NCBI RefSeq assembly: GCF_000717875.1
Contig: NZ_JOCT01000002.1
Location: forward strand, 62,001 to 126,000
Direction: 5' to 3'
DNA from: Streptomyces sp. NRRL S-455
GTDB lineage: Bacteria; Actinomycetota; Actinomycetes; Streptomycetales; Streptomycetaceae
DNA length: 64,000 bases
Under the pieces are notes generated by a model. The model was given only the letters and a program-made list of their open reading frames with translations, was not told the origin of the DNA and did no database searches. The position numbers and the translations under genes are program-made. Positions 1-64,000 of this stretch are shown here, piece by piece (position 1 is the stretch's first letter; each line of letters starts with the position of its first letter).

Positions 1-383
1 ATCGTGCCGCCCTGTTTCTCAACGCCGCGAGCGATCTCGGAGAGGAAGTAAGGCCTCGGTCCGCGGCTGCGCCGCATTCTCGTCTTCGTTCGTGTGTTGC
101 GCAGGAAGACGAGGCGCTTGAGCCAGCGATCGCTGTCCTGGTCGTCGGCGGGCCTGGCTCCATTGAGAAGTGCAGTGACCCGCTCGGCGGGCTCGATGCC
201 GGTGTCGTAGCTGAGCCTGTGCGGGTCGAGGAGGTCTGCGAACTTGTCGCGGACTGCGGGCGGCATGCCCTGTTGGAGGGCGTGGAGTTCCCGGAGCAGT
301 GCCGCGAGCTCCTCGGCTGAGGCCGCGGAATCTGCGGGGCGAGACGTGTCTCCCTCGGCCGTCTCGTCGGCGGGTTCATTCAC
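1..383 (-). CDS. Partial hypothetical protein, probable helix-turn-helix type, cut by the window edge
   Basis: Open reading frame on the minus strand that starts at GTG (383-381), preceded by GGAGA about six bases upstream, and runs off the left edge with no stop. The roughly 127 visible residues are acidic and polar at first (EPADETAEGD), then include a helix rich in Leu, and end in a basic stretch (RNTRTKTRMRRSRGPRPYF) followed by LSEIARGVEKQGG. That last stretch resembles the first helices of XRE-type DNA-binding domains in actinobacterial regulators of the 'N-terminal spacer plus HTH' kind, but the recognition helix lies outside the window. Function is inferred only weakly. A conserved hypothetical protein is the safe call. 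Confidence 0.6.
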   Translation of the reverse strand, partial: MNEPADETAEGDTSRPADSAASAEELAALLRELHALQQGMPPAVRDKFADLLDPHRLSYDTGIEPAERVTALLNGARPADDQDSDRWLKRLVFLRNTRTKTRMRRSRGPRPYFLSEIARGVEKQGGT

Positions 384-515
384 CTGTGCTCTCCGTGGCT
401 GGGCCGGCGGGACTGGACGGGCTTGCTGAGGCTACCTCGGAGGAGGCCTCTGGCCATGGGGGCTTCCGTGATCGTAAGGGCACGGGGTCACTGGCGCCAC
501 GATCGTTCACAATCA

Positions 516-545
516 TTGACACTCTGGCTCAAGGTGCATCAGGAT
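516..545 (+). promoter_or_regulatory. Possible promoter in the 384-919 gap
   Basis: TTGACA at 516-521 and CAGGAT at 540-545, separated by 18 bases, match a housekeeping actinobacterial promoter. It lies in a 536-base stretch with no gene I can support. It could drive the rightward genes beginning near 700-920. A GTG at 700 preceded by AGGGAGG opens another frame that does not join the downstream gene without an indel. Weak call based on sequence match only. Confidence 0.3.
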
Positions 546-919
546 CGGAGACTGTCGAAGATCGCGCCCTCACGGCACGGCTGCCTGCGTGCGGTGTCCT
601 GCCGCGCGCCCAGATCCCGGCCCCGTCCGGCCGTGCCCACAGCGCGCACCAACGTCAATCGGCGGGCAGGCCTGGACGGTCAGAGGGAGGGACTTGTCAG
701 TGACAGCACCACGGCTTGCGGTGTGCACCTGGTGGGCCAGCGCGGATGTCGGCCGCTGGCCATGGCACGAGCCCGGCTTTTCTACTGAGGCCTCCCGCAG
801 CGGCTCCCGGCCGCGCGGCCCTCGCTCGCGCGGCCAAGGGCCAGGCCGCGACCTGGGTAAAGGCGTCCGGAGCACGCCCAGGCGCCCCTGCGCGCCTGCC
901 CACCACGCCGGTTCGCACC

Positions 920-1600
920 ATGGCCACTGACGTGAGCGTCGGCATTCCCAGCGCCGACGGAACGTGCATCGCCGCAGCGGGCGAGCACTGGGACGCGGTC
1001 AAACTGCCGCGTGCGCTCGGCGCGGCCGCGCTGAGTTCGGTGGCCGGAGAACCAGGTGCCGTCGTTGTCTCCGCCGGGAATCGCAGCCTCTACTTCCTGA
1101 TCCCGCCTGGCTCAGCCACCGCCTGGAACCTGCCACCGGCAGTGGTGCTCGGCGCCACCAGCCACATCGCGCTACCCCCGCCGCACCGGCAGCAGCCACC
1201 CGGTCCTTACTGGCTGATCTCCCCTCGCGCAGGGCGGCTCCACACGCACTCGGGTGAGCTGCTCTGTGCCGTGGAGATCGCTCTGGGGATCCGTCCGGGC
1301 CGGGCCGCCGCAGAGCAGCCGGACCTCGCACACCTCACTGATACCCAGATCAGGGGAGTCCACTGCGCGATATGCCACGCTCCCCTTGGCCAGGCGCGGA
1401 GGCTGGGCACGTTCTGGACCGGTGAAGGAGTACTGGCAGAGCCGACCGACCTGTGGGCATGCGATCCGTCCTGCAGTCCCCCGTCCTCCGCAGCGGCTCG
1501 CTCACAGCAGACGACTACCTCGGCATACACGAATGCAATGAGCCGAGAATCCGCTACCAGCCCGACAAGTGACCTGATACCTGTCGAGCAGTACGAGTGA
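920..1600 (+). CDS. Conserved Streptomyces hypothetical protein
   Basis: About 226 residues from the ATG at 920. The core reads like a widespread, uncharacterised Streptomyces family: a WDAVKLP segment, then GAVVVSAGNRSLYFLIPPGS, then PGPYWLISP. The C-terminal third has two Cys pairs (CAICH, then CDPSC), which could bind a metal. The start is uncertain. The frame stays open upstream to a TTG at 716, and ATG 746 is possible, but the upstream part is Ala/Pro/Arg-rich and looks non-coding. A good ribosome site (AGGGAGG) precedes a GTG at 700 in another frame, so an upstream frameshift, as in the genes to the right, cannot be excluded. No function assigned. Confidence 0.55.
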   Translation: MATDVSVGIPSADGTCIAAAGEHWDAVKLPRALGAAALSSVAGEPGAVVVSAGNRSLYFLIPPGSATAWNLPPAVVLGATSHIALPPPHRQQPPGPYWLISPRAGRLHTHSGELLCAVEIALGIRPGRAAAEQPDLAHLTDTQIRGVHCAICHAPLGQARRLGTFWTGEGVLAEPTDLWACDPSCSPPSSAAARSQQTTTSAYTNAMSRESATSPTSDLIPVEQYE

Positions 1601-1751
1601 ACTCGGTCATTGCCGCCAGCGAGTTGACCGGCAGGCAGATGTTCTCTCGCTCACGCAAACGGCATTGCCGCAAATGCACCAGGCCACGGTTCTGGGCCGC
1701 CGGATGTCGGAAGGCTCGGGCAGCAGCTGCACCGCCGTACGGAGAGGCAAC

Positions 1752-2366
1752 ATGAGAGCAAAACAACGACGCTCGTCCGGACTCAGCACCGCCGCTGGCC
1801 CCCTTCGAAGTCTGGCTGCCGCATCTCTCACGCTATGTGCCGACCTCGCCCTGTCCGCGTGCAGTACCTCCGACGGCAACGGAGAGGCATCCGACACGTC
1901 GCCGTCCGTCGCGCAGTCCTCGACGAGTCCTGCCACGCGGGATCCGGAGCATGCAGTGAGGAAAGCCGCGATAGCAGCGTACGCGGCCTACTGGCAGGAG
2001 ATGGAGAAGCTCTACGCCGACCGCACCGGAAAGAGCGCGCATCTTGATCGGTACGCCGCATCCGCCGCCTTGAAGAACGCCGAGGCAGACGCCAAGCGCG
2101 CCCATGACCGCGGCCGCATCTACACCGGCAGTGTCGCCCTCACCGACCAGACGGTCACCAAGGTCGACGCAGCAGGCAAGATCCCGAACGCCACCGTCTC
2201 CAGTTGCCTGGATATCTCCAACTGGCAGACCGTCGATGCCGAAACCAAGAAGCCTGTGCCCCTCCCGGAAAACCGGCTGACGAGATTCTTGATCGTCAGC
2301 ACCATCGAGAAGTACCCGAAGGGGTGGCGCGTCATTAGCGACGAGCCCCAGGGGAAGTCATGCTGA
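1752..2366 (+). CDS. Putative lipoprotein, hypothetical
   Basis: A 204-residue protein. A basic N-terminus (RAKQRR) is followed by a hydrophobic stretch and the lipobox LSAC, with the lipid-modified Cys at residue 37, so it is probably anchored on the outer face of the membrane. After a Ser/Thr/Pro-rich linker, a folded region begins (AYAAYWQEMEKLY) that resembles small accessory lipoproteins found next to Tad-like or conjugation gene sets in Streptomyces. The ATG at 1752 was chosen because it puts the charged n-region directly before the hydrophobic core. The last seven bases overlap the next gene (ATG at 2360), implying translational coupling. Exact role unknown. Confidence 0.7.
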   Translation: MRAKQRRSSGLSTAAGPLRSLAAASLTLCADLALSACSTSDGNGEASDTSPSVAQSSTSPATRDPEHAVRKAAIAAYAAYWQEMEKLYADRTGKSAHLDRYAASAALKNAEADAKRAHDRGRIYTGSVALTDQTVTKVDAAGKIPNATVSSCLDISNWQTVDAETKKPVPLPENRLTRFLIVSTIEKYPKGWRVISDEPQGKSC

Positions 2367-3252
2367 CGCGACGCATTGCCGTCACCGCAGCAACCGTCCT
2401 GACCACGCTCTCCATCCCTGCCACCAGCCACGCGGAAGATGACCGGGGCAGCGGCGGTATCGAGTGCGGCCTGTACACCTGCCAGGTCGCGGTAGACGTC
2501 CCCGGGCAGGGCGGCGGCCAAGCCGGCGGCACGGGCGGTGGCGGACCGTCAGGCGGGAGCGATGACGGCTCCTACGTGAATCCTGACGGCACCTTGGACA
2601 CGGTCTGCAAATACAAGCTCGCAGACCCGCAACCGCCTGCTGGCAGCTTGGAATGGGATGGCCATAAGCCCGGTGACGGCGCCGTATACGAGCAATCGTG
2701 CTCGATGGCCCCAGACGGTACAGAGGATCTCTGGGTGATTCGGATGGTGTGGCTGGCTGAACCGCCCGAGCAAGAAGCGGTGGCCCCGACTGTCTTGGCG
2801 CAGCGGGCAGTCGACTCGATGACGCTGCTCGGCCCGGACATCGCTAGTCCGCGTGCGGCCTGGAAGTACACCGTCGGTGTCCCGATGTGGATGTGGGTCA
2901 ACCAGAGCGCCACGACTTACGGGCCCAACACCGCTTCGGCGTCGGCGGGCGGGATCACCGTGACCGCGACCGCGAAAGTGTCGAAGATCGTGTGGCAGAT
3001 GGGTGACGGCGCCAGTGTGACGTGCAAGGCCCCGGCACGCGCTACCAGGCATCCGAGGGCATGGCCCAGTCGCCGACGTGCGGTCACGTGTATTCCAAGA
3101 CCTCAGCTGGTGCCAGGAACGGCAAGTTCCCCGTCATCGCGACGTCGACCTGGACGATCGACTGGCAGGGCGGCGGAGAGGCCGGCCAGCTCACCGAGAT
3201 CCGGCAGTCCAACGTGCAGGTAGCGATCGGTGAACTGCAGGTCGTCAGGTAA
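2360..3252 (+). pseudogene. Exported hypothetical protein with a one-base frameshift
   Basis: Begins MLTRRIAVTAATVLTTLSIPATSHA, a clear Sec signal peptide, followed by a Gly-rich linker and an all-beta type domain. The reading frame from 2360 changes character after VTCK (codon ending 3028) and becomes Arg-rich. The frame continuing to 3252 reads GPGTRYQASEGMAQSPTCGH, then NGKFPVIATSTWTIDW, which is the natural C-terminus. Restoring one G near 3028-3030 (AAGGCCCC to AAGGGCCCC) joins the two into a protein of about 297 residues. This is either a real loss of function or a sequencing error in a G run. It lies just upstream of SAF and MinD-like genes, the usual order in Streptomyces Tad-like loci. 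Confidence 0.6.
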
Positions 3253-3273
3253 CGCCGCCGGAGGGACAGGACG

Positions 3274-3980
3274 TTGAGCAAGGCGCAAGAACGTGTAGGC
3301 ACAGTCAGTTCGAACGGCGTCCCCCCGCAGGGGCAGGTGGCCGGGCCCGTCGCTCCCCCGCGGGTGTCGGCCCGTCGTCGCCGACCAGGTGTCATCGCCC
3401 TGTCGCTGGCGCTGATCGCCGCCGGTGGGGCCGGCGTTGCCGTCCTGCTGCTCCAGGTCGGCAACCGCACCGAGGTCGTGACCGTCGTCCGCGATGTGCA
3501 GGTCGGCCAGGTCGTGACGGAGGGCGACTTGGGCAAGGCCTCCATCGCCCTGGACCCGTCCGTCAAGGCGGTGCGCGGCAGTGACCTGGACTCGGTGGTG
3601 GGCAAGCGGGCCGCTGCCGAGCTCAAGCCGGGGTCCCTGCTCGCCCCGTCTCAGGTGACCAAGGACTCGCTGGTGAAGGCTGGCGAGCAGCTGGTCCCGA
3701 TCGGGCTCAAGCCGGAGCAGGTGCCCGCCACGGCGCTGGTGCCAGGCCAGAAGGTACAGCTGGTGCACGTCCCCGCCCAGGGGGAGGCGGAGACCGACAA
3801 GACGTCCGCCGCTGCGCCGGAGATCATCGACGGGCGGTCGTGAAGGCCTCCAGTGCTGCTCCCGGCACCGGGATCGTGGTCGTCGACGTCTCCACCGCTG
3901 CGGAGGACGGCCCGACCGCCGCCGCATGGGTTTCGGCCGGCACCCTGCGCCTGGTCCTCGCCGCTCCGGACGGTAGCTGA
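3274..3980 (+). pseudogene. SAF-domain (CpaB/RcpC-like) membrane protein, frameshifted near its C-terminus
   Basis: Starts at TTG 3274 after GGAGGG. Residues about 40-65 form one transmembrane helix (GVIALSLALIAAGGAGVAVLLLQV), followed by an extracytoplasmic SAF domain (VVTEGDLGKASIALDP, then GKRAAAELKPGSLL), as in CpaB/RcpC pilus-assembly proteins. The frame stops at 3843 after IIDGRS. Adding one G near 3835-3837 restores DGRVVKASSAAPGTGIVVVDV and continues to a stop at 3978-3980, which overlaps the next ATG by one base. So the intact protein would be about 235 residues. As it stands, the last 46 residues are lost. Confidence 0.65.
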
Positions 3981-4712
3981 TGGCTGTGATCGCGCTCGCA
4001 GGGTGCAGTGGCGCGCCCCGGCGTGACCACGAGCGCTCTCGCCCTGCTGCTGTCGTGGCCGCTGGAGGCTGGCCGGCGGATGATCCTTGCCGAATGCGAC
4101 CCGGACGGCGGAGCCGTGCTGCACGGTCTCCTGCAGGGTTCGCTTGGCGACCGGTACGGGCTGCGCAACCTCTCGGTCGCCGCCCGCAAGGGAGAGTTCA
4201 GCGACGCATTCTGGCGTCAGCTGATCGACTTGAGCAGCGACGATGGCAAGAAGGAGTCTCCGCGAGACCGGCTGCTGCTGCCCGGCATCACCGACCCCGC
4301 GCAGGCGGCGAGCCTTTGCTCGGTGTGGAAGGTCCTGGCACAGATGTTCCGCGGCATCGAGGCCGAGAGCGCTCACGACGTCCTGATCGACCTCGGCCGA
4401 CGCGGGGCGTACGGGCCATCCGGCGTCCTGGCGGAGCAGACTGACGCCGTGTTCGTCGTGGTCCGCTGCACGCTGCGCTGTCTGCAAGCTGCCGAGGGCC
4501 GAGTGCGCACACTCGAAGAGCGGGTCGGCGACATCAGCGTCCTGATGATTGACGATGGGCCGTATCCCGCGGGCGAGGTGCAGCGCGTCCTTCAGGTACC
4601 GGTGGTGGCCACGCTGCCGTACGCGCCGAAGGAGGCCCGCGTACTGTCCGACGGCGCCGAGCAGCCGCGCCACTTCACTAAGACGTGGTCTCATTTGGTG
4701 AGTCTGCGGTAG
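3980..4712 (+). pseudogene. MinD/CpaE-like ATPase, frameshifted and 3'-truncated by IS scraps
   Basis: The ATG at 3980 opens MAVIALAGCSGA, which should run straight into PGVTTSALALLLSWPL, a P-loop-like N-terminus of the MinD/CpaE type. One extra C in the CCCC run at 4016-4019 throws the frame. The rest (GRRMILAECDPDGG, a Walker A' region, to LPYAPKEARVLSDG) is in the frame that also contains a GTG at 4008. The family then continues well beyond this point, but here homology stops near 4678, and the final codons to the stop at 4712 read into insertion-sequence DNA. The tadA-like ATPase and pilus genes that normally follow are absent, so this is a decayed, deleted locus. Confidence 0.65.
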
Positions 4713-4892
4713 CAGATGAGGCTGCAGGCGATGGCAGTGAAGGCCAGGAAGTGCTCGGCCTTTCGTTCGTAGCGGCGGTGCAGGCGGCGGCACCCACCCA
4801 GCCAGGACATCGTGCGCTCGACGGTCCAACGGTGCCGGCCCAGCCGGGTGGAGGACTCGATGCCCTTGCGGGCGATGCGGGGCGGATGCCGC
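4678..4892 (-). mobile_element. IS5-family transposase C-terminal remnant (fragment A)
   Basis: Minus-strand frame ending at a stop at 4691-4693 reads RKGIESSTRLGRHRWTVERT, then MSWLGGCRRLHRRYERKAEH, then ACSLICYRRLTK. This is the C-terminal catalytic part of IS5-group DDE transposases (the second D-x-E region, with the E in WTVERT). About 65 residues remain. The right-hand end of the element seems to lie near 4678, inside the MinD-like gene. The 5' part of the transposase is missing and is replaced by fragment B. Confidence 0.75.
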
Positions 4893-4992
4893 AGTCGCGC
4901 AGGATCTTCCACGTCTCCATCCGCGTGAAGACGTGCTCGACCCGGGCTTGGACACACTTATGGGAGCGGTTGTGCTCCTTCTTCCAGTCGTT
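4893..4992 (-). mobile_element. Second, different IS5-type transposase scrap (fragment B)
   Basis: In another minus-strand frame the bases just upstream of fragment A read KKEHNRSHKCVQARVEHVF followed by TRMETWKILRDC. This is the C-terminal signature of a different IS5 subgroup (usual form: EHNRAHRRVRARVEHAFARM followed by KxWKILRDCR). It breaks off at the Cys where fragment A begins, and its other end meets the stop codon of the XRE regulator at 4993. Only about 33 codons survive. Together, A and B are nested or deleted elements at the left edge of the phosphonate region. Confidence 0.65.
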
Positions 4993-6207
4993 CTAAAGAG
5001 CGCTTTCGGCCACCGTGCGCCAGACCTCGGCCGCGAGGTCGGGCATGTTGGCCATCTCCACCTGGGCGACGAGTTCCCTGAGCCGGCCGCTCGCCTCCGG
5101 GTCGCCGGCCTTCAGGTCGAGCACTCCGCGCAGGACCTCCAGCCGCATCTGGTCACGGTAGGTGAACGACTGGGCGCCCTCCCCGACCTGGGCCACGAGT
5201 TCTGTGGCGCGGTCTGCGTCGCCCTGGTGGTAGGCGAGCTTGGCCTTGAGGAAGAGCAGTTCGTGCCAGTGCCGCAGCGGACCGGCGACCTTCAGCAGCG
5301 GTTCCACGCTGTCGAGGAAGGACTCCGCTTCGGCGAGCCGGGGCGGCATGGACTGCATGGTCAGGGATGCTGCGGCCAGCCGCAGCCTGATCCAGAGCAC
5401 GAGGTTGTCGCGACTGTCGAGGGCACCCAGCGCCTCGAGCAGGAAGGCGAAGGCCCGGGTGTGATTGCCCTGCCGGGTGCTGACGGTGGCCGCGGTCCAG
5501 AGCACCTCGGCGGCCAGTACGCCGTCAGTGTGCTCCAGCGACTTGCGGACCTCGTCGACGAGCCTGGCGGCCTCCGCGAGGTCGCCCAGCTCCGCCTCCG
5601 CCGACACCAGGACGAGCTTGCTGCGGACCAGGTCGGAGGTGGAGATCCGGACGCCGTGCTCCTGGCTGAGGGCCAGCACCTGCCGCACGGCCGCGCGGGC
5701 CGCCTCTGCGTCGCCGAGATTGCGGGCACAACGCGCCAACCTCAGCTGGGCCCGCACCTGGAGGACAGGCCGCCCCATGTCGTTGCTCAGTTCGCTCAGG
5801 CGCATCAGGGCGCCTCGCTGACCGGGAAAGTCACCGAGGGCCTCGTAGCATCTGGCGAGCTGGGCGAGCGCATGCCAGCGCATGACGGGGTCGGCGTCGT
5901 CGGCGGCGTCCAGGGCCTCGACGAGGATGCCCGCCGCCTCCTCATCGATCTCCCGCTCCGAGAGCGCGGCGACGGAGGCGACCGCGTCGGTCAGGCTGTC
6001 CTCAGGCTGCTTCTCGAAGCTCTCGACCGGAATGCCGAGGCGTTCGGCCAGGTAGGCGACCGAACGCTCAGTCGGCCGGCGGCTGCCGGACTCCAGGCGT
6101 GACAGATATGTGGCAGACATTCCAGGCCCTGTCAACTCGACCTGGGACTTGCCACGCTGCTGCCTCAGCTGGCGCAGACGCCGACCGAATGCTGGCTGCT
6201 CAAGCAA
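4993..6207 (-). CDS. XRE-family regulator with C-terminal TPR-like domain, candidate peptide receptor
   Basis: 404 residues from TTG 6207, chosen because AGAGG (6218-6214) sits six bases upstream and because the HTH then begins within ten residues. A longer open frame upstream is not credible, since it reads through the peptide-gene region. Residues about 8-65 are an HTH_XRE domain (FGRRLRQLRQQRGKSQVEL, then SATYLSRLESGSRRPTERS). Residues about 110-400 form alternating helices with TPR-like units (LARCYEALGDFPGQRGAL, LARCARNLGDAEAARAAV, KLAYHQGDADRATELV). This HTH plus TPR design is that of RRNPP-type receptors (NprR, PlcR, Rap relatives) that bind exported, re-imported peptides. A 54-aa exported peptide gene lies 182 bases upstream on the same strand. 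Most likely the pathway-specific regulator of the adjacent phosphonate cluster. The ligand is an inference. Confidence 0.75.
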   Translation of the reverse strand: MLEQPAFGRRLRQLRQQRGKSQVELTGPGMSATYLSRLESGSRRPTERSVAYLAERLGIPVESFEKQPEDSLTDAVASVAALSEREIDEEAAGILVEALDAADDADPVMRWHALAQLARCYEALGDFPGQRGALMRLSELSNDMGRPVLQVRAQLRLARCARNLGDAEAARAAVRQVLALSQEHGVRISTSDLVRSKLVLVSAEAELGDLAEAARLVDEVRKSLEHTDGVLAAEVLWTAATVSTRQGNHTRAFAFLLEALGALDSRDNLVLWIRLRLAAASLTMQSMPPRLAEAESFLDSVEPLLKVAGPLRHWHELLFLKAKLAYHQGDADRATELVAQVGEGAQSFTYRDQMRLEVLRGVLDLKAGDPEASGRLRELVAQVEMANMPDLAAEVWRTVAESAL

Positions 6208-6317
6208 CTTCCACCTCTGCGTGGAACATGTGGTGCGTTGTCCCCCGACGGACAATTTCAAGCACACCAAGGGCGGGCTTGGATACTCGCGTCCGATGGT
6301 TTCATTCCATGGACCGC

Positions 6318-6334
6318 TTGGCAAAGTTTGACTC
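6318..6334 (-). promoter_or_regulatory. Degenerate TTGCCAA site upstream of the XRE regulator
   Basis: Reading the minus strand, GAGTCAAACTTTGCCAAG resembles the operator-promoter found at the peptide gene and at the rightward biosynthetic operon, but with a three-base instead of four-base gap and a poor left arm. It is about 110 bases upstream of the regulator's TTG start. No convincing -10 follows at 18 bases. It may be a weak autoregulatory site. Low confidence. Confidence 0.3.
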
Positions 6335-6389
6335 AATACGGGCAATCGGCTCGGCGGCCGGTCGGGCGACCGATGGAATCCGGCGGCCC

Positions 6390-6554
6390 CTACGGCCAGT
6401 CGATAGCGCCGCCCGCATGCCCACCGGACTGAACGCTTACGCTCGAATCGAGGGAACGTTCGGACGCGGCCCCGGCTCCGAGCGCAAAGCTGACGGACAG
6501 GGCGAGGACGGCCAGCCCCCCGGCGGCGATCTTGACAAGCTTGGTGATCTTCAC
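6390..6554 (-). CDS. 54-aa exported peptide, candidate pheromone precursor
   Basis: GTG at 6554 is preceded by AAGGAG (6567-6562) with a seven-base gap. This ribosome site decides the start over the in-frame ATG at 6572, which lies inside the longer reading. The product has a basic n-region (MKITKLVKIA), a hydrophobic core (GGLAVLALSVSFALG), a signal-peptidase-like GAGAA at residues 26-30, and a tail of about 24 residues ending SGGHAGGAIDWP. The build (short lysine-rich signal, small mature tail, co-oriented XRE-TPR gene 182 bases downstream) is that of Phr/NprX-like signalling peptides. The active part could be the C-terminal GGAIDWP-type fragment. It could also be an unrelated small secreted peptide; no homologue is recognised. 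Confidence 0.65.
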   Translation of the reverse strand: MKITKLVKIAAGGLAVLALSVSFALGAGAASERSLDSSVSVQSGGHAGGAIDWP

Positions 6555-6654
6555 GATCTGGCTCCTTGACATCCACTATTCCGCCCCGCGCCATCGGTTT
6601 CGGCCGTCCGACCTGTAGGCACGGCGGGCCCCCCGGTTGCGCGGGTCGGCTCGA

Positions 6655-6695
6655 ACACTAGATGGCGAGTGGAGAGCTTGGCAAGTGATTGACAA
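6655..6695 (-). promoter_or_regulatory. Promoter and operator of the peptide gene
   Basis: Minus-strand reading: the inverted repeat TTGTCAATCACTTGCCAA (6695-6678) has arms TTGtCAA and TTGcCAA around a four-base spacer. Its right arm supplies the -35 box TTGCCA (6684-6679). Eighteen bases later comes TAGTGT (6660-6655) as the -10. The start point would be near 6649, giving a leader of about 95 bases before the GTG at 6554. The same arrangement occurs at 29296-29336, so both promoters probably answer to one DNA-binding protein, most simply the neighbouring XRE regulator. Confidence 0.6.
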
Positions 6696-6739
6696 GAGTA
6701 GGCAATCTGTCGCGCCGCCAGGCGGGATTCTGCGGCTGC

Positions 6740-7276
6740 GGACAGAGGCGCTGCTCGCTCTGCCCGCGCCGACACGGCGTCCGGTGCCCAGGTCGAGGGG
6801 TCCCGGAGCCGGGCGCAGGAAGCACTTGCCGCGGTGGAGCAGGCCTCCTCCACCTCCACGAGCACGGCGGGCTGGGACCTGTTGCCCCGGACCGCCATTC
6901 GGTCGAAGAACGGCGCGCCCCGCAGCAGCTTCGTGCGGCCGTTGATCCGGAGCGTGTCGGGGCCGACCGGGCAGGACAGAGGCAAGGCTTACCTTTGGGT
7001 TGTCAAGTACATTGGGCCCACTGTCAACCGGCGATTGCCCGGGCCGTCCGGGATCGCCAATTGGTCGAGTCGTCCATGGCATGGGCGAAGCCCGGATTCC
7101 CCGTCGGGGAGACGTCGCACGTGCCGTCCGCCGCCGCGACCAGCAGAACGGCGGTTGCCTCAATCGCTGACGGTCCACGTCCCGGAGCGTCGCCGAGGCC
7201 TTGTCGAACACCTCGCACGAGGCCGACACGACGACCTCGTGCAGCTCCTCCAGGGACCGACCTCGGAGTAGCTCAC
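6740..7276 (-). pseudogene. Decayed PPOX-family flavoprotein (MSMEG_1061-like) at the end of the leftward operon
   Basis: Pieces of one protein are scattered over all three minus-strand frames in the correct order: SLEELHEVVVSASCEVFDKA; ATAVLLVAAADGTCDVSPTG; QLAIPDGPGNRR; NVLDNPKVSLASVLPGR; DTLRINGRTKLLRGAPFFD; RMAVRGNRSQPAVLVEVEE; DPSTWAPDA. These follow the usual order of FMN-binding pyridoxamine-5'-phosphate-oxidase-like proteins of the MSMEG_1061 type (CDVSPxGxPPGF, LAIPDxPGNRR, NxLxNPxVGL, DTLRINGRA). At least four indels separate them, so this is genuine decay rather than one read error. A GTG at 7276-7274 overlaps the stop of the preceding ATP-grasp gene, suggesting it was once the coupled last gene of the biosynthetic operon. 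Confidence 0.75.
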
Positions 7277-8529
7277 CGGCCCGTCCCGGGCTCGGCGTCC
7301 GCCCGGCCGTCCCCGGTGACGACGACCGTCCTGGCGCACGCCTCCTCACAGGTCGCCAAAGCCGCGTCGGGGTCAGCACCGACCGCGATCACCTGACCGA
7401 TCCGGTCCCAGCTGGACCTGAGCGCCGCCACCTCGTCACCGGTGGAGACCGAGAGATCCAGTTCCACGACCCCCTCCAGGGCGCGGACCTCCTCGGCGCC
7501 CTCGATCCGTGACACCACCCCGGGCTCGGCGGTCAGGAAGCGGGTCGCGGCGGCCTGCCTCAACGGGGGCCGCTCGGTCGGGGCCGGCAGTCCGGGGCAC
7601 GGCCAGGCGACCGTGTAGGCCTCCATGTCGAAGCCGTACGCCGCTTCCACGAGATCCCTGATCCGGTCGCCGCCCGGCCGGTTGTGGGACTCGATCACCT
7701 GTGGTCCGTCCGGGGAGAGCCGCAGCTCGGTGTGGGTGGGACCGTGGACCACGCCCATGGCGTCCAGGAACTCCACGACGGCTGCCTCGACGGCGCGTTC
7801 GGCATCCATGTCGATCCGGGCCGGGATCACATGCCCCGCCTCCACGAAGTTGCCGTCGGTCAGCTTCTCCGTGACGGCGACGATCACATGACGGCCTTCG
7901 AAGGTGAAGGCCTCGACGCTGAACTCGGGCCCCTCGATATAGCCCTCGGCGACGAAGCGGTCCAGCGGGAAGTACTGGGCGAACTGGTGGTCGGAGGCGC
8001 GCAGTTCGACGATGCGGTCCCAGGCCGCGCCGACCTCCTGCGGCCCCCGCACCAGCTGGATGCCCAGGCTCGCGATGCCGTCGACCGGCTTCACGATGAA
8101 CGGGTAGCCGTGCGCGGCGCCGAATTCCTCCAGCGCCGCCCGGTCGATGACCTCGACCGCCGGAACTGTGCTGGCCCCGACCCGGGAGAGATGCTCGCGC
8201 ATGCTCAGCTTGTCCCGGAGCAGCCGGGCGACCTCGTGGGAGACGCCGCCGAGGCCCAGCAGGTCGTTGATCCGCCCGGCGATCTCCACGCCCGCCTCGC
8301 CGGTGGTGGCCACGCGCGTGAAGCCGTAGACCTTGTGGGCGGCCGTGACGATGGGCTCGACCACGGACCAGTCCGCGAAGTCGACGAGGAAGGCCGCGTC
8401 GACCAGCTTCGCATGCTCGGGGGTGAACTGCCCTGGCTGCTGGAGGTACACCACCCCGAGCCCCTGCTCCACGGCCTTGCGCACATTCTCGATCCGGCCG
8501 CCGATGATCAAGACTCGCTCTGCTGACAT
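7273..8529 (-). CDS. ATP-grasp ligase 1 (amino-acid/peptide ligase type)
   Basis: 418 residues, ATG 8529 after AAGGAAG. N-terminal Rossmann-like preATP-grasp domain (MSAERVLIIGGR), then the ATP-grasp fold: DKLSMREHLSRVG, the ATP-binding lysine in FIVKPVDGIASLG (about residue 145), FVAEGYIEGPEFSVEAF, and the Mg-binding loop VIESHNRPGGDRI. The ExNxRxGGD loop fits ligases joining amino acids through acyl phosphates (BacD/L-amino-acid ligase class). In a phosphonate cluster such enzymes couple the phosphono-amine or phosphono-acid to amino acids. It is one of three non-identical ATP-grasp genes and the last intact gene of the leftward operon. Substrate order cannot be read from sequence. Confidence 0.85.
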   Translation of the reverse strand: MSAERVLIIGGRIENVRKAVEQGLGVVYLQQPGQFTPEHAKLVDAAFLVDFADWSVVEPIVTAAHKVYGFTRVATTGEAGVEIAGRINDLLGLGGVSHEVARLLRDKLSMREHLSRVGASTVPAVEVIDRAALEEFGAAHGYPFIVKPVDGIASLGIQLVRGPQEVGAAWDRIVELRASDHQFAQYFPLDRFVAEGYIEGPEFSVEAFTFEGRHVIVAVTEKLTDGNFVEAGHVIPARIDMDAERAVEAAVVEFLDAMGVVHGPTHTELRLSPDGPQVIESHNRPGGDRIRDLVEAAYGFDMEAYTVAWPCPGLPAPTERPPLRQAAATRFLTAEPGVVSRIEGAEEVRALEGVVELDLSVSTGDEVAALRSSWDRIGQVIAVGADPDAALATCEEACARTVVVTGDGRADAEPGTGR

Positions 8530-8588
8530 ACGTCTTCCTTGTCCTGTGCGTGCTGGGGTTCCGTCGGACGGCTGAGCGCGGGCGCGGC

Positions 8589-9830
8589 TCAGGCGAGGGC
8601 GTCGTCGCTGATCTCCACGCGTGCGATCGCCCGCAACCGCTCGGCCAGAGCGGCGAGTTCTGTCGGACCCGGGCAGTCGAGCACGGCGTACGCCAGTCGG
8701 TCCCCGGAGTTCTCGGCGGGACGTACGGTCGCGCCGGGAGCCAGCCGGGCGGCATGGCGGACCACACCCTCCTGGGCCGCCCAGTCCGTCAGGTCGAGTG
8801 CCGCGAGGACCCCGGCCCGGCCGGCGCCGAGGAACAGGCTGCCCGCGGAGCGTATGGGTTCCCGGTCCGCAGGAGGCAGTTGCGGCTGCTCACCCAGGGT
8901 CAGCCGCAGGCAGGCCTCGTACACGTCGAAGTCGTGCGCCAGGGAGATGATCTCCAGGATGTGGTCGCCCGGGGTGCGCACCGCGACCTCCATGATCACG
9001 AGGTCGTCGTCGGCGCGGGCCCTGAACTCCAGGTGCGCGATCCCGGTGTTGAGGCCCAGGGCGGCCACCACACCGCGGCACAGCTCGTCGGCCGTTTTGC
9101 GCAGCACCGGACGCTGGGCTCCGTGGCCGGCCTCATGGAACAGCTCGACGAAGAACGGGGCGTCCGTGGTCTCCTTGCGGGTGAGGTTGGTGAACAGCAC
9201 CTGCCCGTCCCGGACCAGCGCCTCGACGCTGTACTCCGCTCCCTCGACATAGCACTCGACCAGCAGGGGGCCCTCGTCGTCGCGGCGGCGCACGGCGTCC
9301 TGCCACTGCTCGGGGGTGTCGATCCGCTCGACGCCCATGCTGCCCTGCAGGGCCACGGGTTTGACGACCACGGGCAGCCGGTCCAGGGCCCATTCGGAGG
9401 CGTCGGACAGCCGTACCGTGTGCCGGTGGCCAGGCTGCGGCAGGCCCGCGCGGTGGAACTCACCGCGCTGTAGTGCCTTGTTGCGGGAGACCATAGCGGC
9501 GTCGAGGCCCGGGCCGGGCACGCCGAGCCGGTGTTGCAGGATCGCCGTAGCGAGCACCTGTGGCTCGGCGAATCCCAGCACCGCGTCCGGGGCCAGCCGG
9601 CCGGCCAGTGCCATCGCCGGGGGCAGCCACGCCTCGTCCCGGGCCGGGACGCCCTCGACCGGCTCGAAGTCGACGACGCATGGGAACCGGGGGGCCAGTT
9701 CGGCGTGCCGGGCGGCGGTCTCCACCAGGCCCACCCTCAGGCCCATGCGCTGTGCCGCGCGGAGATAGCCCTCCGCCATGGCGCCCGCACCGACCAGTAT
9801 GACGGTCCGTTGCGTACCGCTCAGAGACAT
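8589..9830 (-). CDS. ATP-grasp ligase 2
   Basis: 413 residues, ATG 9830 preceded by AGGAG. The first ten bases overlap the end of the condensation-like gene. Begins SLSGTQRTVILVGAGAMAEG, a Rossmann start. Core motifs: VVVKPVALQGSMGV (ATP lysine and glycine loop), LVECYVEGAEYSVEAL, and IMEVAVRTPGDH. In the last, the usual Asn/Gly of the metal loop is Ala and the loop reads RTPGD, closer to BacD/RizB-like L-amino-acid ligases than to D-Ala-D-Ala ligase. A C-terminal lid follows (residues about 310-413). Likely makes a peptide or amide bond on the phosphonate scaffold. It is clearly distinct from ligases 1 and 3, so three separate coupling steps are plausible. Confidence 0.85.
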   Translation of the reverse strand: MSLSGTQRTVILVGAGAMAEGYLRAAQRMGLRVGLVETAARHAELAPRFPCVVDFEPVEGVPARDEAWLPPAMALAGRLAPDAVLGFAEPQVLATAILQHRLGVPGPGLDAAMVSRNKALQRGEFHRAGLPQPGHRHTVRLSDASEWALDRLPVVVKPVALQGSMGVERIDTPEQWQDAVRRRDDEGPLLVECYVEGAEYSVEALVRDGQVLFTNLTRKETTDAPFFVELFHEAGHGAQRPVLRKTADELCRGVVAALGLNTGIAHLEFRARADDDLVIMEVAVRTPGDHILEIISLAHDFDVYEACLRLTLGEQPQLPPADREPIRSAGSLFLGAGRAGVLAALDLTDWAAQEGVVRHAARLAPGATVRPAENSGDRLAYAVLDCPGPTELAALAERLRAIARVEISDDALA

Positions 9831-11275
9831 CTCGACTCCTGACTTGTCGGTTGCGACTGTTTCACCAGGTGCTGCAGTTCCTCCGCGCTCACCTCCCGGA
9901 TCGCGGCCGCGCACAGCAGCCGCTCCAGCGCCGCCATCCAGTGCTCGGCCCAGCCAGGGGTGTGCACCTGGGTGTCCACCTGTAGCACCAGCCGGATACC
10001 GGACTCGCTGACGTCGGCGCTCAGATAGCGGGTGGAGCGCCACACCAGATCGCTGGGGATCCAGCGGGTGAGACCGGCCGCCGCGGACTCCTCGAGCTCC
10101 ACCGCGGTCACCTCGCGGCGGGGCAGTGTGCTCGCCCGGGGCCGGTAGTTGAGCGTGGGCGTGATGTCCAGCCGGACGCCCCGCTCCCGCTCGACGGCAC
10201 GGTGCAGCTCGGCCAGCCGGTCCGGCGGATACGAGCCGAAGCGCAGCGCGCCCAGGGTGGCCGAGGCGGTGACACGGACCAGTTCCGGGAAGGAGGAGCC
10301 CGCCACGGGCACGCAGAACGGCACGGGCTGCGAACAGGGCACCACGGCGTTGACGGTCTCGGGGCGCGACCGGTTGGCGGCGAGCAGTTGCAGGTACCCC
10401 GTCAGGCTGTCGGCGAGGTGGGCGTCGACCGTGACCATGGCCGCGGCGAGCACGGTGGCGACGCTCTCCCCCGTGCGCAGCGACACGGCACCGGCCGCCA
10501 GGTCCAGCGCGGGCGAGGTGCGCGACAGGAACCGGTACCGGTCGGGGGATGCGGCGCCGTCCGGGGCGGGGGGTGCCGTCGGCATGGTGCGGAAGGCCTC
10601 GGCCGCTCGGCGCAGGGCGCGCTCCGCCGTGCGGCGGGCCGGCTCGGTCGCCTCGGCGGCCGCCTGTTCGTGAGGGCTGCGGCCCGCATCCCGGCTCCGG
10701 GCGGGGGGCCACTCGGGATGGCGTACGGCGACGGTGGAGACGAGGTGTTCGGTGACCGGCAGCAGGGCGAACGCGTCCACGGCGACATGGCTGAACACCA
10801 GCGCCAGGAAGCGGGGCCGGCCCGCGCGGCCTATCAGCGCGGCGCGTACCGGCCACTCCTCGGCGACGTCGAACGGTGTCGCGGCCAGTTCGTCCAGTAC
10901 GGCGGTCGCGGCCTCCGCCACCCCCCGGGCACCGTCGTCCGCGTCATGGACGGCGAGGCGCAAGGTGCCCTCCGCGTGGACGTGTTGCCCGGCTCCGGCG
11001 TCGGCGCCTGCGCCGGCGGTCGCACCGGCCGTGTCACGGACGACCGTGCTGCGCAGGCCCTCGAAGCGGTGCAACAGGTCCCGCAGGGCCGTCACGACAT
11101 CCTGCTCGCGCACATCAGCCCGCAGTTCGTACAGCCTGCTGATGGCGAGCCCACGCCCCAGCGGCCGGGCGGCGTCCGTCTCGGCCAGGTAGTACTGCTG
11201 GCTCCAGGTCAGTGGCGCCCGGCGTGCCTCGCCCGCCGCGAAGCGCACCGCGCGGTGCTCTGGGGTGGTCGGCAT
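9821..11275 (-). CDS. Stand-alone condensation-domain-like protein
   Basis: 484 residues from ATG 11275, three bases after the stop of ATP-grasp gene 3. The fold pattern is that of NRPS condensation/CoA-dependent acyltransferases: PLTWSQQYYLAE near the start (C1-like), RLYELRADVREQDVVTALRDLL, then the active-site segment LVFSHVAVDAFALLPV (about residue 170). In place of HHxxxDG it reads SHxxxDA. The second, catalytic His and the Asp are kept, while the first His is Ser and Gly is Ala. It probably takes an aminoacyl thioester from the free carrier protein (23018-23290) and joins it to an amine. The unusual motif may mean a non-standard acceptor such as a phosphonate. Confidence 0.7.
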   Translation of the reverse strand: MPTTPEHRAVRFAAGEARRAPLTWSQQYYLAETDAARPLGRGLAISRLYELRADVREQDVVTALRDLLHRFEGLRSTVVRDTAGATAGAGADAGAGQHVHAEGTLRLAVHDADDGARGVAEAATAVLDELAATPFDVAEEWPVRAALIGRAGRPRFLALVFSHVAVDAFALLPVTEHLVSTVAVRHPEWPPARSRDAGRSPHEQAAAEATEPARRTAERALRRAAEAFRTMPTAPPAPDGAASPDRYRFLSRTSPALDLAAGAVSLRTGESVATVLAAAMVTVDAHLADSLTGYLQLLAANRSRPETVNAVVPCSQPVPFCVPVAGSSFPELVRVTASATLGALRFGSYPPDRLAELHRAVERERGVRLDITPTLNYRPRASTLPRREVTAVELEESAAAGLTRWIPSDLVWRSTRYLSADVSESGIRLVLQVDTQVHTPGWAEHWMAALERLLCAAAIREVSAEELQHLVKQSQPTSQESRCL

Positions 11276-11280
11276 GACGG

Positions 11281-12561
11281 CTAGCCCTTGACCTCGGACT
11301 CGTCGACGGGCGACCACGTGAAGGTCAGCTTCTCGCCCGCCGCAACGGCACGGCCGAGCGCCTCGTCCCGGTCGGCGCCCTCGGCGATGATCCAGGCGGC
11401 GCGGTCCCGGTTCGACCCGTTGGCCTTGTAGACCATGCCCGGCTGCACACCGGGGCGCATGTGCACCTCGTGCACCCCCTCCAGGGCCTGTGCCTCGGCG
11501 ACGCCGTCGATGGCGTCGAGGCGGCCGAGCGGCGCCGACATCAGGAAGTGGACGACCGCGGTGCGGTCGCAGACGACGTTCAGGTCGGGGGTGGCCCCCA
11601 GCAGCGCGGTCATGTGGAGGCGGCACATGTCGACGCCGCTCGCGATCCGCACCGCTTCGGGGATCCGGTCGCCGGCGATCCGCCCGTTGACCTCGATGAC
11701 CCGGGCGTCCTTGTCGTCGGCGGTCAGCTTGAGTTCGACATGGGCGGGGCCCCAGGTCAGCCCGATCGCCTTGACGGCCTGCTCGGCCTTCTCGACGAGC
11801 AGGCGCTCCCGCTCGCCGGTGACCGCCGCCGGGAAGATGTGGCCCATTTCCAGGAACAGCGGGGGCGCGCTGCAGATCTTCTCGGTGAGGCCGAGCACCT
11901 TGCCGTGCATGACCTCCGCGGAGTACTCGGCCCCGGGGACGCACTCCTCGACGACCACGCGGGGGGTCACCTCCTGGCCGAGGTACTCGCCGATCCCCAG
12001 GATCTCCCGGGTGATCGCGTCGACTTCCCCGGCCGTCTCGCACCGGCGCACCCACAGGCTGCCGGTGAGGTCCAGCGGCTTGACCACGACCGGGAACCCG
12101 ATCGAGGTCGCGGCGGCCGCGGCCTCGTCCGCCGAGGAGCACACCTGGAAGCGCGGGTTGAGGCCGGGCGTCGCGGCCATCGCGGCACGCATGGACGCCT
12201 TGGAACGGCAGGCGGCCACGGCCGCCGGGTCCGGGCCGGGCAGACCCAGCCGGGCGGCCACCTGGGCGCCCATGTCGCAGTAGTACTCGTACACCGAGGC
12301 GACTCCGACGAGTTCGCCGTCCGCGGCGATCTCCCGGCAGGCCGCGACGACGGCGTCGGCGTCATGGGTGTCACAGGTGCGGATCTCCACGCCCAGCTCG
12401 GCGTAGTCGCGGATCAGCGAGGGCGCCATGGCCGCGGGCTGGGCCGCCACCACGACGGGGGTCACGCCCTGCTCCAGCAGGAACCGGGCACAGTCCTGGC
12501 CCGCGCCGGTCAGGGGGGACTCGACGAAGACCACGTAACGGGGAGTCTTCCGGTCGGACAT
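11281..12561 (-). CDS. ATP-grasp ligase 3
   Basis: 426 residues, ATG 12561 after AAGGAG. PreATP-grasp domain with RYVVFVESPLTGAGQD, then SKASMRAAM, the ATP lysine in VVVKPLDLTGSLWV (about residue 160), VVEECVPGAEYSAEVM, and the Mg loop ARVIEVNGRIAGDRI, with the classic Asn. C-terminal lid domain ends in a Glu/Lys tail. Member of the carboxylate-amine ligase ATP-grasp superfamily, probably joining an amino acid to the phosphonate product in the cytoplasm. It sits in the middle of the leftward operon between the MFS exporter and the condensation-like protein. Confidence 0.85.
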   Translation of the reverse strand: MSDRKTPRYVVFVESPLTGAGQDCARFLLEQGVTPVVVAAQPAAMAPSLIRDYAELGVEIRTCDTHDADAVVAACREIAADGELVGVASVYEYYCDMGAQVAARLGLPGPDPAAVAACRSKASMRAAMAATPGLNPRFQVCSSADEAAAAATSIGFPVVVKPLDLTGSLWVRRCETAGEVDAITREILGIGEYLGQEVTPRVVVEECVPGAEYSAEVMHGKVLGLTEKICSAPPLFLEMGHIFPAAVTGERERLLVEKAEQAVKAIGLTWGPAHVELKLTADDKDARVIEVNGRIAGDRIPEAVRIASGVDMCRLHMTALLGATPDLNVVCDRTAVVHFLMSAPLGRLDAIDGVAEAQALEGVHEVHMRPGVQPGMVYKANGSNRDRAAWIIAEGADRDEALGRAVAAGEKLTFTWSPVDESEVKG

Positions 12562-12613
12562 GGGGGTGCTCCTTGATCAGGCTTTTCGGGGGCCGGTCGG
12601 TTTCGAGGTCGCG

Positions 12614-13870
12614 TCAGGGGGAGGGGGCCGCGTCCGGTACCGCCCGCGGCTCCTCGGCGGGCAGGTGGCGCATCCGGACCAGCCGGGACAGGAGCAGCCA
12701 CAGGACTCCGGCGGTCATCCCGGCGCCCGCGACGAACAGGCCGCCGCGCACGCCGATCCATTCGCCGAGGGCACCGCCGATGAGCGAGCCGAGCGGGAGG
12801 ATGCCCCAGACGATGAACCGCACACTGGCGTTCATCCGCCCCAGCATCTCCGGCGGGCACAGGGCCTGCCGGATGCTGACCTGGCCGACGTTGTAGACCA
12901 CGATGCCGAAGCTGACGGTGAACCAGGGCACGGCGAACAGCGCGATCCCCCAGCCGCCGTGCGACAGCGGGATCAGCAAGGTGGTCGGCACGGTCAGCAG
13001 GTACGCCAGCCACATGGCGCGCACCTGCCCGATCCGCTCGGCGAGCCGGCCGGCCGCCGCCGCACCGAGGATGCCGCCGAGTCCGCTGACCGCCATCAGC
13101 ACACCGACGGTGGTCCCGGACAGCCCCAGCTCCTCGACCAGCAGCAGCATCACCAGCGGCAACATGACCGCGTAGAAGAAGTTGTACGTCGCGGCGGAGC
13201 CGGTGATGGCCCGGAACACCGGCTGCCGCAGCACGAACCGCAGGCCACTGCTGATCTCGGCCGTCATCCGACGCCGGTCCCCACGGGCCGGTGTCTCCTC
13301 GACGGTGCGCATCCGGGACACCAGCAGCGCCGACACCAGATGGCTCACGGCCTGGGAGGCGACGGTGACGGTGGCCCCCAGCAGCTGCACGAGCGAGCCG
13401 CCGAGCGTGGGCCCGGCGAGCCGGGCGACGGCGTTGGTGCTCTCCAGCCTGGCGTTGCCCTCGACGAGGTGGGCCCGGCCCACCACGGCCGGGATGTACG
13501 ACTGGTAGGCGATTTCGTAGAAGGCGGTGGCGAAGCCGATCGCCAGGGTCGCCGCCATCAGCCCGGTGAAGTCGATCCAGTCCAGGGCGAACCCGACGAC
13601 GAGGCACGCCAGGAAGAGCGCGCGCAGCAGGTCGCAGGCGATGAGGATCGGCCGGCGGCGCATCCGGTCGACCAGCGTGCCCGCCGGCAGACCGATGAGC
13701 AGGAAGGCGATGGTCTGCGCCGCCTGGAGCAGCCCCATCTGGAAGGGGGTGGCGGCCAGCGTCGTCGCGGCCAGGAGCGGCAGCGCCACCCGGCTCATGT
13801 TGGCGCCGACGGTGCTGGCCGTCTGGGCGGCCCAGAAGAAGCGGAAGTCCCGGTGCTTGAGCAGTGACAT
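12614..13870 (-). CDS. MFS exporter, probable product efflux
   Basis: 418 residues from ATG 13870 (MSLLKHRDFRFFWAAQT, a start typical of the MFS_3/EntS-like group). About 12 hydrophobic helices, with the conserved loop between helices 2 and 3 (GTLVDRMRRRP, MFS motif A). A longer open frame upstream is rejected as Pro/Ser/Arg-rich. Within the leftward operon, seven bases downstream of tldE-like, so co-transcribed. The likely role is export of the finished phosphonopeptide across the plasma membrane, which would also give self-protection. Confidence 0.85.
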   Translation of the reverse strand: MSLLKHRDFRFFWAAQTASTVGANMSRVALPLLAATTLAATPFQMGLLQAAQTIAFLLIGLPAGTLVDRMRRRPILIACDLLRALFLACLVVGFALDWIDFTGLMAATLAIGFATAFYEIAYQSYIPAVVGRAHLVEGNARLESTNAVARLAGPTLGGSLVQLLGATVTVASQAVSHLVSALLVSRMRTVEETPARGDRRRMTAEISSGLRFVLRQPVFRAITGSAATYNFFYAVMLPLVMLLLVEELGLSGTTVGVLMAVSGLGGILGAAAAGRLAERIGQVRAMWLAYLLTVPTTLLIPLSHGGWGIALFAVPWFTVSFGIVVYNVGQVSIRQALCPPEMLGRMNASVRFIVWGILPLGSLIGGALGEWIGVRGGLFVAGAGMTAGVLWLLLSRLVRMRHLPAEEPRAVPDAAPSP

Positions 13871-13877
13871 GGCGCGG

Positions 13878-15182
13878 CTACCTCCCGATCGTGAGCCCAG
13901 ACGTCCAGACGCCGGGGCTCGCGACGAAGGAGGTGTGACTGCGGTTGAGCCGCATCCGCCCGTCATGGCCGTCGATCCGGGCGAGCAACTCGAACACGTT
14001 GCCGGCGAGGGTGATGTTGCCGGCGTTGTGCTGGGCGCCGTCGGGGGTGATGAGGACCGCGTTGGCGCCGATGGAGAAGTCGCCGGTGATGGCGTTCGAC
14101 GTGTGGGCGCCGTTGGCCTGCACCACCTTCAGCAGGGTTCGGCCGTCGAGCGGGGCGTCCCCCAGCGAGGTGGCGGGGCGCAGCGCCAGGAAGCCCGGCT
14201 GTACGGTGGGCATTTCGCCGGAGGGCCCGCGGCGGCCCGAGCCAGTGCTCACCGTGCCCGCCTCGGCGGCGGTGCGGCGCGAGCTGAGGAAGCCGCGCAG
14301 CACGCCGTCCTCCAGCAGCGTAGTGGGGTGGCACGCGGTGCCCTCGTCGTCCCAGGGCGTGGGCAGGGGGCTGTCCGCCGCCATGGGGTCGTCCACCAGG
14401 GACAGGCCCGCGCTGCCGATCCGCTCGCCGGTGCGGCCGGCCAGCGGCGAGCGGCCCTCCAGGACGGAGTCCAGCTGGAAGGCGGGCACGGCGAGCATGA
14501 ACAGCTTCGCCATCACGCGCCCGTCCACGAGGACGTCGTCGTGGGAGAGTCGCGGCACGGGTTCGCGGGCCAGCACGCGGGCGAGGGCCGTCAGCTCGTC
14601 CAACTCCGCGCGTTCGGCGTCCTCGAGGACGGCGTCCACCGACCGCCCGAACATCTGGTGCGCGATGAACCCGACGCGCCGGTCCTTGGCGGTGATCCGG
14701 GCCTGCAACTGGAAGGTACCCGTCGTGTGCTGCAAGGGCTCGCAGCCGGCGCGGTGCAGCAGGACCCGGGACCGGTCGGCCCTGGCGCGCAACTCGACGT
14801 CCACATCGGCGGGGCCCGCGGTGAGCTTGGCGAGGCGCCGGGTCACGGTCTCGACGAGCCGTGGGTCCGCGAGCAGCCGCGGCCCCGTGGCCGGCACGGT
14901 GCGGCGGGCGGGCGCGGGCGCCGCGAAGCCCAGGGACCGGCCGACCGCGAGGGCGGTGTCGACGAGCGAGGCGTCGGCTCCGCCGGGGATGTGCACGGCG
15001 TATCCCTCGCCGCCGTCCTTCCAGACGGTGAGGGCGGTGGCCGTCGTGGCGGTGGCGACGCGGCGTTCCACCGCGCCCTCCCGGCAGACCAGTTCGTCGG
15101 TCTCGTGGGCGTTCTCCCACACCTCCGAGTCAGCGCCCCGGTCTGCGGCGGTCGCGTTCAGGAAGTCGGATGCCTCGCTCAT
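13878..15182 (-). CDS. TldE/PmbA-like metallopeptidase-family protein
   Basis: 434 residues, ATG 15182, overlapping the stop of the tldD-like gene by four bases. Belongs to the PmbA/TldE family: N-terminal mixed domain (ALTVWKDGGEGYAVHIP), then a C-terminal beta-rich domain with GAHTSNAITGDFSIGANAVLI and NAGNITLAGNVFELL, the conserved end of the family. It lacks HExxxH, as expected for the non-catalytic partner. TldD and TldE form a heterodimeric zinc protease that unfolds and cleaves peptides, known for microcin B17 leader removal. In this non-ribosomal phosphonate setting the partner substrate is unknown; see TldD. Confidence 0.85.
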   Translation of the reverse strand: MSEASDFLNATAADRGADSEVWENAHETDELVCREGAVERRVATATTATALTVWKDGGEGYAVHIPGGADASLVDTALAVGRSLGFAAPAPARRTVPATGPRLLADPRLVETVTRRLAKLTAGPADVDVELRARADRSRVLLHRAGCEPLQHTTGTFQLQARITAKDRRVGFIAHQMFGRSVDAVLEDAERAELDELTALARVLAREPVPRLSHDDVLVDGRVMAKLFMLAVPAFQLDSVLEGRSPLAGRTGERIGSAGLSLVDDPMAADSPLPTPWDDEGTACHPTTLLEDGVLRGFLSSRRTAAEAGTVSTGSGRRGPSGEMPTVQPGFLALRPATSLGDAPLDGRTLLKVVQANGAHTSNAITGDFSIGANAVLITPDGAQHNAGNITLAGNVFELLARIDGHDGRMRLNRSHTSFVASPGVWTSGLTIGR

Positions 15183-16534
15183 CGCCCGGTACCGCCGACC
15201 AGGAGCGACCGCACGCGCAGGGTCGGGCCGACCACGCCGACCGGCACCCACTGGCCGAACTTGCCGCACTTGGCGGCCCCGACGACGGGGTCGTCGGCTA
15301 TCGCGTCGATGTCCCTGAGCACCTGGGTTCCCGTTCCTGTGATGGTGGTTTCCTCGATGGGGTCGGTGATCCTGCCGTTCTCGATCAGGAAGCCGTTGGT
15401 CACACGGAAGGTGAACTCGCCTGTGGACTCGATGACTTCACCGCCGCCGACGTGCTGGGCGAAGATCCCGAACTCGGTGCCGGAGACGATGTCCTCGACA
15501 CCGGACGTGCCGGCCGCGAGGCAGGTGTTCGTCATCCGGGGCTGCGGTGGGTGCAGCACGGTGGTGCACCGGCCGTTGCCGCTGGGCGTGAGGCCGAGCC
15601 GCGCCGCCGACTCCTGGTCGGTCAGATAGCCCTTGAGGACGCCGTTCTCGATGAGGGTCGTCGGTGTTCCGGGCGTGCCCTCGTCGTCGTGGCCGAAGGA
15701 ACCGACCGCCCCGGGGACGGTGGGGTCGTCCGTGATGGTGACCAGCGGGGAGGCGATGGTCTCGCCGAGCCGTCCGGCGTAGACGGAGCCGCGCAGCACC
15801 TCGTCGCCCTCCAGCGGGTGGCAGCAGGCCTCGTGGAGCAGGACCATGCCGCGCCCTCCGGCCACCACGACCGGGAGGTGGCCCACCGGGGCGGGCCGGG
15901 CGTCGAGGCCGGTCACCGCGCGCCGGGCGACCTCGGCGCCGGCAGCCGCGGCGTCGATGCCATCCAGGGTGCCGCTGGTGCCTGGGGTGTAGAAGCCGGT
16001 GGACATCCGGCCGCCTCTGCGGGCGATGACCCGGACGGTGAGATAGCTGAGCAGCCGGTGTTCCTCGCGGATCCGATCGTCCTGGGCGAGGACCATGTCC
16101 TGTTCGCTCAGCTCGAAGTCGATGACGACCTGGGCCACAGCCGGGTCGAAGTCCCGGGCCGACTTCTCCAGTGCGCCGAGCACGGACAGGACGGAGGAGA
16201 TGTTCATCCACTCCGGCCCGGGACGGCCCCCGGGGGGCCGTCCCGGGCCCGCGCCCGCCGGGGCACGTCCGCCGTCCCCGTCAAGGACGGCGGTGGACGG
16301 ATCGAGGCCCGACATCGACCGGTGCCGGAAGCCGTCGCGCAGCACGTACCTGGCGGACGTGCCCTCGCCCCGCTGGACGCTGATGTCGCTGACCCGGCCC
16401 TCCGCGAAGCGTCCGCTGGTGCGGTACCAGGCCTGGACGGCGCCCGAGGTGCCCGCGCAGTCCGGCGGGCGGTGCCTGCGCATCTCGGTGACCAGGTCGT
16501 CGGCCACCGCCCGGAGTTGCTCGGTAGCGTGCAT
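15179..16534 (-). CDS. TldD-like zinc metalloprotease
   Basis: 451 residues, ATG 16534 after GGAGAG. The zinc motif HEACCH (HExxxH) is at residues 234-239 in VVVAGGRGMVLLHEACCHPL, identical in layout to TldD. The C-terminal part has TNTCLAAGTSGVEDIV and VTNGFLIENGRITDPIEE, both family hallmarks. The segment from about 85 to 108 is a Gly/Pro/Ala/Arg-rich insert. Forms the catalytic half of a TldD/TldE pair with the overlapping downstream gene. Such pairs process ribosomal peptides or clear peptides. Here it could trim a peptide precursor, cleave an aminoacyl protecting group, or even act on the 54-aa peptide. The role is open. Confidence 0.85.
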   Translation of the reverse strand: MHATEQLRAVADDLVTEMRRHRPPDCAGTSGAVQAWYRTSGRFAEGRVSDISVQRGEGTSARYVLRDGFRHRSMSGLDPSTAVLDGDGGRAPAGAGPGRPPGGRPGPEWMNISSVLSVLGALEKSARDFDPAVAQVVIDFELSEQDMVLAQDDRIREEHRLLSYLTVRVIARRGGRMSTGFYTPGTSGTLDGIDAAAAGAEVARRAVTGLDARPAPVGHLPVVVAGGRGMVLLHEACCHPLEGDEVLRGSVYAGRLGETIASPLVTITDDPTVPGAVGSFGHDDEGTPGTPTTLIENGVLKGYLTDQESAARLGLTPSGNGRCTTVLHPPQPRMTNTCLAAGTSGVEDIVSGTEFGIFAQHVGGGEVIESTGEFTFRVTNGFLIENGRITDPIEETTITGTGTQVLRDIDAIADDPVVGAAKCGKFGQWVPVGVVGPTLRVRSLLVGGTGR

Positions 16535-16579
16535 GGGGGCTCTCCAAGGTCGTTGCTGGTCGGATGAGGATCGAGCGCC

Positions 16580-17221
16580 TCACGGTTGGAGCCGCTGGTG
16601 CGACCAGTCGGCGGTGTCGGCGCCGCGGTCGTAGCGCAGCCGCCGGTGCAGCCGGTCGGGGCTGCCGTACCAGAACTCGATGGCGTGCGGCACGAGCCGG
16701 TAGCCGGTCCATTCGTCAGGGCGGGCGACCGGGCCGCCCGCGGCGGTCAGGGCCTTCGCGCCGGCCTTGAGCTCGGCCTCGTCGGCGAGGGGGCGGCTCT
16801 GCCGGGAGACCGCCGTGGTGGCCTGCGCGGCGAGCGGCCGCCGGGCGAACAGCTCGTCGGACTCCGCGCCGGTGAGGACCTCCACCGGGCCCTGCACGGT
16901 GAGCTGCTGGAGCGTCTCCCGCCAGTAGAAGGTGAGCGACCCCCAGGGCGTCACGGCCAGGTCCTGTCCCTTGCGGCTGCCCCGGAAGCTGGTGAACAGC
17001 AGCCCCCGGTCGTCGATCTCCTTGACCAGCAGCACCCGGCTCGACGCCCGGCCCGACCGGTCGGCGGTGGCCAGGACCGCCGCGTACGGCTCACGGACCT
17101 CGCGGGCCACCGCGGAGTCCAGCCAGGCGCGCATCAACGGGTAGGGGTCCTGCGGAGGGGTGTCGAACTCGGGCAGCACCAGACTGGTGTCACCGCTGAG
17201 AGTCTGTGTCTGTGCCGCCAT
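16580..17221 (-). CDS. PNPOx/PhzG-like FMN-dependent oxidase
   Basis: 213 residues, ATG 17221 after AAGGAG. A full-length pyridoxamine-5'-phosphate oxidase family protein: N-terminal dimer strand with DPYPLMRAWLDSAV, the FMN-binding core ASSRVLLVKEIDDRGLLFTS then FRGSRKGQDLA, and the PNPOx C-terminal dimerisation motif (WTGYRLVPHAIEFWYGSPDRLHRR, split here only for description). Housekeeping PdxH and the phenazine enzyme PhzG share this layout. In a cluster it more likely oxidises a pathway amine or dihydro intermediate than vitamin B6. Part of a redox trio with the MDMPI-like and FAD proteins immediately upstream. Confidence 0.8.
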   Translation of the reverse strand: MAAQTQTLSGDTSLVLPEFDTPPQDPYPLMRAWLDSAVAREVREPYAAVLATADRSGRASSRVLLVKEIDDRGLLFTSFRGSRKGQDLAVTPWGSLTFYWRETLQQLTVQGPVEVLTGAESDELFARRPLAAQATTAVSRQSRPLADEAELKAGAKALTAAGGPVARPDEWTGYRLVPHAIEFWYGSPDRLHRRLRYDRGADTADWSHQRLQP

Positions 17222-17287
17222 GCCTGTCGTCTCCTTCGATCGTGCGTGGTGTACCGGCCCGCGGGATGCGGTGGCCGGGGGCGCCGG

Positions 17288-18001
17288 TCAGGGCCAGGAG
17301 CCCAGCTCCGGCAGTGAATCGGTGGACCCGTAGGCCTTGGGCAGCTGGGCGGCGGACCGCCCGGCGAGCCAGGCCGCCAGGGTGTTCTGGGTGCCGTGGA
17401 CCGTGGTCGGGGCGCCCGCGCCGTACTCCCAGCGTCGCGCCGTGTCGGCGGACAGCAGCACCGTCGTACGGGCCGCCGGCAGCCGGGGCAGCAGATATCC
17501 GACGAGGTGCGCGCCGAGGGCGTCGCCCCACTCCTCGGGCCGGTAGCCGGTGCCCAGGTCGGCGTAGTGGATGTGCGCCTCGCGCCACCAGCACAGCTGG
17601 GTGGCCAGCAGATCCGCGTCACGGTAGGCGCAGGGCAGGCTCCAGTCGTCGGGGCCCAGCCTGGCCCACGCCTTCTCCAACTGCGTGAGTCCGTCCTCCA
17701 GCGCGTCCCGCAGCTCCGCCGCGGGGCGGCCCGCGCCCCGCTCGATGGACGCGTCACGACCCGGGCGGCCGCCGTCGTACACCTCTACGGTGCGGCCTTC
17801 GAGTGCGTAGCGCGCCTGCCGGGCGAAGGCACGGGCCAGGTCGCCGAGGTGGGTGAGGACATGTCCCCTGCTCCAGCCGGGCAGTTCGGTCGCCTCACGG
17901 GCCGCCGCGTCGTCCAGCGCGGCCGCGTCCGCCCGCAGCCGGGCGTGGATCGCCGCGATCTCGTCGAGCCGTTCGGCGCCTTCGCCGTCTACGGTCGTCA
18001 T
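17288..18001 (-). CDS. MDMPI/DinB-like maleylpyruvate isomerase family protein
   Basis: 237 residues, ATG 18001, three bases after the stop of the FAD gene. N-terminal four-helix domain with the family's LPGWSRGHVLTHL and WREAHIHYADLG motifs, which carry the His/Glu/Asp metal and thiol site. A smaller C-terminal domain ends near SLPELGSWP. Characterised relatives use mycothiol to isomerise or open maleylpyruvate-like substrates. Many actinobacterial paralogues are thiol-S-transferase or isomerase enzymes of unknown substrate. Here it may isomerise or add thiol to an unsaturated intermediate made by the neighbouring oxidoreductases. Assignment to family is firm, reaction is not. Confidence 0.75.
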   Translation of the reverse strand: MTTVDGEGAERLDEIAAIHARLRADAAALDDAAAREATELPGWSRGHVLTHLGDLARAFARQARYALEGRTVEVYDGGRPGRDASIERGAGRPAAELRDALEDGLTQLEKAWARLGPDDWSLPCAYRDADLLATQLCWWREAHIHYADLGTGYRPEEWGDALGAHLVGYLLPRLPAARTTVLLSADTARRWEYGAGAPTTVHGTQNTLAAWLAGRSAAQLPKAYGSTDSLPELGSWP

Positions 18002-18004
18002 CCT

Positions 18005-20233
18005 TCACACTCCCGTGGTGATGCGCGCGCCAACCGTGTCGGCGGCGGTGTCGTCCTGGCCCCAGAACTCCCGGATCCAGCGCAGGATGTCCTGCATGAC
18101 GTGGTGGTTCTGGTTCGGCCGCAGGGCGCCCAGCTGGAAGAACATCACGCCCTCGCTGGGCGGGCCGAGCAGGGTGAGTCGCCGGTCCACCTCGCCGTCG
18201 GCACGCACCGGATGGAAGTCCTCCGTGAGGTCCAGGCCGCCGGGCGCGAAGTCCGGCTCGTCGATGCCCGGGTTGCGCCATTTGCGGACGAGCCCGTGCC
18301 GCAGCAGGTTCGGGTAGAGCGGCAGGACGTCGTTCTCGGCGTCGAAGGGGTGGACGCGTGAGTCGACGAGGATGTCGACCGGAATTTCGGCACCGGTGAC
18401 ACCGCCGCGCACCACGAAGCGTCCACTGCTCTCGTCCAGCGCCACCTCGGCGTCGGGGCCGGCCGAGACATCGACCAGGCCGTGCTGGATCAGGGCGCGG
18501 ATCTTCTCCATGACCTCCAGCGCGGCGCCGTTGCAGAGCCGGTTGTGGTGGCGCATGAAGACGTCCAGGAAGTCGCGGTGCGACGCGGCGTGCAGCCCGC
18601 CGAAGTCGACCGCCGCCGCCAGCACGTCACGCAGGTCGCGCCAGACGCCGTCGGCCGCCGCCTTGGCCGGGTTGGACAGGTTGTCCTGGGCGGCCCAGCG
18701 GTGGTCGAGGTCGAGGAAGTCGAGCATCGCCGCGCGGTACTCGCCGGGCGTGGCGAACGAGCCGCGGTCGATCGGCCGGATCGAGCGCTCCCAGGAGAAC
18801 CGCTGGGCACCGACGCTCTTCGGGTGCCGCCAGGGGGACTCGGCGGCCGCGACGGCGGCGGCGAACTGGGCGGGGTTGTCGATCCGCGCGGCGAGGTCGG
18901 CCGCCTGCTCGGGCCCGAAGACCACGTCCAGGAGCCGGCGCAGTGCCGCTTCGGCGTCCCACTCGTGTTCCTTGGCCGCGGCCAGGCCCAGCGTGCCCGC
19001 CAGGACTGCGTCGAGCGTCTCCGCCGCCTCGTCGACCAGGGCCTCCAGCGGGGCCAGGAGCCGGCGTACGGAGTCGTCGGACGGTGCGCCGCGGCCGCCG
19101 TCGGCGAGGAACGCCTCGTACTCGGGCTGGGCGGCCGCCTTCAGGCGACGGCCGAAGTCGGCGCCGAGCAGGGTGGTGTAGTACAGGTGGGCCATCTCCA
19201 GGACGATCACGGGGAAGACGTGGTCGCGGAAGTCGAGCTGGCGCTGTTCGACACCGCCGATGGTGACGGGCCGGCCCGCGGACCGGCGCAGCCGGTGCAC
19301 CGCGTCCTCGACCAGGAAGACGCCCCGGTGCTCCAGTTCCTCGGGATTGCGTTCCTTGGCGTTGTAGGGGCGGGCGAAGGTGAACAGCCCGGCGCGGCTG
19401 AACAGGACGATGGAGTCGGGCTCCTGACCGGAGGCCCGGTAGGTCAGGGTGCCGTCGGGCTGCTCCTCGAAGACACCGCCCCGGCCCTCGGTCAGGTGCA
19501 GGATGACGTCGATGCCGGTGAGGCCCATGCCAACACAGCCGACGGTGCTTCCGGGACCGGCCTGGCCGGGCTCGAAGGCCTCCTCCAGCGGGTAGGCGGA
19601 GGGGACGAAGGCCGCCTGGTGCCGCTCCGCGAACAGGGCCCACGCGGCCTGACGCGGATAGCGGGCCGGGTCGTTGGAGGAGTGCCCGGTCAGCATCAGG
19701 ACGTGGTCGGCGTCGAGGACATGCTCGCCGTCACCGCCGATGACGGCCAGTCGGCCGTCCGGCAGCTCCTGAAGGTCGGTCACCTCTCCGACATGCAAAT
19801 GGACCTCCACGCCCGGTACTTGCCGCAGCATCCTGACATACCGTCGGAACTGGTCGGCGAGCGCCAGGCCGTGGACGTAACGCTTCGGCCAGTCCTCGGC
19901 GGCCAGGTCGAAGACGGGGTCCTTGGTCTCCTCGTACTTGGCGCGGCACCAGTCGAGCAGGGTGGGCCGGTCTTCCTTCGGCAGCAGCGGTCCCGCGCCG
20001 ACGACGCTCTCGTCCGCCGCGAACGCCACTTGGCCGACGATGCGGTTGAGGAAGCTGGTGACCGGCTGCTCGGAACTGTGCACCTGCCCGGCGCCGAACT
20101 GCCCCGTGCGGTCGAAGATGTGGATGTCGAGCGACAGGGCCGTCGTAGCCGCCTGCGCCGTCGCGGCGAGCCGGTCCAGCACGTAGGTGCAGCTGGGGCC
20201 CGCGCCGACGATGGCGAGTCGGTTGGAACGCAT
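18005..20233 (-). CDS. FAD/NAD(P)-binding oxidoreductase (NAD_binding_9 type)
   Basis: 742 residues, ATG 20233 after AAGGAG. N-terminal dinucleotide site LAIVGAGPSCTYVLDRL (GxGxxx-type), followed by DIHIFDRTGQFGAGQVH and the SFLNRIVGQ segment typical of the FAD-NAD(P)-binding family found in actinobacteria. A second nucleotide-binding turn is VGCVGMGLTGIDVIL. The large size and long helical C-terminal half are normal for this family, which has no settled reaction; some members are N-hydroxylase-like or flavin oxidases. Cytosolic. The longer upstream frame is an antisense-like read-through of the aminotransferase and is rejected. In the cluster it is a candidate for N- or C-oxidation of the phosphonopeptide. 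Confidence 0.8.
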   Translation of the reverse strand: MRSNRLAIVGAGPSCTYVLDRLAATAQAATTALSLDIHIFDRTGQFGAGQVHSSEQPVTSFLNRIVGQVAFAADESVVGAGPLLPKEDRPTLLDWCRAKYEETKDPVFDLAAEDWPKRYVHGLALADQFRRYVRMLRQVPGVEVHLHVGEVTDLQELPDGRLAVIGGDGEHVLDADHVLMLTGHSSNDPARYPRQAAWALFAERHQAAFVPSAYPLEEAFEPGQAGPGSTVGCVGMGLTGIDVILHLTEGRGGVFEEQPDGTLTYRASGQEPDSIVLFSRAGLFTFARPYNAKERNPEELEHRGVFLVEDAVHRLRRSAGRPVTIGGVEQRQLDFRDHVFPVIVLEMAHLYYTTLLGADFGRRLKAAAQPEYEAFLADGGRGAPSDDSVRRLLAPLEALVDEAAETLDAVLAGTLGLAAAKEHEWDAEAALRRLLDVVFGPEQAADLAARIDNPAQFAAAVAAAESPWRHPKSVGAQRFSWERSIRPIDRGSFATPGEYRAAMLDFLDLDHRWAAQDNLSNPAKAAADGVWRDLRDVLAAAVDFGGLHAASHRDFLDVFMRHHNRLCNGAALEVMEKIRALIQHGLVDVSAGPDAEVALDESSGRFVVRGGVTGAEIPVDILVDSRVHPFDAENDVLPLYPNLLRHGLVRKWRNPGIDEPDFAPGGLDLTEDFHPVRADGEVDRRLTLLGPPSEGVMFFQLGALRPNQNHHVMQDILRWIREFWGQDDTAADTVGARITTGV

Positions 20234-20283
20234 ACGGTGGGTCTCCTTGATCAGAGTGGTGGGAGCATGCCGCTGCGGCCCGG

Positions 20284-21411
20284 TCACGCGTCCCGGTCGG
20301 CGTACTTGGCGACCACGCGGTCGAACGCGGCGAGGAAGCCCGCGATGTCGTCGCCGTCCAGCTGGCCCATGTTGGCCACGCGGAAGACGCCCTCCAGCTG
20401 TTCCTGTGTGGAGTAGACGACGTATCCCTCGGCCTTGAGGCCGTCGTGCAGCTCGTCGTACGTCATGCCCTCGGGCACGTACACGTTCGTCACGGAGTTG
20501 GCTCGCTGCTCGGCCGGCAGCAGGAAGCGGATGCCGCGCTCGGCGAGGCCCGCCCGGATCTGCTCGGCGAGTGCGGTGTAGCGGGCGCCGCGGCCCTCGA
20601 CACCTTCCGCGAGGGACCGGTCCAGGGCCTCCTCCAACGCGGTCATGACCTGCAGGGCCGGGGTGAACAGCGGCGCGTTCTTGCGGTCCTGGGAGATGAA
20701 GTGGCCGTACAGGTCCAGGTAGAAGGTGCGGGCCGGTACGCCCTGCAGCTCCTCGAGGCGGTGGCGCGGGGCGGTGACGAAGCTGACGCCGGGCAGCCCC
20801 TCGAGGCACTTGTTGGCGGTGCCCACGCACCAGTCGATGTGGTCGGCCCGCAGGTCGAGCTGCTCGGAGCCGAGGCTGCTGATGGCGTCCACGGCGAACT
20901 GCCGGCCGTGCTTGGCGACGACGGCACCGATCTCCCGGAGCGGGTTGAGCATGCCGGTGCTGGTCTCGTGGTGGACGAGGCCGACGTGCGTGATGCCCGG
21001 ATCCTCGGCGAGGGCGCGGTCGACGGCGTCCACGTCGATCGGGTTGCACCAGCCGAACTCCATGCGGCGGTGCGGGATGCCGTGCACGTCGACGATGCGC
21101 CAGAGCCGCTCGCCGTAGTTGCCGTTGTCGAGGATCAGGATGCGGCCGTCCGCGGGGACGATGGAGGAGAACGCCGCCTCCAGCGCGGCGGTGCCCGAGC
21201 CGGCCAGCAGCACGGACGTGCAGGTGTCGTCGCCGCCGCTGACGCGGGTGGCCTTCTCACGAACCCGGGTCATCAGCGCGGCGGCCTCCGGCTCGCGGTG
21301 GCACTGGTCGGGCGAGGTCATGGCGGCGCGCACGTCCTCGTGGACGTTGACCGGGCCGGGGTTGAGCAGTACCAGGCGGCCGACGGTGGGCGTGGCGGTG
21401 GTGGCGGACAT
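20284..21411 (-). CDS. PhnW-like class V aminotransferase
   Basis: 375 residues, ATG 21411 after GAGGAG. PLP fold type I, class V: LLNPGPVNV, then the CHREPE segment that marks 2-aminoethylphosphonate transaminases, GSGTAALEAAFSS, VDAISSLGSEQ, and the Schiff-base Lys in TANKCLEGLPGVSF. PhnW enzymes move amino groups between alanine and phosphonoacetaldehyde. Because no phosphonopyruvate decarboxylase is present here, the better substrates are phosphonopyruvate (giving phosphonoalanine) or a keto product of the Zn-dehydrogenase (30297-31400). Placed between the FAD oxidoreductase and the FomA-like kinase in the leftward operon. Confidence 0.85.
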   Translation of the reverse strand: MSATTATPTVGRLVLLNPGPVNVHEDVRAAMTSPDQCHREPEAAALMTRVREKATRVSGGDDTCTSVLLAGSGTAALEAAFSSIVPADGRILILDNGNYGERLWRIVDVHGIPHRRMEFGWCNPIDVDAVDRALAEDPGITHVGLVHHETSTGMLNPLREIGAVVAKHGRQFAVDAISSLGSEQLDLRADHIDWCVGTANKCLEGLPGVSFVTAPRHRLEELQGVPARTFYLDLYGHFISQDRKNAPLFTPALQVMTALEEALDRSLAEGVEGRGARYTALAEQIRAGLAERGIRFLLPAEQRANSVTNVYVPEGMTYDELHDGLKAEGYVVYSTQEQLEGVFRVANMGQLDGDDIAGFLAAFDRVVAKYADRDA

Positions 21412-21423
21412 GCCGGAATCTCC

Positions 21424-22377
21424 TCAGGGGCGGGCTGACGTGAAGCTGGGGTCGGACACGGACGGTGCGTGGCCGTCGGTGCCGGTCGGACCTGCGTCCC
21501 CGGTGGGGTGCGGGACGGAGGGCGTTCGAGAGATCGGGGTGGGGCGTGTGCGCGAGATCAGGGTGTGCGGTACGTCCTCCGGCCATCGGCTCATCGGCGC
21601 GAGCAGGTGGTGCAGCGAGGCCGCGGTGCGGTCGCCGCGGGTGATCACGCACTCGGCTCCGAGGCGGGCGTGCGCCACCATGGCGTCGACCTTGCCGCGC
21701 ATCGCGTCGCTGGTGTCCCAGGAGGCGGTCTCCCACACCAGGGCGTGCGCCGGTGACGGGTCGTCGGGGCTGACCCAGGACAGGACGGGCCCGTCCGGCT
21801 CGGTCCCGGTCAGGATGCCCGGGACATCGGTGAGCGTGACGATCCGTACGGGCGCGAGCGACCCGTCGACGAGCATGCCGGGGACGTGGTCGCTGCCGTA
21901 GATCCGCAGGCCGCCGTCGGCGGTCAGGACGCAGTCGCCGGAGAGCACCGGCAGCACGCCTTCGGCCAGCAGCCTGCGCACGACCGTGAGGTCGGCGACG
22001 GCCCCGGACGGCTGGTCCGCGTACATGGCCGCCACCTGGAGCGGCATGGCACGGATGCCCGCCTCCCGGAAGGCCGCGGTCCAGGCCCACTTGACGGCGA
22101 ACGTGGCCCGGGTCAGGGCGAGGGCGGCGAAGTCGTCCGCGGCGTCGAGGTCGCGGACCGCCCCGTGCCCCAGGGCGCCGCCACCGGCCACGAACACCGT
22201 GCGGCCCGGGAAGGTCCGTACGAGGTCGGCGACGAGCGCCGCGTAGTCTCGCACCGCCGCGGCGTCCAGGTGGTCGTCGGTGCGCTTGTCGGAGACGAGG
22301 CTGCCGCCGACCTTGACGACGAGGGTGCGTGGCTCCCCGGTCCGCACGGGCGACGGGACCGCAGCGGGCGCGCTCAC
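21424..22377 (-). CDS. FomA-like phosphonate kinase, probable self-resistance or pathway kinase
   Basis: 317 residues from GTG 22377, which overlaps the stop of the upstream kinase by four bases and follows GGAGGAG. Amino-acid-kinase fold with LVVKVGGSLVSDK and GGGALGHGAVRDLD, matching FomA, the fosfomycin kinase, and isopentenyl phosphate kinase. Further FomA-like stretches are LTRATFAVKWAW, PLQVAAMYAD, VLPVLSGDC and VTLTDVPGIL. The last 35 residues are a Pro/Ser/Thr-rich tail absent from typical members. FomA transfers a phosphate from ATP onto the phosphonate group, making the antibiotic inactive. Here it would either disarm the final product inside the cell or activate a phosphonate intermediate. 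Confidence 0.8.
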   Translation of the reverse strand: MSAPAAVPSPVRTGEPRTLVVKVGGSLVSDKRTDDHLDAAAVRDYAALVADLVRTFPGRTVFVAGGGALGHGAVRDLDAADDFAALALTRATFAVKWAWTAAFREAGIRAMPLQVAAMYADQPSGAVADLTVVRRLLAEGVLPVLSGDCVLTADGGLRIYGSDHVPGMLVDGSLAPVRIVTLTDVPGILTGTEPDGPVLSWVSPDDPSPAHALVWETASWDTSDAMRGKVDAMVAHARLGAECVITRGDRTAASLHHLLAPMSRWPEDVPHTLISRTRPTPISRTPSVPHPTGDAGPTGTDGHAPSVSDPSFTSARP

Positions 22378-23021
22378 CGCTCCTCCGTGAGCGCCCCGGA
22401 CACGGTGGTGACGACCCGGTCGACGACGTCGTCGAGCGGTTCCTCGGCGTCGAGGGTGAGCCATCCGAACCGTGCGGCCCAGTCGTCGAGCACGGCCAGG
22501 ATGCGGTTCTGGTGCGTCAGGAAGTTCTCCTGCGCGCACTCGGGGTCCATCCCGCACTCGTAGGGCACGACGTCCCGTCCGGCCTTGCGCTCCCAGGCCC
22601 GCTTCGGGTCGAGCCGCAGATACAGGACCTGCCCGGAGACGGGGAGTGCGGAGACGACGCCCTCCGCCCAGGTGCGGTCCAGGCCGTAGACGATCTCGGC
22701 GGCGGCGTGCTTCATCCAGTAGCCGTCGAGCAGGGTGACCGTGCCGGGCCGGACCGCCTCGGGGGTGCGGGCCAGCAGGGCGTGGGAGATGGACCACATC
22801 AGGAACAGGAACCGGGTCGGGTTCGGCATCTCCGCGACACAGAGCCGGGTGTCGGGCACATCGGGCTTCATGAAGCGGGTCGCCGGGTATGCCGGGTTGT
22901 CGACGATGTCCCAGCGGTCCACCCGCTCGATCGTCGTTCCGGCCGCGGCCAGCCGCTCGGTGGCGAGCCGCGAGACGGTCGACTTGCCGGCCCCGTCCGA
23001 GCCCACGAGGGAGACGATCAC
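22374..23021 (-). CDS. Thymidylate-kinase-like P-loop kinase
   Basis: 215 residues from GTG 23021, which overlaps the carrier-protein stop (GTGA). Walker A is SLVGSDGAGKSTVSRL at the very N-terminus, so the start is well fixed. The DRW segment (VDRWDIVDNP) and TLLDGYWMKHAAAE follow the thymidylate-kinase plan, as does LYLRLDPKRAWERKAG. The rest of the sequence is not that of housekeeping Tmk. It is fused by overlap to the FomA-like gene, and FomA/FomB-type tandem kinases protect fosfomycin producers by two-step phosphorylation, so a second phosphorylation step is a reasonable idea. A role in activating an intermediate is equally open. Confidence 0.75.
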   Translation of the reverse strand: MIVSLVGSDGAGKSTVSRLATERLAAAGTTIERVDRWDIVDNPAYPATRFMKPDVPDTRLCVAEMPNPTRFLFLMWSISHALLARTPEAVRPGTVTLLDGYWMKHAAAEIVYGLDRTWAEGVVSALPVSGQVLYLRLDPKRAWERKAGRDVVPYECGMDPECAQENFLTHQNRILAVLDDWAARFGWLTLDAEEPLDDVVDRVVTTVSGALTEER

Positions 23022-23290
23022 GCGGCGCCCTCCCGGCTCGGCTCCCGCTCCGCCAGGCCGGAGACGACCGACCACAGGGTGCCCGGGGTCGTGAACGACT
23101 GCTGGGTGAGCCGCTCGTCGGGGATCTCGATGTCGTAGGTCTCCTCCAGGGAGACGACGAGTTCGACGATGGCGATGGAGTCGAGTCCATGGCCCAGCAG
23201 ATCGTCGTCCGGCCGCAGTCCTCCGTCGCGGCCGAGGTCGACATGTCGCGTCACCAGCGCCTCGAAACGGCTGTCCCAGGGTGTGTTCAT
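23018..23290 (-). CDS. Free-standing acyl/peptidyl carrier protein
   Basis: 90 residues, ATG 23290. Four-helix carrier fold with the phosphopantetheine site HGLDSIAIVEL; the modified Ser is residue 38 (context LLGHGLDS). The rest (VVSLEETYDIEIPDERLTQQ, then FTTPGTLWSVVSGL) is typical of small stand-alone carriers in actinobacterial clusters. It would hold the amino acid activated by the stand-alone adenylation protein (24545-26194) and present it to the condensation-like protein. The stop overlaps the start of the next kinase gene. Confidence 0.9.
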   Translation of the reverse strand: MNTPWDSRFEALVTRHVDLGRDGGLRPDDDLLGHGLDSIAIVELVVSLEETYDIEIPDERLTQQSFTTPGTLWSVVSGLAEREPSREGAA

Positions 23291-23363
23291 GGATGTTCCC
23301 GATGTCGGTGAGAGGGCAGGGTGTTCGGTGGGAGCGGTGGTGCCGGCCGGCGGGCCGTCCGGG

Positions 23364-24548
23364 TCAGTCATGGGGGACGTTGGAGCGTTCGCTGCCGTCC
23401 CCGCGGCCGGTGTCGAAGAGGCGCTCCAGGAAGGGCAGCGCCCAGCGGGCGGTCTGGCCGTCGAGGGTTCCGTACTGGTCCAGGTACGCGGTGTCCTCGG
23501 GCCGCAGGGCGGCGAGCACCTCCGGCGGCACCACGTCCGGGTACAGCTCGGCCGTGAAGTGCAGGGCGTAGTACGCGAGGGGGCCGGCCTCGTACTCCTC
23601 GACCCGGGCCAGGAACGCGCGCCACACGGTCTCGTCGTAGCTCGCGGCGACGAGTGCCACGTCGAGGAACTTGCTGATCTGCAGATCGACGCTGTCCTCG
23701 ATGAACTGGAGGCTGGTCGCTTCCTTGTGCAGATGGGAGCAGAGGTCCAGCAGGCGGTCGGCGGGGTCGGGGATCCAGGTCGGGGCGCCGCACAGGACCG
23801 TGGGCACGGAGCGGTCGAGCAGCTCGCCGGCGGGTGCGCTGACGCCCGACTTCTTCTGGAAGATGTCGTGGCACAGGTCCACGTTGAACTCGGGGACGTC
23901 CGGGCGGTGTCCGGCCTTGCGGTACGGCAGCTGGTTGCTGAGGTTGACGCGCCAGAAGATCTGGGTCTTGCGGCTGAACGGAACGATCTGCTCGCCGTCG
24001 TCGGCGAGCTTGCCCTGCACATAGCCGAGCCGCTCCAGGACTTCGTGGGCCCGGGGCACGTCGTCCCGGTCGACCAGCAGGTCCACGTCGTTGATCCGGC
24101 GCAGTCCGGGGTCGCCGTACTCGCCCTCGGCGAGCGAGAAGCCCTTGCGCACGGCGTGCCTGACACCTGCTTCGCCGAGCTCCCGGAACACCCGGCCGAA
24201 GTCGTCGGACAGCGCCTGGTTGCGTGCGCGGTTGCCGAGGTAGGAGGTGGTGAACACCCAGCTGTACGGGAAGCCCTTGACCCCGTCGCGTTCGCGGTCG
24301 AGGCGGTGGGTGAAGACATGGCGGCCGACCAGCGGGAGCAGCTTGTGGCGGGCCGCGGCGTCCAGGAACGAGCCCCAGTCGAGGTCGTCCTGGCCGGCGA
24401 GCGAGCGGGCCAGGCGCTCGTGGTCCGCCTCCAACCGAGGCCGGGCCAGGGCGAGCAGCAGCCGGGCGTGGGCGGGCAGGGCGGAGAAGTGGGGGCCGTC
24501 GGGTGTCGGTGCGTCCGCTCGTGCGGTCTTCTCGGGTGCGGTGGTCAT
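23364..24548 (-). CDS. NTP_transf_5-type nucleotidyltransferase family protein
   Basis: 394 residues, ATG 24548, overlapping the adenylation gene stop by four bases. The family core is RRINDVDLLVDRDDVPRAHE, with the two Asp of the nucleotidyltransferase metal site (DVDLLV), preceded by GVRHAVRKGFSLAE, and then KTQIFWRVNLSNQLPY and NVDLCHDIF. PF14907-like proteins occur in several antibiotic clusters, but the reaction is not settled. Addition of a nucleotide to a phosphonate (as the cytidylyltransferases of fosfomycin and FR-900098 do with an unrelated domain) is one possibility, and antibiotic adenylation another. Position directly between the A and carrier proteins implies pathway use. Confidence 0.7.
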   Translation of the reverse strand: MTTAPEKTARADAPTPDGPHFSALPAHARLLLALARPRLEADHERLARSLAGQDDLDWGSFLDAAARHKLLPLVGRHVFTHRLDRERDGVKGFPYSWVFTTSYLGNRARNQALSDDFGRVFRELGEAGVRHAVRKGFSLAEGEYGDPGLRRINDVDLLVDRDDVPRAHEVLERLGYVQGKLADDGEQIVPFSRKTQIFWRVNLSNQLPYRKAGHRPDVPEFNVDLCHDIFQKKSGVSAPAGELLDRSVPTVLCGAPTWIPDPADRLLDLCSHLHKEATSLQFIEDSVDLQISKFLDVALVAASYDETVWRAFLARVEEYEAGPLAYYALHFTAELYPDVVPPEVLAALRPEDTAYLDQYGTLDGQTARWALPFLERLFDTGRGDGSERSNVPHD

Positions 24549-26194
24549 CGCGTCTCCTCCTCGCTGACGGCCGCCCGCAGGGACCGGTGGTCGACCTTTC
24601 CGTTGGCGGTGAGGGGCAGCGCCTCCCACTCCCGCCAGCGCCGGGGCACCATGGCCGGCGGGACGGCGGCGCGTACGGCATGCTGTAGTTCTTCTGGGGT
24701 CACGGGCGCTCGCAGGTTGTAGTGCGCGACCAGCTGGCTGCGTTCGCCGTCGCCGCTGACCGTGACGGCGCATCGCGTGACGGCCGGGTGGCGGCTGAGC
24801 ACCGCCTCGATCTCGTCGAGTTCCATCCGTACGCCCGCCACCTTGACCTGACGGTCGCCGCGGCCGAGGTAGTGGACGACGCCCTCGTCGAACCGCGCCA
24901 GGTCGCCGGTGCGGTACAGCCGTCCGGTGGCCGAGGCGGGGTCGAACGGGTCGCGGAAGAAGGCACGTGCGGTGGTCTCGGGATCGTTGAGGTAGCCCAG
25001 GCCCACGCCCGTGCCGCCGACGAACAGTTCGCCGGACTCGCCCGGGTCCGCGGCCCGCCAGCCCTCCTCGTCCTCGACCAGCAGGTACAGCGCCGTGTTG
25101 ATGACGGGCGAGCCCACGGGGAGCCGGGTGCGCTCCAGGTCCGAGCGGGTCACCACGTGGTGGGTGACGTCGTCGGAGCACTCGGTGGGCCCGTAGGCGT
25201 TGACCAGGGTGACCTGGGGCAGGGCCGTCACCGCGCGCTCGGCCACCGGCGGGTGCAGTTCCTCGCCGGTGGACAGCAGCCACCGCAGGTCCCGCAGGGG
25301 TGCCGGGTCGCGTCGGCGGGTCTCGTCGACCAGCCAGCCCACGGCCGTGGGGACCAGCTCGACGACCGTGACGCGGTGGGCGTCGAGGGCCTTGACGAGC
25401 CGTCGGGGGAAGCGGATGACGGTGTCGTCCACGACCACGACGTGTCCGCCGACGAGCAGCGGGCAGAGCATCTGCCAGATGGAGATGTCGAAGACGAGCG
25501 GTGCGGTGAAGGCCACCACGTCGTCGGCGCCCAGGGACAGGTCCACGACCTTCGCCCACAGGTGGTTGAGCATGCCCTGGTGCTCGACTGTGGCGCCCTT
25601 CGGCCGCCCGGTGGTGCCCGAGGTGAAGATCGTGTAACGCGTCTCGTGCGAGCGGTCCGAGGTGTTCTGGGGTGGCGGTGCGTCCGCCGCCGTGCCGGCC
25701 GGCAGCGGCACGGCCTTCACCCGGGCCGCTTCGGCCGCGGCGTGGGCGGCGCCGGCCGGCATGCCGGTGAGGGAGGCGTAGTCGAGGAGGAGTGCGGCAC
25801 GGCTGCGCTCCAGCACGTCGCGGACCCGCTCCTGCGGCCAGTCCAGGTCGATCGGCAGGTAGGAGGCCCCGACGCTCTCCAGGGCCAGGAACACGGCCGG
25901 TGTCTCGGCGCTGCGCGGGCCGACACAGGCGACGACGTCCCCGGCGGCCACGCCCTCGGCGAGCAGGTCGGCACGGATGGCGGCGACCCGGAGCAGCAGG
26001 GCACGGTAGCCGAGGGTTCGTCCGCCTTCGGTCAGCGCCGGGCGGTTCGGGTCGCTCTCGGCGTGCCGGGCGACGTACTCCAGGACGCCGGTGGCGGTGT
26101 CCACCTCCTTGGCGCCGGTCAGGGCCAGGGCTGTGGCACGCCCCACCGTGCCGGGGACGAGGGGGAGCTCGGCCCAGTCGTAGTGGGCGGTCAT
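24545..26194 (-). CDS. Stand-alone NRPS adenylation protein, diamino-acid type pocket
   Basis: 549 residues, ATG 26194 in an ATGA overlap with the SbnB-like gene. Complete ANL adenylation motifs: TIFTSGTTGRPKG (A3), FDISIW (A4), NAYGPTE (A5), GELFVGGTGVGLGYLN (A6), LYRTGDLARF (A7), GRGDRQVKVAGVRMELDEIE (A8) and LPLTANGKVDHRSL (A10, with the catalytic Lys). Aligning by eye to GrsA gives specificity positions D-I-W-E-L-T-A-D-D-K. The acidic residues at 278, 330 and 331 suit a positively charged side chain, in line with 2,3-diaminopropionate made by the two genes just upstream. No carrier domain is fused; the free carrier protein must be the partner. Confidence 0.9.
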   Translation of the reverse strand: MTAHYDWAELPLVPGTVGRATALALTGAKEVDTATGVLEYVARHAESDPNRPALTEGGRTLGYRALLLRVAAIRADLLAEGVAAGDVVACVGPRSAETPAVFLALESVGASYLPIDLDWPQERVRDVLERSRAALLLDYASLTGMPAGAAHAAAEAARVKAVPLPAGTAADAPPPQNTSDRSHETRYTIFTSGTTGRPKGATVEHQGMLNHLWAKVVDLSLGADDVVAFTAPLVFDISIWQMLCPLLVGGHVVVVDDTVIRFPRRLVKALDAHRVTVVELVPTAVGWLVDETRRRDPAPLRDLRWLLSTGEELHPPVAERAVTALPQVTLVNAYGPTECSDDVTHHVVTRSDLERTRLPVGSPVINTALYLLVEDEEGWRAADPGESGELFVGGTGVGLGYLNDPETTARAFFRDPFDPASATGRLYRTGDLARFDEGVVHYLGRGDRQVKVAGVRMELDEIEAVLSRHPAVTRCAVTVSGDGERSQLVAHYNLRAPVTPEELQHAVRAAVPPAMVPRRWREWEALPLTANGKVDHRSLRAAVSEEETR

Positions 26195-27252
26195 CGCGCA
26201 CCACCCTGGCCGGCCGGGCTGCGGTGGCGTTCGAGGTCGTGGAAGAAGCCGTCGATCACGGAGAGGGCGCCCGTCTCCCGGGCCCGGCCGTGCACGAAGT
26301 GGCCGACGGCCAGGTCCAGTACGCCGAGTCCGAACGGGGAGAAGACGACGGTGCGGTCGGTCGGCGCATCGGTCTTGCCGGTGAGCACGTCGTACAGCGT
26401 GCCGTCGATGAAGTCCCGTCCCCCGGTACGTTGTTCGGCGAGGTGGACGGAGGTGTCGGCCTTGAGGACGTGCTCGACGTCGTCGACCACGTTGACGCTG
26501 TCGAGGATGACGTCGGTGCTCAGGTCGCGCAGCGACACGTGCAGCACGAGAGGGTGGTGGCCGAACCAGGACGGGTCCTCGACGTGGGGCGTGGCGGCCG
26601 TGGTGGCGAAGACCACGACGTCGGACGAGCGGATCAGGCCTTCCGCGCTGTCGTGGACGCGGACGTCAGCGCCGCCCGTGGTCTCGCGCAGATGCCCGGC
26701 GAAGCTCTCGGCGTATTCCTCTGACAGGTCGTACACCCCGAACTCCTGCGGCTCCCAGCCCAGCACGGACAGGTAGTTGTGCAGGTAGCGGGCGATCAGG
26801 CCGGTTCCGACGAATCCGACGCGGCGCGGTGCGGGCCGGTTCCGGGTGAGCGCACGGGCCGCGACGGCGGCCGACGCGGCAGTGCGTACGGCGCTGATGA
26901 TGGAGCTCTCCAGGCACGCGTACGGGTAGCCGGTCACCGGGTCGTTGAGGATCAGCACGGCCGACGCGCGCGGGATACCGCGGTCCAGGTTGGTGGGGAA
27001 GCTGGAGATCCACTTGAGGCCGTCGACCGGGAGCTCGCCGCGCACGGAGGCGGGCAGGGCGATGATGCGGGCGGTGGGCCGGTCGGGGAATCGCAGGAAG
27101 TAGGAGGGCGGATTCACGGTGCCCGCCTCGCCGTGCAGGAGATAGGTCTGCTCGACGAGTTCGCAGACCTCCTGCTGCCGGCCGTCCAGCACTTGGTGCA
27201 CGGTGGCGCCCGTGACCACAGAGAAGTCCGGTGTCTCAGACGAATTGTTCAC
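26191..27252 (-). CDS. sbnB: SbnB-like enzyme of 2,3-diaminopropionate biosynthesis
   Basis: 353 residues from GTG 27252 (GTGA overlap with the SbnA-like gene). Ornithine-cyclodeaminase/mu-crystallin family: VDGLKWISSFPTNLDRGIPR, the NAD site VGFVGTGLIARYLHNYL, and VVFATTAATPHV. SbnB oxidatively hydrolyses N-(1-amino-1-carboxy-2-ethyl)-glutamate to release 2,3-diaminopropionate and 2-oxoglutarate with NAD+. Residue spacing and length match SbnB/ZmaV-type proteins rather than true ornithine cyclodeaminase. Coupling with SbnA and with the adenylation gene downstream says that diaminopropionate is a building block of the product. Confidence 0.88.
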   Translation of the reverse strand: MNNSSETPDFSVVTGATVHQVLDGRQQEVCELVEQTYLLHGEAGTVNPPSYFLRFPDRPTARIIALPASVRGELPVDGLKWISSFPTNLDRGIPRASAVLILNDPVTGYPYACLESSIISAVRTAASAAVAARALTRNRPAPRRVGFVGTGLIARYLHNYLSVLGWEPQEFGVYDLSEEYAESFAGHLRETTGGADVRVHDSAEGLIRSSDVVVFATTAATPHVEDPSWFGHHPLVLHVSLRDLSTDVILDSVNVVDDVEHVLKADTSVHLAEQRTGGRDFIDGTLYDVLTGKTDAPTDRTVVFSPFGLGVLDLAVGHFVHGRARETGALSVIDGFFHDLERHRSPAGQGGAR

Positions 27253-28217
27253 TGGTTCTCCAAGAGGTCCTGCGCGCCCCGGGGGTAGTGGCGCGCCACC
27301 CAGGCGTCGTTGTAGATCGTGTCGATGTACCGCTCGCCCAGGTCGGGGGCGATGGCCACCGCGGTGTGCTCCGCGGAGCCGTGCCGCGCCAGCCACTCGG
27401 CGGCCGCGCTGATCACGGTCCCGGAGGAGCCGCCGAGGAGGACGCCGCGGGCGGCGAGGCGCCGGCACATGCGGATGGCGTCCCGCTCGTCGACCCGGAT
27501 GACCTCGTCCACGACGGACGGGTCGATCAGCGGCATGGGCGTGCTCGCGCCCAGTCCCGGGATGTGCCGGGGCCCGGGGGCGCCCGAGAAGTTCACCGAG
27601 CCGACGCTGTCGACGGCCACGATGCGCACGCCCGGGCGGTGCTCGCGGAAGTAGCGGGCACAGCCCATGAGGGTTCCGCCGGTGCCCGTGCCCATGAACA
27701 GTGTGTCCAGGCCCGGGAACTGCTTGGCGATCAGAGCGGCCGTGTTCTCGTAGTGCGCCACCCAGTTCGCCGGGTTCTCGTACTGATTGAGCCAGACGTA
27801 CCGCGCGTCCTGGGCGCAGCGCTCGCGCACATGTGCCTTGCGCGCGGCGAGATAGCTGCCGCTGGCGTCCGGTTCGTCGACCACGACGACCTCGGCACCG
27901 AGGGCCTTCATCAGGTCGGTCGCGGACGGGTTGCACTTGGGGTCGGTGACGCAGACGAACCTGAGGCCCTTCGCCGCCGCGATGACGGCGAGCGCGACCC
28001 CGAGGTTGCCGGAGGAGGACTCGATCAGGATGGAGTCGGGACCGATGATCCCCTCGCGCTGTGCGGTGTCCACCATCCAGGCCGCGGGCCGGGCCTTCAC
28101 CGAACCCGCGAAGTTGAAGCCCTCACACTTCAGGTACAGGCGGCAGTCCAGGAGCCGCCGCAGATCGAGGTAGACCTCGGTGTCGAGGAGCTCGTCGGCC
28201 CCCGTGATGACTGTCAT
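27249..28217 (-). CDS. sbnA: SbnA-like PLP enzyme of 2,3-diaminopropionate biosynthesis
   Basis: 322 residues, ATG 28217 after GGGAGG. Cysteine-synthase fold: the PLP lysine is in FNFAGSVKARPAAWM, followed by LIESSSGNLGVALAV and the phosphate loop TGTGGTLMG. SbnA replaces the phosphate of O-phospho-L-serine with the amino group of glutamate, giving the substrate of SbnB. The variant GSVKARPA instead of GSIKDR is typical for the diaminopropionate group. First of a tightly overlapping run (sbnA, sbnB, A protein, nucleotidyltransferase). The phosphonate group of the pathway might compete for the phosphoserine site, but that is speculation. Confidence 0.88.
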   Translation of the reverse strand: MTVITGADELLDTEVYLDLRRLLDCRLYLKCEGFNFAGSVKARPAAWMVDTAQREGIIGPDSILIESSSGNLGVALAVIAAAKGLRFVCVTDPKCNPSATDLMKALGAEVVVVDEPDASGSYLAARKAHVRERCAQDARYVWLNQYENPANWVAHYENTAALIAKQFPGLDTLFMGTGTGGTLMGCARYFREHRPGVRIVAVDSVGSVNFSGAPGPRHIPGLGASTPMPLIDPSVVDEVIRVDERDAIRMCRRLAARGVLLGGSSGTVISAAAEWLARHGSAEHTAVAIAPDLGERYIDTIYNDAWVARHYPRGAQDLLENQ

Positions 28218-28269
28218 GCCTCCCGCTCGCCTTCGCCCGTCCGCCGTATGCCGTCCAAACGAGCCGTGC

Positions 28270-29130
28270 TCACGCGTCGAGCTTTTGCCAGTCGGCCATC
28301 CGCTGCAGGTCGAAGATGTCCCGCACCGAGGCGATCTCCGACTCCAGCAGGGTGGTGTGGCCCGCCTCGTAGATGGCGCGGTAGGTGTTGCGCATGGCGG
28401 ACAGTGCGGCGCGCATGCCCTGGTTGGCGTAGATGACGACGGACACGCCGGCCGCACGTACCTCGTCGATGTGCCAGTCCGGGTAGGTGGTGGGGACGAT
28501 GACCACCGGTACGCGGTTGTCCCACCGGTCCAGGAAGGCGAGCACCTCTTCATTGGTGCGCGCTTTGGAGTGGATGAGTACGGCGTCGGCGCCGGCGTCG
28601 GCGTAGGCGTTGCAGCGGCTCACCGCCTCGTCGACGCCCGCGCCGGAGATCAGGGCCTCGGTGCGGGCGATGAGGAAGAAGTCTTCGGTGGACTGCACGG
28701 CCTTGGCGGTCTGTATCTTGCCGGTGAAGGCCGCGGTGTCGAGCAGCGTCTGGTCACCGTTCGCGAAGCTGTTCATCTTTGGGAACAGCTTGTCCTCCAT
28801 GCACACGGCGGTGATGCCGGCGCCCTCGAACTCGTGGACCATGTGGGCCACGTTGTAGTTGCCGCCGTATCCGGTGTCGACGTCGGCGACGACGGGGATG
28901 TCGAGGGCCTTCTGGATGTTGGCGGCGGCCTCCAGATACTCGGTCATGCTCAGGATGCTGGCGTCGGGCAGGCATCGGGAGGCCGACACCTCCAGGCTCG
29001 ACGACCACACGGCCTGGAATCCGGCCTGCTGGGCCAGGACACCGCTGAGCGCGTGGTGGGCGCCCGCGAGGCGGACCACGTCGTGCGCGTCGAGTACGGA
29101 GCGGAACGAGGGATAGCTGCGCTTGAGCAT
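28270..29130 (-). CDS. pepM: Phosphoenolpyruvate mutase, first committed phosphonate step
   Basis: 286 residues, ATG 29130 after AGGAAGG. Isocitrate-lyase/PEP-mutase superfamily with the diagnostic EDKLFPKMNS at residues 112-121 (EDK-x5-NS), which separates true PEP mutases from phosphonopyruvate hydrolases and carboxy-PEP mutases. The Mg site is VADVDTGYGG (81-90), and AVWSSSLEVSASR and FFLIARTEALISG complete the active site. It rearranges PEP to phosphonopyruvate, forming the C-P bond. The equilibrium favours PEP, so a pulling reaction is needed. None of the usual decarboxylase is present. First gene of the leftward operon, divergent from the dehydrogenase gene. Confidence 0.95.
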   Translation of the reverse strand: MLKRSYPSFRSVLDAHDVVRLAGAHHALSGVLAQQAGFQAVWSSSLEVSASRCLPDASILSMTEYLEAAANIQKALDIPVVADVDTGYGGNYNVAHMVHEFEGAGITAVCMEDKLFPKMNSFANGDQTLLDTAAFTGKIQTAKAVQSTEDFFLIARTEALISGAGVDEAVSRCNAYADAGADAVLIHSKARTNEEVLAFLDRWDNRVPVVIVPTTYPDWHIDEVRAAGVSVVIYANQGMRAALSAMRNTYRAIYEAGHTTLLESEIASVRDIFDLQRMADWQKLDA

Positions 29131-29295
29131 CTAAGGCCTTCCTAGGGTGGCGTTCCCGGGCGTTTTGGCTCAGCCGAAGCGGGGTGGCTCCGCGACCGGA
29201 CAATCATTGTCAGCACATTGACCAGCCGTTTTTGCTGTAATCCGGCGGCTAGGATGGCGAAGCTAGCACGGCCAGGGCGATGACGGTCAACAGTT

Positions 29296-29343
29296 TTGGC
29301 AATTTCTTGCCAAGAAGCGTCACGGCAATGCAGGATCGTTGAC
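29296..29343 (+). promoter_or_regulatory. Palindromic operator and promoter of the rightward operon (divergent promoter region)
   Basis: TTGGCAATTTCTTGCCAA (29296-29313) is a perfect seven-base inverted repeat around TTTC. Its right arm is the -35 box TTGCCA (29307-29312). After 18 bases, CAGGAT (29331-29336) serves as the -10. The expected start point falls on or next to the ATG at 29344, so the mRNA may be leaderless; no Shine-Dalgarno is visible. The 213-base gap also must hold the leftward promoter; TTGACC then TAGCTT with 19 bases between (minus strand, 29292-29262) is a weak candidate. The palindrome matches the operator at 6678-6695 in 16 of 18 positions or better when read in the promoter direction. 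Confidence 0.6.
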
Positions 29344-30294
29344 ATGACCTATCGAGCGCGCGTCGTCGTACTGGATCCCGTTTCCCCGGGCGCCCTTGCG
29401 GACCTGGAACAGGACCACGAGGTCGTGGTCCGGCTGGGCCCCGGCCATGACGAACTCCTCGAGCTGGCCGCCGATGCCGACGCCCTCGTCGTGCGCAGCG
29501 GAGTGACCATCACCGGCGACGTCATCCGTTCCGGAAGCCGTCTGAAAGCGGTGGCGAGGGCCGGCTCGGGGACCGACAACATCGACCTGGACGCCTGCCG
29601 CGCGGCGGGAGTGCAGGTGTTCAACTTCCCCGGCGTCTCCGCACCCGCCGTCGCCGATCTGGCCATCGGCCTCATGCTCGCCGTGACCCGCAAGATCGCC
29701 CTCGCCGACCGGCAGGTCCGCAGCGGGCAGTGGAACAAGCCCCGGCTCGCCGGGCCGGGTCTCACGGACCGGGTCCTCGGCGTGGTGGGCCTGGGCCCGA
29801 TCGGCTCCCGGATCGCTCGGCTCGGCTCGGCGTTCGACATGCGCGTGCTCGCCGCCGTGGACCGCGCCACGCCGGCCCGTGACGAGGAGCTGCGCGGCCG
29901 CGGGATCGAGCGGGTCGCCCTGCCCGACCTCCTCCGCGCGGCGGACATGGTGTGCCTCGCGGTGCCGCTCACTGACCGGACGAGGAACCTCATCGGCGCC
30001 GAGGAACTGGCCCGAATGCACACCGGCGCCTACCTCATCAACGTCTCCCGCGGCGGTGTCGTCGACGAGGACGCCCTGCTGCGGGCGCTGAAGGACGGCG
30101 TGATCGCCGGCGCCGCCCTCGACGTGCACGGGCAGGAGTCCGGCACCCCGGCGCTGGCCGCCCTGGACAACGTGGTGCTCACTCCGCACATAGGCGCCAC
30201 CACCACCGACGCCCAGGACCGGGTCGGCCGTCTGCTCGCCGCGGACCTGCGCGCCGTCCTGGTCGGCGGCCGGGCGACGAACAGGGTGTGCTGA
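29344..30294 (+). CDS. D-2-hydroxyacid dehydrogenase (SerA-like), probable phosphonopyruvate reductase
   Basis: 316 residues from ATG 29344. The family plan is complete: substrate loop VVRSGVTITGDVI and GSGTDNIDLDACRA, NAD site LGVVGLGPIGSRIARL, catalytic Arg in INVSRGGVVDEDAL, Glu in the ALDVHGQESG segment, and His in VLTPHIGAT. Relatives include 3-phosphoglycerate dehydrogenase, without the regulatory ACT domain. Phosphonopyruvate is a one-atom-shorter look-alike of 3-phosphohydroxypyruvate, so reduction of phosphonopyruvate to phosphonolactate is the simplest role and would pull the PEP mutase reaction. First gene of the rightward operon, in a divergent pair with pepM. The substrate is inferred. 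Confidence 0.8.
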   Translation: MTYRARVVVLDPVSPGALADLEQDHEVVVRLGPGHDELLELAADADALVVRSGVTITGDVIRSGSRLKAVARAGSGTDNIDLDACRAAGVQVFNFPGVSAPAVADLAIGLMLAVTRKIALADRQVRSGQWNKPRLAGPGLTDRVLGVVGLGPIGSRIARLGSAFDMRVLAAVDRATPARDEELRGRGIERVALPDLLRAADMVCLAVPLTDRTRNLIGAEELARMHTGAYLINVSRGGVVDEDALLRALKDGVIAGAALDVHGQESGTPALAALDNVVLTPHIGATTTDAQDRVGRLLAADLRAVLVGGRATNRVC

Positions 30295-30296
30295 GC

Positions 30297-31400
30297 ATGA
30301 AGTCGAACACCCTCACGCCCGGGACCACTGAGCCGAAGACCATGAAGGCGGCCGTCCTCACCGGACGTCGAACCATCACCTACCAGGACACCGCCGCCCG
30401 CGAGCCCGGACCCGGCGAGCTGCTCGTCCGGGTCGACGCCACCGGCATCTGCGGCTCCGACCTCGCTGCCTACCGCGGCACCCACCCCTACAAGACGGCA
30501 CCCGCCGTCCTCGGTCACGAGTTCTCCGGGACCGTGGTGGCCGTCGGCGCCGAGGTGACCGGCTTCGCCGTGGGGGACCGGGCGTGCTCGGCGGCCTTCT
30601 CGCACTGCGACGCCTGCGCCGAGTGCCTGCGCGGCGCACCCCACCTGTGTGCCCGGAAGCTGAACCTCAGCCACCTCGACTGGACCGGCTCGTTCGCCGA
30701 ACTGGTCGTCCTGCGGCCCAACATGGCCCATCGGCTGCCCCCCGACCTGCATCCCGTGGCCGGTGCGCTCGTCGAGCCGCTCTCCATCGGCCTGCACGCG
30801 GTACGGCTCGTCGGCGAGGGCGCGGGCCGCAGCGTCCTTGTCCTCGGCTCCGGCACGATCGGCCTCAGCTGCCTGGTCGCCGCCCGGCAGCTCGGCCACG
30901 GCGTGGTGGCCTGCGTGGACGTCGGCCCCGAGAAGGGCGAACTCGCCCGCGGGCTCGGCGCCGACGCCTACGCCGACGCCCGCGAGAGCGACCCGGTGCC
31001 CGAGGCACTGGCGGCCCTGGGCGGTCCGGCGGACGTGGTGGTGATCGCCGCCGGATACCCCGGTGTCACCGACCAGGCGCTGCGCGCAGTACGGCCTGGC
31101 GGTGACATCGTGATCGTCAGCTACTTCGAGGACCGGCATCCGGTCGACCTCAACGCCCTCGTCGGACGCGAGGTGACCGTGCACGGATCGGCGCTGTCCA
31201 CGCCCCGGGACTTCACCGAGGTGATCGACCAGCTCGCGGCCGGGACTCTCGACGTGCGGCCCATGGTCACCCACCACTTCCCGCTCGCCGACACCGAGTC
31301 GGCGCTGCGTCTGATGGACCGGGCCGATGTCCCCACCGGCAAGATCATGCTGCATGTGACCACCGACCCGAACGAGTTCACGAACGGATGGAGCCAATGA
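30297..31400 (+). CDS. Zinc-dependent medium-chain alcohol dehydrogenase
   Basis: 367 residues from ATG 30297; GTG 30288 and ATG 30342 (KAAVLTG, the usual family start) are alternatives. GICGSDLAAYRG carries the catalytic Cys, GHEFSGTVVAVG the next ligand, and CDACAECLRGAPHLC is the four-Cys structural zinc loop. The Rossmann part is SVLVLGSGTIGLSCLVAA. Closest in style to sorbitol/threonine dehydrogenases that oxidise a secondary alcohol next to a polar group. In the proposed pathway it could oxidise the C2 hydroxyl of dihydroxypropylphosphonate to a ketone for the PhnW-like aminotransferase. Overlaps the next gene by four bases. Confidence 0.85.
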   Translation: MKSNTLTPGTTEPKTMKAAVLTGRRTITYQDTAAREPGPGELLVRVDATGICGSDLAAYRGTHPYKTAPAVLGHEFSGTVVAVGAEVTGFAVGDRACSAAFSHCDACAECLRGAPHLCARKLNLSHLDWTGSFAELVVLRPNMAHRLPPDLHPVAGALVEPLSIGLHAVRLVGEGAGRSVLVLGSGTIGLSCLVAARQLGHGVVACVDVGPEKGELARGLGADAYADARESDPVPEALAALGGPADVVVIAAGYPGVTDQALRAVRPGGDIVIVSYFEDRHPVDLNALVGREVTVHGSALSTPRDFTEVIDQLAAGTLDVRPMVTHHFPLADTESALRLMDRADVPTGKIMLHVTTDPNEFTNGWSQ

Positions 31401-32494
31401 GCAACGGCATACGGGCAGCGGTCATCGGAGGAACCGGCTACACGGGCGGCGAGATGTGCCGCCTGCTGCTGGGCCATCCGGCGGTCACCGAGATCCTGCC
31501 GACGTCCCGCGGCGAGGAGTCCTTCGAGCGGGTGCACCCGAACCTGCTCGGCTCCGGGCTGCGGTTCCACGACGCGGACGAGGTCACCGCGGCCGCCGGC
31601 GACCTGGACGTCGTCTTCCTGTGCACGCCGTCCGGCGAGGCCATGCGCCGGACACCCGAACTGCTCAAGGCCGGGGCCCGCGTGATCGATCTCAGCGCCG
31701 ACTTCCGGTTCGCCGACCCGCAGGCCTACCGGGCGGCCTACGGCGCCGAGCACACCGCCCCCGAGCTGCTGCCCGAAGCGGTGTACGGCGTCACAGAGTT
31801 GCACCGGGACCTGCTGCCCGAGGCCCGTCTGGTGGCCAACCCGGGCTGTTACGTCATCACGGCGCTGCTCGGCCTCGAACCGCTGCTGTCCGCCGGTTTC
31901 GCCGAGCCCGGCGCGCCGCTGCACATCGCGGCGGTCAACGGGACCACGGGCGCCGGCATCAAGCCGCGCACCGAGATCCTGCACGCCGAGGTCTTCGGGT
32001 CGATGCTGCCGTACAGCCTCCAGGGCCACCGGCACGCGCCCGAGCTGGAGGACCGGCTCTCCGGCCCGGCCGGCGGACCGGTCACCGTCGACCTCAGCAC
32101 CGCGCACGGCCCCTTCGCCCGCGGCATCCACATCCAGGCGAGCGTCCGCGTCCGGGAGGAGCTGCGCGAGGAGTTCTCGCGCGAACTGCTCCTCACCCGC
32201 TACACCGAGCGCTACGGCACCGGCGCCGACGGCGAGTTCTTCGTCCGGGTCAACGCCGAACCCCAGCTCGGGGGCCTCACCGACAAGGACTACCGCAGGT
32301 ACCCGGGCGTCGCCGCGGTGGTCGGCTCCAACTTCTGCCACATCGGAGTGGACTATGACGCACGGCGCGGTATCGCCAAGGTCGTCTCCGTCAGCGACAA
32401 CCTGGTCAAGGGCGCGGCGGGTTCGGCCCTGCAGAACATGAACGTGATGCTCGGTCACGACGAGACGACCGGGCTGCGCACCTATGGCCTCTGA
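31397..32494 (+). CDS. ArgC-like acyl-phosphate reductase
   Basis: 365 residues, ATG 31397 in an ATGA overlap. N-terminal NADP site AAVIGGTGYTGGEMCRLL, catalytic Cys in LVANPGCYVITALL (about residue 152), and a C-terminal domain with GRAPHFSTAHG-like VDLSTAHGPFARGIH and VVGSNFCHIGVDYD. This is the N-acetyl-gamma-glutamyl-phosphate reductase family, which reduces acyl phosphates to aldehydes like GAPDH does. No other arginine or lysine genes are nearby, but a phosphoglycerate-kinase-like gene overlaps downstream. Together they would make an acyl phosphate and reduce it, on phosphonolactate rather than on an amino acid. Housekeeping argC duplication is the alternative. Confidence 0.82.
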   Translation: MSNGIRAAVIGGTGYTGGEMCRLLLGHPAVTEILPTSRGEESFERVHPNLLGSGLRFHDADEVTAAAGDLDVVFLCTPSGEAMRRTPELLKAGARVIDLSADFRFADPQAYRAAYGAEHTAPELLPEAVYGVTELHRDLLPEARLVANPGCYVITALLGLEPLLSAGFAEPGAPLHIAAVNGTTGAGIKPRTEILHAEVFGSMLPYSLQGHRHAPELEDRLSGPAGGPVTVDLSTAHGPFARGIHIQASVRVREELREEFSRELLLTRYTERYGTGADGEFFVRVNAEPQLGGLTDKDYRRYPGVAAVVGSNFCHIGVDYDARRGIAKVVSVSDNLVKGAAGSALQNMNVMLGHDETTGLRTYGL

Positions 32495-33740
32495 CGCCGG
32501 GTGGGTCGACCCGCTCGGCGGCGTGCCGCTGCTGAGCGCACAGCGCATCACCGCGGGCGAACGCTGGATCTTCTCGGCCGGGTTCAACGTGGACGCGGCC
32601 CTGACCAGCACCGGGCGGATCGACAGCGAGCTGGACGACCTGCGGCGGCTCGCCGGGGCGGGCGCGCGGGTGGCCGTGCTGTCCCACCAGGGCAGCCACC
32701 ACAACGACACCGCGACCGCGCTGGACCACGTCGCCGGCCATCTCTCGCGGCGCTTGGGCCGACAGGTGCGCTACGTCCCCGAGAACGCCTCGGACGCGGC
32801 GGTGCGGGCAGCCGAGGCGCTGGCGCCCGGTGAGATCGCCGTTTTCGGCAACACCCGTCACCACGCCGGGGAGGAACGGGGCGATCCCGAACTGGCCCGA
32901 AGATTCGCGCTGCTGGGCGACATGGTCGCCGTGGGCGGCTTCTCCAAGGCGCACCGCGCTCATGCCTCCAACACCGGTGTGCTGCGTCTGCTGCCGGGCC
33001 ATGCCGCACGGAGCCTGGTGACGGAGGTCCGGCTCCTCGCGCCCTGGGCGAGACCGGAGGAGGGGGTGTTCCGCGCGGCCGTGCTCGGCGGGCGCAAACC
33101 CGAGAAGACCCTGGTCGGCCTGGTCCACGCGATGCGCACCTTCGACCTGGTGGTGCCGGGCGGCATGGTGCTCAACACAGTGCTGCGCGCTCTGGGCCAC
33201 GACCTCGGCTCCTCCGAACTGGGCAGCAAGCCCGACGTCTGCCTGGAGGCCGTACGCGGTGTGCTGGACGCACCGGCGAAGGCGCGGCTGCACGTGCCCC
33301 GGACGGTGTGGGTGGCGCCGGTGGACGGACGGCGGCTCGTGGGCGAGGCCCGGCCCGTCGCCGTCGCCGACGGAGTGCCGACGGGGCACGCCGTCGTGGA
33401 CTTCGAACTGGAGCCGTGGGCAGTCGAGTTGCTGGCCGGCGCCGGCTCCGCCGTGCTGGCCGGGACACCGTCCCGGTACCTCGACGGACAGGTCAGGTCC
33501 GCGAACGCCGTCCTGTCCGCGCTGTCGCGCACGCCCGGGCCGGCGCTGCTGCTCGGCGGCGACACGGTGGCCGAACTCCCCTGGCGGGGCGCGGTGTCGA
33601 CGGGCGGCGGGTCGGCGCTGCAACTGCTCGCTACCGGTACCTGCGCGGTGCTGGACGCGCTGCGCGACAACGCCCGCCGCGCGAGGGGCGAGGGCCGCGA
33701 CCCCGCCGACGACAACGTCATGGATGGAGTGAGCACATGA
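32484..33740 (+). CDS. Phosphoglycerate-kinase homologue, proposed phosphonolactate kinase
   Basis: 418 residues from ATG 32484, overlapping the ArgC-like stop by 11 bases. PGK landmarks are present but drifted: FSAGFNVDAALTSTGRIDSE (for RVDFNVPL, then the catalytic-region Arg), AVLSHQGSH (for MSHLGRP), AVFGNTRHHAGEERGDPE (for LLENTRFHPGEE), FSKAHRAHASNTG (GTAHRAHAS), AVLGGRKPEKTLV (GGAKVxDK), and GGDTVAELPW then VSTGGGSALQLL. These keep the ATP and triose-phosphate sites. 3-Phosphonolactate is the C-P counterpart of 3-phosphoglycerate with one fewer oxygen. The enzyme would phosphorylate its carboxylate, feeding the ArgC-like reductase. A second PGK inside a biosynthetic cluster is unusual. 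Confidence 0.8.
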   Translation: MASDAGWVDPLGGVPLLSAQRITAGERWIFSAGFNVDAALTSTGRIDSELDDLRRLAGAGARVAVLSHQGSHHNDTATALDHVAGHLSRRLGRQVRYVPENASDAAVRAAEALAPGEIAVFGNTRHHAGEERGDPELARRFALLGDMVAVGGFSKAHRAHASNTGVLRLLPGHAARSLVTEVRLLAPWARPEEGVFRAAVLGGRKPEKTLVGLVHAMRTFDLVVPGGMVLNTVLRALGHDLGSSELGSKPDVCLEAVRGVLDAPAKARLHVPRTVWVAPVDGRRLVGEARPVAVADGVPTGHAVVDFELEPWAVELLAGAGSAVLAGTPSRYLDGQVRSANAVLSALSRTPGPALLLGGDTVAELPWRGAVSTGGGSALQLLATGTCAVLDALRDNARRARGEGRDPADDNVMDGVST

Positions 33741-34858
33741 AGGTGGACCTCGATGTCCCCACCCACGTGGAGTTCGGCCGCGGTGAGCTGGACCGGGCCG
33801 GGAGGCATGCTACGGCGCTCGGCACGCACGCGCTCGTGGTCACCGGGCGGAGCGCGGCACGGTCCCACGGCTATCTGGACCGGGTCGTGACGTCCCTGGA
33901 GTCCGCGGGGGTGCGCGCCACGGTCTTCGACCGGGTGTCGGCCAACCCGAGGTCCGACGAGGTGGACGAGGCGACCGCGCAAGCCCGCGCGCAGGGCTGC
34001 GACCTCGTCGTCGGCCTCGGTGGCGGCAGTGCCCTGGACGCGGCCAAGGGGGTGAGCGTCACCGCGCCCACCGGCGGCAGCGTGCGGGACCTCATCGGTG
34101 TGACTCTGGGCCCGCAGGCGCCCAGGCTGCCGCTGCTGGCCGTTCCGACGACGGCGGGCAGCGGCTCGGAGGTCACCAAGGGGGCGATCATCACGGACAC
34201 GGTGCGCAACTTCCGCTCCGGCATCCGCGGTGACGCCGTCTTCCCGCGCACGGCCATCGTCGACCCCGACCTGATCGCGTCGGTGCCGCGCGCGATCATG
34301 GCGGAGACCGTCTTCGACTCGTTCGCCCATGCCGTCGAGGGCTGCGTCGCGGCCCGCGCGGACGAGGCGAGCCGGTCCCGGGCGCACCAGGCCATCGAGC
34401 TGATCGCCGCGCATCTGCCGGCCGTGCTGAAGGGCGAGGACTCTCCCGAGTCCCGCGAGGCGCTGTGCCGGGCGTCCCTGCTGGGAGGCGTGAACGTCGC
34501 CAACGTCAGCACCTGCCTTCCGCACCGGCTGCAGCAGGCCATGGGCTCCCTGCCAGGGGTGGACCTCTCGCACGGCCGGGGCCTGGCGGTGCTGTACCCC
34601 AGCTGGCTGCGGCACACCGCGCCCCTGGTGCCGGACGAGTTCGCCGCGGTCGCCGAGCTGCTGGGCGGCGACACTGTCCACGACGCGGTGGGCGGGCTCT
34701 TGGCCTCGGCGGGCCTAGCGGCCCGGCTGCGGGACTGCGGGGTGGCCAAAGACGACCTGGACCGGCTGGTCGAGGGCGTGACGGGCAATCTCGACAACGA
34801 CCCGGCGGGCCAGGTGAACCGCGAGTATCTGTTCACCCTGTACGCCGAGTCGTTCTGA
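33737..34858 (+). CDS. Iron-containing (type III) alcohol dehydrogenase
   Basis: 373 residues, ATG 33737 in an ATGA overlap with the PGK-like gene. Fe-ADH family: NAD site LVVGLGGGSALDAAKG, VPTTAGSGSEVTKGA, and metal ligands Asp/His in the FDSFAHAVEG segment and His in LPHRLQQAMGS and SHGRGLAVLYP. FomC/PhpC of other phosphonate pathways, which reduce phosphonoacetaldehyde, belong to this family. Here it would reduce 2-hydroxy-3-phosphonopropanal to 2,3-dihydroxypropylphosphonate. Last gene of the rightward operon, followed by a bidirectional hairpin. Confidence 0.85.
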   Translation: MKVDLDVPTHVEFGRGELDRAGRHATALGTHALVVTGRSAARSHGYLDRVVTSLESAGVRATVFDRVSANPRSDEVDEATAQARAQGCDLVVGLGGGSALDAAKGVSVTAPTGGSVRDLIGVTLGPQAPRLPLLAVPTTAGSGSEVTKGAIITDTVRNFRSGIRGDAVFPRTAIVDPDLIASVPRAIMAETVFDSFAHAVEGCVAARADEASRSRAHQAIELIAAHLPAVLKGEDSPESREALCRASLLGGVNVANVSTCLPHRLQQAMGSLPGVDLSHGRGLAVLYPSWLRHTAPLVPDEFAAVAELLGGDTVHDAVGGLLASAGLAARLRDCGVAKDDLDRLVEGVTGNLDNDPAGQVNREYLFTLYAESF

Positions 34859-34880
34859 CGGACACGCCGGACGTCGCTGC

Positions 34881-34901
34881 GGGCGCCCTCAGCGGGCGCC
34901 C
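34881..34901. terminator. Bidirectional hairpin between convergent genes
   Basis: Two copies of the self-complementary GGGCGCCC (34881-34888 and 34894-34901) with a five-base loop form an eight-base-pair all-GC stem. It lies 22 bases after the stop of the Fe-dehydrogenase gene and runs into the last codons of the convergent DUF402 gene. No T run follows, as is usual in Streptomyces. Likely terminator for the rightward biosynthetic operon. Confidence 0.6.
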
Positions 34902-35497
34902 ACCGAGGTGCCGTCCTGGAGGGCCACGGCGGCGGGAGGACCCCAGTCGGCCGGTGCCCGCCAATCACGCCACTGCTCCCACCAGCACGCGCCACGCTCG
35001 ACGAGGTCCACGACCGAGGCGGCCGCCGCACGCACGGCGGCTGCCTCTTCGGCGGCGAAGCCGCCCGCACGCACCCGCTCCTCGAAGTGCTCGACGTCCT
35101 TCCACCGGTACGGCGAGCCGTCGCCGGGGATGATCAGATCCAACTCGTGGTCCAGCGTGTCGAATCCGCGCTCCGTACGGACCAGGGGCGCCTGGAAGTT
35201 GACGTACCACTCCGACAGGACCCCATCCGCCCAACGGCCCCACACGGAGTAGCCGTCCCCCGGGCGCTGCAGTTGCAGGACGCCACTGGACTGCCACACG
35301 TGCTCGAACTCGGTCCAGGGGTGCAGCCCCCATCGGAAGTCGCCGCCCCCGAAGGTGAGCGGCGTGCCCTGGGCCAGGTACACGGCGAGCGCCCGTTCGT
35401 CGTCACTCGCGACCCGCACCGGGTACACCAGCCATTCGCGGCCGTCCAGGATCTCGCGCCGGACGATGACCTCACCCCTACGGAACCGTGACCTCAT
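34889..35497 (-). CDS. DUF402 family protein
   Basis: 202 residues from ATG 35497; TTG 35506 (LAVM) is an alternative start. The DUF402 domain is evident from EWLVYPVRVASDDERALAVY, YSVWGRWADGVLSEWYVNF and RTERGFDTLDHELDLIIP, then the helical end WKDVEHFEERV. Relatives such as staphylococcal Ntdp hydrolyse nucleoside di- and triphosphates with divalent metals through Tyr, Asp and Glu in these stretches. Most actinobacterial members are untested. Convergent with the last phosphonate gene and probably not part of the pathway. Confidence 0.75.
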   Translation of the reverse strand: MRSRFRRGEVIVRREILDGREWLVYPVRVASDDERALAVYLAQGTPLTFGGGDFRWGLHPWTEFEHVWQSSGVLQLQRPGDGYSVWGRWADGVLSEWYVNFQAPLVRTERGFDTLDHELDLIIPGDGSPYRWKDVEHFEERVRAGGFAAEEAAAVRAAAASVVDLVERGACWWEQWRDWRAPADWGPPAAVALQDGTSVGAR

Positions 35498-35577
35498 GAC
35501 GGCCAACCCTAGTAGGGCTCCGTCAGGTCTGTCTCGCGGTCCTGTTCGGGGGCATGTTGGAGGTGTCCACGCGCATG

Positions 35578-35805
35578 ACGTGAACCGTGCTCAGGCGAAG
35601 GGTGACTGCTGTCTGCGGGGGCTGATGCTGGACGGGCGCCGTAAGTCAGCAGGCCCTGGGCGAGCGGGCCGGCTGCCAGGTCGCGGTGAGCGTGCACGCG
35701 GTCTGCGGTGGCGGTTGTTCGTGCCCGAGGAGTGGGCGCACGATGTGCCACGACGGCAGGAGACCGGGACAGCGCCAGAGGTCGGGCACCGGGAGAGGCG
35801 AGGCG
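35578..35805 (+). mobile_element. Remnant of an IS701-family transposase
   Basis: The plus-strand frame reads NRAQAKGDCCLRGLMLDGRR then KSAGP, a clear match to the N-terminal YxRGLLLDGRRKSxEPM of IS701-type transposases. After an apparent deletion it continues in WRLFVPEEWAHDVPRRQETG then TAPEVGHRE, the VPEEW...RRRxAGIPxxVGHREKW region. Everything between (about 100 residues, with the first catalytic Asp) and everything after is gone. The element marks the right side of the phosphonate region, opposite the IS5 scraps at 4678-4992. The rest of the 35498-35967 gap holds no gene I can support. Confidence 0.65.
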
Positions 35806-35967
35806 TCGAACCTCACGGTGGCACCAGGCACGTCGGCCGGACCTCCGGATACAGGGAGGGAATCCCCCACTCGGGACGATCTTGGTGATATACGCTGCGC
35901 CTGACTTGTTCGAACAGTTCGTCGAATCCGTGTCAACCGATTCGTCCTGCCCGGGGGGGGCAATCCC

Positions 35968-38118
35968 ATGACTTCGCAGTCCCGCGCGGTGCTCGGCATC
36001 GCGCTCGTTCCCGTCTTCGCTCTGGCGGCCGCCGACCCGGCCGCCGCCCACAGCACCGCCACAGCCACTGGCACCGCCACCACTGCCGACACCGCTGTGT
36101 CCGCCGCCGAAACGCGTGCCCCGGGCCCGTGGGGCACCCGCGCCCTCCACGCCGCGGCCCCCGACCCCGCTTCCGCCTCGGGCGGGCTGAACGCCCTGGT
36201 GTCGGCCGGCGACGGCGCCCTCGTCTCCCTTACCGGCGACGGGCGTTCCACCCGGATCCGGCCCGCCGGCAGCACCCGCTGGCTCGCCCCGCAGACCTGG
36301 CCGGACGCCGGCGGATACAGCACCGAGTTGGTCTCGCTCGGCGACGGCTCGGTGCGCCTGGCCTGGCGGGCCGAACGCGCCGACGACCACGGCAACCACT
36401 GGCTGAAGGTCGCCACCCTCACGCCCGGCGCGCTCGCCTTCTCCGAGCCCGAATACGTCGCCCCGGTCCCCGAGAAGGGCTACCACCACCTGGCGGCCTC
36501 CCCCGACGGCCGGTTGGTCGCCGTGTGGTCGGCCTCCGGTGTCGTGAGGGCCACCGAGAAGACCGGTCCGCAGGCCGCGTGGACCGCTCCGGCCGACCTC
36601 AACGAGCAGCCGCCGTCCGGCAGCCGCGACATCGCCGATATGGACCTCGCCGTCGCCAAGGACGGCACCGCCCTGCTGGTGTGGCAGTGGCAGGCGAGCA
36701 ACGCCGTCGTCGCCCTGGAGAAGACCCCCGGCGCATCCGCCTGGAGAGCCGTCCAGGGCCTTCCGGTCCCGCACAAGGATCTCGCACGTCCAAGGGTGTT
36801 CGCCGATCCGCAGGGCGGTTTCGACGTCTTCTACGACGACCTCGCGCACCTCATGCACTCCCGCCGAACCGCCGGCGCGACGCAGTGGAGCACCCCGCGG
36901 TCCGCCGACAGCCATGGCAGCACGTACGGGATGACAGCGCCCGTCTACCTGCCCAACGGCGACCTCTTCGTGGCCGGCGGGCCCACCGCCCCCTGGTACG
37001 CGGTGCGTTCGGCGGCCACCGGTCTCTGGCTGCCGTACTCCCAGCGCTTCTCCACCCATCAGAAGGTGCGTCATGTAGCCGCGGCCGCCACCTCGGGCGG
37101 CACCGTCACGGTGACGTGGCGGGAGGGCTACTCGTACGAGGAGTACACGATGGCCGCCGTCTTCAAGGGCGGCACCTGGTCCACCCCGCGCCGGCTGAGC
37201 GAGAAGAGTGCCCAGTTCACCGGGGCGCCGCAGGTGGCCGCCGACGCGCTCGGCCGGCCCGTCGTGCTGTGGGAGGAGTACCTGCGGAGCGAGACGAACA
37301 GCACCGTCCTGGACGGCGTGTACCACTCCACCACCACCGGCCGCGCGCTGCCCAAGTGGCGTGACTACACGGACGACGGCAAGGCCGACCTGTTCGGCCG
37401 GGGCAGCGCCGGGCTCAAGGTGTACGCGGGTGACGCGACGAAGCTGACCGCGGGGCAGCGCGCGAGCGGCTGGCCGACGGGCACCCTCGTACTGCCCTTC
37501 GGCGACCTCGACGGCGACCGCTGCAACGACGTGTTCGTCCGCTCCCCGAAGGGCGAGGCCCGCATCCACCCGACGATCTGCGGCGGCGGGCTGCCCGACC
37601 AGCAGTCGTTCTCCACGAAGGTCTCCACGGACTGGAGCGCGTACAACGCGATCCTCTCCCCCGGCGACGTGACGGGCGACGGCAGGGCCGACCTGCTGAC
37701 CCGGTCCGCCTCGACCGGGAAGCTGTACGTGTACGCGAACAACGGCGCGGGCGGCTTCAAGGCCCGAGCGCTCGCCGGGCCCGGCTTCGGCGGCTACAAG
37801 AGGCTGATCGCCGCCGGTGACCTCAACGGCGACGGCACCAACGACCTGCTGGCCATCGACGCATCGAACGAGCTGTGGCGGTACAACGGAACCGGCACCG
37901 GCACCTTCACACCGCGGTCACTGGTCTTCAAAGACTGGGGCACCTCCTACAAGGACATCGTCGCAGGACTCGACCTGACCGGCGACGGCCGCGTCGACCT
38001 GTTCTCACTCGACAACAACGGCCGAGCCTGGCTGAACAAGGGCAACGGCAACGGAGGCTTCGACAACCGATCCCAAACCGGCAAAGCCACCGACTGGTCA
38101 GACATCCGCATCTCCTGA
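35968..38118 (+). CDS. Exported protein with C-terminal VCBS/FG-GAP repeats
   Basis: 716 residues. ATG 35968 follows a run of eight G (35953-35960) that can serve as the ribosome site. Signal peptide TSQSRAVLGIALVPVFALAA then AHS. Residues about 60-460 form a propeller-like region with repeated Asp/Gly turns and WxxP motifs (SAWRAVQGLPV, TQWSTPRSAD, GTWSTPRRLSE). From about 465, five FG-GAP/VCBS calcium-binding units follow: DYTDDGKADLF, DLDGDRCNDVF, DVTGDGRADLL, DLNGDGTNDLL and DLTGDGRVDLF. Secreted Streptomyces proteins of this class are common, with unclear roles in adhesion or sugar binding. Confidence 0.85.
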   Translation: MTSQSRAVLGIALVPVFALAAADPAAAHSTATATGTATTADTAVSAAETRAPGPWGTRALHAAAPDPASASGGLNALVSAGDGALVSLTGDGRSTRIRPAGSTRWLAPQTWPDAGGYSTELVSLGDGSVRLAWRAERADDHGNHWLKVATLTPGALAFSEPEYVAPVPEKGYHHLAASPDGRLVAVWSASGVVRATEKTGPQAAWTAPADLNEQPPSGSRDIADMDLAVAKDGTALLVWQWQASNAVVALEKTPGASAWRAVQGLPVPHKDLARPRVFADPQGGFDVFYDDLAHLMHSRRTAGATQWSTPRSADSHGSTYGMTAPVYLPNGDLFVAGGPTAPWYAVRSAATGLWLPYSQRFSTHQKVRHVAAAATSGGTVTVTWREGYSYEEYTMAAVFKGGTWSTPRRLSEKSAQFTGAPQVAADALGRPVVLWEEYLRSETNSTVLDGVYHSTTTGRALPKWRDYTDDGKADLFGRGSAGLKVYAGDATKLTAGQRASGWPTGTLVLPFGDLDGDRCNDVFVRSPKGEARIHPTICGGGLPDQQSFSTKVSTDWSAYNAILSPGDVTGDGRADLLTRSASTGKLYVYANNGAGGFKARALAGPGFGGYKRLIAAGDLNGDGTNDLLAIDASNELWRYNGTGTGTFTPRSLVFKDWGTSYKDIVAGLDLTGDGRVDLFSLDNNGRAWLNKGNGNGGFDNRSQTGKATDWSDIRIS

Positions 38119-38126
38119 CCACACAC

Positions 38127-38738
38127 CTAGCCAGCCCGGAAAGCAGAGAACCCGGAAAACAGGCCCGTCTCCACATTCCCGCCCCCGCCACACGGTAACC
38201 GGACCGCCCACCCGCCCCGCCGCCCTCGCCAAGAGCTGGGGTACCCGGCTAACGAGCGGTCGGGGCGCCGGCACGTGGCGGGGGCATCGGGCAGCAGCGC
38301 CCAGGCGTGTGTGCCGTGCTGCGTGCGGTGCACTCCGGACCGCTGGGACAGTGCGTCGACCAGCCGGATGCCCCGGCCGCCCTCAGCCAGACCGTTCTCC
38401 TCGGAACCCGTGGGGCTCCGCCACACTCCGGTGTCGACGACCTCGATCCACAGGTGTGACATGCAGCGGGCGAGTCGCAGGGTGACGTCCTGAGCCCCGC
38501 TGTGGCGGACGCTGTTGGTGACGAACTCCGACACGACGACGCCCGCCGCCTCGGCCGTTTCCTCCCCGAGGTGCCATGCCGCCAGTCGGTCCCGGGCGAA
38601 CGCCCTGGCTCTGGCAACCGCACATGTCTCGGCGGGCAGCGTGCAGCTCGCCGACGCCGTGGGGTTCTTGGGCACCGGCATCGAGTGAAACGCCGTCGGT
38701 TCTCCGTACCGGCGCGGTACAGGGTGAGGAACGGACAT
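38127..38738 (-). CDS. Anti-sigma-type ATP-binding protein (HATPase_c_2)
   Basis: 203 residues, ATG 38738 (GTG 38741 also possible). Residues about 30-145 are a histidine-kinase-like ATPase of the RsbW/SpoIIAB type: VVSEFVTNSVRHSG (N-box), IEVVDTGVWRSP (G1) and GGRGIRLVDALSQRSG (G2). Such single-domain proteins bind sigma factors or anti-sigma antagonists. After ALLPDAP, where the family normally ends, a 50-residue Arg/Gly/Ser-rich tail runs on to a stop nine bases from the VCBS gene's stop. The tail may reflect loss of the original stop. Streptomyces carries dozens of such genes. Confidence 0.75.
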   Translation of the reverse strand: MSVPHPVPRRYGEPTAFHSMPVPKNPTASASCTLPAETCAVARARAFARDRLAAWHLGEETAEAAGVVVSEFVTNSVRHSGAQDVTLRLARCMSHLWIEVVDTGVWRSPTGSEENGLAEGGRGIRLVDALSQRSGVHRTQHGTHAWALLPDAPATCRRPDRSLAGYPSSWRGRRGGWAVRLPCGGGGNVETGLFSGFSAFRAG

Positions 38739-38786
38739 CACTGCTCAGCTCTTTTCGTGGAGGAAATCGATGACTTCGGGACTCTC

Positions 38787-39431
38787 TCAGCCGACGACGA
38801 CGGCTTCGAGCCTGCGCGGGCCGTGCACGCCTTCCACCCGGTCGAGTTCGATGTCACTGGTGGCCGACGGCCCCGAGATGAAGGTCAGAGGACAGGTCGG
38901 ACGCAGCGCGGCCAGCGCCTCCGGCACGGACGCCACGACCTGTCGGGCCCGTACGACACACACATGGACATCGGGCACCAGCGTCAGGGCACGCCGGCCC
39001 TGACCGGGGCCGCCGTCCAGGACGAGGGTTCCGGTCGTGGCGATGGCGGCGGCCGCGGTCGTCACCACCGCCGCGGCCCGGTCCAGTTCGGCGACCGGGA
39101 GCCGGGGCACGTCGGTCAGTACCCGGTCGGGGTCCAGCGCGGAGCGCCACGCGGGCGGGAAGCCACGGGGTACCACGACGGAACCGGCGCCGAGGCCGGC
39201 CACCAACCGCGCTACGCAAGAGGCGACCTCCTGCGTGGATACCAGGTGCACCGACGCCCCGTACTCGGCCAGTCGTCCGGCGAGCAGTTCCACGGCCGCC
39301 GCCGACCCGGTCGGTGGTGCGCCGCCTCGGGAGTACTGGCGGGGGACGGGGACATCCTGCGGGTGCTCGCTCGCCGGCACGTCGGCCAGGGCACGCCGGA
39401 TCCGGCCCAGTACCTCGGTTCGCGCGTTCAT
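38787..39431 (-). CDS. lutC: LutC-like LUD-domain protein, lactate utilisation
   Basis: 214 residues, ATG 39431. Starts MNARTEVLGRIRRAL, as in LutC, and has the LUD-domain core TTAAAAIATTGTLVLDGGPG, then RRALTLVPDVHVCVV and FISGPSATSDIELDRVEGVHG, the family's end motif. LutC is the third part of the LutABC complex that oxidises L-lactate to pyruvate. The order lldP-lutA-lutB-lutC on one strand, with overlaps or short gaps, fits one operon under the GntR regulator at 43667. Confidence 0.9.
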   Translation of the reverse strand: MNARTEVLGRIRRALADVPASEHPQDVPVPRQYSRGGAPPTGSAAAVELLAGRLAEYGASVHLVSTQEVASCVARLVAGLGAGSVVVPRGFPPAWRSALDPDRVLTDVPRLPVAELDRAAAVVTTAAAAIATTGTLVLDGGPGQGRRALTLVPDVHVCVVRARQVVASVPEALAALRPTCPLTFISGPSATSDIELDRVEGVHGPRRLEAVVVG

Positions 39432-39451
39432 CTCCGCCTCCTTCCGGCGTG

Positions 39452-40897
39452 TCATCGGTGCGTCCGCTTCCACCAGGCGCTGAAGGTCTCCGCGGGAGGT
39501 ACGGGGGCGTCGCGGGTGTCGGTCCACCGGGACAGCGGGCCGGGCAGCCGGCCCAGTCGGCCGTGCCGGGCCACCAGCCGTGCGGCCACGGCTCCTGCAC
39601 GCTGCGCGGCCGTCAGCCGGGCCGTCCGGGAGAGCACCCAGCGTGCGGCCGCCATCGTCAGGCGCTCCGGCTTCGGCAGGAGCCGCCCGCGCCCGTCCTC
39701 GACGATCCGGGCCCGAAGGTGCACCAGTACCTCCGGGATGTTGATCTTGACAGGGCAGACCTCGTAGCACGCCCCGCACAGCGACGACGCGTACGGCAGG
39801 GCACGGTCCACCTCCGAGTCCGTTCCCCGCAGTTGGGGGCTGAGGACGGCGCCGATCGGGCCGGGGTAGACCGATCCGTAGGCGTGTCCGCCCACCCGCT
39901 CGTACACAGGGCACACGTTCAGGCAGGCGGAGCAGCGGATGCAGTTGAGTACCTGCCTGCCGACCGGGTCGGAGAGCGCGTCGCTGCGGCCTCCGTCGAC
40001 GAGCACCAAGTGGAAGGCGCCGGGCCCGTCGTCGGCCGTCGTGCCGGTCCAGGTGGAGGTGTAGGGGTTCATCCGCTCCCCGGTGGAGGAGCGGGGCAAC
40101 AGCTGCAGGAAGACCTCGAGGTCCTGCCAGGTGGGTACGACCTTCTCGATCCCGGCCACCGAGATGAGCGTCTCGGGAAGCGTCAGGCACATCCGCCCGT
40201 TCCCCTCGGACTCCACCACGACCGCCGTCCCGGTCTCGGCGACCAGGAAGTTGACACCCGAGACGGCGACCTTGGCCCGCAGGAACTTCTCCCGCAGATG
40301 ACGTCTCGCGGCCTCGGCCAGACGCCGCGGATCGTCATCCAGGTCGGCCGGTGCCGCAGTGCCGTACGCGCCCATCGAGCGCAGAAAGATCTCTCGGATC
40401 TCCGCCCGGTTGCGGTGGATGGCGGGGACCAGGATGTGCGAGGGGTGGTCCTGGCCGAGTTGCACGATCAACTCGGCGAGATCGGTCTCGTACGCGTCGA
40501 TGCCGGCGTCCGCCAGTGCCTCGTTGAGCCCGATCTCCTGGGTGACCATGGACTTGACTTTGACGACCTCGCGTTCGCCGGTGTCCTGCACCAGGCCGAC
40601 GACGATGCGGCGTGCCTCCTCGGCGTCGCGCGCCCAGTGCACCTTGCCGCCCGCCTCGGTCACCTTCTCCTCCAACTGCAGCAGGTACCGGTCCAGATGG
40701 CGCAGGGTGCGTTCCTTGACCGCGCGGCCTGCCTCCCGCAAGTGCTCCCAGTCGTTCTGCTCGCCGACGGCTGCCGCGCGCCGGTTGCGGATGGTGCCGG
40801 TGGCCCGGGCCAGATTGCCGCGCAGCTGGGAGTCGCGCAGGGCGCTCGCCGCCGCCGCGGGGAACGCCGGCATCCCCAGGAACGTCGCGTCGTTCAC
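39452..40897 (-). CDS. lutB: LutB-like iron-sulfur protein of lactate oxidation
   Basis: 481 residues from GTG 40897, overlapping lutA's stop (GTGA). N-terminal LUD domain (VAVSGVNFLVAETGTAVVVE) followed by two 4Fe-4S sites: CIRCSACLNVCP and CGACYEVCP. C-terminal tail after NIPEVLVHLRARIVEDG is the usual LutB extension. Works with LutA and LutC at the membrane face to pass electrons from L-lactate to the respiratory chain. Confidence 0.92.
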   Translation of the reverse strand: MNDATFLGMPAFPAAAASALRDSQLRGNLARATGTIRNRRAAAVGEQNDWEHLREAGRAVKERTLRHLDRYLLQLEEKVTEAGGKVHWARDAEEARRIVVGLVQDTGEREVVKVKSMVTQEIGLNEALADAGIDAYETDLAELIVQLGQDHPSHILVPAIHRNRAEIREIFLRSMGAYGTAAPADLDDDPRRLAEAARRHLREKFLRAKVAVSGVNFLVAETGTAVVVESEGNGRMCLTLPETLISVAGIEKVVPTWQDLEVFLQLLPRSSTGERMNPYTSTWTGTTADDGPGAFHLVLVDGGRSDALSDPVGRQVLNCIRCSACLNVCPVYERVGGHAYGSVYPGPIGAVLSPQLRGTDSEVDRALPYASSLCGACYEVCPVKINIPEVLVHLRARIVEDGRGRLLPKPERLTMAAARWVLSRTARLTAAQRAGAVAARLVARHGRLGRLPGPLSRWTDTRDAPVPPAETFSAWWKRTHR

Positions 40898-41748
40898 GAG
40901 GTCTTCGTCCTTTCGGTGCCGCGCCAGGGGGCGGGTGAGGGTTCCTCCGCGCCGTGAACGGGTCTCTTCTCCGTGGACGCGAGGATCTCTGCGAGGTGCA
41001 TGACGCGCACTCCGGTGCGCAGTCGGGACAGGGCGCCGCCGATGTGCATGAGGCAGGAGTTGTCGCCGGCGCACAGCACTTCGGCTCCGCTGTCCAGGAC
41101 GTGCCGGACTTTGTCCGTGCACATGGCCACCGATGTGTCGGCGTTCTTCAGGGCGAAGGTGCCGCCGAAGCCGCAGCACTGGTCGGCCGCGCCGAGTTCC
41201 ACCAGGTCGATGCCGCGGACGGCCCGCAGCAGGGAGAGGGGACGGTCGCCGACGCCGAGCATGCGCAGGGAGTGGCACGTGGGGTGGTAGGTGACCCGGT
41301 GGGGGAAGTACGCCCCGACATCGGTGACACCGAGCACGTCGACGAGGAACTCGGAGAGTTCGTACACGCGTGGTGTGTCACGGACCGCGGCGGACAGGCG
41401 GTCGTCGCCGGACACTTCGGCGACCCGCCCGTGGTACTCGCGCACCATGGCGGCGCACGAGCCGGACGGCGTGATGAGGGCGTCGTACCCGGCGAAGGCC
41501 TCGGCGAAGCGCCGGACGAGCGGCACACAGTCGCGCTGGTAACCGGTGTTGAAGTGCATCTGGCCACAGCAGGTCTGTTCCGGTGGGAAGTCCACGCGGC
41601 AGCCCAGCCGCTCCAGCAGCGTCACCACCGCCCGGCCGGTGGCCGGGAAGAGCGTGTCGTTGAGGCAGGTGATGAACAGTGCGATCCGCATGGTTCCGTA
41701 AGGGGAGGGCAAGGCGGGCGACGGCTTCGGCGCGGGTGCGGGGCTCAT
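40894..41748 (-). CDS. lutA: LutA-like heterodisulfide-reductase-type subunit of lactate oxidation
   Basis: 284 residues from ATG 41748, chosen because it forms an ATGA overlap with the lldP stop. The core homology starts at MRIALFITCLND (ATG 41691), so an internal start is possible. Two CCG domains are visible: PPEQTCCGQMHFNTGY and ADQCCGFGGTFALKN, the cysteine-rich Fe-S-binding modules of LutA/GlcF. Also YHPTCHSLRML and CAGDNSCLMHIGG. It is the substrate-side subunit of LutABC. The Pro/Ala-rich first 19 residues are not typical of the family. Confidence 0.9.
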   Translation of the reverse strand: MSPAPAPKPSPALPSPYGTMRIALFITCLNDTLFPATGRAVVTLLERLGCRVDFPPEQTCCGQMHFNTGYQRDCVPLVRRFAEAFAGYDALITPSGSCAAMVREYHGRVAEVSGDDRLSAAVRDTPRVYELSEFLVDVLGVTDVGAYFPHRVTYHPTCHSLRMLGVGDRPLSLLRAVRGIDLVELGAADQCCGFGGTFALKNADTSVAMCTDKVRHVLDSGAEVLCAGDNSCLMHIGGALSRLRTGVRVMHLAEILASTEKRPVHGAEEPSPAPWRGTERTKTS

Positions 41749-43490
41749 GGGAGCATCCAGGCCAGGACGTTGGACTGGAGGTACACCAGCAGGCACAGGG
41801 CGAGCAGGAGCATCAGGCTCCACTTGATCGCCGCCCGGAAGAGCTGGGACTCGCGGCCGATGAGGCCCACCGCGGTGGCGGCGATGGTCAGGTTCTGCGG
41901 GCTGATCATCTTGCCGACGACACCGCCGGAGGTGTTGGCCGCCACCAGCAGCGTCGGATCGAGTCCTGCCTTGTTCGCGGCGGTCTGCTGGAGCGTGGCG
42001 AACAGGGCGTTGGCGGAGGTGTCCGATCCGGTGACCGCGGTGCCCAGCCAGCCGAGGACGGGTGAGAGGAACGCGAACGCCGTACCGGCTCCGGCGATCC
42101 AGGTGCCGATGGTGATGGTCTGTCCGGACAGGTTCATCACATAGGCGAGTGCGAGGACAGTGGCGACGGTCAGCAGCGCCCAGCGCAGCTTGTGCAGCGT
42201 GGCGGTGAATTCCCGGGCGGCGGCTGCCGGGGTCACCCGGTAGACGGCGGCGATCACGACGCCCGACAGCAACAGCAGGGTGCCGGGCGAGGACAGCCAG
42301 GGGAAGGTGTAGACCGTGGTGGCCGACGCCTGGCCGGCGGCGGTGAGGACCTCGCCGTCCAGTCCGGGCCAGCCGAACTTCACGTCGGAGGCGGCCAGGA
42401 GCTCCTTGAGGGGGGTCACCAGCTTGGCGAGCGAGAAGACCCCGATGATGATCAGGTAGGGCAGGAAGGCCATCAGGATCCTGGGGCCCTCGATCCGCTG
42501 GGCGGCGCCCGCCATCGGGAGCGTTCCGGTCGCGGCACCGCGGTCCTGCCCACCTGGCGTTCCGGACGGCGCCGCGGGCCGGTCGCCGTGCCCGGGCTGC
42601 GACGGCTGCCCTGCCGAACCATCCGCCTGCTCCTTCTCCGCCGCCTTGTGGAGATCGGCCCTGGCCTCCTCACCGCCCTGCGGCCGCCAGACGCGGAGGA
42701 AGAGGACGACAGCGGCCAGGGCGGCCAGCGAGGCGATGATGTCGGTCAGTTCCACCGAGAGGTAGGTGGCGCTGACGAACTGGGCCACTCCGAACACCGC
42801 ACCGCACACCAGCGCGACCGGCCAGGTCTGGCGCACTCCGCGGCGGCCGTCGACCAGGGCGACAAGAAGAAGCGGCACGAAGAAGGCGACCAGCGGTGTC
42901 TGGTGGCCGACGTACGCGCCGATCTCCGTGTACGGGATCTTCGTCAGGTTGCCGGCCGTGATGATGGGCGTGGCGATGGCACCGAACGCGACGGGAGCGG
43001 TGTTGGCGACGAGCACGGTGACGGCGGCTCTGACGGGGGCGAAGCCGAGTCCCATCAGCATCACGCCGGTGATGGCCACCGGCGCGCCGAACCCGGCCAG
43101 CGCCTCGAGCAGTCCGCCGAAGCAGAAGGCGATGATGACGGCCTGCACGCGAGGGTCGGTGCTGATCAGGCCGAAGGCCCGGCGCAGGTCCTCGAAGCGG
43201 CCGCTGACGACGGTGAGCTGGTAGACCCAGATGGCAGTGATGACGATCCACATGATCGGGAACAGCCCGAAGGCCGCTCCTTCACTCGCCGACAGCAGGG
43301 CGAGGTCGGCAGGCATGCCGTAAGCGGTCACGGCCACCGCCACCGCGACGGCCAGGGAGGCGAGTCCGGCCCAGTGAGCCTTCATCCGCAGACCGCCGAG
43401 CAGGACGAAGAGCGTGAGCAGCGGCAGGACGGCGACGAGTGACGAGAGCGCGAGGCTGTCCGCGACGGGAGAGAGATCTGGCTGGTACAT
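41745..43490 (-). CDS. lldP: L-lactate permease
   Basis: 581 residues, ATG 43490 after GAGGG. LctP family: about 13 hydrophobic helices, WIVITAIWVYQLTVVSGRFE, CFGGLLEALAGFGAPVAITG (a family signature), LVANTAPVAFGAIATPIIT, and near the end GWLGTAVTGSDTSANALFA then NTSGGVVGKMISPQNLTIA. The loop at about residues 285-330 is long and rich in Gly/Ala/Pro/Gln, longer than in enteric LldP. Imports L-lactate or glycolate with protons. First gene of the lactate operon. Confidence 0.93.
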   Translation of the reverse strand: MYQPDLSPVADSLALSSLVAVLPLLTLFVLLGGLRMKAHWAGLASLAVAVAVAVTAYGMPADLALLSASEGAAFGLFPIMWIVITAIWVYQLTVVSGRFEDLRRAFGLISTDPRVQAVIIAFCFGGLLEALAGFGAPVAITGVMLMGLGFAPVRAAVTVLVANTAPVAFGAIATPIITAGNLTKIPYTEIGAYVGHQTPLVAFFVPLLLVALVDGRRGVRQTWPVALVCGAVFGVAQFVSATYLSVELTDIIASLAALAAVVLFLRVWRPQGGEEARADLHKAAEKEQADGSAGQPSQPGHGDRPAAPSGTPGGQDRGAATGTLPMAGAAQRIEGPRILMAFLPYLIIIGVFSLAKLVTPLKELLAASDVKFGWPGLDGEVLTAAGQASATTVYTFPWLSSPGTLLLLSGVVIAAVYRVTPAAAAREFTATLHKLRWALLTVATVLALAYVMNLSGQTITIGTWIAGAGTAFAFLSPVLGWLGTAVTGSDTSANALFATLQQTAANKAGLDPTLLVAANTSGGVVGKMISPQNLTIAATAVGLIGRESQLFRAAIKWSLMLLLALCLLVYLQSNVLAWMLP

Positions 43491-43509
43491 GAACCCTCAC
43501 ATTGGGGGC

Positions 43510-43521
43510 TTGGTCAGACCA
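43510..43521. promoter_or_regulatory. LldR-type operator 1, next to lldP
   Basis: TTGGTCAGACCA, containing the perfect palindrome TGGTC-A-GACCA, lies 20 bases upstream of the lldP start. It fits the TNGTNNNACNA-like consensus of FadR/LldR-type GntR proteins. A second copy is 80 bases away. Confidence 0.6.
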
Positions 43522-43589
43522 TTACTTGGTTTCTCACGCTAGGCAGCGGACACCCGCTTGTCCAGAGTTTCGAACGGCCGATTTGAGGC

Positions 43590-43602
43590 TTGGTTGGACC
43601 AA
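43590..43602. promoter_or_regulatory. LldR-type operator 2, next to the regulator gene
   Basis: TTGGTTGGACCAA is a palindrome (TTGGT-TGG-ACCAA) in the same context (GGCTTGGT...GACCA) as operator 1. The pair brackets the divergent promoters, 80 bases apart, about 7.5 helical turns, suited to looping repression by a dimeric GntR protein. Confidence 0.6.
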
Positions 43603-43666
43603 AGCGCGGGCGACTCAAGCTATGATCAACACGTAGGGACCTACGAGCGCGGAGAAAGGGCTTTCC

Positions 43667-44425
43667 ATGGCTGACATGACCGCGGCCTGGGAGCCAGTGC
43701 CCCGCTCACGCACCTTCGAACTCGTACTGGCCCGGATCGAAGAGCAGATCGTCGCAGGCAGACTGCGGGTCGGTGACCGGTTGCCGCCCGAGCGGGAGCT
43801 CGTCGACATGCTCGGGGCCAGCAGGGCCGCGGTGCGGGAGGCGCTGCGCGTACTGGAGGCCCAGGGGGTGCTGCGCTCACGCGTGGGGACCGGACCCTCC
43901 TCCGGCACCGTGATCGCGGCCATGCCGGACGCCGCTCTCACCCAGTTGCTGCGGCTCCATATCGCGCTGGCGAACTTTCCGATGGGTGACGTCGTCGAGG
44001 CCCGCGCCACGCTGGAGCGGGCCAGTGCTCGCCTGGCGGCGGAACTCGTCACCGAGGACGGTCTCGAGCGCATGCGCGATCCCCTGCTCCGGATGGACGA
44101 CGCAAGCCTGCCCCGAGAGCAGTTCAACGACTGCGACACCGACTTCCACGTCGCCATCGCCGAGGCCGGAGGCAACCGGCTGATGGCTGACATGACCATC
44201 GCGGTCCGCAATGCGGTGCGGCACACCCTGCTCACTGTGTTCAACAAGATCGACGACTGGGAAGAGGTCGCTTCCCGGTTGCGGGCGGAGCACCACGCGA
44301 TCTACGAAGCCATCGCGGCCGGAGACACGGAGGCGGCCGGCGATCTCGTGGAGGCACATGTGCGCGGCTTCCATCGGGACATCGTGAAGAAGATCATCGA
44401 CGGCTCGAGTCCCGCAGCACCCTGA
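43667..44425 (+). CDS. lldR: FadR-subfamily GntR regulator of lactate utilisation
   Basis: 252 residues from ATG 43667. N-terminal winged helix (RLPPERELVDMLGASRAAVR, then EALRVLEAQGVLRSRVG) and a C-terminal FCD all-helical domain with metal/ligand residues (CDTDFHVAIAEAGGN, AEHHAIYEAIAAGD, VEAHVRGFHRDI). The TGPSSGT turn after the wing matches LldR/PdhR-like regulators. Divergent from lldP with two matching palindromes between. Probably represses the lldP-lutABC operon and its own gene until L-lactate binds. Confidence 0.85.
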   Translation: MADMTAAWEPVPRSRTFELVLARIEEQIVAGRLRVGDRLPPERELVDMLGASRAAVREALRVLEAQGVLRSRVGTGPSSGTVIAAMPDAALTQLLRLHIALANFPMGDVVEARATLERASARLAAELVTEDGLERMRDPLLRMDDASLPREQFNDCDTDFHVAIAEAGGNRLMADMTIAVRNAVRHTLLTVFNKIDDWEEVASRLRAEHHAIYEAIAAGDTEAAGDLVEAHVRGFHRDIVKKIIDGSSPAAP

Positions 44426-44567
44426 GACCGCGTCCTGCATGGTGGGGCGGGCCAGGCGCTCGCGGCGGCAGATGACCGGGGCGACTTGAGAGACGGGCAC
44501 CGCGGGACTGTTGCGCCACCGATGCGTGGGGCGGCCGCGTTCGCCACAGCATCGGCGAAGAGGTCCT

Positions 44568-45014
44568 CTACATGGGGTTGCGTCCGGCGATGTCACCGCC
44601 GGGGTCGTCCAGCAAGGCGATGCGGGCCGTGATGCGTTTGCCGACCGGCTCCCGCTGGACCTCGAAGCCCTGCGATACGGCCATGACGATCTCCAGACCG
44701 TGCTGCCCGACTCTGCCCGCGTCGGCGGCCCGGGCCACCGGAAGGACCGGGTCGCTGTCCCACACGACCACTTCCACCCTGTCGCCGGAAACGCGCAGTT
44801 CCATCAGCACGGGCCCGGGAGCGTACTTGCGGGCGTTGGTGACCAGCTCGCTGACCACCAGCTGGGTCAGGTCCATGGCGCGTGCTGAAACCGGGATGCC
44901 GCGCTCAGCCTGGACGCGTGCGAGGAAGTCGGCCGCCCGGTGGCGTGCCTCGGCGATGACGTGCCCGTCACCGTCCAGGGCGACGGCGTCCTGCATCGGA
45001 TGGGCGCCCGGCAT
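44568..45014 (-). CDS. Anti-sigma-type ATP-binding protein
   Basis: 148 residues from ATG 45014, chosen because GAGGGCGG lies just upstream; a GTG at 45095 would add 27 residues. HATPase_c_2 domain: LTQLVVSELVTNARKYAPGP (N-box), VVVWDSDPVLPV and GRVGQHGLEIVMAVSQGFEV (G-box). Lacks other domains. Divergent from an anti-sigma antagonist (45224-45589), so the two may form a partner-switching pair. The 44426-44567 gap next to it holds nothing recognisable. Confidence 0.75.
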   Translation of the reverse strand: MPGAHPMQDAVALDGDGHVIAEARHRAADFLARVQAERGIPVSARAMDLTQLVVSELVTNARKYAPGPVLMELRVSGDRVEVVVWDSDPVLPVARAADAGRVGQHGLEIVMAVSQGFEVQREPVGKRITARIALLDDPGGDIAGRNPM

Positions 45015-45223
45015 CACACCGCCCTCGCCCGCGGGAACTGATTCGGCCGGGTCCACCCCTGTCCCTCCGTTCACACGCTTGCGCGCACCCCGCACTTTGC
45101 CTCAATGTACCGTGAGGTCTGCACAAGGTGGCGAACAGGTGTTCGTCGTAGCATCGGGGCAGGCCGGCGACGCGTATCGTGTCGGGGCCCGAGTCCCCAT
45201 CAGTGAGCGCAGACGAGGAAACG

Positions 45224-45589
45224 GTGACAGACACCCACGGACCAGCCCGTCCCTGCCGCCTGTCGGTCGGCCACACCGCCGTCGACGGCATCCGGCTGGT
45301 CACCCTGCGCGGTGAGATCGACCACGAAACCAAGGACGTGCTCACCGAGGTTCTGCTGTCCTGCGACGGGGCGACGCCGCCGCGCACCGTGGTGGACCTC
45401 AGCGGCGTCACCTTCATGGACTCCAGCGGCATCAACGTCTTCATCGCCGCCCACCAGCAGGTGAGCGACGCAGGCGGTTGGGTGCGCATCGCCGGGGCTC
45501 AGCAATCCGTGCTGCGCGTCCTGCAGCTGGTCGGCGTCGACACGCTCATCTCCTGCCACGCCACCACCGAGCAGGCCCTAACTGCCTGA
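45224..45589 (+). CDS. STAS-domain anti-sigma factor antagonist
   Basis: 121 residues from GTG 45224, preceded by GAGGA; an upstream GTG at 45179 would add 15 residues but has no ribosome site. STAS fold with GIRLVTLRGEIDHETKDVL and the phospho-acceptor motif VVDLSGVTFMDSSGINVF (Ser after Asp is the expected phosphorylation site). Related to BldG/RsbV. Likely bound or phosphorylated by an ATPase such as the divergent neighbour. Confidence 0.8.
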   Translation: MTDTHGPARPCRLSVGHTAVDGIRLVTLRGEIDHETKDVLTEVLLSCDGATPPRTVVDLSGVTFMDSSGINVFIAAHQQVSDAGGWVRIAGAQQSVLRVLQLVGVDTLISCHATTEQALTA

Positions 45590-45689
45590 CCAGCCGGCGC
45601 CGGCTTCACACCCGTGCGCCACGGTCTCTCCGATGACCTCGGCGTCCATGCCTGTGCCCTTTCGGTACCTCGTCCGCTGTCGCGCTCTC

Positions 45690-45866
45690 GCGCGTGACTG
45701 TTCGCCATCCGGAGGGCCCCAGGAAGGCCACGGCATCGGCCACCTCCTCGGGGGCCGCCGTGCGTCCCAGCGGGATCTGCCGCATGAGCTCGGCGCGGCG
45801 GGCGTCGGTGAGCCGTTCGGTCACGTCGGAGCGGATGCAGTCCGGCGTCACGACGTTGCAGGTCAT
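45690..45866 (-). pseudogene. C-terminal scrap of a short-chain dehydrogenase (FabG-like)
   Basis: The minus-strand frame from 45866 reads TCNVVTPDCIRSDVTERLTD then RRAELMRQIPLGRTAAPEEV then ADAVAFLGPSG, the substrate-loop and C-terminal region of FabG-type SDRs (NxVxPGxIxTDM...IPLGRxGxPEEVAxAVxFL). The Rossmann and catalytic parts are missing, and the last residues (normally SxxAxYVTGxxxxVDGG) are out of frame. A dead remnant. Confidence 0.65.
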
Positions 45867-45922
45867 ACCACCGAAAGTGCCACCGGTTGACCGTGCCGAA
45901 GTGGTGGGTTTTCATGAGGTTC

Positions 45923-46513
45923 ATGTCTGGTGGATCACAGAAGGCGACGGCTCCGGTGCTCGCCTTCCCCACGCAGGAGGCGTGGGAGAAGTGGCTGGAG
46001 GACAACCACGCGGACGCCCCGGGAGTCTGGCTGAAGATCCCGAAGAAGGACTCCGGACTGGACGGCGTCGACTACGCCGGGGCGCTGGAGTCGGCCCTGT
46101 GCTATGGCTGGATCGACGGGCAGAAGAAGAAGCTGGACGAGGAGCACTGGCTGCAGCGGTTCACGCCACGGCGGCCCGGCAGCAGATGGTCGAGAGTGAA
46201 CCGGCAGAAGGCCACCGAACTCATCGAGCGGGGCCGGATGCGGGCGGCGGGGCTGCGCGAGGTGGACAAGGCCAAGGCGGACGGCCGCTGGGAGGCGGCG
46301 TACGCCAGTCAGAGCAAGGCGACGGTACCCGACGACCTCCAAGCGGCTCTGGACGCCTCCCCCAAGGCGCAGGACTTCTTCTCCACGCTCGACAGCCGCA
46401 ACCGGTACGCGATCCTCTACCGGATCCAGGACGCGAAGAAGCCCGAGACGCGGGCAGCCCGCATCGACAAGTACGTCGCCATGCTCGCCGAGAACAAGAA
46501 GATCTATCCCTGA
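45923..46513 (+). CDS. YdeI/OmpD-associated family protein
   Basis: 196 residues from ATG 45923; ATG 45914 is an alternative. Family motifs: VLAFPTQEAWEKWLEDNHAD then PGVWLKIPKK, DYAGALESALCYGWIDGQKK, FTPRRPGSRWSRVNRQKATE, and a C-terminal YdeI lobe ending RAARIDKYVAMLAENKKIYP. These cytosolic proteins are widespread in soil bacteria; roles in stress and antimicrobial-peptide resistance are suggested for some. Stands alone between a dead SDR scrap and a 333-base gap. Confidence 0.85.
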   Translation: MSGGSQKATAPVLAFPTQEAWEKWLEDNHADAPGVWLKIPKKDSGLDGVDYAGALESALCYGWIDGQKKKLDEEHWLQRFTPRRPGSRWSRVNRQKATELIERGRMRAAGLREVDKAKADGRWEAAYASQSKATVPDDLQAALDASPKAQDFFSTLDSRNRYAILYRIQDAKKPETRAARIDKYVAMLAENKKIYP

Positions 46514-46846
46514 CTCTCCGGCACCGGCAACGACGCACCTCCGGTCCGCACACCGCGCAGGGGCCGATCCTGTTCGTCGGACAGCCGACGGTGCTTCAGA
46601 CAGCGGAATGATCTCGCGGAGCGCATGGCACAGTTCGGGCCAGTGATCGCGCGCTCTTCAAGTACCAGCCGCCATACACCGGTGGGCCGCGCGTACGGAC
46701 CGGTGATCTCGCCGCCTGGTTGTACAGCATTCATCGGATTGCCCCTGCACGGCAGTTCGAGTTCTATCGAGGGGTCGCCGCCTGGCGGGGGGCATGCCGA
46801 GCCGGGGCGGCGTCCGCGTTCGCACGAGCCAGGGGGGAACACTTCC
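46514..46846. other. 333-base gap without a supportable gene
   Basis: Frames here are short and Arg/Pro/Gly-rich, with no start preceded by a ribosome site and no family motif that I recognise. It probably carries the terminator of the YdeI-like gene and the promoter and leader of the PD40 gene. Confidence 0.4.
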
Positions 46847-48106
46847 ATGCGAAGCAGATCAGGAGCCGCAGCCGTGGCCGTCGCCGCCTGCGTGTGCGCG
46901 GTGGCGCTGCCGGCGCCCACGGCACAGGCGGCACCGCACGACCCGCACCGTGAGCACCACGGGAAGAAGCCGGACGTCCGGCACACCGTCCGCCTCAGCC
47001 AAGGCGCCGACGGCGCGTCGGACGCCCCGTCGCTGAGCGCCGAGGGCCGCTACGCGGTATTCACGTCGTCGGCCTCCAACCTGGTCCCCGGCGACACGAA
47101 CGGCGCCCCGGACGTCTTCCTGCGGGACCTGAGGACCGGCCGCACCCAGCGTGTCAGCACCGACGCCGCCGGAGGCCAGTCCGCGCTCGGCGGCAGCGAG
47201 GGAGCCATCAGCGCGAACGGGCGGTACGTGGTCTTCGTGTCGGCATCGACCGACCTGATTCCGGGCGAAGTCCACGACAAGCAGTCGGTCTACCGGCGCG
47301 ACCTGCGAACCGGGGAAGTGAGGTACGTCGGCAACGACCTCGGCTATTACCTGACGTGGGCACTGCACGCGTCCGTCAGCGCCGACGGCCGGTATGTCGC
47401 GTTCGCCGTGAGCGAGACGGTCCCCCGGCCGGGCGCGACGGTCGCCGTACGCGACATGCGCACCGGGGAGCTGACGAAGTTCCCGAGCACCCTGCACCGG
47501 GCGACCAGGCCGCTGCTCAGCGACGACGGCAGCGTCATGGTGTACACGGACAGCAGCTACTGGCCGTACGACAATCCGGCCTCCGACGTCAAGGTGGCGG
47601 ACCCGCAAGCCGGGGACCGCCGATCGCTGCACACCACGCCCGACGGCGCCCGGGGCAACGGCAGGGTGTCGCAGGCCGGCATCAGCGGCAACGGCCGCTA
47701 CGCCTCCTTCACCTCGACGTCCACCGACCTCGGCCCCGAGGACGCCAACGGAGTGGGTTCCAATGTCTTCGTCCGCGACCTGCGCACCGATGCCCTGCGC
47801 ATCGTCGAGGCGCCCGACCCCACCCTGTGGACCGCGGACGGGGCCCTGAGCCGCGACGGCCGGTACCTGCTCTTCCGGGCTTTCGCCGGCCCGTCGGATC
47901 CGGGCACCTGGTACCTGCGCGACCTGCGCAACGGCCGCACCAGGGTGGCGATCAGCGACGCCGCGGGCACGCCGGTCCAGGCCGACACCGGGGACCGGCC
48001 GCTCGACGCCCGGGCCCGGAGGGTCGCCTTCTCCTCCACGGCCGACAACCTCGCCCCGGGCCCGCGCAGCCCGAAAGCGGACGCCTACGTGCGACGGCTG
48101 CACTGA
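46847..48106 (+). CDS. Secreted TolB-like beta-propeller (PD40) protein
   Basis: 419 residues from ATG 46847, preceded by AGGGGGG. Signal peptide RSRSGAAAVAVAACVCAVAL then AQA. Seven-bladed style repeats with PSLSAEGRYAVFTSSASNLV, AISANGRYVVFVSASTDLI, SVSADGRYVAFAVS, GISGNGRYASFTSTSTDLG and ALSRDGRYLLFRAF, each followed by VFVRDLRTG-like segments: the WD40-like PD40 repeat. Common among exported Streptomyces proteins; function unknown. Confidence 0.85.
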   Translation: MRSRSGAAAVAVAACVCAVALPAPTAQAAPHDPHREHHGKKPDVRHTVRLSQGADGASDAPSLSAEGRYAVFTSSASNLVPGDTNGAPDVFLRDLRTGRTQRVSTDAAGGQSALGGSEGAISANGRYVVFVSASTDLIPGEVHDKQSVYRRDLRTGEVRYVGNDLGYYLTWALHASVSADGRYVAFAVSETVPRPGATVAVRDMRTGELTKFPSTLHRATRPLLSDDGSVMVYTDSSYWPYDNPASDVKVADPQAGDRRSLHTTPDGARGNGRVSQAGISGNGRYASFTSTSTDLGPEDANGVGSNVFVRDLRTDALRIVEAPDPTLWTADGALSRDGRYLLFRAFAGPSDPGTWYLRDLRNGRTRVAISDAAGTPVQADTGDRPLDARARRVAFSSTADNLAPGPRSPKADAYVRRLH

Positions 48107-48258
48107 CCGGCACCCCACCCCGGATGGACAGCAGCCGGCCGCCCGCGCCCGCGCGCGGTTCCTGACCCAGGTACTGCGCCGGTGCCCCTCCTCCCTCCGT
48201 ACCTGCATGGAACGCGCGACGGCGGGGCAAGCGGACTCTCTGAAATGGGGAGGATGCC

Positions 48259-48828
48259 ATGACCATGACGCAGCAGCCCGCCGAGCCGGGAGGCAAGAGC
48301 ACCGCTTGCTGTGCGCGGCAGCACAGCACGAGCACGAGGCCCGGTGCGGAAGCGCCCGAAACAGCGAGTGAACGGGTCAACCGCCGCTGGAACGAGATAC
48401 TGCAGGAGACCCGGGTCACCCAGACGGGTGTGCAGATCCTCTTCGGTTTTCTGCTCAGCGTGGCCTTCACCCCTCTGTTCAGGGAATTGGAGACGCTGGA
48501 CCGCGCCATTTACGTCACCACCGTGGTGCTCGGCGCAGCGGCTACCGGATCGCTCATCGCGCCCGTCTCCATCCACCGCCTTCTGTCCGGTCAGCGCATG
48601 AAGGATGAGGTGGTGGAGGCCGCCGGCCGTTTGATGATGTGCGGCATGGTCCTGCTCGCCCTGACCATCGGCTGCACGCTGCTGCTGATCCTCCGTTTCG
48701 TTGTTCCCGGAGTTCTCGCCGAAGTGCTCGTCGGCGGGGTCATGCTGTGGTTCGGCCTCTGCTGGTACGCGCTGCCGCTACACCTGCGACGCCGCGCCGA
48801 TCAGCGCTCCCGCACCCACGACGCGTAG
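48259..48828 (+). CDS. DUF6328-type membrane protein
   Basis: 189 residues, ATG 48259. After a Ser/Thr-rich cytosolic start with one CC pair, the family sequence ERVNRRWNEILQETRVTQTG begins, followed by four membrane helices (VQILFGFLLSVAFTPLF, AIYVTTVVLGAAATGSLIA, LMMCGMVLLALTIGCTLLL, GVMLWFGLCWYALPL). Uniform actinobacterial family with no known role. Confidence 0.8.
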   Translation: MTMTQQPAEPGGKSTACCARQHSTSTRPGAEAPETASERVNRRWNEILQETRVTQTGVQILFGFLLSVAFTPLFRELETLDRAIYVTTVVLGAAATGSLIAPVSIHRLLSGQRMKDEVVEAAGRLMMCGMVLLALTIGCTLLLILRFVVPGVLAEVLVGGVMLWFGLCWYALPLHLRRRADQRSRTHDA

Positions 48829-48888
48829 CTGTTCCGGGCCGGAAGAGGCCGCTCTCCAGCCAGATGCGGCACGAAGCTGTTCAGGCCT

Positions 48889-49446
48889 CTACAAATCGAA
48901 CTCCACGTGTTCGATGTCCGTGAAGCGAACCTCCTCCAGTGAGCCGGCGCGGCGGCCGCTGTCCTGGAAGTACACCTCCTTGAGCGCTTCGGCCGTGATG
49001 TCCTGCAGTTGCTGGTCACCGGCGCCGGCCTGCTGGGCGTCGAAGAGGCGGGCTGCGTACTGCGGTGGCAGGGCCACGGTCAGGTGCCGCAGCCGGGCGT
49101 CGTCGGTCGTGCCCACCGGCGCGGTGTAGCCGATCCGGGCGCGGGTGTCGATGATGATGCCGTCGGTCGTCGCCGCCCGCTGCCGCGCCTGGGCGCGGAT
49201 CTGCGGCTGCCACCGCTTCTTCACCTCGCGCTCCAGGCGCGCGGCGAGGTCCGGGCGCGGCTTTTTGATCTGGCCCTTCACGTACCGCTCGACGGTGCGC
49301 TGGGAGATCCGCAGCATCTGGGCGACCGGCTTGGTGCCCTTGAGCTGCTTGACGAGGTACCGCATCTGTGCGGGCGCGCTTTTGGGCGCCGGGCGGGTGA
49401 AGGACTTCTGCACCGCGGCGTCCAGGCCGTCCCCGAACAGGCTCAT
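48889..49446 (-). CDS. tpg: Telomere terminal protein Tpg
   Basis: 185 residues, ATG 49446 after AGGAGAAGG, ten bases past the tap stop. Whole-length match by memory to Streptomyces Tpg: SLFGDGLDAAVQKSFTRPAP, SAPAQMRYLVKQLKGTK, then a helix-turn-helix MLRISQRTVERYVKGQIKKP, and the end EVRFTDIEHVEFDL. Tpg is covalently bound to the 5' ends of linear Streptomyces replicons and primes end patching. Always paired with tap, as here. Its presence means the source replicon is (or descends from) a linear one. Confidence 0.93.
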   Translation of the reverse strand: MSLFGDGLDAAVQKSFTRPAPKSAPAQMRYLVKQLKGTKPVAQMLRISQRTVERYVKGQIKKPRPDLAARLEREVKKRWQPQIRAQARQRAATTDGIIIDTRARIGYTAPVGTTDDARLRHLTVALPPQYAARLFDAQQAGAGDQQLQDITAEALKEVYFQDSGRRAGSLEEVRFTDIEHVEFDL

Positions 49447-49455
49447 CGCCTTCTC

Positions 49456-51696
49456 CTACTCGCCGTTGTCGATGTCGGTGACGATGCCGTCCTTGATGTA
49501 GCGGGCGAGGTTGAGCTCCGGGGCGTTGAACCGCTCGCGGACCTCTTCGCCCCACAGGACGCTCTGGGTGCCCTCGTGCTTGACCAGGCCTGGGTTGACG
49601 CCGAGCTTGAAGCCGCCGGGCAGCGGCTTTCCGTCCCGGTAGGGCAGGAAGTCCAACGGTGAGGTGCCGTCGGCGGCGTACACGACGCAGTCGGAGAGGA
49701 TCGCCACCGGGTACTGCCCGGTGAACGCCGCGTGCTTGACGATCTTGCGGTGGAGGTTGACGCGGGTGCGGGAGATGACTGCCGCGCGGATGTCCGGGCG
49801 CCAGGTCGGGCGGGACAGCGCCCGCCACGGCCGGCCCGGCCGCCAGCCCTCGCCACGCGGGCGCTCGCGCAGCTTGCCCAGGCCTCCCTTGACCGTGGCT
49901 TTGATCGCCGAGACGACGATCGCCAGCTGCGGGTCGCGCTCCTGGTAGCCGTCCATGGCGGCCAGGAAGTCGGCCGGCGCCATGTCCGCGTGCACGCCGA
50001 GGTCGGCCATCGTGGCGAGGTAGGCGTCGCGCAGCCGGTTGTACCAGCCGTCCAGGTAGCGGCCGTTGTCGTGGCGCACGTATGCCTCGATCGGGCGCAC
50101 CTCGTAGCCCATCTCGACCGCGTACGCGACAGTGGGCGTGGCGTACCAGGCCGGTCCCTGGGGCCGCTCGCCCTTCGGCGTGAAGGGGCTGGGCAGCAGA
50201 CTCGCGTCCAGGTGCGCCCAACCGTCCTTGCCGACCTTCACCCGGGACAGGTCGACGTGGGACAGGTCCACCAGCCACGAGCCGGGCAGCTTCGGGTCGA
50301 ACACCGGCGCCTTGACGTGCGTCGGCTCGCCGAGGCCCACGACCAGGCCGTTGGCTCCGGCGGCGAAAGCCATGTTCACGTCGATGCCGACCAGGTTGCG
50401 GCACATGCATTCGGCGTCGGTGAGCGGTCGCGCCCAGTCGTACGCCTCCTCGAACAGCTTCTCGCCGGGGCCACGGACATGGAAGCGCGGCAGATCCGCC
50501 AGGAGCGGGTGCCCGTCGGGGGCCTCGCACGGAGCGCAGTCCACCGGGTCCTTGCCCAGCGAGCCGGGATTGTGCTCGGAGTGCCGCTTCCCCGCCCGGT
50601 CGGGTTCGGAGGCGCGGGTCGGTGGGTGCAGCGCGGTCATCAGCTCCAGGCCCGTGACGGCGGTGGATCCGCGCGGCGTCATCACCCGTGACGCGTAGAC
50701 GCCGAGGATCCTGGCGAGTTCCGCGGGCGGCAGCTCGGCCGCCTGGCGCCAGTGGCGGGAGTCGAGGGCGTGCCAGGACGGGATGCACAACTGCACGCAG
50801 TTGCGGTCGGAGCCCTGCGCTGGGCGGTAGATCCGTGCCCACGGACCGAATCCCCGTTTCGTCAGCTTCCAGTCGGCGCGGGCGAGTTGTCTGATGACCT
50901 TGTGGTCCTCCGGGATCCGCCCGGCGAGCCGCTCCTCATCGGTGAGGGCGGCCGGCAGGCCGTAGCGCTCGAGTGCGGCCGAGGTGAGTACGAGCAGCGG
51001 GTCGGCGTCCTTGCCCGGGCCGGACAGCCTGGGCTGGCCTAGCTTCGCCTCCGTCAGTGTCCAGTCGACGAGGGCGGGGATGCTCTTGGCGGGCACGTCC
51101 AGGACCAGGCCGCCGGTGCAGTGGGCGAGGACCTGGCCGTCCGCGTCGACGTCGACGACCGCGAGCGGGCCGTTCTCGAAACGCGGGTCGGTGTCGCCCG
51201 CCGGGGTGCCGGCCGGAGCCGCCTTCCGCGTGCCCGGGCGGTGCGACGTCGCCGAGCTCTTGACGGTTCGTGCCGGGCGCGGCGCGGTCTGTTCGACAGG
51301 GGTGGCGGGGGCAGGAGCGGGGGCGGTCTGAGTCTTCTCGGGTGCGGTCATGGCCGCGGCGTCCGGGGCCGGGCCTGCGGACAGAGCCTGCTCCGCCGGG
51401 CCGGGGCGGCTGGTGTGCGTCGCCGGCGCCGCGGCCGGGGTGGCGGCGGGCACGGGGTAGAGCTCCGCGAGTTTGTTCAGCAGCCGCGCGTACGCCTCCC
51501 GCTCCGGTCCGCGCGGCTCGACCGGCTTCTTGACCGACTCCCAGCCGGACACCGTCGCCCGACGCACCTTCAGCGCGGCGGCCACTTCGTCGAGTGTCAG
51601 CCCGTGGGCCTGGCGCAGCCGCTTGCGCTCCTCCGCCGACGGCAGCGGGGCGCGGGACGCAACGAGTGCGTCGACCGCGTCGAACAACTCGGACAT
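49456..51696 (-). CDS. tap: Telomere-associated protein Tap
   Basis: 746 residues, ATG 51696. N-terminal XRE-like HTH (RLRQAHGLTLDEVAAALKVR, then RATVSGWESVKKP), a Pro/Ala-rich linker (about 90-165), and a large C-terminal part with NLVGIDVNMAFAAGANGLVV and IVVSAIKATVKGGLGKLRER, typical of Streptomyces Tap. Tap binds single-stranded 3' telomere overhangs and recruits Tpg. Full-length and uninterrupted, so the tap-tpg operon is probably active. Repeats in its promoter region (51732-51773) could be sites for its own HTH. Confidence 0.92.
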   Translation of the reverse strand: MSELFDAVDALVASRAPLPSAEERKRLRQAHGLTLDEVAAALKVRRATVSGWESVKKPVEPRGPEREAYARLLNKLAELYPVPAATPAAAPATHTSRPGPAEQALSAGPAPDAAAMTAPEKTQTAPAPAPATPVEQTAPRPARTVKSSATSHRPGTRKAAPAGTPAGDTDPRFENGPLAVVDVDADGQVLAHCTGGLVLDVPAKSIPALVDWTLTEAKLGQPRLSGPGKDADPLLVLTSAALERYGLPAALTDEERLAGRIPEDHKVIRQLARADWKLTKRGFGPWARIYRPAQGSDRNCVQLCIPSWHALDSRHWRQAAELPPAELARILGVYASRVMTPRGSTAVTGLELMTALHPPTRASEPDRAGKRHSEHNPGSLGKDPVDCAPCEAPDGHPLLADLPRFHVRGPGEKLFEEAYDWARPLTDAECMCRNLVGIDVNMAFAAGANGLVVGLGEPTHVKAPVFDPKLPGSWLVDLSHVDLSRVKVGKDGWAHLDASLLPSPFTPKGERPQGPAWYATPTVAYAVEMGYEVRPIEAYVRHDNGRYLDGWYNRLRDAYLATMADLGVHADMAPADFLAAMDGYQERDPQLAIVVSAIKATVKGGLGKLRERPRGEGWRPGRPWRALSRPTWRPDIRAAVISRTRVNLHRKIVKHAAFTGQYPVAILSDCVVYAADGTSPLDFLPYRDGKPLPGGFKLGVNPGLVKHEGTQSVLWGEEVRERFNAPELNLARYIKDGIVTDIDNGE

Positions 51697-51731
51697 GGGA
51701 CACCTCCTGACCGCACCCTAACCCCGAGAAC

Positions 51732-51773
51732 CGTACGCGTTACGCGTCTTTTGCGTACGAAGGGCGTACGAAG
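51732..51773. repeat. CGTACG repeats upstream of tap
   Basis: Three copies of the palindrome CGTACG at 51732-51737, 51754-51759 and 51765-51770. The last two lie in the direct repeats GCGTACGAAG (51753-51762 and 51764-51773), 11 bases apart, one helical turn. They lie 36-77 bases upstream of the tap start, where an operator would be expected. Confidence 0.6.
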
Positions 51774-51866
51774 CGTGTGCGACCGTAAGCTCGGTGGTCC
51801 TGGCCAAAGACGCCGTCACCCCGAATGCGGGTTCCGCCCGTGCCGGGCGTTGATCAGGCGGTGGTG

Positions 51867-52271
51867 TCAGGAGAGGGCGGCGTCGTCGACCGTGGCCCGC
51901 ATCTCCAGCAGGCCGTCGACACCGGTGATCTCACAGAGCCGCTGAACCTGTGGCGAGGGCGCCACCACGCGCAGGCTTCCCGCTTGGTGGGTGAGGATCA
52001 GCAGATTCAGGAACGTCGAGTCCGCGAAGGTCACACCAGAGGCGTCCAGGACCACCTTCGGGTGCTTGCTGACCGCGGTCTCCAGAGCGTTGGCCAGCGG
52101 TGTGATGGAGTCGATGTCGTAGGAGCCGTGGGCGGCGATGACGCACGCCCCGCGCCACTCGTACTGAAGCACCGCAGGCCCCTTCGAGGCATGCCCGGCC
52201 CCTTGTTCCGGCGTTGCCGTTCCGCCGGCGTTGCTCATGAGGGTCGGTGTGACGGCCTCGTCCCAGGGCAC
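51867..52271 (-). CDS. STAS-domain anti-sigma factor antagonist
   Basis: 134 residues from GTG 52271, preceded by AAGGAG at seven bases; ATG 52238 (SNAGGTA) is a shorter option. STAS fold with VLQYEWRGACVIAAHGSYDI and the acceptor region VVLDASGVTFADSTFLNLLI (Ser after Asp in ADST). Ends LLEMRATVDDAALS. Related to RsbV/SpoIIAA. Divergent from a winged-helix regulator at 52371. Confidence 0.78.
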   Translation of the reverse strand: MPWDEAVTPTLMSNAGGTATPEQGAGHASKGPAVLQYEWRGACVIAAHGSYDIDSITPLANALETAVSKHPKVVLDASGVTFADSTFLNLLILTHQAGSLRVVAPSPQVQRLCEITGVDGLLEMRATVDDAALS

Positions 52272-52370
52272 CTTCGGGCTCCTTCTGCGGCTCTCCCCTG
52301 CGGGAGCACGTCATCTGTTACCTGAAAAGTATGTCATGTAACTGGGTTCCGGCAACGACTGTCCCCTAAA

Positions 52371-52709
52371 ATGCTGTGCATGGTCGGAGTGCCCGTATCC
52401 CACACCGGATGGACGTTCATCACCAGCCACGCGCGCGTCCTGGCAGCCATCGCCGACAACCCGAATGTCCGCATCCGTGACATCGCCGTCCGTTGCCGGC
52501 TCACCGAGCGCGCCGTCGCGCGGATCATCTCCGACCTCGAGCAGGACGGCTATCTCTCCCACACTCGGGAGGGGCGCACGAACACCTACCGCATCGAACC
52601 GGACAAGGTTCTGCGCCACCCGGCCGAAGCCGGACTCCCCGTGGCCTCTCTGCTCTCCCTACTCGTACAGGACGAAAGCGAACGCGTCAGCAAGCCGGTC
52701 GCGCAGTAG
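52371..52709 (+). CDS. Small winged-helix regulator
   Basis: 112 residues from ATG 52371 (GTG/ATG alternatives up to 52383). A single winged-helix fold: WTFITSHARVLAAIADNPNV, RIRDIAVRCRLTERAVARII (recognition helix), SDLEQDGYLSHTREGRTNTY (wing). This is the MarR/ArsR-like 'HTH_20/24' layout common in Streptomyces. The short upstream region (52322-52370) is AT-richer and probably holds divergent promoters for this gene and the STAS gene. Confidence 0.75.
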   Translation: MLCMVGVPVSHTGWTFITSHARVLAAIADNPNVRIRDIAVRCRLTERAVARIISDLEQDGYLSHTREGRTNTYRIEPDKVLRHPAEAGLPVASLLSLLVQDESERVSKPVAQ

Positions 52710-52778
52710 CGGAACCCGGCAACATCCAGTCAGAACGTGAGAAGTGCGTGGGGTTGCTCGTGACGGGTCCGGCCCGGG

Positions 52779-53189
52779 CTACCCCGCGATCGGGGACTCC
52801 GCGGTGCAGCCGCCGGTGGTCACCAGGCCCTTGGCGCTCTGTTCCTCGAGGACCTTGCCCTTGTAGGTGATCTTGCAGGCGACCTGGGCTCCTTCGGGGT
52901 CCACAGCAACCGGCATGACCGCCGCAGGCATGATGCCGCGCAGCGTGACCGTCTTCGTCCAGGGCAGCTTGGGCTTCGACACCGACTCGATCTTCGGCTC
53001 CGTAGCCTTGCCACCGCCGCCGTGGTACTCGATCGAGTCGACGTTCTTCCCCGTGACCTCGTAAGTGACCTCATACGTCTCGTTCACTGCCTTGTCGACC
53101 TGGTCGACCGCCTCGGAACAGGAACCGAGGCCGAGCGCGAGGCCGACGGCAGCGACGGAATGGACGATGGCACGGGTGGTGCGGCTCAA
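52779..53189 (-). CDS. MmpS-like lipoprotein
   Basis: 136 residues from TTG 53189 after a GGGGGG ribosome site. Signal with lipobox LGSC (Cys about residue 24): VAAVGLALGLGSCSEAVDQ. The mature part has YEVTYEVTGKNVDSIEYHGG, LPWTKTVTLRG and QVACKITYKGKVLEEQSAKG, the MmpS/transport-accessory beta-sandwich pattern. In mycobacteria MmpS proteins assist MmpL exporters; no mmpL gene is near here, so a free-standing role is likely. Confidence 0.75.
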   Translation of the reverse strand: MSRTTRAIVHSVAAVGLALGLGSCSEAVDQVDKAVNETYEVTYEVTGKNVDSIEYHGGGGKATEPKIESVSKPKLPWTKTVTLRGIMPAAVMPVAVDPEGAQVACKITYKGKVLEEQSAKGLVTTGGCTAESPIAG

Positions 53190-53281
53190 CGGGATCCCCC
53201 CCAGATCATGATGGTCGGATCCGCAGCCAACAGAAAAGAGAAAGCAAAGTCAATTGGTTAAGAGATCGATGAGGTTACAGG

Positions 53282-54193
53282 TCACGGGAACCCCGGTCCG
53301 AGCGCAGCGGGCCGCCGGTCGGCGGGACCGCCGGCCGAACCGGCCAGGACGCCACCTCGGGGGGTGTCCAGGTCGGTGTGCAGCGAGTGGTGGTCCGAGT
53401 AAGGGGTCGGACGCACACGGTGCCCGAGCGGGACGACGCCCCGCAGGAAAACGTAGTCGAACTTGCTCTGCCAGTCGGTGGTCGCTTCGCAGGTGCCGGC
53501 GGACGTGCTACGACACCCGGGGTCCGCATCTGCCGCCAGTGCCCATATCGGCGCGAGTTCGGGGGCGTTGGGCACGGCGTTGAAATCGCCGAGGACGATC
53601 ACGCGGTCGTACCGTGCGACCTCCGCGGCCAGTGCGCCGGCCTGTTCCGCCCGGACCGCCTCTTGACGTCGTTGGGCGAGATGTGTGTTGAAGACCCGGA
53701 CGGACTGGCCGCCCACGGTGGTGGTGACTGCCATGTACCCACGGTCTTCGGACCCTCCGTCCGGATATTCCGCGTTGACGTGGCCGGTCATCGGTGCCGC
53801 AGAGAGGATCGCCTGGCCGTATCCCCCCGGGTTCCACGGTGCTCCCCCGCAGCGACCCCAACTGTGCAGTACCGACCCGTACTCGACGTGGTAAACCAAC
53901 CCGTGGAGTCTCTTCAGATACGTGCGGATCCTCTCGACGTCACTTACGCACGCTTCTTGGAGGCCGATGACCTGAGGAGCATACGTGGCGATCTCCGCTG
54001 CCCTGTGAACGTTGCTTCCCTCGCAGGGATTGCAGATGTTCCACGTCATGACCCGGTTCGGTGCGACGTCCCTGGCGGCTTCGACGGGGAGGGACCCGGC
54101 GAAGAGGGCACCGCTGGGTGCGCTGGGGCCGACGAGCGCCATACAGATGAACGTCATGGCGACCGCGAGCAACCGGGTGTCCCTACCGAGCAC
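53282..54193 (-). CDS. Secreted endonuclease/exonuclease/phosphatase-family hydrolase
   Basis: 303 residues from GTG 54193, with GAGGAG just upstream; this start puts a signal peptide first (LGRDTRLLAVAMTFICMALV, then PSGA). EEP fold motifs: VMTWNICNPCEG (metal Asn), APQVIGLQEACVSD (metal Glu), VRVFNTHLAQRRQE, VIVLGDFNAVPNAPEL (Asp/Asn) and PYSDHHSLHTD (catalytic Asp-His). Extra Cys residues suggest disulfides in the secreted enzyme. Could be a nuclease or phosphodiesterase; the substrate is not evident. Confidence 0.82.
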   Translation of the reverse strand: MLGRDTRLLAVAMTFICMALVGPSAPSGALFAGSLPVEAARDVAPNRVMTWNICNPCEGSNVHRAAEIATYAPQVIGLQEACVSDVERIRTYLKRLHGLVYHVEYGSVLHSWGRCGGAPWNPGGYGQAILSAAPMTGHVNAEYPDGGSEDRGYMAVTTTVGGQSVRVFNTHLAQRRQEAVRAEQAGALAAEVARYDRVIVLGDFNAVPNAPELAPIWALAADADPGCRSTSAGTCEATTDWQSKFDYVFLRGVVPLGHRVRPTPYSDHHSLHTDLDTPRGGVLAGSAGGPADRRPAALGPGFP

Positions 54194-54375
54194 CGTCGCC
54201 TCCTCACTGTGGATCACATGGCGTCGGACGTCTTCATGCACGAGATTATGGGACGGGCGGTCAGCAGGACGCGCACCGAAGAGCGCAGGTACCGGTCCAA
54301 CACCGCCCCGCGAGATCAGCACTGGGGCCTCTGCTCTACCCTCATCTGCACGGCCCGTGGCATTGTTTTCGGCCA

Positions 54376-54394
54376 CGTGACCGAATCAGTCACG
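54376..54394. promoter_or_regulatory. Inverted repeat in the 54194-54512 gap
   Basis: CGTGACCGAATCAGTCACG has six-base arms (CGTGAC/GTCACG) around a seven-base spacer. It lies about 120 bases upstream of the PPOX gene and 183 bases from the divergent hydrolase gene, so it may be an operator for either. The rest of this 319-base gap holds no supportable gene. Confidence 0.4.
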
Positions 54395-54512
54395 GCAGGC
54401 CGCGTCAACACCCGGCGCACGGCAGGACGGCGCCCGCGTCCCCCACAGGCGCAGTTCCCCTTCCCGGGCCCGAGTAGCCGCAGCCCCGCCGACATGCCCG
54501 TCAGGAGGACCG

Positions 54513-55178
54513 TTGCACCCCCATCAGCGTGCAGAACGCCCCGGAAGCCATGGAGAACACCAGATCCAGCACGAGTTGGGCACCACCGACCGCGCCGACC
54601 GCTTCTACCGTGAACAGGTACTCGACCGGCTCAACACGCGGATGCGGCAGTTCGTGGCCCGCCAGGACATGTTCTTCCTCGCCACAGCCGACGGCCACGG
54701 AAACTGCGACAGCACCTTCCGCGCCGGCCCGCCCGGCTTCCTTCGGGTCCTGGACGAGACGACCCTGGCCTATCCGGAATACCGCGGCAACGGCGTCATG
54801 GCCTCATTGGGCAATATTCGCGAAAACCCCCATGTCGGTCTCCTCTTGATCGACTTCACGGAGGACCGGATCGGCCTGCACATCAACGGCCGAGCGCAAC
54901 TCGTCGCCGACGAAACCATGCACCAGAAGCACCTCGGCCTCCCCGTCGACCCGGCACCCGGCCGACGCCCTCAGGCCTGGGTCGAGATCGAAGTCGAGGA
55001 GGCGTACATCCACTGCTCCAAGCACATACCCAGACTCGTCAAGACGCCTCCGCACTCCCACACCCACCAGCAGAACGGGACAGACCCCGACAACGAGCAG
55101 GCCTGGGACAGCAGGCCCAAGAGCGGCGATTACTTCAACGCGGCAGCAACCTCCCAGCACAGGCACACCTCACACTGA
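54513..55178 (+). CDS. PPOX-family FMN-binding protein
   Basis: 221 residues from TTG 54513, with CAGGAGG directly upstream. FMN-binding split-barrel: QFVARQDMFFLATADGHGNC, then STFRAGPPGFLRVLDETTLA, YPEYRGNGVMASLGNIRENP and HVGLLLIDF, and INGRAQLV. The C-terminal part has EIEVEEAYIHCSKHIPRLVK, a family signature. The last 45 residues are a His/Gln/Asn-rich tail. Resembles the family of the decayed gene at 6740-7276 but from a different subgroup. Probable F420/FMN-linked reductase of unknown substrate. Confidence 0.8.
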   Translation: MHPHQRAERPGSHGEHQIQHELGTTDRADRFYREQVLDRLNTRMRQFVARQDMFFLATADGHGNCDSTFRAGPPGFLRVLDETTLAYPEYRGNGVMASLGNIRENPHVGLLLIDFTEDRIGLHINGRAQLVADETMHQKHLGLPVDPAPGRRPQAWVEIEVEEAYIHCSKHIPRLVKTPPHSHTHQQNGTDPDNEQAWDSRPKSGDYFNAAATSQHRHTSH

Positions 55179-55219
55179 CCCTTCCGAGTGCCGGAGAGCA
55201 CGACCTGGCGGGCGTCCGT

Positions 55220-55366
55220 TCACCAGGCGCGGCACGGTGGCTGCACGCGGCGGGCGAGCCTGCCGCCCCAGGTCTGGCTCGGCTCTTCGATGCAGCGGTA
55301 GGTCACCAGGGACAGGGGCAGCAGCACGGTGCAGAACGCCAAGAGGAGCACGAGGTCGTCCTGCCT
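55220..55366 (-). pseudogene. C-terminal scrap of an acyltransferase-3 family protein
   Basis: The minus-strand end reads DDLVLLLAFCTVLLPLSLVT then YRCIEEPSQTWGGRLARRVQ, the last helix and C-terminus of OafA/acyltransferase-3 proteins (SxxxYxxIExPxxRW). Upstream of about 55366 the frame turns into the antisense of a WD40 gene and homology ends. Only about 48 residues remain. Confidence 0.6.
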
Positions 55367-55369
55367 GTC

Positions 55370-55912
55370 AGGGCCGTCGATCGAGGAGTGGTCGAGGTCC
55401 GGGACGTCGTCACGGGCCGCCTGCTCAGAAGCGTGGCCCTCCACAACATCGACACGGCGGTCTTCAGCCCCGACGGGACGCGGCTCGCCCTGGTCGGCCA
55501 GGAGGGGACGGTGTGGATATGGCACCTGGCGACAGGCGCACTCCACACGGTCCGCACCGGCCGCGACCACCCCGTCAGGGCGGTGGCGTTCGCCCCGGAC
55601 GGCCGCACACTTGCCGTCGCGTCGATCGGAGCCGACGACGAACCGGTAACGCTGTTCGACGTCCCGACCGGCCGCGCACGACGCACCATCAAGCCGGGCG
55701 CCCATGGCCCGCTGTCCCTCGTCTTCAGCCCGGACGGACACACTCTGGCCATCAGTACGGGCGGCTTCGTCGGGCTGTGGAACGTGGACCTACACGACCC
55801 GGCCCACGCGATCCGCACCCTCTGCGAGGCCGTCGGCACCACTTTCACTCCTCGGGAAATGTCCCGCTACCTACCCGACGAGTCAGCCGAAACGGGCTGC
55901 TTCAGGCGGTAG
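55370..55912 (+). pseudogene. 5'-truncated WD40-repeat protein
   Basis: From an internal GTG/ATG (55388) the frame reads WD40 units: VFSPDGTRLALVGQEGTVWI, AVAFAPDGRTLAVASIG, LVFSPDGHTLAISTGGFVGLW, and the tail AIRTLCEAVGTTFTPREMSR then YLPDE, typical of the C-terminus of long nSTAND/kinase-WD40 proteins in actinobacteria. Such proteins exceed 600 residues; here only about 174 remain and the 5' end abuts the acyltransferase scrap. A deletion junction lies near 55366-55385. Confidence 0.6.
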
Positions 55913-56291
55913 ACCGGCGGGCGTACACCTCGATCTCGATCTTCATGCGGGGGTCGGCGAGACCGCACACGAGCATCGTGGCCGCCGGCCGGACCTCGCC
56001 GAAGGCCCGGCGCAGCACCGGCCAGCAGGGCTCGAAATCGGCCCGGTCGGGCAGGAGATAGCGCACTCGCACGACATCACCGAAGGTGCACTCCGCCTCG
56101 GTCAGCGCGGCCTCGATGTTGCGCAGGCACTGCGCGGCCTGCTCCACCACGTCCTCGGAAATCGTCATGGTGGCGTAGTCGAACCCGGTTGTTCCCGACA
56201 CGTGCACCCAGTCGCCGTCGACCACGGCACGGGCGTAGCCGATCTGTTCTTCGAACGTGGAGCCGCTGAGGATGGAACGTCGCTCTGCCAT
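55902..56291 (-). CDS. ridA: RidA-family enamine/imine deaminase
   Basis: 129 residues, ATG 56291. RidA/YjgF fold: GYARAVVDGDWVHVSGTTGF, EQAAQCLRNIEAALTEAECT, VVRVRYLLPDRADFEPCWPV and PAATMLVCGLADPRMKIEIE, with the conserved Arg (VRVRYLL) and the Glu at the end. Hydrolyses reactive enamines released by PLP enzymes. Its stop overlaps the convergent WD40 remnant by 11 bases. Confidence 0.85.
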   Translation of the reverse strand: MAERRSILSGSTFEEQIGYARAVVDGDWVHVSGTTGFDYATMTISEDVVEQAAQCLRNIEAALTEAECTFGDVVRVRYLLPDRADFEPCWPVLRRAFGEVRPAATMLVCGLADPRMKIEIEVYARRSTA

Positions 56292-56422
56292 GCCGGAACG
56301 CTAAGCCAGCCGACTGGTTCCGGGGGACCGAAATGGCTGACGCACCGGCGGCCCGAGGGTATGGCCTTCGACGGGCGTCCCGCCGACACTGAGGAAGGCA
56401 CGCGAATCGGGGGGGACGCGGC

Positions 56423-57664
56423 ATGGTGACGCGTGGGGAATCGCAGCAGGCGGCGTCGCGGGAGCGGCGGCCGGAGCTGGACGCGATGCGGATGCTGGTG
56501 GTCGTCGGGCTGGTCTTCTTCCACTCGGCACTGGTGTTCGCGACCGAGGGCGACTTCTACGTCACGAACGCCGAGACCACCGAAGTCATCACGGTCATCG
56601 CCGGGTTCGGGGTCGTCTGGGCGATGCCGCTGCTGTTCCTGATCTCGGGGCTGGGTGCCTGGCACTCGCTCCAGCGCCGCGGTGCGGGCACCTTCGCCAA
56701 AGAGCGGTTGCTGCGTCTGGGGGTCCCCCTGCTCGTCGCGACTGTCGTCCTGAACCCGCTTCCGCAGTGGCTGCGGCAACGCTCGTCCGGCCGCGGCCAC
56801 GACCAGTCGTACCTCGACTTCCTGCCCCGCTTCTTCGATGTCCACGTGGAGTGGGACGAGTTCCCCTTCCTCGTCCAGGGTGATCACTTCGAGACCGGCC
56901 ACCTCTGGTTCGTCGTGCTCCTCCTGACGTTCTCCCTCATGCTGGCCTCCCTGCACCGCTGGCTGCCCCACCGGCCCTTCCGCCGTCTCGCCGACCGCGT
57001 GGCGGCCGTGGTCCTGCGTCGGCGAGGTGCCGTACTGTTTCCGGCTCCCGTCTTCGCCGCGATCTGCGCCTTCGCCGGCATGGAGGAGGACTACGCGGGC
57101 TGGCACCGCTGGTCGTACCTCCTTTTCTTCGTCGCCGGCTTCGCCCTCGCCACCGACATCCGCTTCCGCACCGCCATGCGTCGCGACGCACGCTTCGCGT
57201 CCTGCGCCGGCGCCTTCCTGTTCATGGCGAGCGCTCCCGGCTTCATCACGGCCGACGACCCCTTCATGGGGTCGACCCCCCTGGCCATGGTCTCCCGGGC
57301 CCTGTTCGGAGCGGCCGGCTGGTGCCTGGTCGTGGGCATCCCCGGCCTCCTCGACCGCCCCCATCGGCAGCAGCCACTACGAGGGGCCTTTCCCCCGGCC
57401 TTTCCCCCGGCCTCTCCCCCGACGCCGACGACGCGTCAACGTGTCCGCCGCTACCTCGCCGCCGCCGTTCTTCCGCTGTACGTCCTCCACCAGCCGATCG
57501 TCGTCGCCGTCGCGTACTTGGTGGTGGGCTGGTCGGCGCCGATCCCGGTCGAGTACGTGGTGCTCGTGACGGTCTCACTCGCCCTGACGCTGACCGCATA
57601 CGAGCTGTTGGTGCGTCGGACCCGTGTGGCACGTTTCCTGTTCGGGATGCGAATCCGGTCCTGA
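56423..57664 (+). CDS. Acyltransferase-3 family membrane protein
   Basis: 413 residues from ATG 56423 (GTG options nearby). N-terminal motif RRPELDAMRMLVVVGLVFFH (the catalytic His of the family follows the first helix), then TTEVITVIAGFGVVWAMPLL, FLISGLGAWHSLQRRG, and about ten helices. A long soluble loop after helix 8 carries the Pro/Phe repeat FPPAFPPASPPTPTT. Acyltransferase-3 enzymes O-acylate sugars or lipids. The nearby scrap at 55220 is from another copy. Confidence 0.8.
   Translation: MVTRGESQQAASRERRPELDAMRMLVVVGLVFFHSALVFATEGDFYVTNAETTEVITVIAGFGVVWAMPLLFLISGLGAWHSLQRRGAGTFAKERLLRLGVPLLVATVVLNPLPQWLRQRSSGRGHDQSYLDFLPRFFDVHVEWDEFPFLVQGDHFETGHLWFVVLLLTFSLMLASLHRWLPHRPFRRLADRVAAVVLRRRGAVLFPAPVFAAICAFAGMEEDYAGWHRWSYLLFFVAGFALATDIRFRTAMRRDARFASCAGAFLFMASAPGFITADDPFMGSTPLAMVSRALFGAAGWCLVVGIPGLLDRPHRQQPLRGAFPPAFPPASPPTPTTRQRVRRYLAAAVLPLYVLHQPIVVAVAYLVVGWSAPIPVEYVVLVTVSLALTLTAYELLVRRTRVARFLFGMRIRS
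57388..57422 (+). repeat. Short tandem repeat in the acyltransferase gene
   Basis: Three near-identical 11-12-base units of the form CCTTTCCCCCGG, the last changed to CCTCTCCCCCGA, encode the FPPAFPPASPP loop. The unit length is close to a multiple of three, so copy-number change could shift or keep the frame. Confidence 0.6.
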
Positions 57665-57672
57665 CGGCTGCC

Positions 57673-58259
57673 TCACTCGGTGCCGGTTCCGTCCGGAAGG
57701 AGCGCTCCTACGGCGCGCTCCACCTCCGCGATGCGGTCGACCAGCTCTCCCCTGTCTACTTCCGGTCTGTCGCGCAGCAGCAGCACGATCTCGGCGAGCC
57801 GCTCGGTGATCTCCGTGAGCCGGTCCGCGTCCTCCCTCGCCGCCCGCATCGCCAACTGTCGGTTCTTGCGGTGCAGTTCGAGAAAGACGTTGACCTTGGT
57901 GCGCAGCACCCACGGGTCGACGGGCTTGGCCAGGAAGTCGGCGGCGCCGATGGCGTATCCCCTGTAGGCGTAGTCCGCACCGCCTTCGGTCCCGGTCACC
58001 AGAATGATGGGCACGTCCTTGGTCTGGTCGAGCCGCTTGATGTTGGCGGCGGTCTCCAAGCCGTCCATGCCGGGCATCCGGACATCCAGGAGGACCACCG
58101 CGAACTCCTGGCGCAGCATCGCCTTCAGCGCCTGCTCCCCCGAGCGCGCGCGGACCAGGTGCTGGTGCAGCGGGCCGAGTACGGCCTCGAACGCGATGAG
58201 GTTCTCCTCCATGTCATCGACGATGAGGATGCTGGAGGGGGCGGCCGGGCTGGTGCTCA

Positions 58260-58263
<4 letters not shown>
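57673..58263 (-). CDS. Response regulator with coiled-coil tail
   Basis: 196 residues, ATG 58263 in an ATGA overlap with the hybrid kinase gene. Residues 11-130 are a receiver domain: SILIVDDMEENLIAFEAVLG (acidic pair), AVVLLDVRMPGMDGLE (phospho-Asp 60), VPIILVTGTEGG (Thr) and ADFLAKPVDPWVL (Lys). The C-terminal 65 residues are charged and predicted coiled coil; no DNA-binding domain. It probably takes phosphate from the large kinase downstream-to-upstream (gene order kinase then regulator) in a multi-step relay. Confidence 0.88.
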
Positions 58264-62570
<4,307 letters not shown>

Positions 62571-62665
62571 GACAGCTCACTTCGTGGGACAAACACACCG
62601 GCATTTCCCATTTAGGCTACATTCGTCCTGTATTTGTACGCAGTGAACTCGGCAAGGGGTTGCCG

Positions 62666-64000
62666 GTGGGACCACAGGTGAGGTCGTCCTCGGGTCCGCG
62701 CGCGGCAGCACGACTACGTGTACCGACCACCGAGCTCGCGGCTTCAGCGGCGCGCAAGTTCGTGCGTGCCGTGCTCGTCGAGCGGGCCCCACCGCACTCC
62801 CCCGGAGCGCCGACGATCAGTGAACGGTCCGTCGACGACGCGGTGCTCCTCGTCAGCGAACTGGTCACCAGCGCTGTCGCGCACAGCGGGTTCGAGATCG
62901 AGGTGTCCTGCCACCTCGAGGCCGGCCCCGACCCTCCGGCCGACGGCGCGCGGGCGGACGCAGGCTGGGTGGATCTCGTGGTCGAGGTGCTGGAGCACGG
63001 CAGCTCCGACGGCCTCGTCGACGGAAAGGACGTACGGAGCCACGGGCGCGGCTACAGCCGGCAGCTGACGCGCGCGCTGGCCGAGTCCTGGGGCGTGACC
63101 TACCGGCGGACCGAGAAGGCCACCTGGTTCCGCCTGGAGTGCGCGGTCGTGACCCCGCTCGCCGCCACGAAGCAGAGCGTCGGCGGCCCCCGCACCGAAG
63201 CCGTCCGCCGCGGGCAGCCCCTCCCCGAACCCCTCGTGCCGGGCGAGCGCCCGGGTCACCGTGCCGAGTGGGCCGAGCGCGAAGGACAGTGGTTCCTCGC
63301 GGAGGCCGGAGAGCTACTCGCCGGCCAACTGGACGAGGACATGGTCGCCGCGCTGGCCGGGCAGCTGCTGGTCCCCAGGCTCGCCGACTGGTGCGGCGTA
63401 TGGCTGACCTCGGACCATGGCCAGATGCGGCTCTCCCGTGTCTGGCACATGGACGAACGGCGTATCCGCAGGCTCCGCCTGGCCCTGGAGAAGGACCGTC
63501 CGTCCGCCGGTCTGAGCACGACCGGCGTCCCATGGCCCTGGCCCGACTTCGGAGACGACGAGAACACCGGCGGATCGGCGCTGGCCTTCCCGCTGGTCGC
63601 GGGCGGCAGGTACCACGGCACGCTGCTGATCGGCCAGGCGGGAACGCCCGACCAGACCGGCACCGTCGTGCGCCTCGTCGAGGACGTGGCCCGGCGCATG
63701 GCCCAGGCCGTGGTCACCGCCCGCCACTACACACGCCAGGCGAGCATCAGCCGGACACTTCAGCGCAGGCAGCTCCCCACGTCCCTCGCCGCCATTCCGG
63801 GCGTCGACACGGCGATCGTCTACGAGCCCTGGGGGGAGGGCCAGACCGTCGGCGGGGACTTCTACGACCTGTTCCCGATGGGTGACCGGCGGTGGTGCTT
63901 CCTGCTCGGCGACGTGTCCGGCCACGACGTCGAGGCGATGTCCGTCACCGGGCTGGCCCGGCACCTCGTACGACTGCTGGCACGTGAGGGCCACGGCGTC
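62666..64000 (+). CDS. SpoIIE-type PP2C phosphatase with ATPase and GAF domains (partial, runs off the right edge)
   Basis: GTG 62666 follows AAGGGG at six bases; GTG 62678 is a later option. 445 codons are visible, still open at the window end. Residues about 15-165 are a HATPase_c_2 domain (VDDAVLLVSELVTSAVAHSG, HGRGYSRQLTRALAESWG). Residues about 210-355 form a GAF domain (LLVPRLADWCGVWLTSDHGQ). The SpoIIE PP2C starts near 360 with RTLQRRQLPTSLAAIPGVDT then YEPWGEGQTVGGDFYDLFPM (metal Asp in GGDFYD) and LLGDVSGHDVEAM (second metal Asp). Such proteins dephosphorylate anti-sigma antagonists of the STAS type, several of which lie in this window. Divergent from the HAMP kinase, with only 95 bases between. 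Confidence 0.88.
   Translation, partial: MGPQVRSSSGPRAAARLRVPTTELAASAARKFVRAVLVERAPPHSPGAPTISERSVDDAVLLVSELVTSAVAHSGFEIEVSCHLEAGPDPPADGARADAGWVDLVVEVLEHGSSDGLVDGKDVRSHGRGYSRQLTRALAESWGVTYRRTEKATWFRLECAVVTPLAATKQSVGGPRTEAVRRGQPLPEPLVPGERPGHRAEWAEREGQWFLAEAGELLAGQLDEDMVAALAGQLLVPRLADWCGVWLTSDHGQMRLSRVWHMDERRIRRLRLALEKDRPSAGLSTTGVPWPWPDFGDDENTGGSALAFPLVAGGRYHGTLLIGQAGTPDQTGTVVRLVEDVARRMAQAVVTARHYTRQASISRTLQRRQLPTSLAAIPGVDTAIVYEPWGEGQTVGGDFYDLFPMGDRRWCFLLGDVSGHDVEAMSVTGLARHLVRLLAREGHGV

Follow-up and report, generated by a model that had tools for sequence, protein, structure and literature searches.

A Streptomyces gene cluster proposed to make an N-oxygenated C3 aminophosphonate linked to diaminopropionate

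Phosphonates have proved their worth as antibiotics and herbicides, and working out from its genes what a cluster makes is the limiting step. According to the literature, the pcx and hpx clusters (Streptomyces sp. NRRL S-481 and S. regensis NRRL WC-3744) contain a PEP mutase (PepM) and an N-oxygenase of the PcxL/HpxL family. In the valinophos-type (2,3-dihydroxypropylphosphonate) pathway, a 2-hydroxyacid dehydrogenase branches from phosphonopyruvate (PMC12871164), and ATP-grasp conjugation is carried out by VlpF (PMC12723261). The phosphonoalamide cluster (pnaA-D) uses PepM and ATP-grasp ligases to build phosphonopeptides (PMC11867202).

The window, which is the whole 64,000-nucleotide stretch analyzed from Streptomyces sp. 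NRRL S-455, holds a cluster that shares PepM and the N-oxygenase family with pcx/hpx, the hydroxyacid dehydrogenase family and predicted ATP-grasp conjugation with the valinophos-type pathway, and equivalog-level matches to both sbnA and sbnB of staphyloferrin B. Each part of the cluster is of a known kind. The first-pass annotation had called the gene set unusual. This stands for the full combination, for which no description was found in the open-access literature (a set without several key papers), and not for the separate blocks, which occur in nine other strains. Judged by its genes, this rare cluster would make one particular, new antibiotic-like compound. We propose, with a probability of roughly 0.55, that the product is a C3 aminophosphonate with an oxidized nitrogen, linked to L-2,3-diaminopropionate and additional amino acids. 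The phosphonate and diaminopropionate machinery of the product predicted earlier is retained, but a probable C3 head group, made without phosphonopyruvate decarboxylase and N-oxidized by a PcxL-family enzyme, had not been foreseen and changes the prediction.

Gene calling and profile matches bore out a 24-gene phosphonate cluster, with a leftward row of 19 genes (7273-29130; intergenic gaps of -10 to 73 bp) and a rightward row of five (29344-34858; gaps of -11 to 2 bp), as seen in Table 1. Pfam/NCBIfam matches also agreed with the families named at first: PepM, SbnA, SbnB, an A domain, a carrier, three ATP-grasps, a FomA-like kinase, TldD/TldE, PNPOx/PhzG, MDMPI and MFS. The NTP_transf_5, PhnW-like aminotransferase and thymidylate-kinase-like proteins were absent from that list. 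The cluster is compact and is conserved, with synteny and 81-97% identity, in Streptomyces sp. I6 and S. anulatus NRRL B-2873. Since both are public strains and carry g6-g30, the cluster is approachable without the window's strain. A pepM survey counts two phosphonate clusters in I6, and the available part of its text leaves the product unnamed (PMC12723261). The locus comparison covered 18 loci. The bounds of the cluster are likely wider than 24 genes because relatives of the regulator g5 (4993 to about 6200) adjoin the core in 3 of the 18 loci and relatives of the FomD-like g30 in 6.

Table 1. Genes and operator-like sites of the cluster, in window coordinates.
Feature	Position	Strand	Assignment	Evidence
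g5	4993..6120	-	XRE-type/TPR regulator, likely cluster-situated	HTH_31 + TPR
Site	6678..6695	+	Palindromic operator-like site TTGGCAA-N4-TTGACAA, upstream of g5	1 mismatch
g6	7273..8529	-	ATP-grasp L-amino-acid ligase	ATP-grasp_4 + LAL_C2
g7	8589..9830	-	ATP-grasp ligase	ATP-grasp_4 + LAL_C2
g8	9821..11275	-	Free-standing condensation-domain-fold protein, SHVAVDA motif	NRPS model E 7e-4; no Pfam
g9	11281..12561	-	ATP-grasp ligase	ATP-grasp_4 + LAL_C2
g10	12614..13870	-	MFS exporter	MFS_1/MFS_3
g11	13878..15182	-	TldE/PmbA-like	PmbA_TldD_3rd
g12	15179..16534	-	TldD-like, HEACCH (HExxxH) motif	PmbA_TldD_3rd + 2nd
g13	16580..17221	-	PNPOx/PhzG-type FMN oxidase	NF038138 294 bits, cut-off 270
g14	17288..18001	-	MDMPI/DinB mycothiol-dependent-type enzyme	PF11716, TIGR03083
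g15	18005..20233	-	PcxL/HpxL/CreE-family flavin N-oxygenase	Nearest PDB 8cp2, E 9e-43; tree; residue table
g16	20284..21411	-	PhnW-like aminotransferase	TIGR03301 359.7 bits, cut-off 360.8; nearest PDB 1m32
g17	21424..22377	-	FomA-like kinase	AA_kinase; FomA model 197 bits, far below cut-off 550
g18	22374..23021	-	Thymidylate-kinase-fold P-loop kinase	Predicted model (mean pLDDT 78) matches dTMP kinases
g19	23018..23290	-	Free carrier protein (GLDS site)	PF00550
g20	23364..24548	-	NTP_transf_5 nucleotidyltransferase-like	PF14907 151 bits
g21	24545..26194	-	Free adenylation domain	PF00501, TIGR01733; predicted pocket DIWELTADDK
g22	26191..27219	-	SbnB	TIGR03944 equivalog 406 bits, cut-off 327
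g23	27249..28217	-	SbnA	TIGR03945 equivalog 384 bits, cut-off 350; nearest PDB S. aureus SbnA
g24	28270..29130	-	PEP mutase PepM	PF13714 above cut-off; TIGR02320 304 bits, cut-off 320
Site	29296..29313	+	Perfect palindrome TTGGCAA-N4-TTGCCAA, divergent pepM/g25 promoter region	0 mismatches
g25	29344..30294	+	D-2-hydroxyacid (PGDH-like) dehydrogenase, proposed phosphonopyruvate reductase	PF02826; TIGR01327 285 bits, cut-off 454
g26	30297..31400	+	Zn-dependent alcohol dehydrogenase	PF08240/PF00107
g27	31397..32494	+	ArgC-like acyl-phosphate reductase	TIGR01850 317 bits, above cut-off 234
g28	32484..33740	+	Phosphoglycerate-kinase (PGK)-like kinase, proposed phosphonolactate carboxyl kinase	PF00162 140 bits
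g29	33737..34858	+	Fe-dependent alcohol dehydrogenase	PF00465
g30	34889..35497	-	DUF402/FomD-like, convergent	PF04167; FomD model 87 bits, cut-off 320

The pathway would start with PepM making phosphonopyruvate, a step that is strong by sequence. g24 has the motif EDKLFPKMNS (EDK-x5-NS), finds PepM 5unc as its nearest PDB entry (E 1e-83), is the only match found within its genome (E 1e-65) and narrowly misses the TIGR02320 equivalog cut-off. No phosphonopyruvate decarboxylase was found: none of the 24 genes matches the TPP enzyme families, and tblastn gave no hit across the window and the stretches compared from I6, S. anulatus and SBT349. The whole genomes of these four strains gave at most 41 bits against a cut-off of 312, with a best match of 29 bits in the window's own genome. 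A three-carbon phosphonate is, therefore, expected. In S. acidiscabies, a phosphonopyruvate decarboxylase was found only in its other, C2-type cluster.

Two candidates for pulling phosphonopyruvate forward are, by family match, g25 and g16. The five-gene rightward operon had been seen before, and its genes can now be named as in Table 1; read from their families, they would form a "mock glycolysis" set, which had been overlooked. g25 would reduce phosphonopyruvate to phosphonolactate and thus pull the unfavorable PepM equilibrium, g28 would phosphorylate the phosphonolactate carboxylate, and g27 would reduce the acyl phosphate to phosphonolactaldehyde. The operon would then mirror, on a phosphonate, the steps from 3-phosphoglycerate to glyceraldehyde-3-phosphate, and g29 and g26 may adjust alcohol oxidation states. 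g28 is 32% identical to the host's own PGK. It keeps R38, N25, H62, R121, R168 and the nucleotide loops, which we take to be catalytic in PGK, and D23 and R65, presumably also catalytic, are altered. A second ArgC elsewhere in the host genome scores higher than g27. The roles of g13, g20, g26 and g30 are guesses. Relatives of g25, g27, g28 and g29 occur with pepM and without g15/g16 in WAC 01529 and NRRL F-6492. These two strains, taken as valinophos-type in general, also have no g22 or g23 relatives in the stretches compared and no g26 relative of at least 38% identity, with a 35% one in the extended WAC 01529 stretch.

g16 is the sole aminotransferase among the 24 genes and misses the AEP-transaminase model by 1 bit. 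No PnaA-type enzyme of the aspartate-aminotransferase family was found among them; PnaA makes phosphonoalanine, whereas the window has a class V, PhnW-like enzyme and a reductive C3 operon. The neighboring g15 had been called a FAD enzyme; more exactly, it is a 742-aa N-oxygenase of the PcxL/CreE family, a placement made through 8cp2 and PMC10404684. Since an enzyme of this family adjoins the PhnW-like g16, the head group probably gains an amine that is then oxidized at nitrogen. g16 would transaminate phosphonolactaldehyde to amino-hydroxypropylphosphonate, g15 would oxidize the amine nitrogen to a hydroxylamine or oxime, and g14 could deliver a mycothiol-type sulfur.

Two other substrates for g15 were considered and set aside. 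Three of the five reported aspartate contacts of 8cp2 (R13, N413 and R416) are replaced in g15, with R276 and R577 kept, which argues against aspartate; in the tree alignment, R416 is missing from 23/23 rows of the g15 clade and present in 4/4 aspartate-type rows. N-oxidation of diaminopropionate is alanosine-type chemistry. It was rejected because g15 occurs with pepM and no Sbn relatives in the stretches read of SBT349, S. acidiscabies and the pcx/hpx-like loci. These last are four look-alike loci (G336, G293, G190 and G006) that stood in for the named pcx/hpx sequences; in them, pepM, the PhnW-like gene and the N-oxygenase gene are consecutive and share 49-55% identity with g24, g16 and g15. 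All four differ from the window in having a phosphonopyruvate decarboxylase, for a C2 head group, and nothing related to the C3 operon or to the Sbn, TldD/E or LAL genes was found in the stretches covered.

The best-surviving alternative, which is close to the first-pass prediction and which we consider unlikely, is an ordinary diaminopropionate phosphonopeptide with a simple head group (phosphonoalanine or dihydroxypropylphosphonate), in which the N-oxygenase serves another purpose. SbnA/B, A and T proteins are present, and ATP-grasp ligases build phosphonoalamides (PMC11867202) and valinophos-type conjugates (PMC12723261). In addition, two complete genomes that lack a PepM carry neighboring relatives of g18 and g15 at 75-79% identity, and the g15 relatives are the nearest tree rows to g15, so the N-oxygenase clade may also act outside phosphonate making. 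However, type A, type B (described below), core-only and the four pcx/hpx-like loci all keep g15 and g16 together with pepM, and a PepM domain is also carried by 9 of the 120 g15 homologues among the matches listed (of 261). This suggests that N-oxidation belongs to the making of the head group. In the G300/G100 cassette, a "MazG-like" label for the third gene was dropped as weak, since one copy scored 17 bits (cut-off 22) and the other had no match.

SbnA and SbnB are adjacent and match at equivalog level, so diaminopropionate is very probably made, as the first-pass annotation held. Both are also found in the type B loci and in Streptosporangium, where the Sbn block lies together with pepM and the N-oxygenase. 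The idea of SbnA without SbnB in Streptosporangium was discarded, as SbnB lies 2.6 kb past the first locus; in S. caelestis, SbnB was found on other contigs only. In contrast to staphyloferrin B, no siderophore synthetase was found among the window's 24 genes, and the diaminopropionate probably feeds an A/T/C system. The g21 pocket, read at its assumed positions, presumably points to a diamino acid; eight of its positions are identical in 16/17 rows (three rows are duplicates), and a literature search for the string gave nothing. No modular A-T-C chain was found among the 24 genes, and the A, T and C-fold proteins each have a gene of their own. g8 has no Pfam match, but its AlphaFold model (mean pLDDT 75, from an 8-sequence alignment) matches PDB condensation domains in Foldseek, with a best E of 4e-18, TM by query of 0.52-0.60 and rmsd of about 7-10 Å among the matches listed. 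This upholds its earlier description as condensation-like, and the gene families support the claim of both NRPS-like and ligase machinery. From these well-identified enzymes, the A domain would load diaminopropionate onto the carrier, g8 would transfer it, up to three ATP-grasp ligases would add amino acids and TldD/E would trim. It is from co-localization and a shared operator that we infer diaminopropionate and phosphonate to be in the same molecule. A RiPP reading of TldD/E was rejected, since the gaps between leftward genes, at most 73 bp, are too short to hold an ordinary precursor gene within the row, and TldD/E were not found in S. lonarensis.

Rather improbably, the cluster could be a further, independent natural route to fosmidomycin-like hydroxamate phosphonates. 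Phosphonopyruvate would be reduced, phosphorylated at the carboxyl and reduced again to phosphonolactaldehyde, amination would give 3-amino-2-hydroxypropylphosphonate, g15 would N-hydroxylate it, and g8 would N-acylate the product with carrier-bound diaminopropionate. We take 3-(N-hydroxyamino)-2-hydroxypropylphosphonate to be the skeleton of the old antibiotic FR-33289. If this were true, the peptide would help a DXR-type inhibitor to be taken up.

By sequence comparison, the loci appear to be a mosaic of three blocks: the C3/N-oxygenase core, Sbn-A and TldD/E-ATP-grasp-C. The Sbn-A-NTP block recurs in sister phosphonate loci (type B) of nine further named strains: S. californicus, S. bikiniensis, S. 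lonarensis, S. griseus WC-3645, S. flaveolus, S. hokutonensis, WC-3549, S3(2020) and SCUT-3. Like the window, type B loci have SbnA, SbnB, A, NTP_transf_5, FomA-like, PhnW-like and N-oxygenase genes. The TldD/E-MFS-ATP-grasp-C block is present as far as each stretch extends (two contigs stop after TldD), except that TldD/E was not found in the S. lonarensis locus. Unlike the window, all nine have a TauD dioxygenase in place of g25-g29, and no g18 or PhzG-like g13 relative was found. A split phosphonopyruvate decarboxylase is present in 4/9, which are those whose stretch reaches that position. We know of no product for type B loci. The result is a natural swap experiment: three strains combine the Sbn-A-NTP genes and the aminotransferase/N-oxygenase pair with the C3 module, and nine sister loci have these genes but not that module, a C2 module being seen instead in each of the four that extend there. 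The proposed pathway predicts one new head group, a PGK relative acting on a phosphonate and a broader substrate range for the PcxL family.

Streptomyces sp. SBT349 and S. acidiscabies have the core but no Sbn genes, and SBT349 differs from the window locus by exactly two blocks, g23-g19 and g12-g6. Two co-regulated products, a C3 phosphonate from an SBT349-like core and a separate diaminopropionate peptide from the two extra blocks, would fit this and the lack of both the Sbn and TldD blocks in these two species. We doubt this explanation somewhat more, as the nine type B loci and Streptosporangium also pair the Sbn block with pepM and the N-oxygenase, and in the window this block lies in the long leftward row with pepM, sharing an operator site.

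The least probable alternative is a phosphonocystoximate-type product (an oxime and a mycothiol-derived thiohydroximate, with the peptide as a temporary carrier or protection removed by TldD/E), which fits the PcxL family of g15, the g14-type MDMPI enzyme in type A, SBT349 and those type B loci that extend to it, and the described TldD/E maturation of a peptide-nucleotide (PMC6429109), but is opposed by the phosphonopyruvate decarboxylase and the lack of a g14 relative in the four pcx/hpx-like loci and by S. lonarensis without TldD/E. As a g14 relative was also not found in the S. acidiscabies locus, the g14 and TldD/E steps are not universal.

In the proposed N-oxygenated C3 pathway, the FomA-like and thymidylate-kinase-like kinases may mask the phosphonate in the producer and the MFS protein may export the product. 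g5 could control the cluster through the operator palindrome that both the pepM and the g5 promoter carry. The true start of g5 is probably about 70-90 bp further upstream, as the HTH is cut at the called ATG. Its relatives lie beside the cluster in I6 (94%), SBT349 (71%) and S. lonarensis (53%), the only three of the 18 loci with one. The operator palindrome has three matches window-wide, a number reached in 0/100 shuffles, and the same operator lies upstream of pepM in 9/9 type B loci. pepM promoter elements are visible in a sequence alignment.

The first-pass annotation had counted 19 leftward and five rightward genes, and the same number was obtained by gene calling in the window, which lies in a genome of 8.2 Mb. 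The families it listed were also found with Pfam and NCBIfam, which filled gaps that had been left open, as seen in the table below. Within either row, the genes overlap or are at most 73 bp apart, and a 213-bp region separates the divergent pair formed by the PEP mutase gene, pepM (g24), and g25. No Pfam family matched g8; its predicted model (8-sequence alignment, mean pLDDT 75) resembles NRPS condensation domains, with a best E of 4e-18 and an rmsd of about 7-10 A among the matches listed. No tRNA was found in the window by ARAGORN, and no Rfam RNA family reached its threshold there. The right flank is marked as ordinary metabolism by LutABC-like genes, after which comes a gene that resembles a permease by eye.

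Features of the phosphonate locus and its flanks (window positions)
Feature	Position	Assignment or setting	Basis
Leftward row, 19 genes	7273-29130		gene calling
g16, leftward row		PhnW-like aminotransferase, 359.7 bits against a cut-off of 360.8	
g18, leftward row		P-loop kinase; predicted model matches dTMP kinases	
g20, leftward row		NTP_transf_5 protein	Pfam/NCBIfam
Rightward row, five genes	29344-34858		gene calling
g25, rightward operon		D-2-hydroxyacid dehydrogenase, PGDH-like	Pfam/NCBIfam
g26, rightward operon		Zn alcohol dehydrogenase	Pfam/NCBIfam
g27, rightward operon		ArgC-like reductase	Pfam/NCBIfam
g28, rightward operon		phosphoglycerate-kinase-like protein	Pfam/NCBIfam
g29, rightward operon		Fe alcohol dehydrogenase	Pfam/NCBIfam
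Perfect palindrome TTGGCAA-N4-TTGCCAA	29296-29313	between pepM and g25	
One-mismatch palindrome copy	6678-6695	upstream of regulator g5	
Third palindrome match	62649	no evident tie to the cluster	
LUD-domain, Fe-S/LUD and CCG proteins, with the permease-like gene after them	38787-43490	LutABC-like lactate utilisation (LUD, Fe-S/LUD and CCG proteins)	

The locus is almost certainly a phosphonate cluster. Judged from its genes, the putative product would be an N-oxygenated C3 aminophosphonate joined to diaminopropionate and amino acids, a full scheme to which we give a probability of roughly 0.55. No described cluster with this gene combination was found among the hits listed from the open-access literature, a scope that leaves outside the main papers on valinophos, on PcxL/HpxL and on the survey of 10,000 actinomycetes. 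In the accessible part of one report, Streptomyces sp. I6 is counted with two phosphonate clusters (PMC12723261).

None of the 24 cluster genes matched a thiamine-diphosphate enzyme in Pfam. When the phosphonopyruvate decarboxylases of relatives, both the split and the fused form, were used as tblastn queries, they had no match in the window or in the stretches from I6, S. anulatus NRRL B-2873 and Streptomyces sp. SBT349. In genome-wide searches with the phosphonopyruvate decarboxylase model (cut-off 312 bits), the best scores were 29 bits in the window's genome, 33 in I6, 41 in S. anulatus and 36 in SBT349, all below the cut-off. The S. acidiscabies genome gave one true match, which lies in the other of its two clusters (L025). 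In S. californicus, the two decarboxylase halves were matched. Based on family and context, the g25-g29 operon, or C3 module, would convert phosphonopyruvate to phosphonolactate by reduction, phosphorylate the carboxyl group to an acyl phosphate and yield the aldehyde by a second reduction. g28 is 32% identical to the PGK of its own genome; it retains most of the PGK residues that we take to be catalytic, with two changed at the 3-phosphoglycerate site. The conversion of phosphonopyruvate to phosphonolactate by 2-hydroxyacid dehydrogenases is described in the accessible part of PMC12871164.

The sole PDB relative of g15 (742 aa) at E up to 1 was a Streptomyces L-aspartate N-hydroxylase (8cp2/8cp5, E 9e-43). 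According to the part of the source available, this enzyme groups with FzmM, CreE and PcxL, the last of which forms an oxime on 2-aminoethylphosphonate in phosphonocystoximate biosynthesis (PMC10404684). Arg416, which aids aspartate binding in the L-aspartate N-hydroxylase, was kept in all four aspartate-type rows of a 27-row tree and was missing in all 23 rows of the g15 clade. In g15, Arg13 is replaced by Ser and Asn413 by Asp, and Arg276 and Arg577 are retained. A PEP mutase domain shares a protein with a g15-type domain in nine of the 120 homologues listed, out of 261 in all at 1e-100. Because of the kinship with PcxL, the lost aspartate contacts and these fusions, g15 most likely acts on an aminophosphonate and would oxidise its nitrogen. 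The fusions are P0084, P0087, P0090, P0091, P0095, P0097, P0102, P0106 and P0109, and two of them come from assemblies labelled Solirubrobacterales.

The nearest relatives of g15 in the tree are from SBT349 and two PepM-less genomes, not from the type B loci, the nine sister loci described below. In these two genomes, G300 (L052/L053 17062-20645, a joined stretch) and G100 (L054/L055 16973-20583), a three-gene cassette encodes a g18-like kinase, a g15-like N-oxygenase and a protein of 106-110 aa, which is weakly MazG-like in one of them. The cassettes are 80-83% identical to each other, with the g18- and g15-like genes 75-79% identical to those of the window, and their surroundings have no further common neighbours except one 27% pair. 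Both genomes are complete and neither has a PEP mutase over the cut-off, and the g18-g15 pair with its small third gene there counts against the full scheme. So does the finding that g14 and TldD/E are not universal among the compared loci.

A PepM pattern scan of 84,980 species genomes, which reaches close relatives only and possibly left out the window's own genome, gave 27 loci. Presence of the window's genes was compared over 18 loci, counting identities of at least 38%. The window, I6 and S. anulatus form type A and all have g6-g30; no g5 relative turned up in the S. anulatus stretch read. SBT349 has pepM with the C3 and N-oxygenase core, 74-86% identical to the window. Its 20.9-kb locus has neither g23-g19 nor g12-g6, and a genome-wide search of SBT349 found neither a relative of TldD at 1e-30 nor an SbnB match above the cut-off. 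The C3 and N-oxygenase core is likewise found in S. acidiscabies, which has neither the Sbn nor the TldD block. The nine type B loci have the Sbn-A-NTP block (57-72% identical to the window) and, as far as their stretches reach, the TldD/E-MFS-ATP-grasp-C block (51-77%; S. lonarensis lacks TldD/E), and g25-g29 are absent from all nine. A TauD dioxygenase gene adjoins pepM in 9/9, followed by a split phosphonopyruvate decarboxylase in all four whose stretch extends there. The Sbn block, TauD and the split decarboxylase all occur in Streptosporangium carneum, where the stretch read contained no relatives of g12-g6. WAC 01529 and NRRL F-6492 have pepM with g25, g27, g28 and g29, and the former also has g30 and an ATP-grasp. 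The simplest account of these gene contents would be a mosaic, in which an SBT349-like core carries, or has retained, two blocks common to type B. In a genus sample, PepM was found at 1e-65 in 28/392 genomes, and the neighbourhoods read for nine of the 28 were the window's own, four type B and four pcx/hpx-like.

Several smaller features of these loci were observed. In S. acidiscabies NRRL B-16521, relatives of g15/g16 accompany pepM in two separate clusters (L017/L092 and L025). One contains the C3 module; the other contains a phosphonopyruvate decarboxylase of the fused type and a 562-aa protein that, by eye, resembles a radical-SAM enzyme. Between the MFS and TauD genes of S. lonarensis (L011/L062), the sole ORF is one of 79 aa. 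The g6 ATP-grasp of I6 is split over two called ORFs of 331 and 81 aa (L093 9724-10979), possibly a frameshift or sequencing error. In Streptosporangium and in the type B loci whose stretch extends there (L060 14381-15430, L008 19708-20745), g18 may be replaced by a P-loop protein, roughly 345 aa long, which is HPr-kinase-like by eye and has no Pfam match.

The cluster probably makes diaminopropionate. g23 (SbnA) and g22 (SbnB) both scored over their equivalog cut-offs, and both were found in type A, type B and Streptosporangium. With positions as in gramicidin synthetase, the A-domain pocket of g21 presumably reads D, I, W, E, x, T, A, D, D, K. Without the variable fifth position and the last, its eight positions are identical in 16 of the 17 rows compared, three of which are duplicates. 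The acidic residues would suit a diamino acid. Upstream of pepM, Streptosporangium carneum (L008 8086-9976) has genes for a carrier and for a second A domain, 44% identical to g21, in which one pocket position holds a different residue.

At up to three mismatches, the palindrome matched three times in the window against 0.5 expected, a number reached in 0/100 shuffles. I6 and S. anulatus carry the palindrome without mismatch, SBT349 has a version with three mismatches, and Streptosporangium has none. We infer that g5, which has relatives in 3/18 compared loci, binds it. In all nine type B loci, the palindrome has one or two mismatches and lies roughly 200 bp upstream of pepM.
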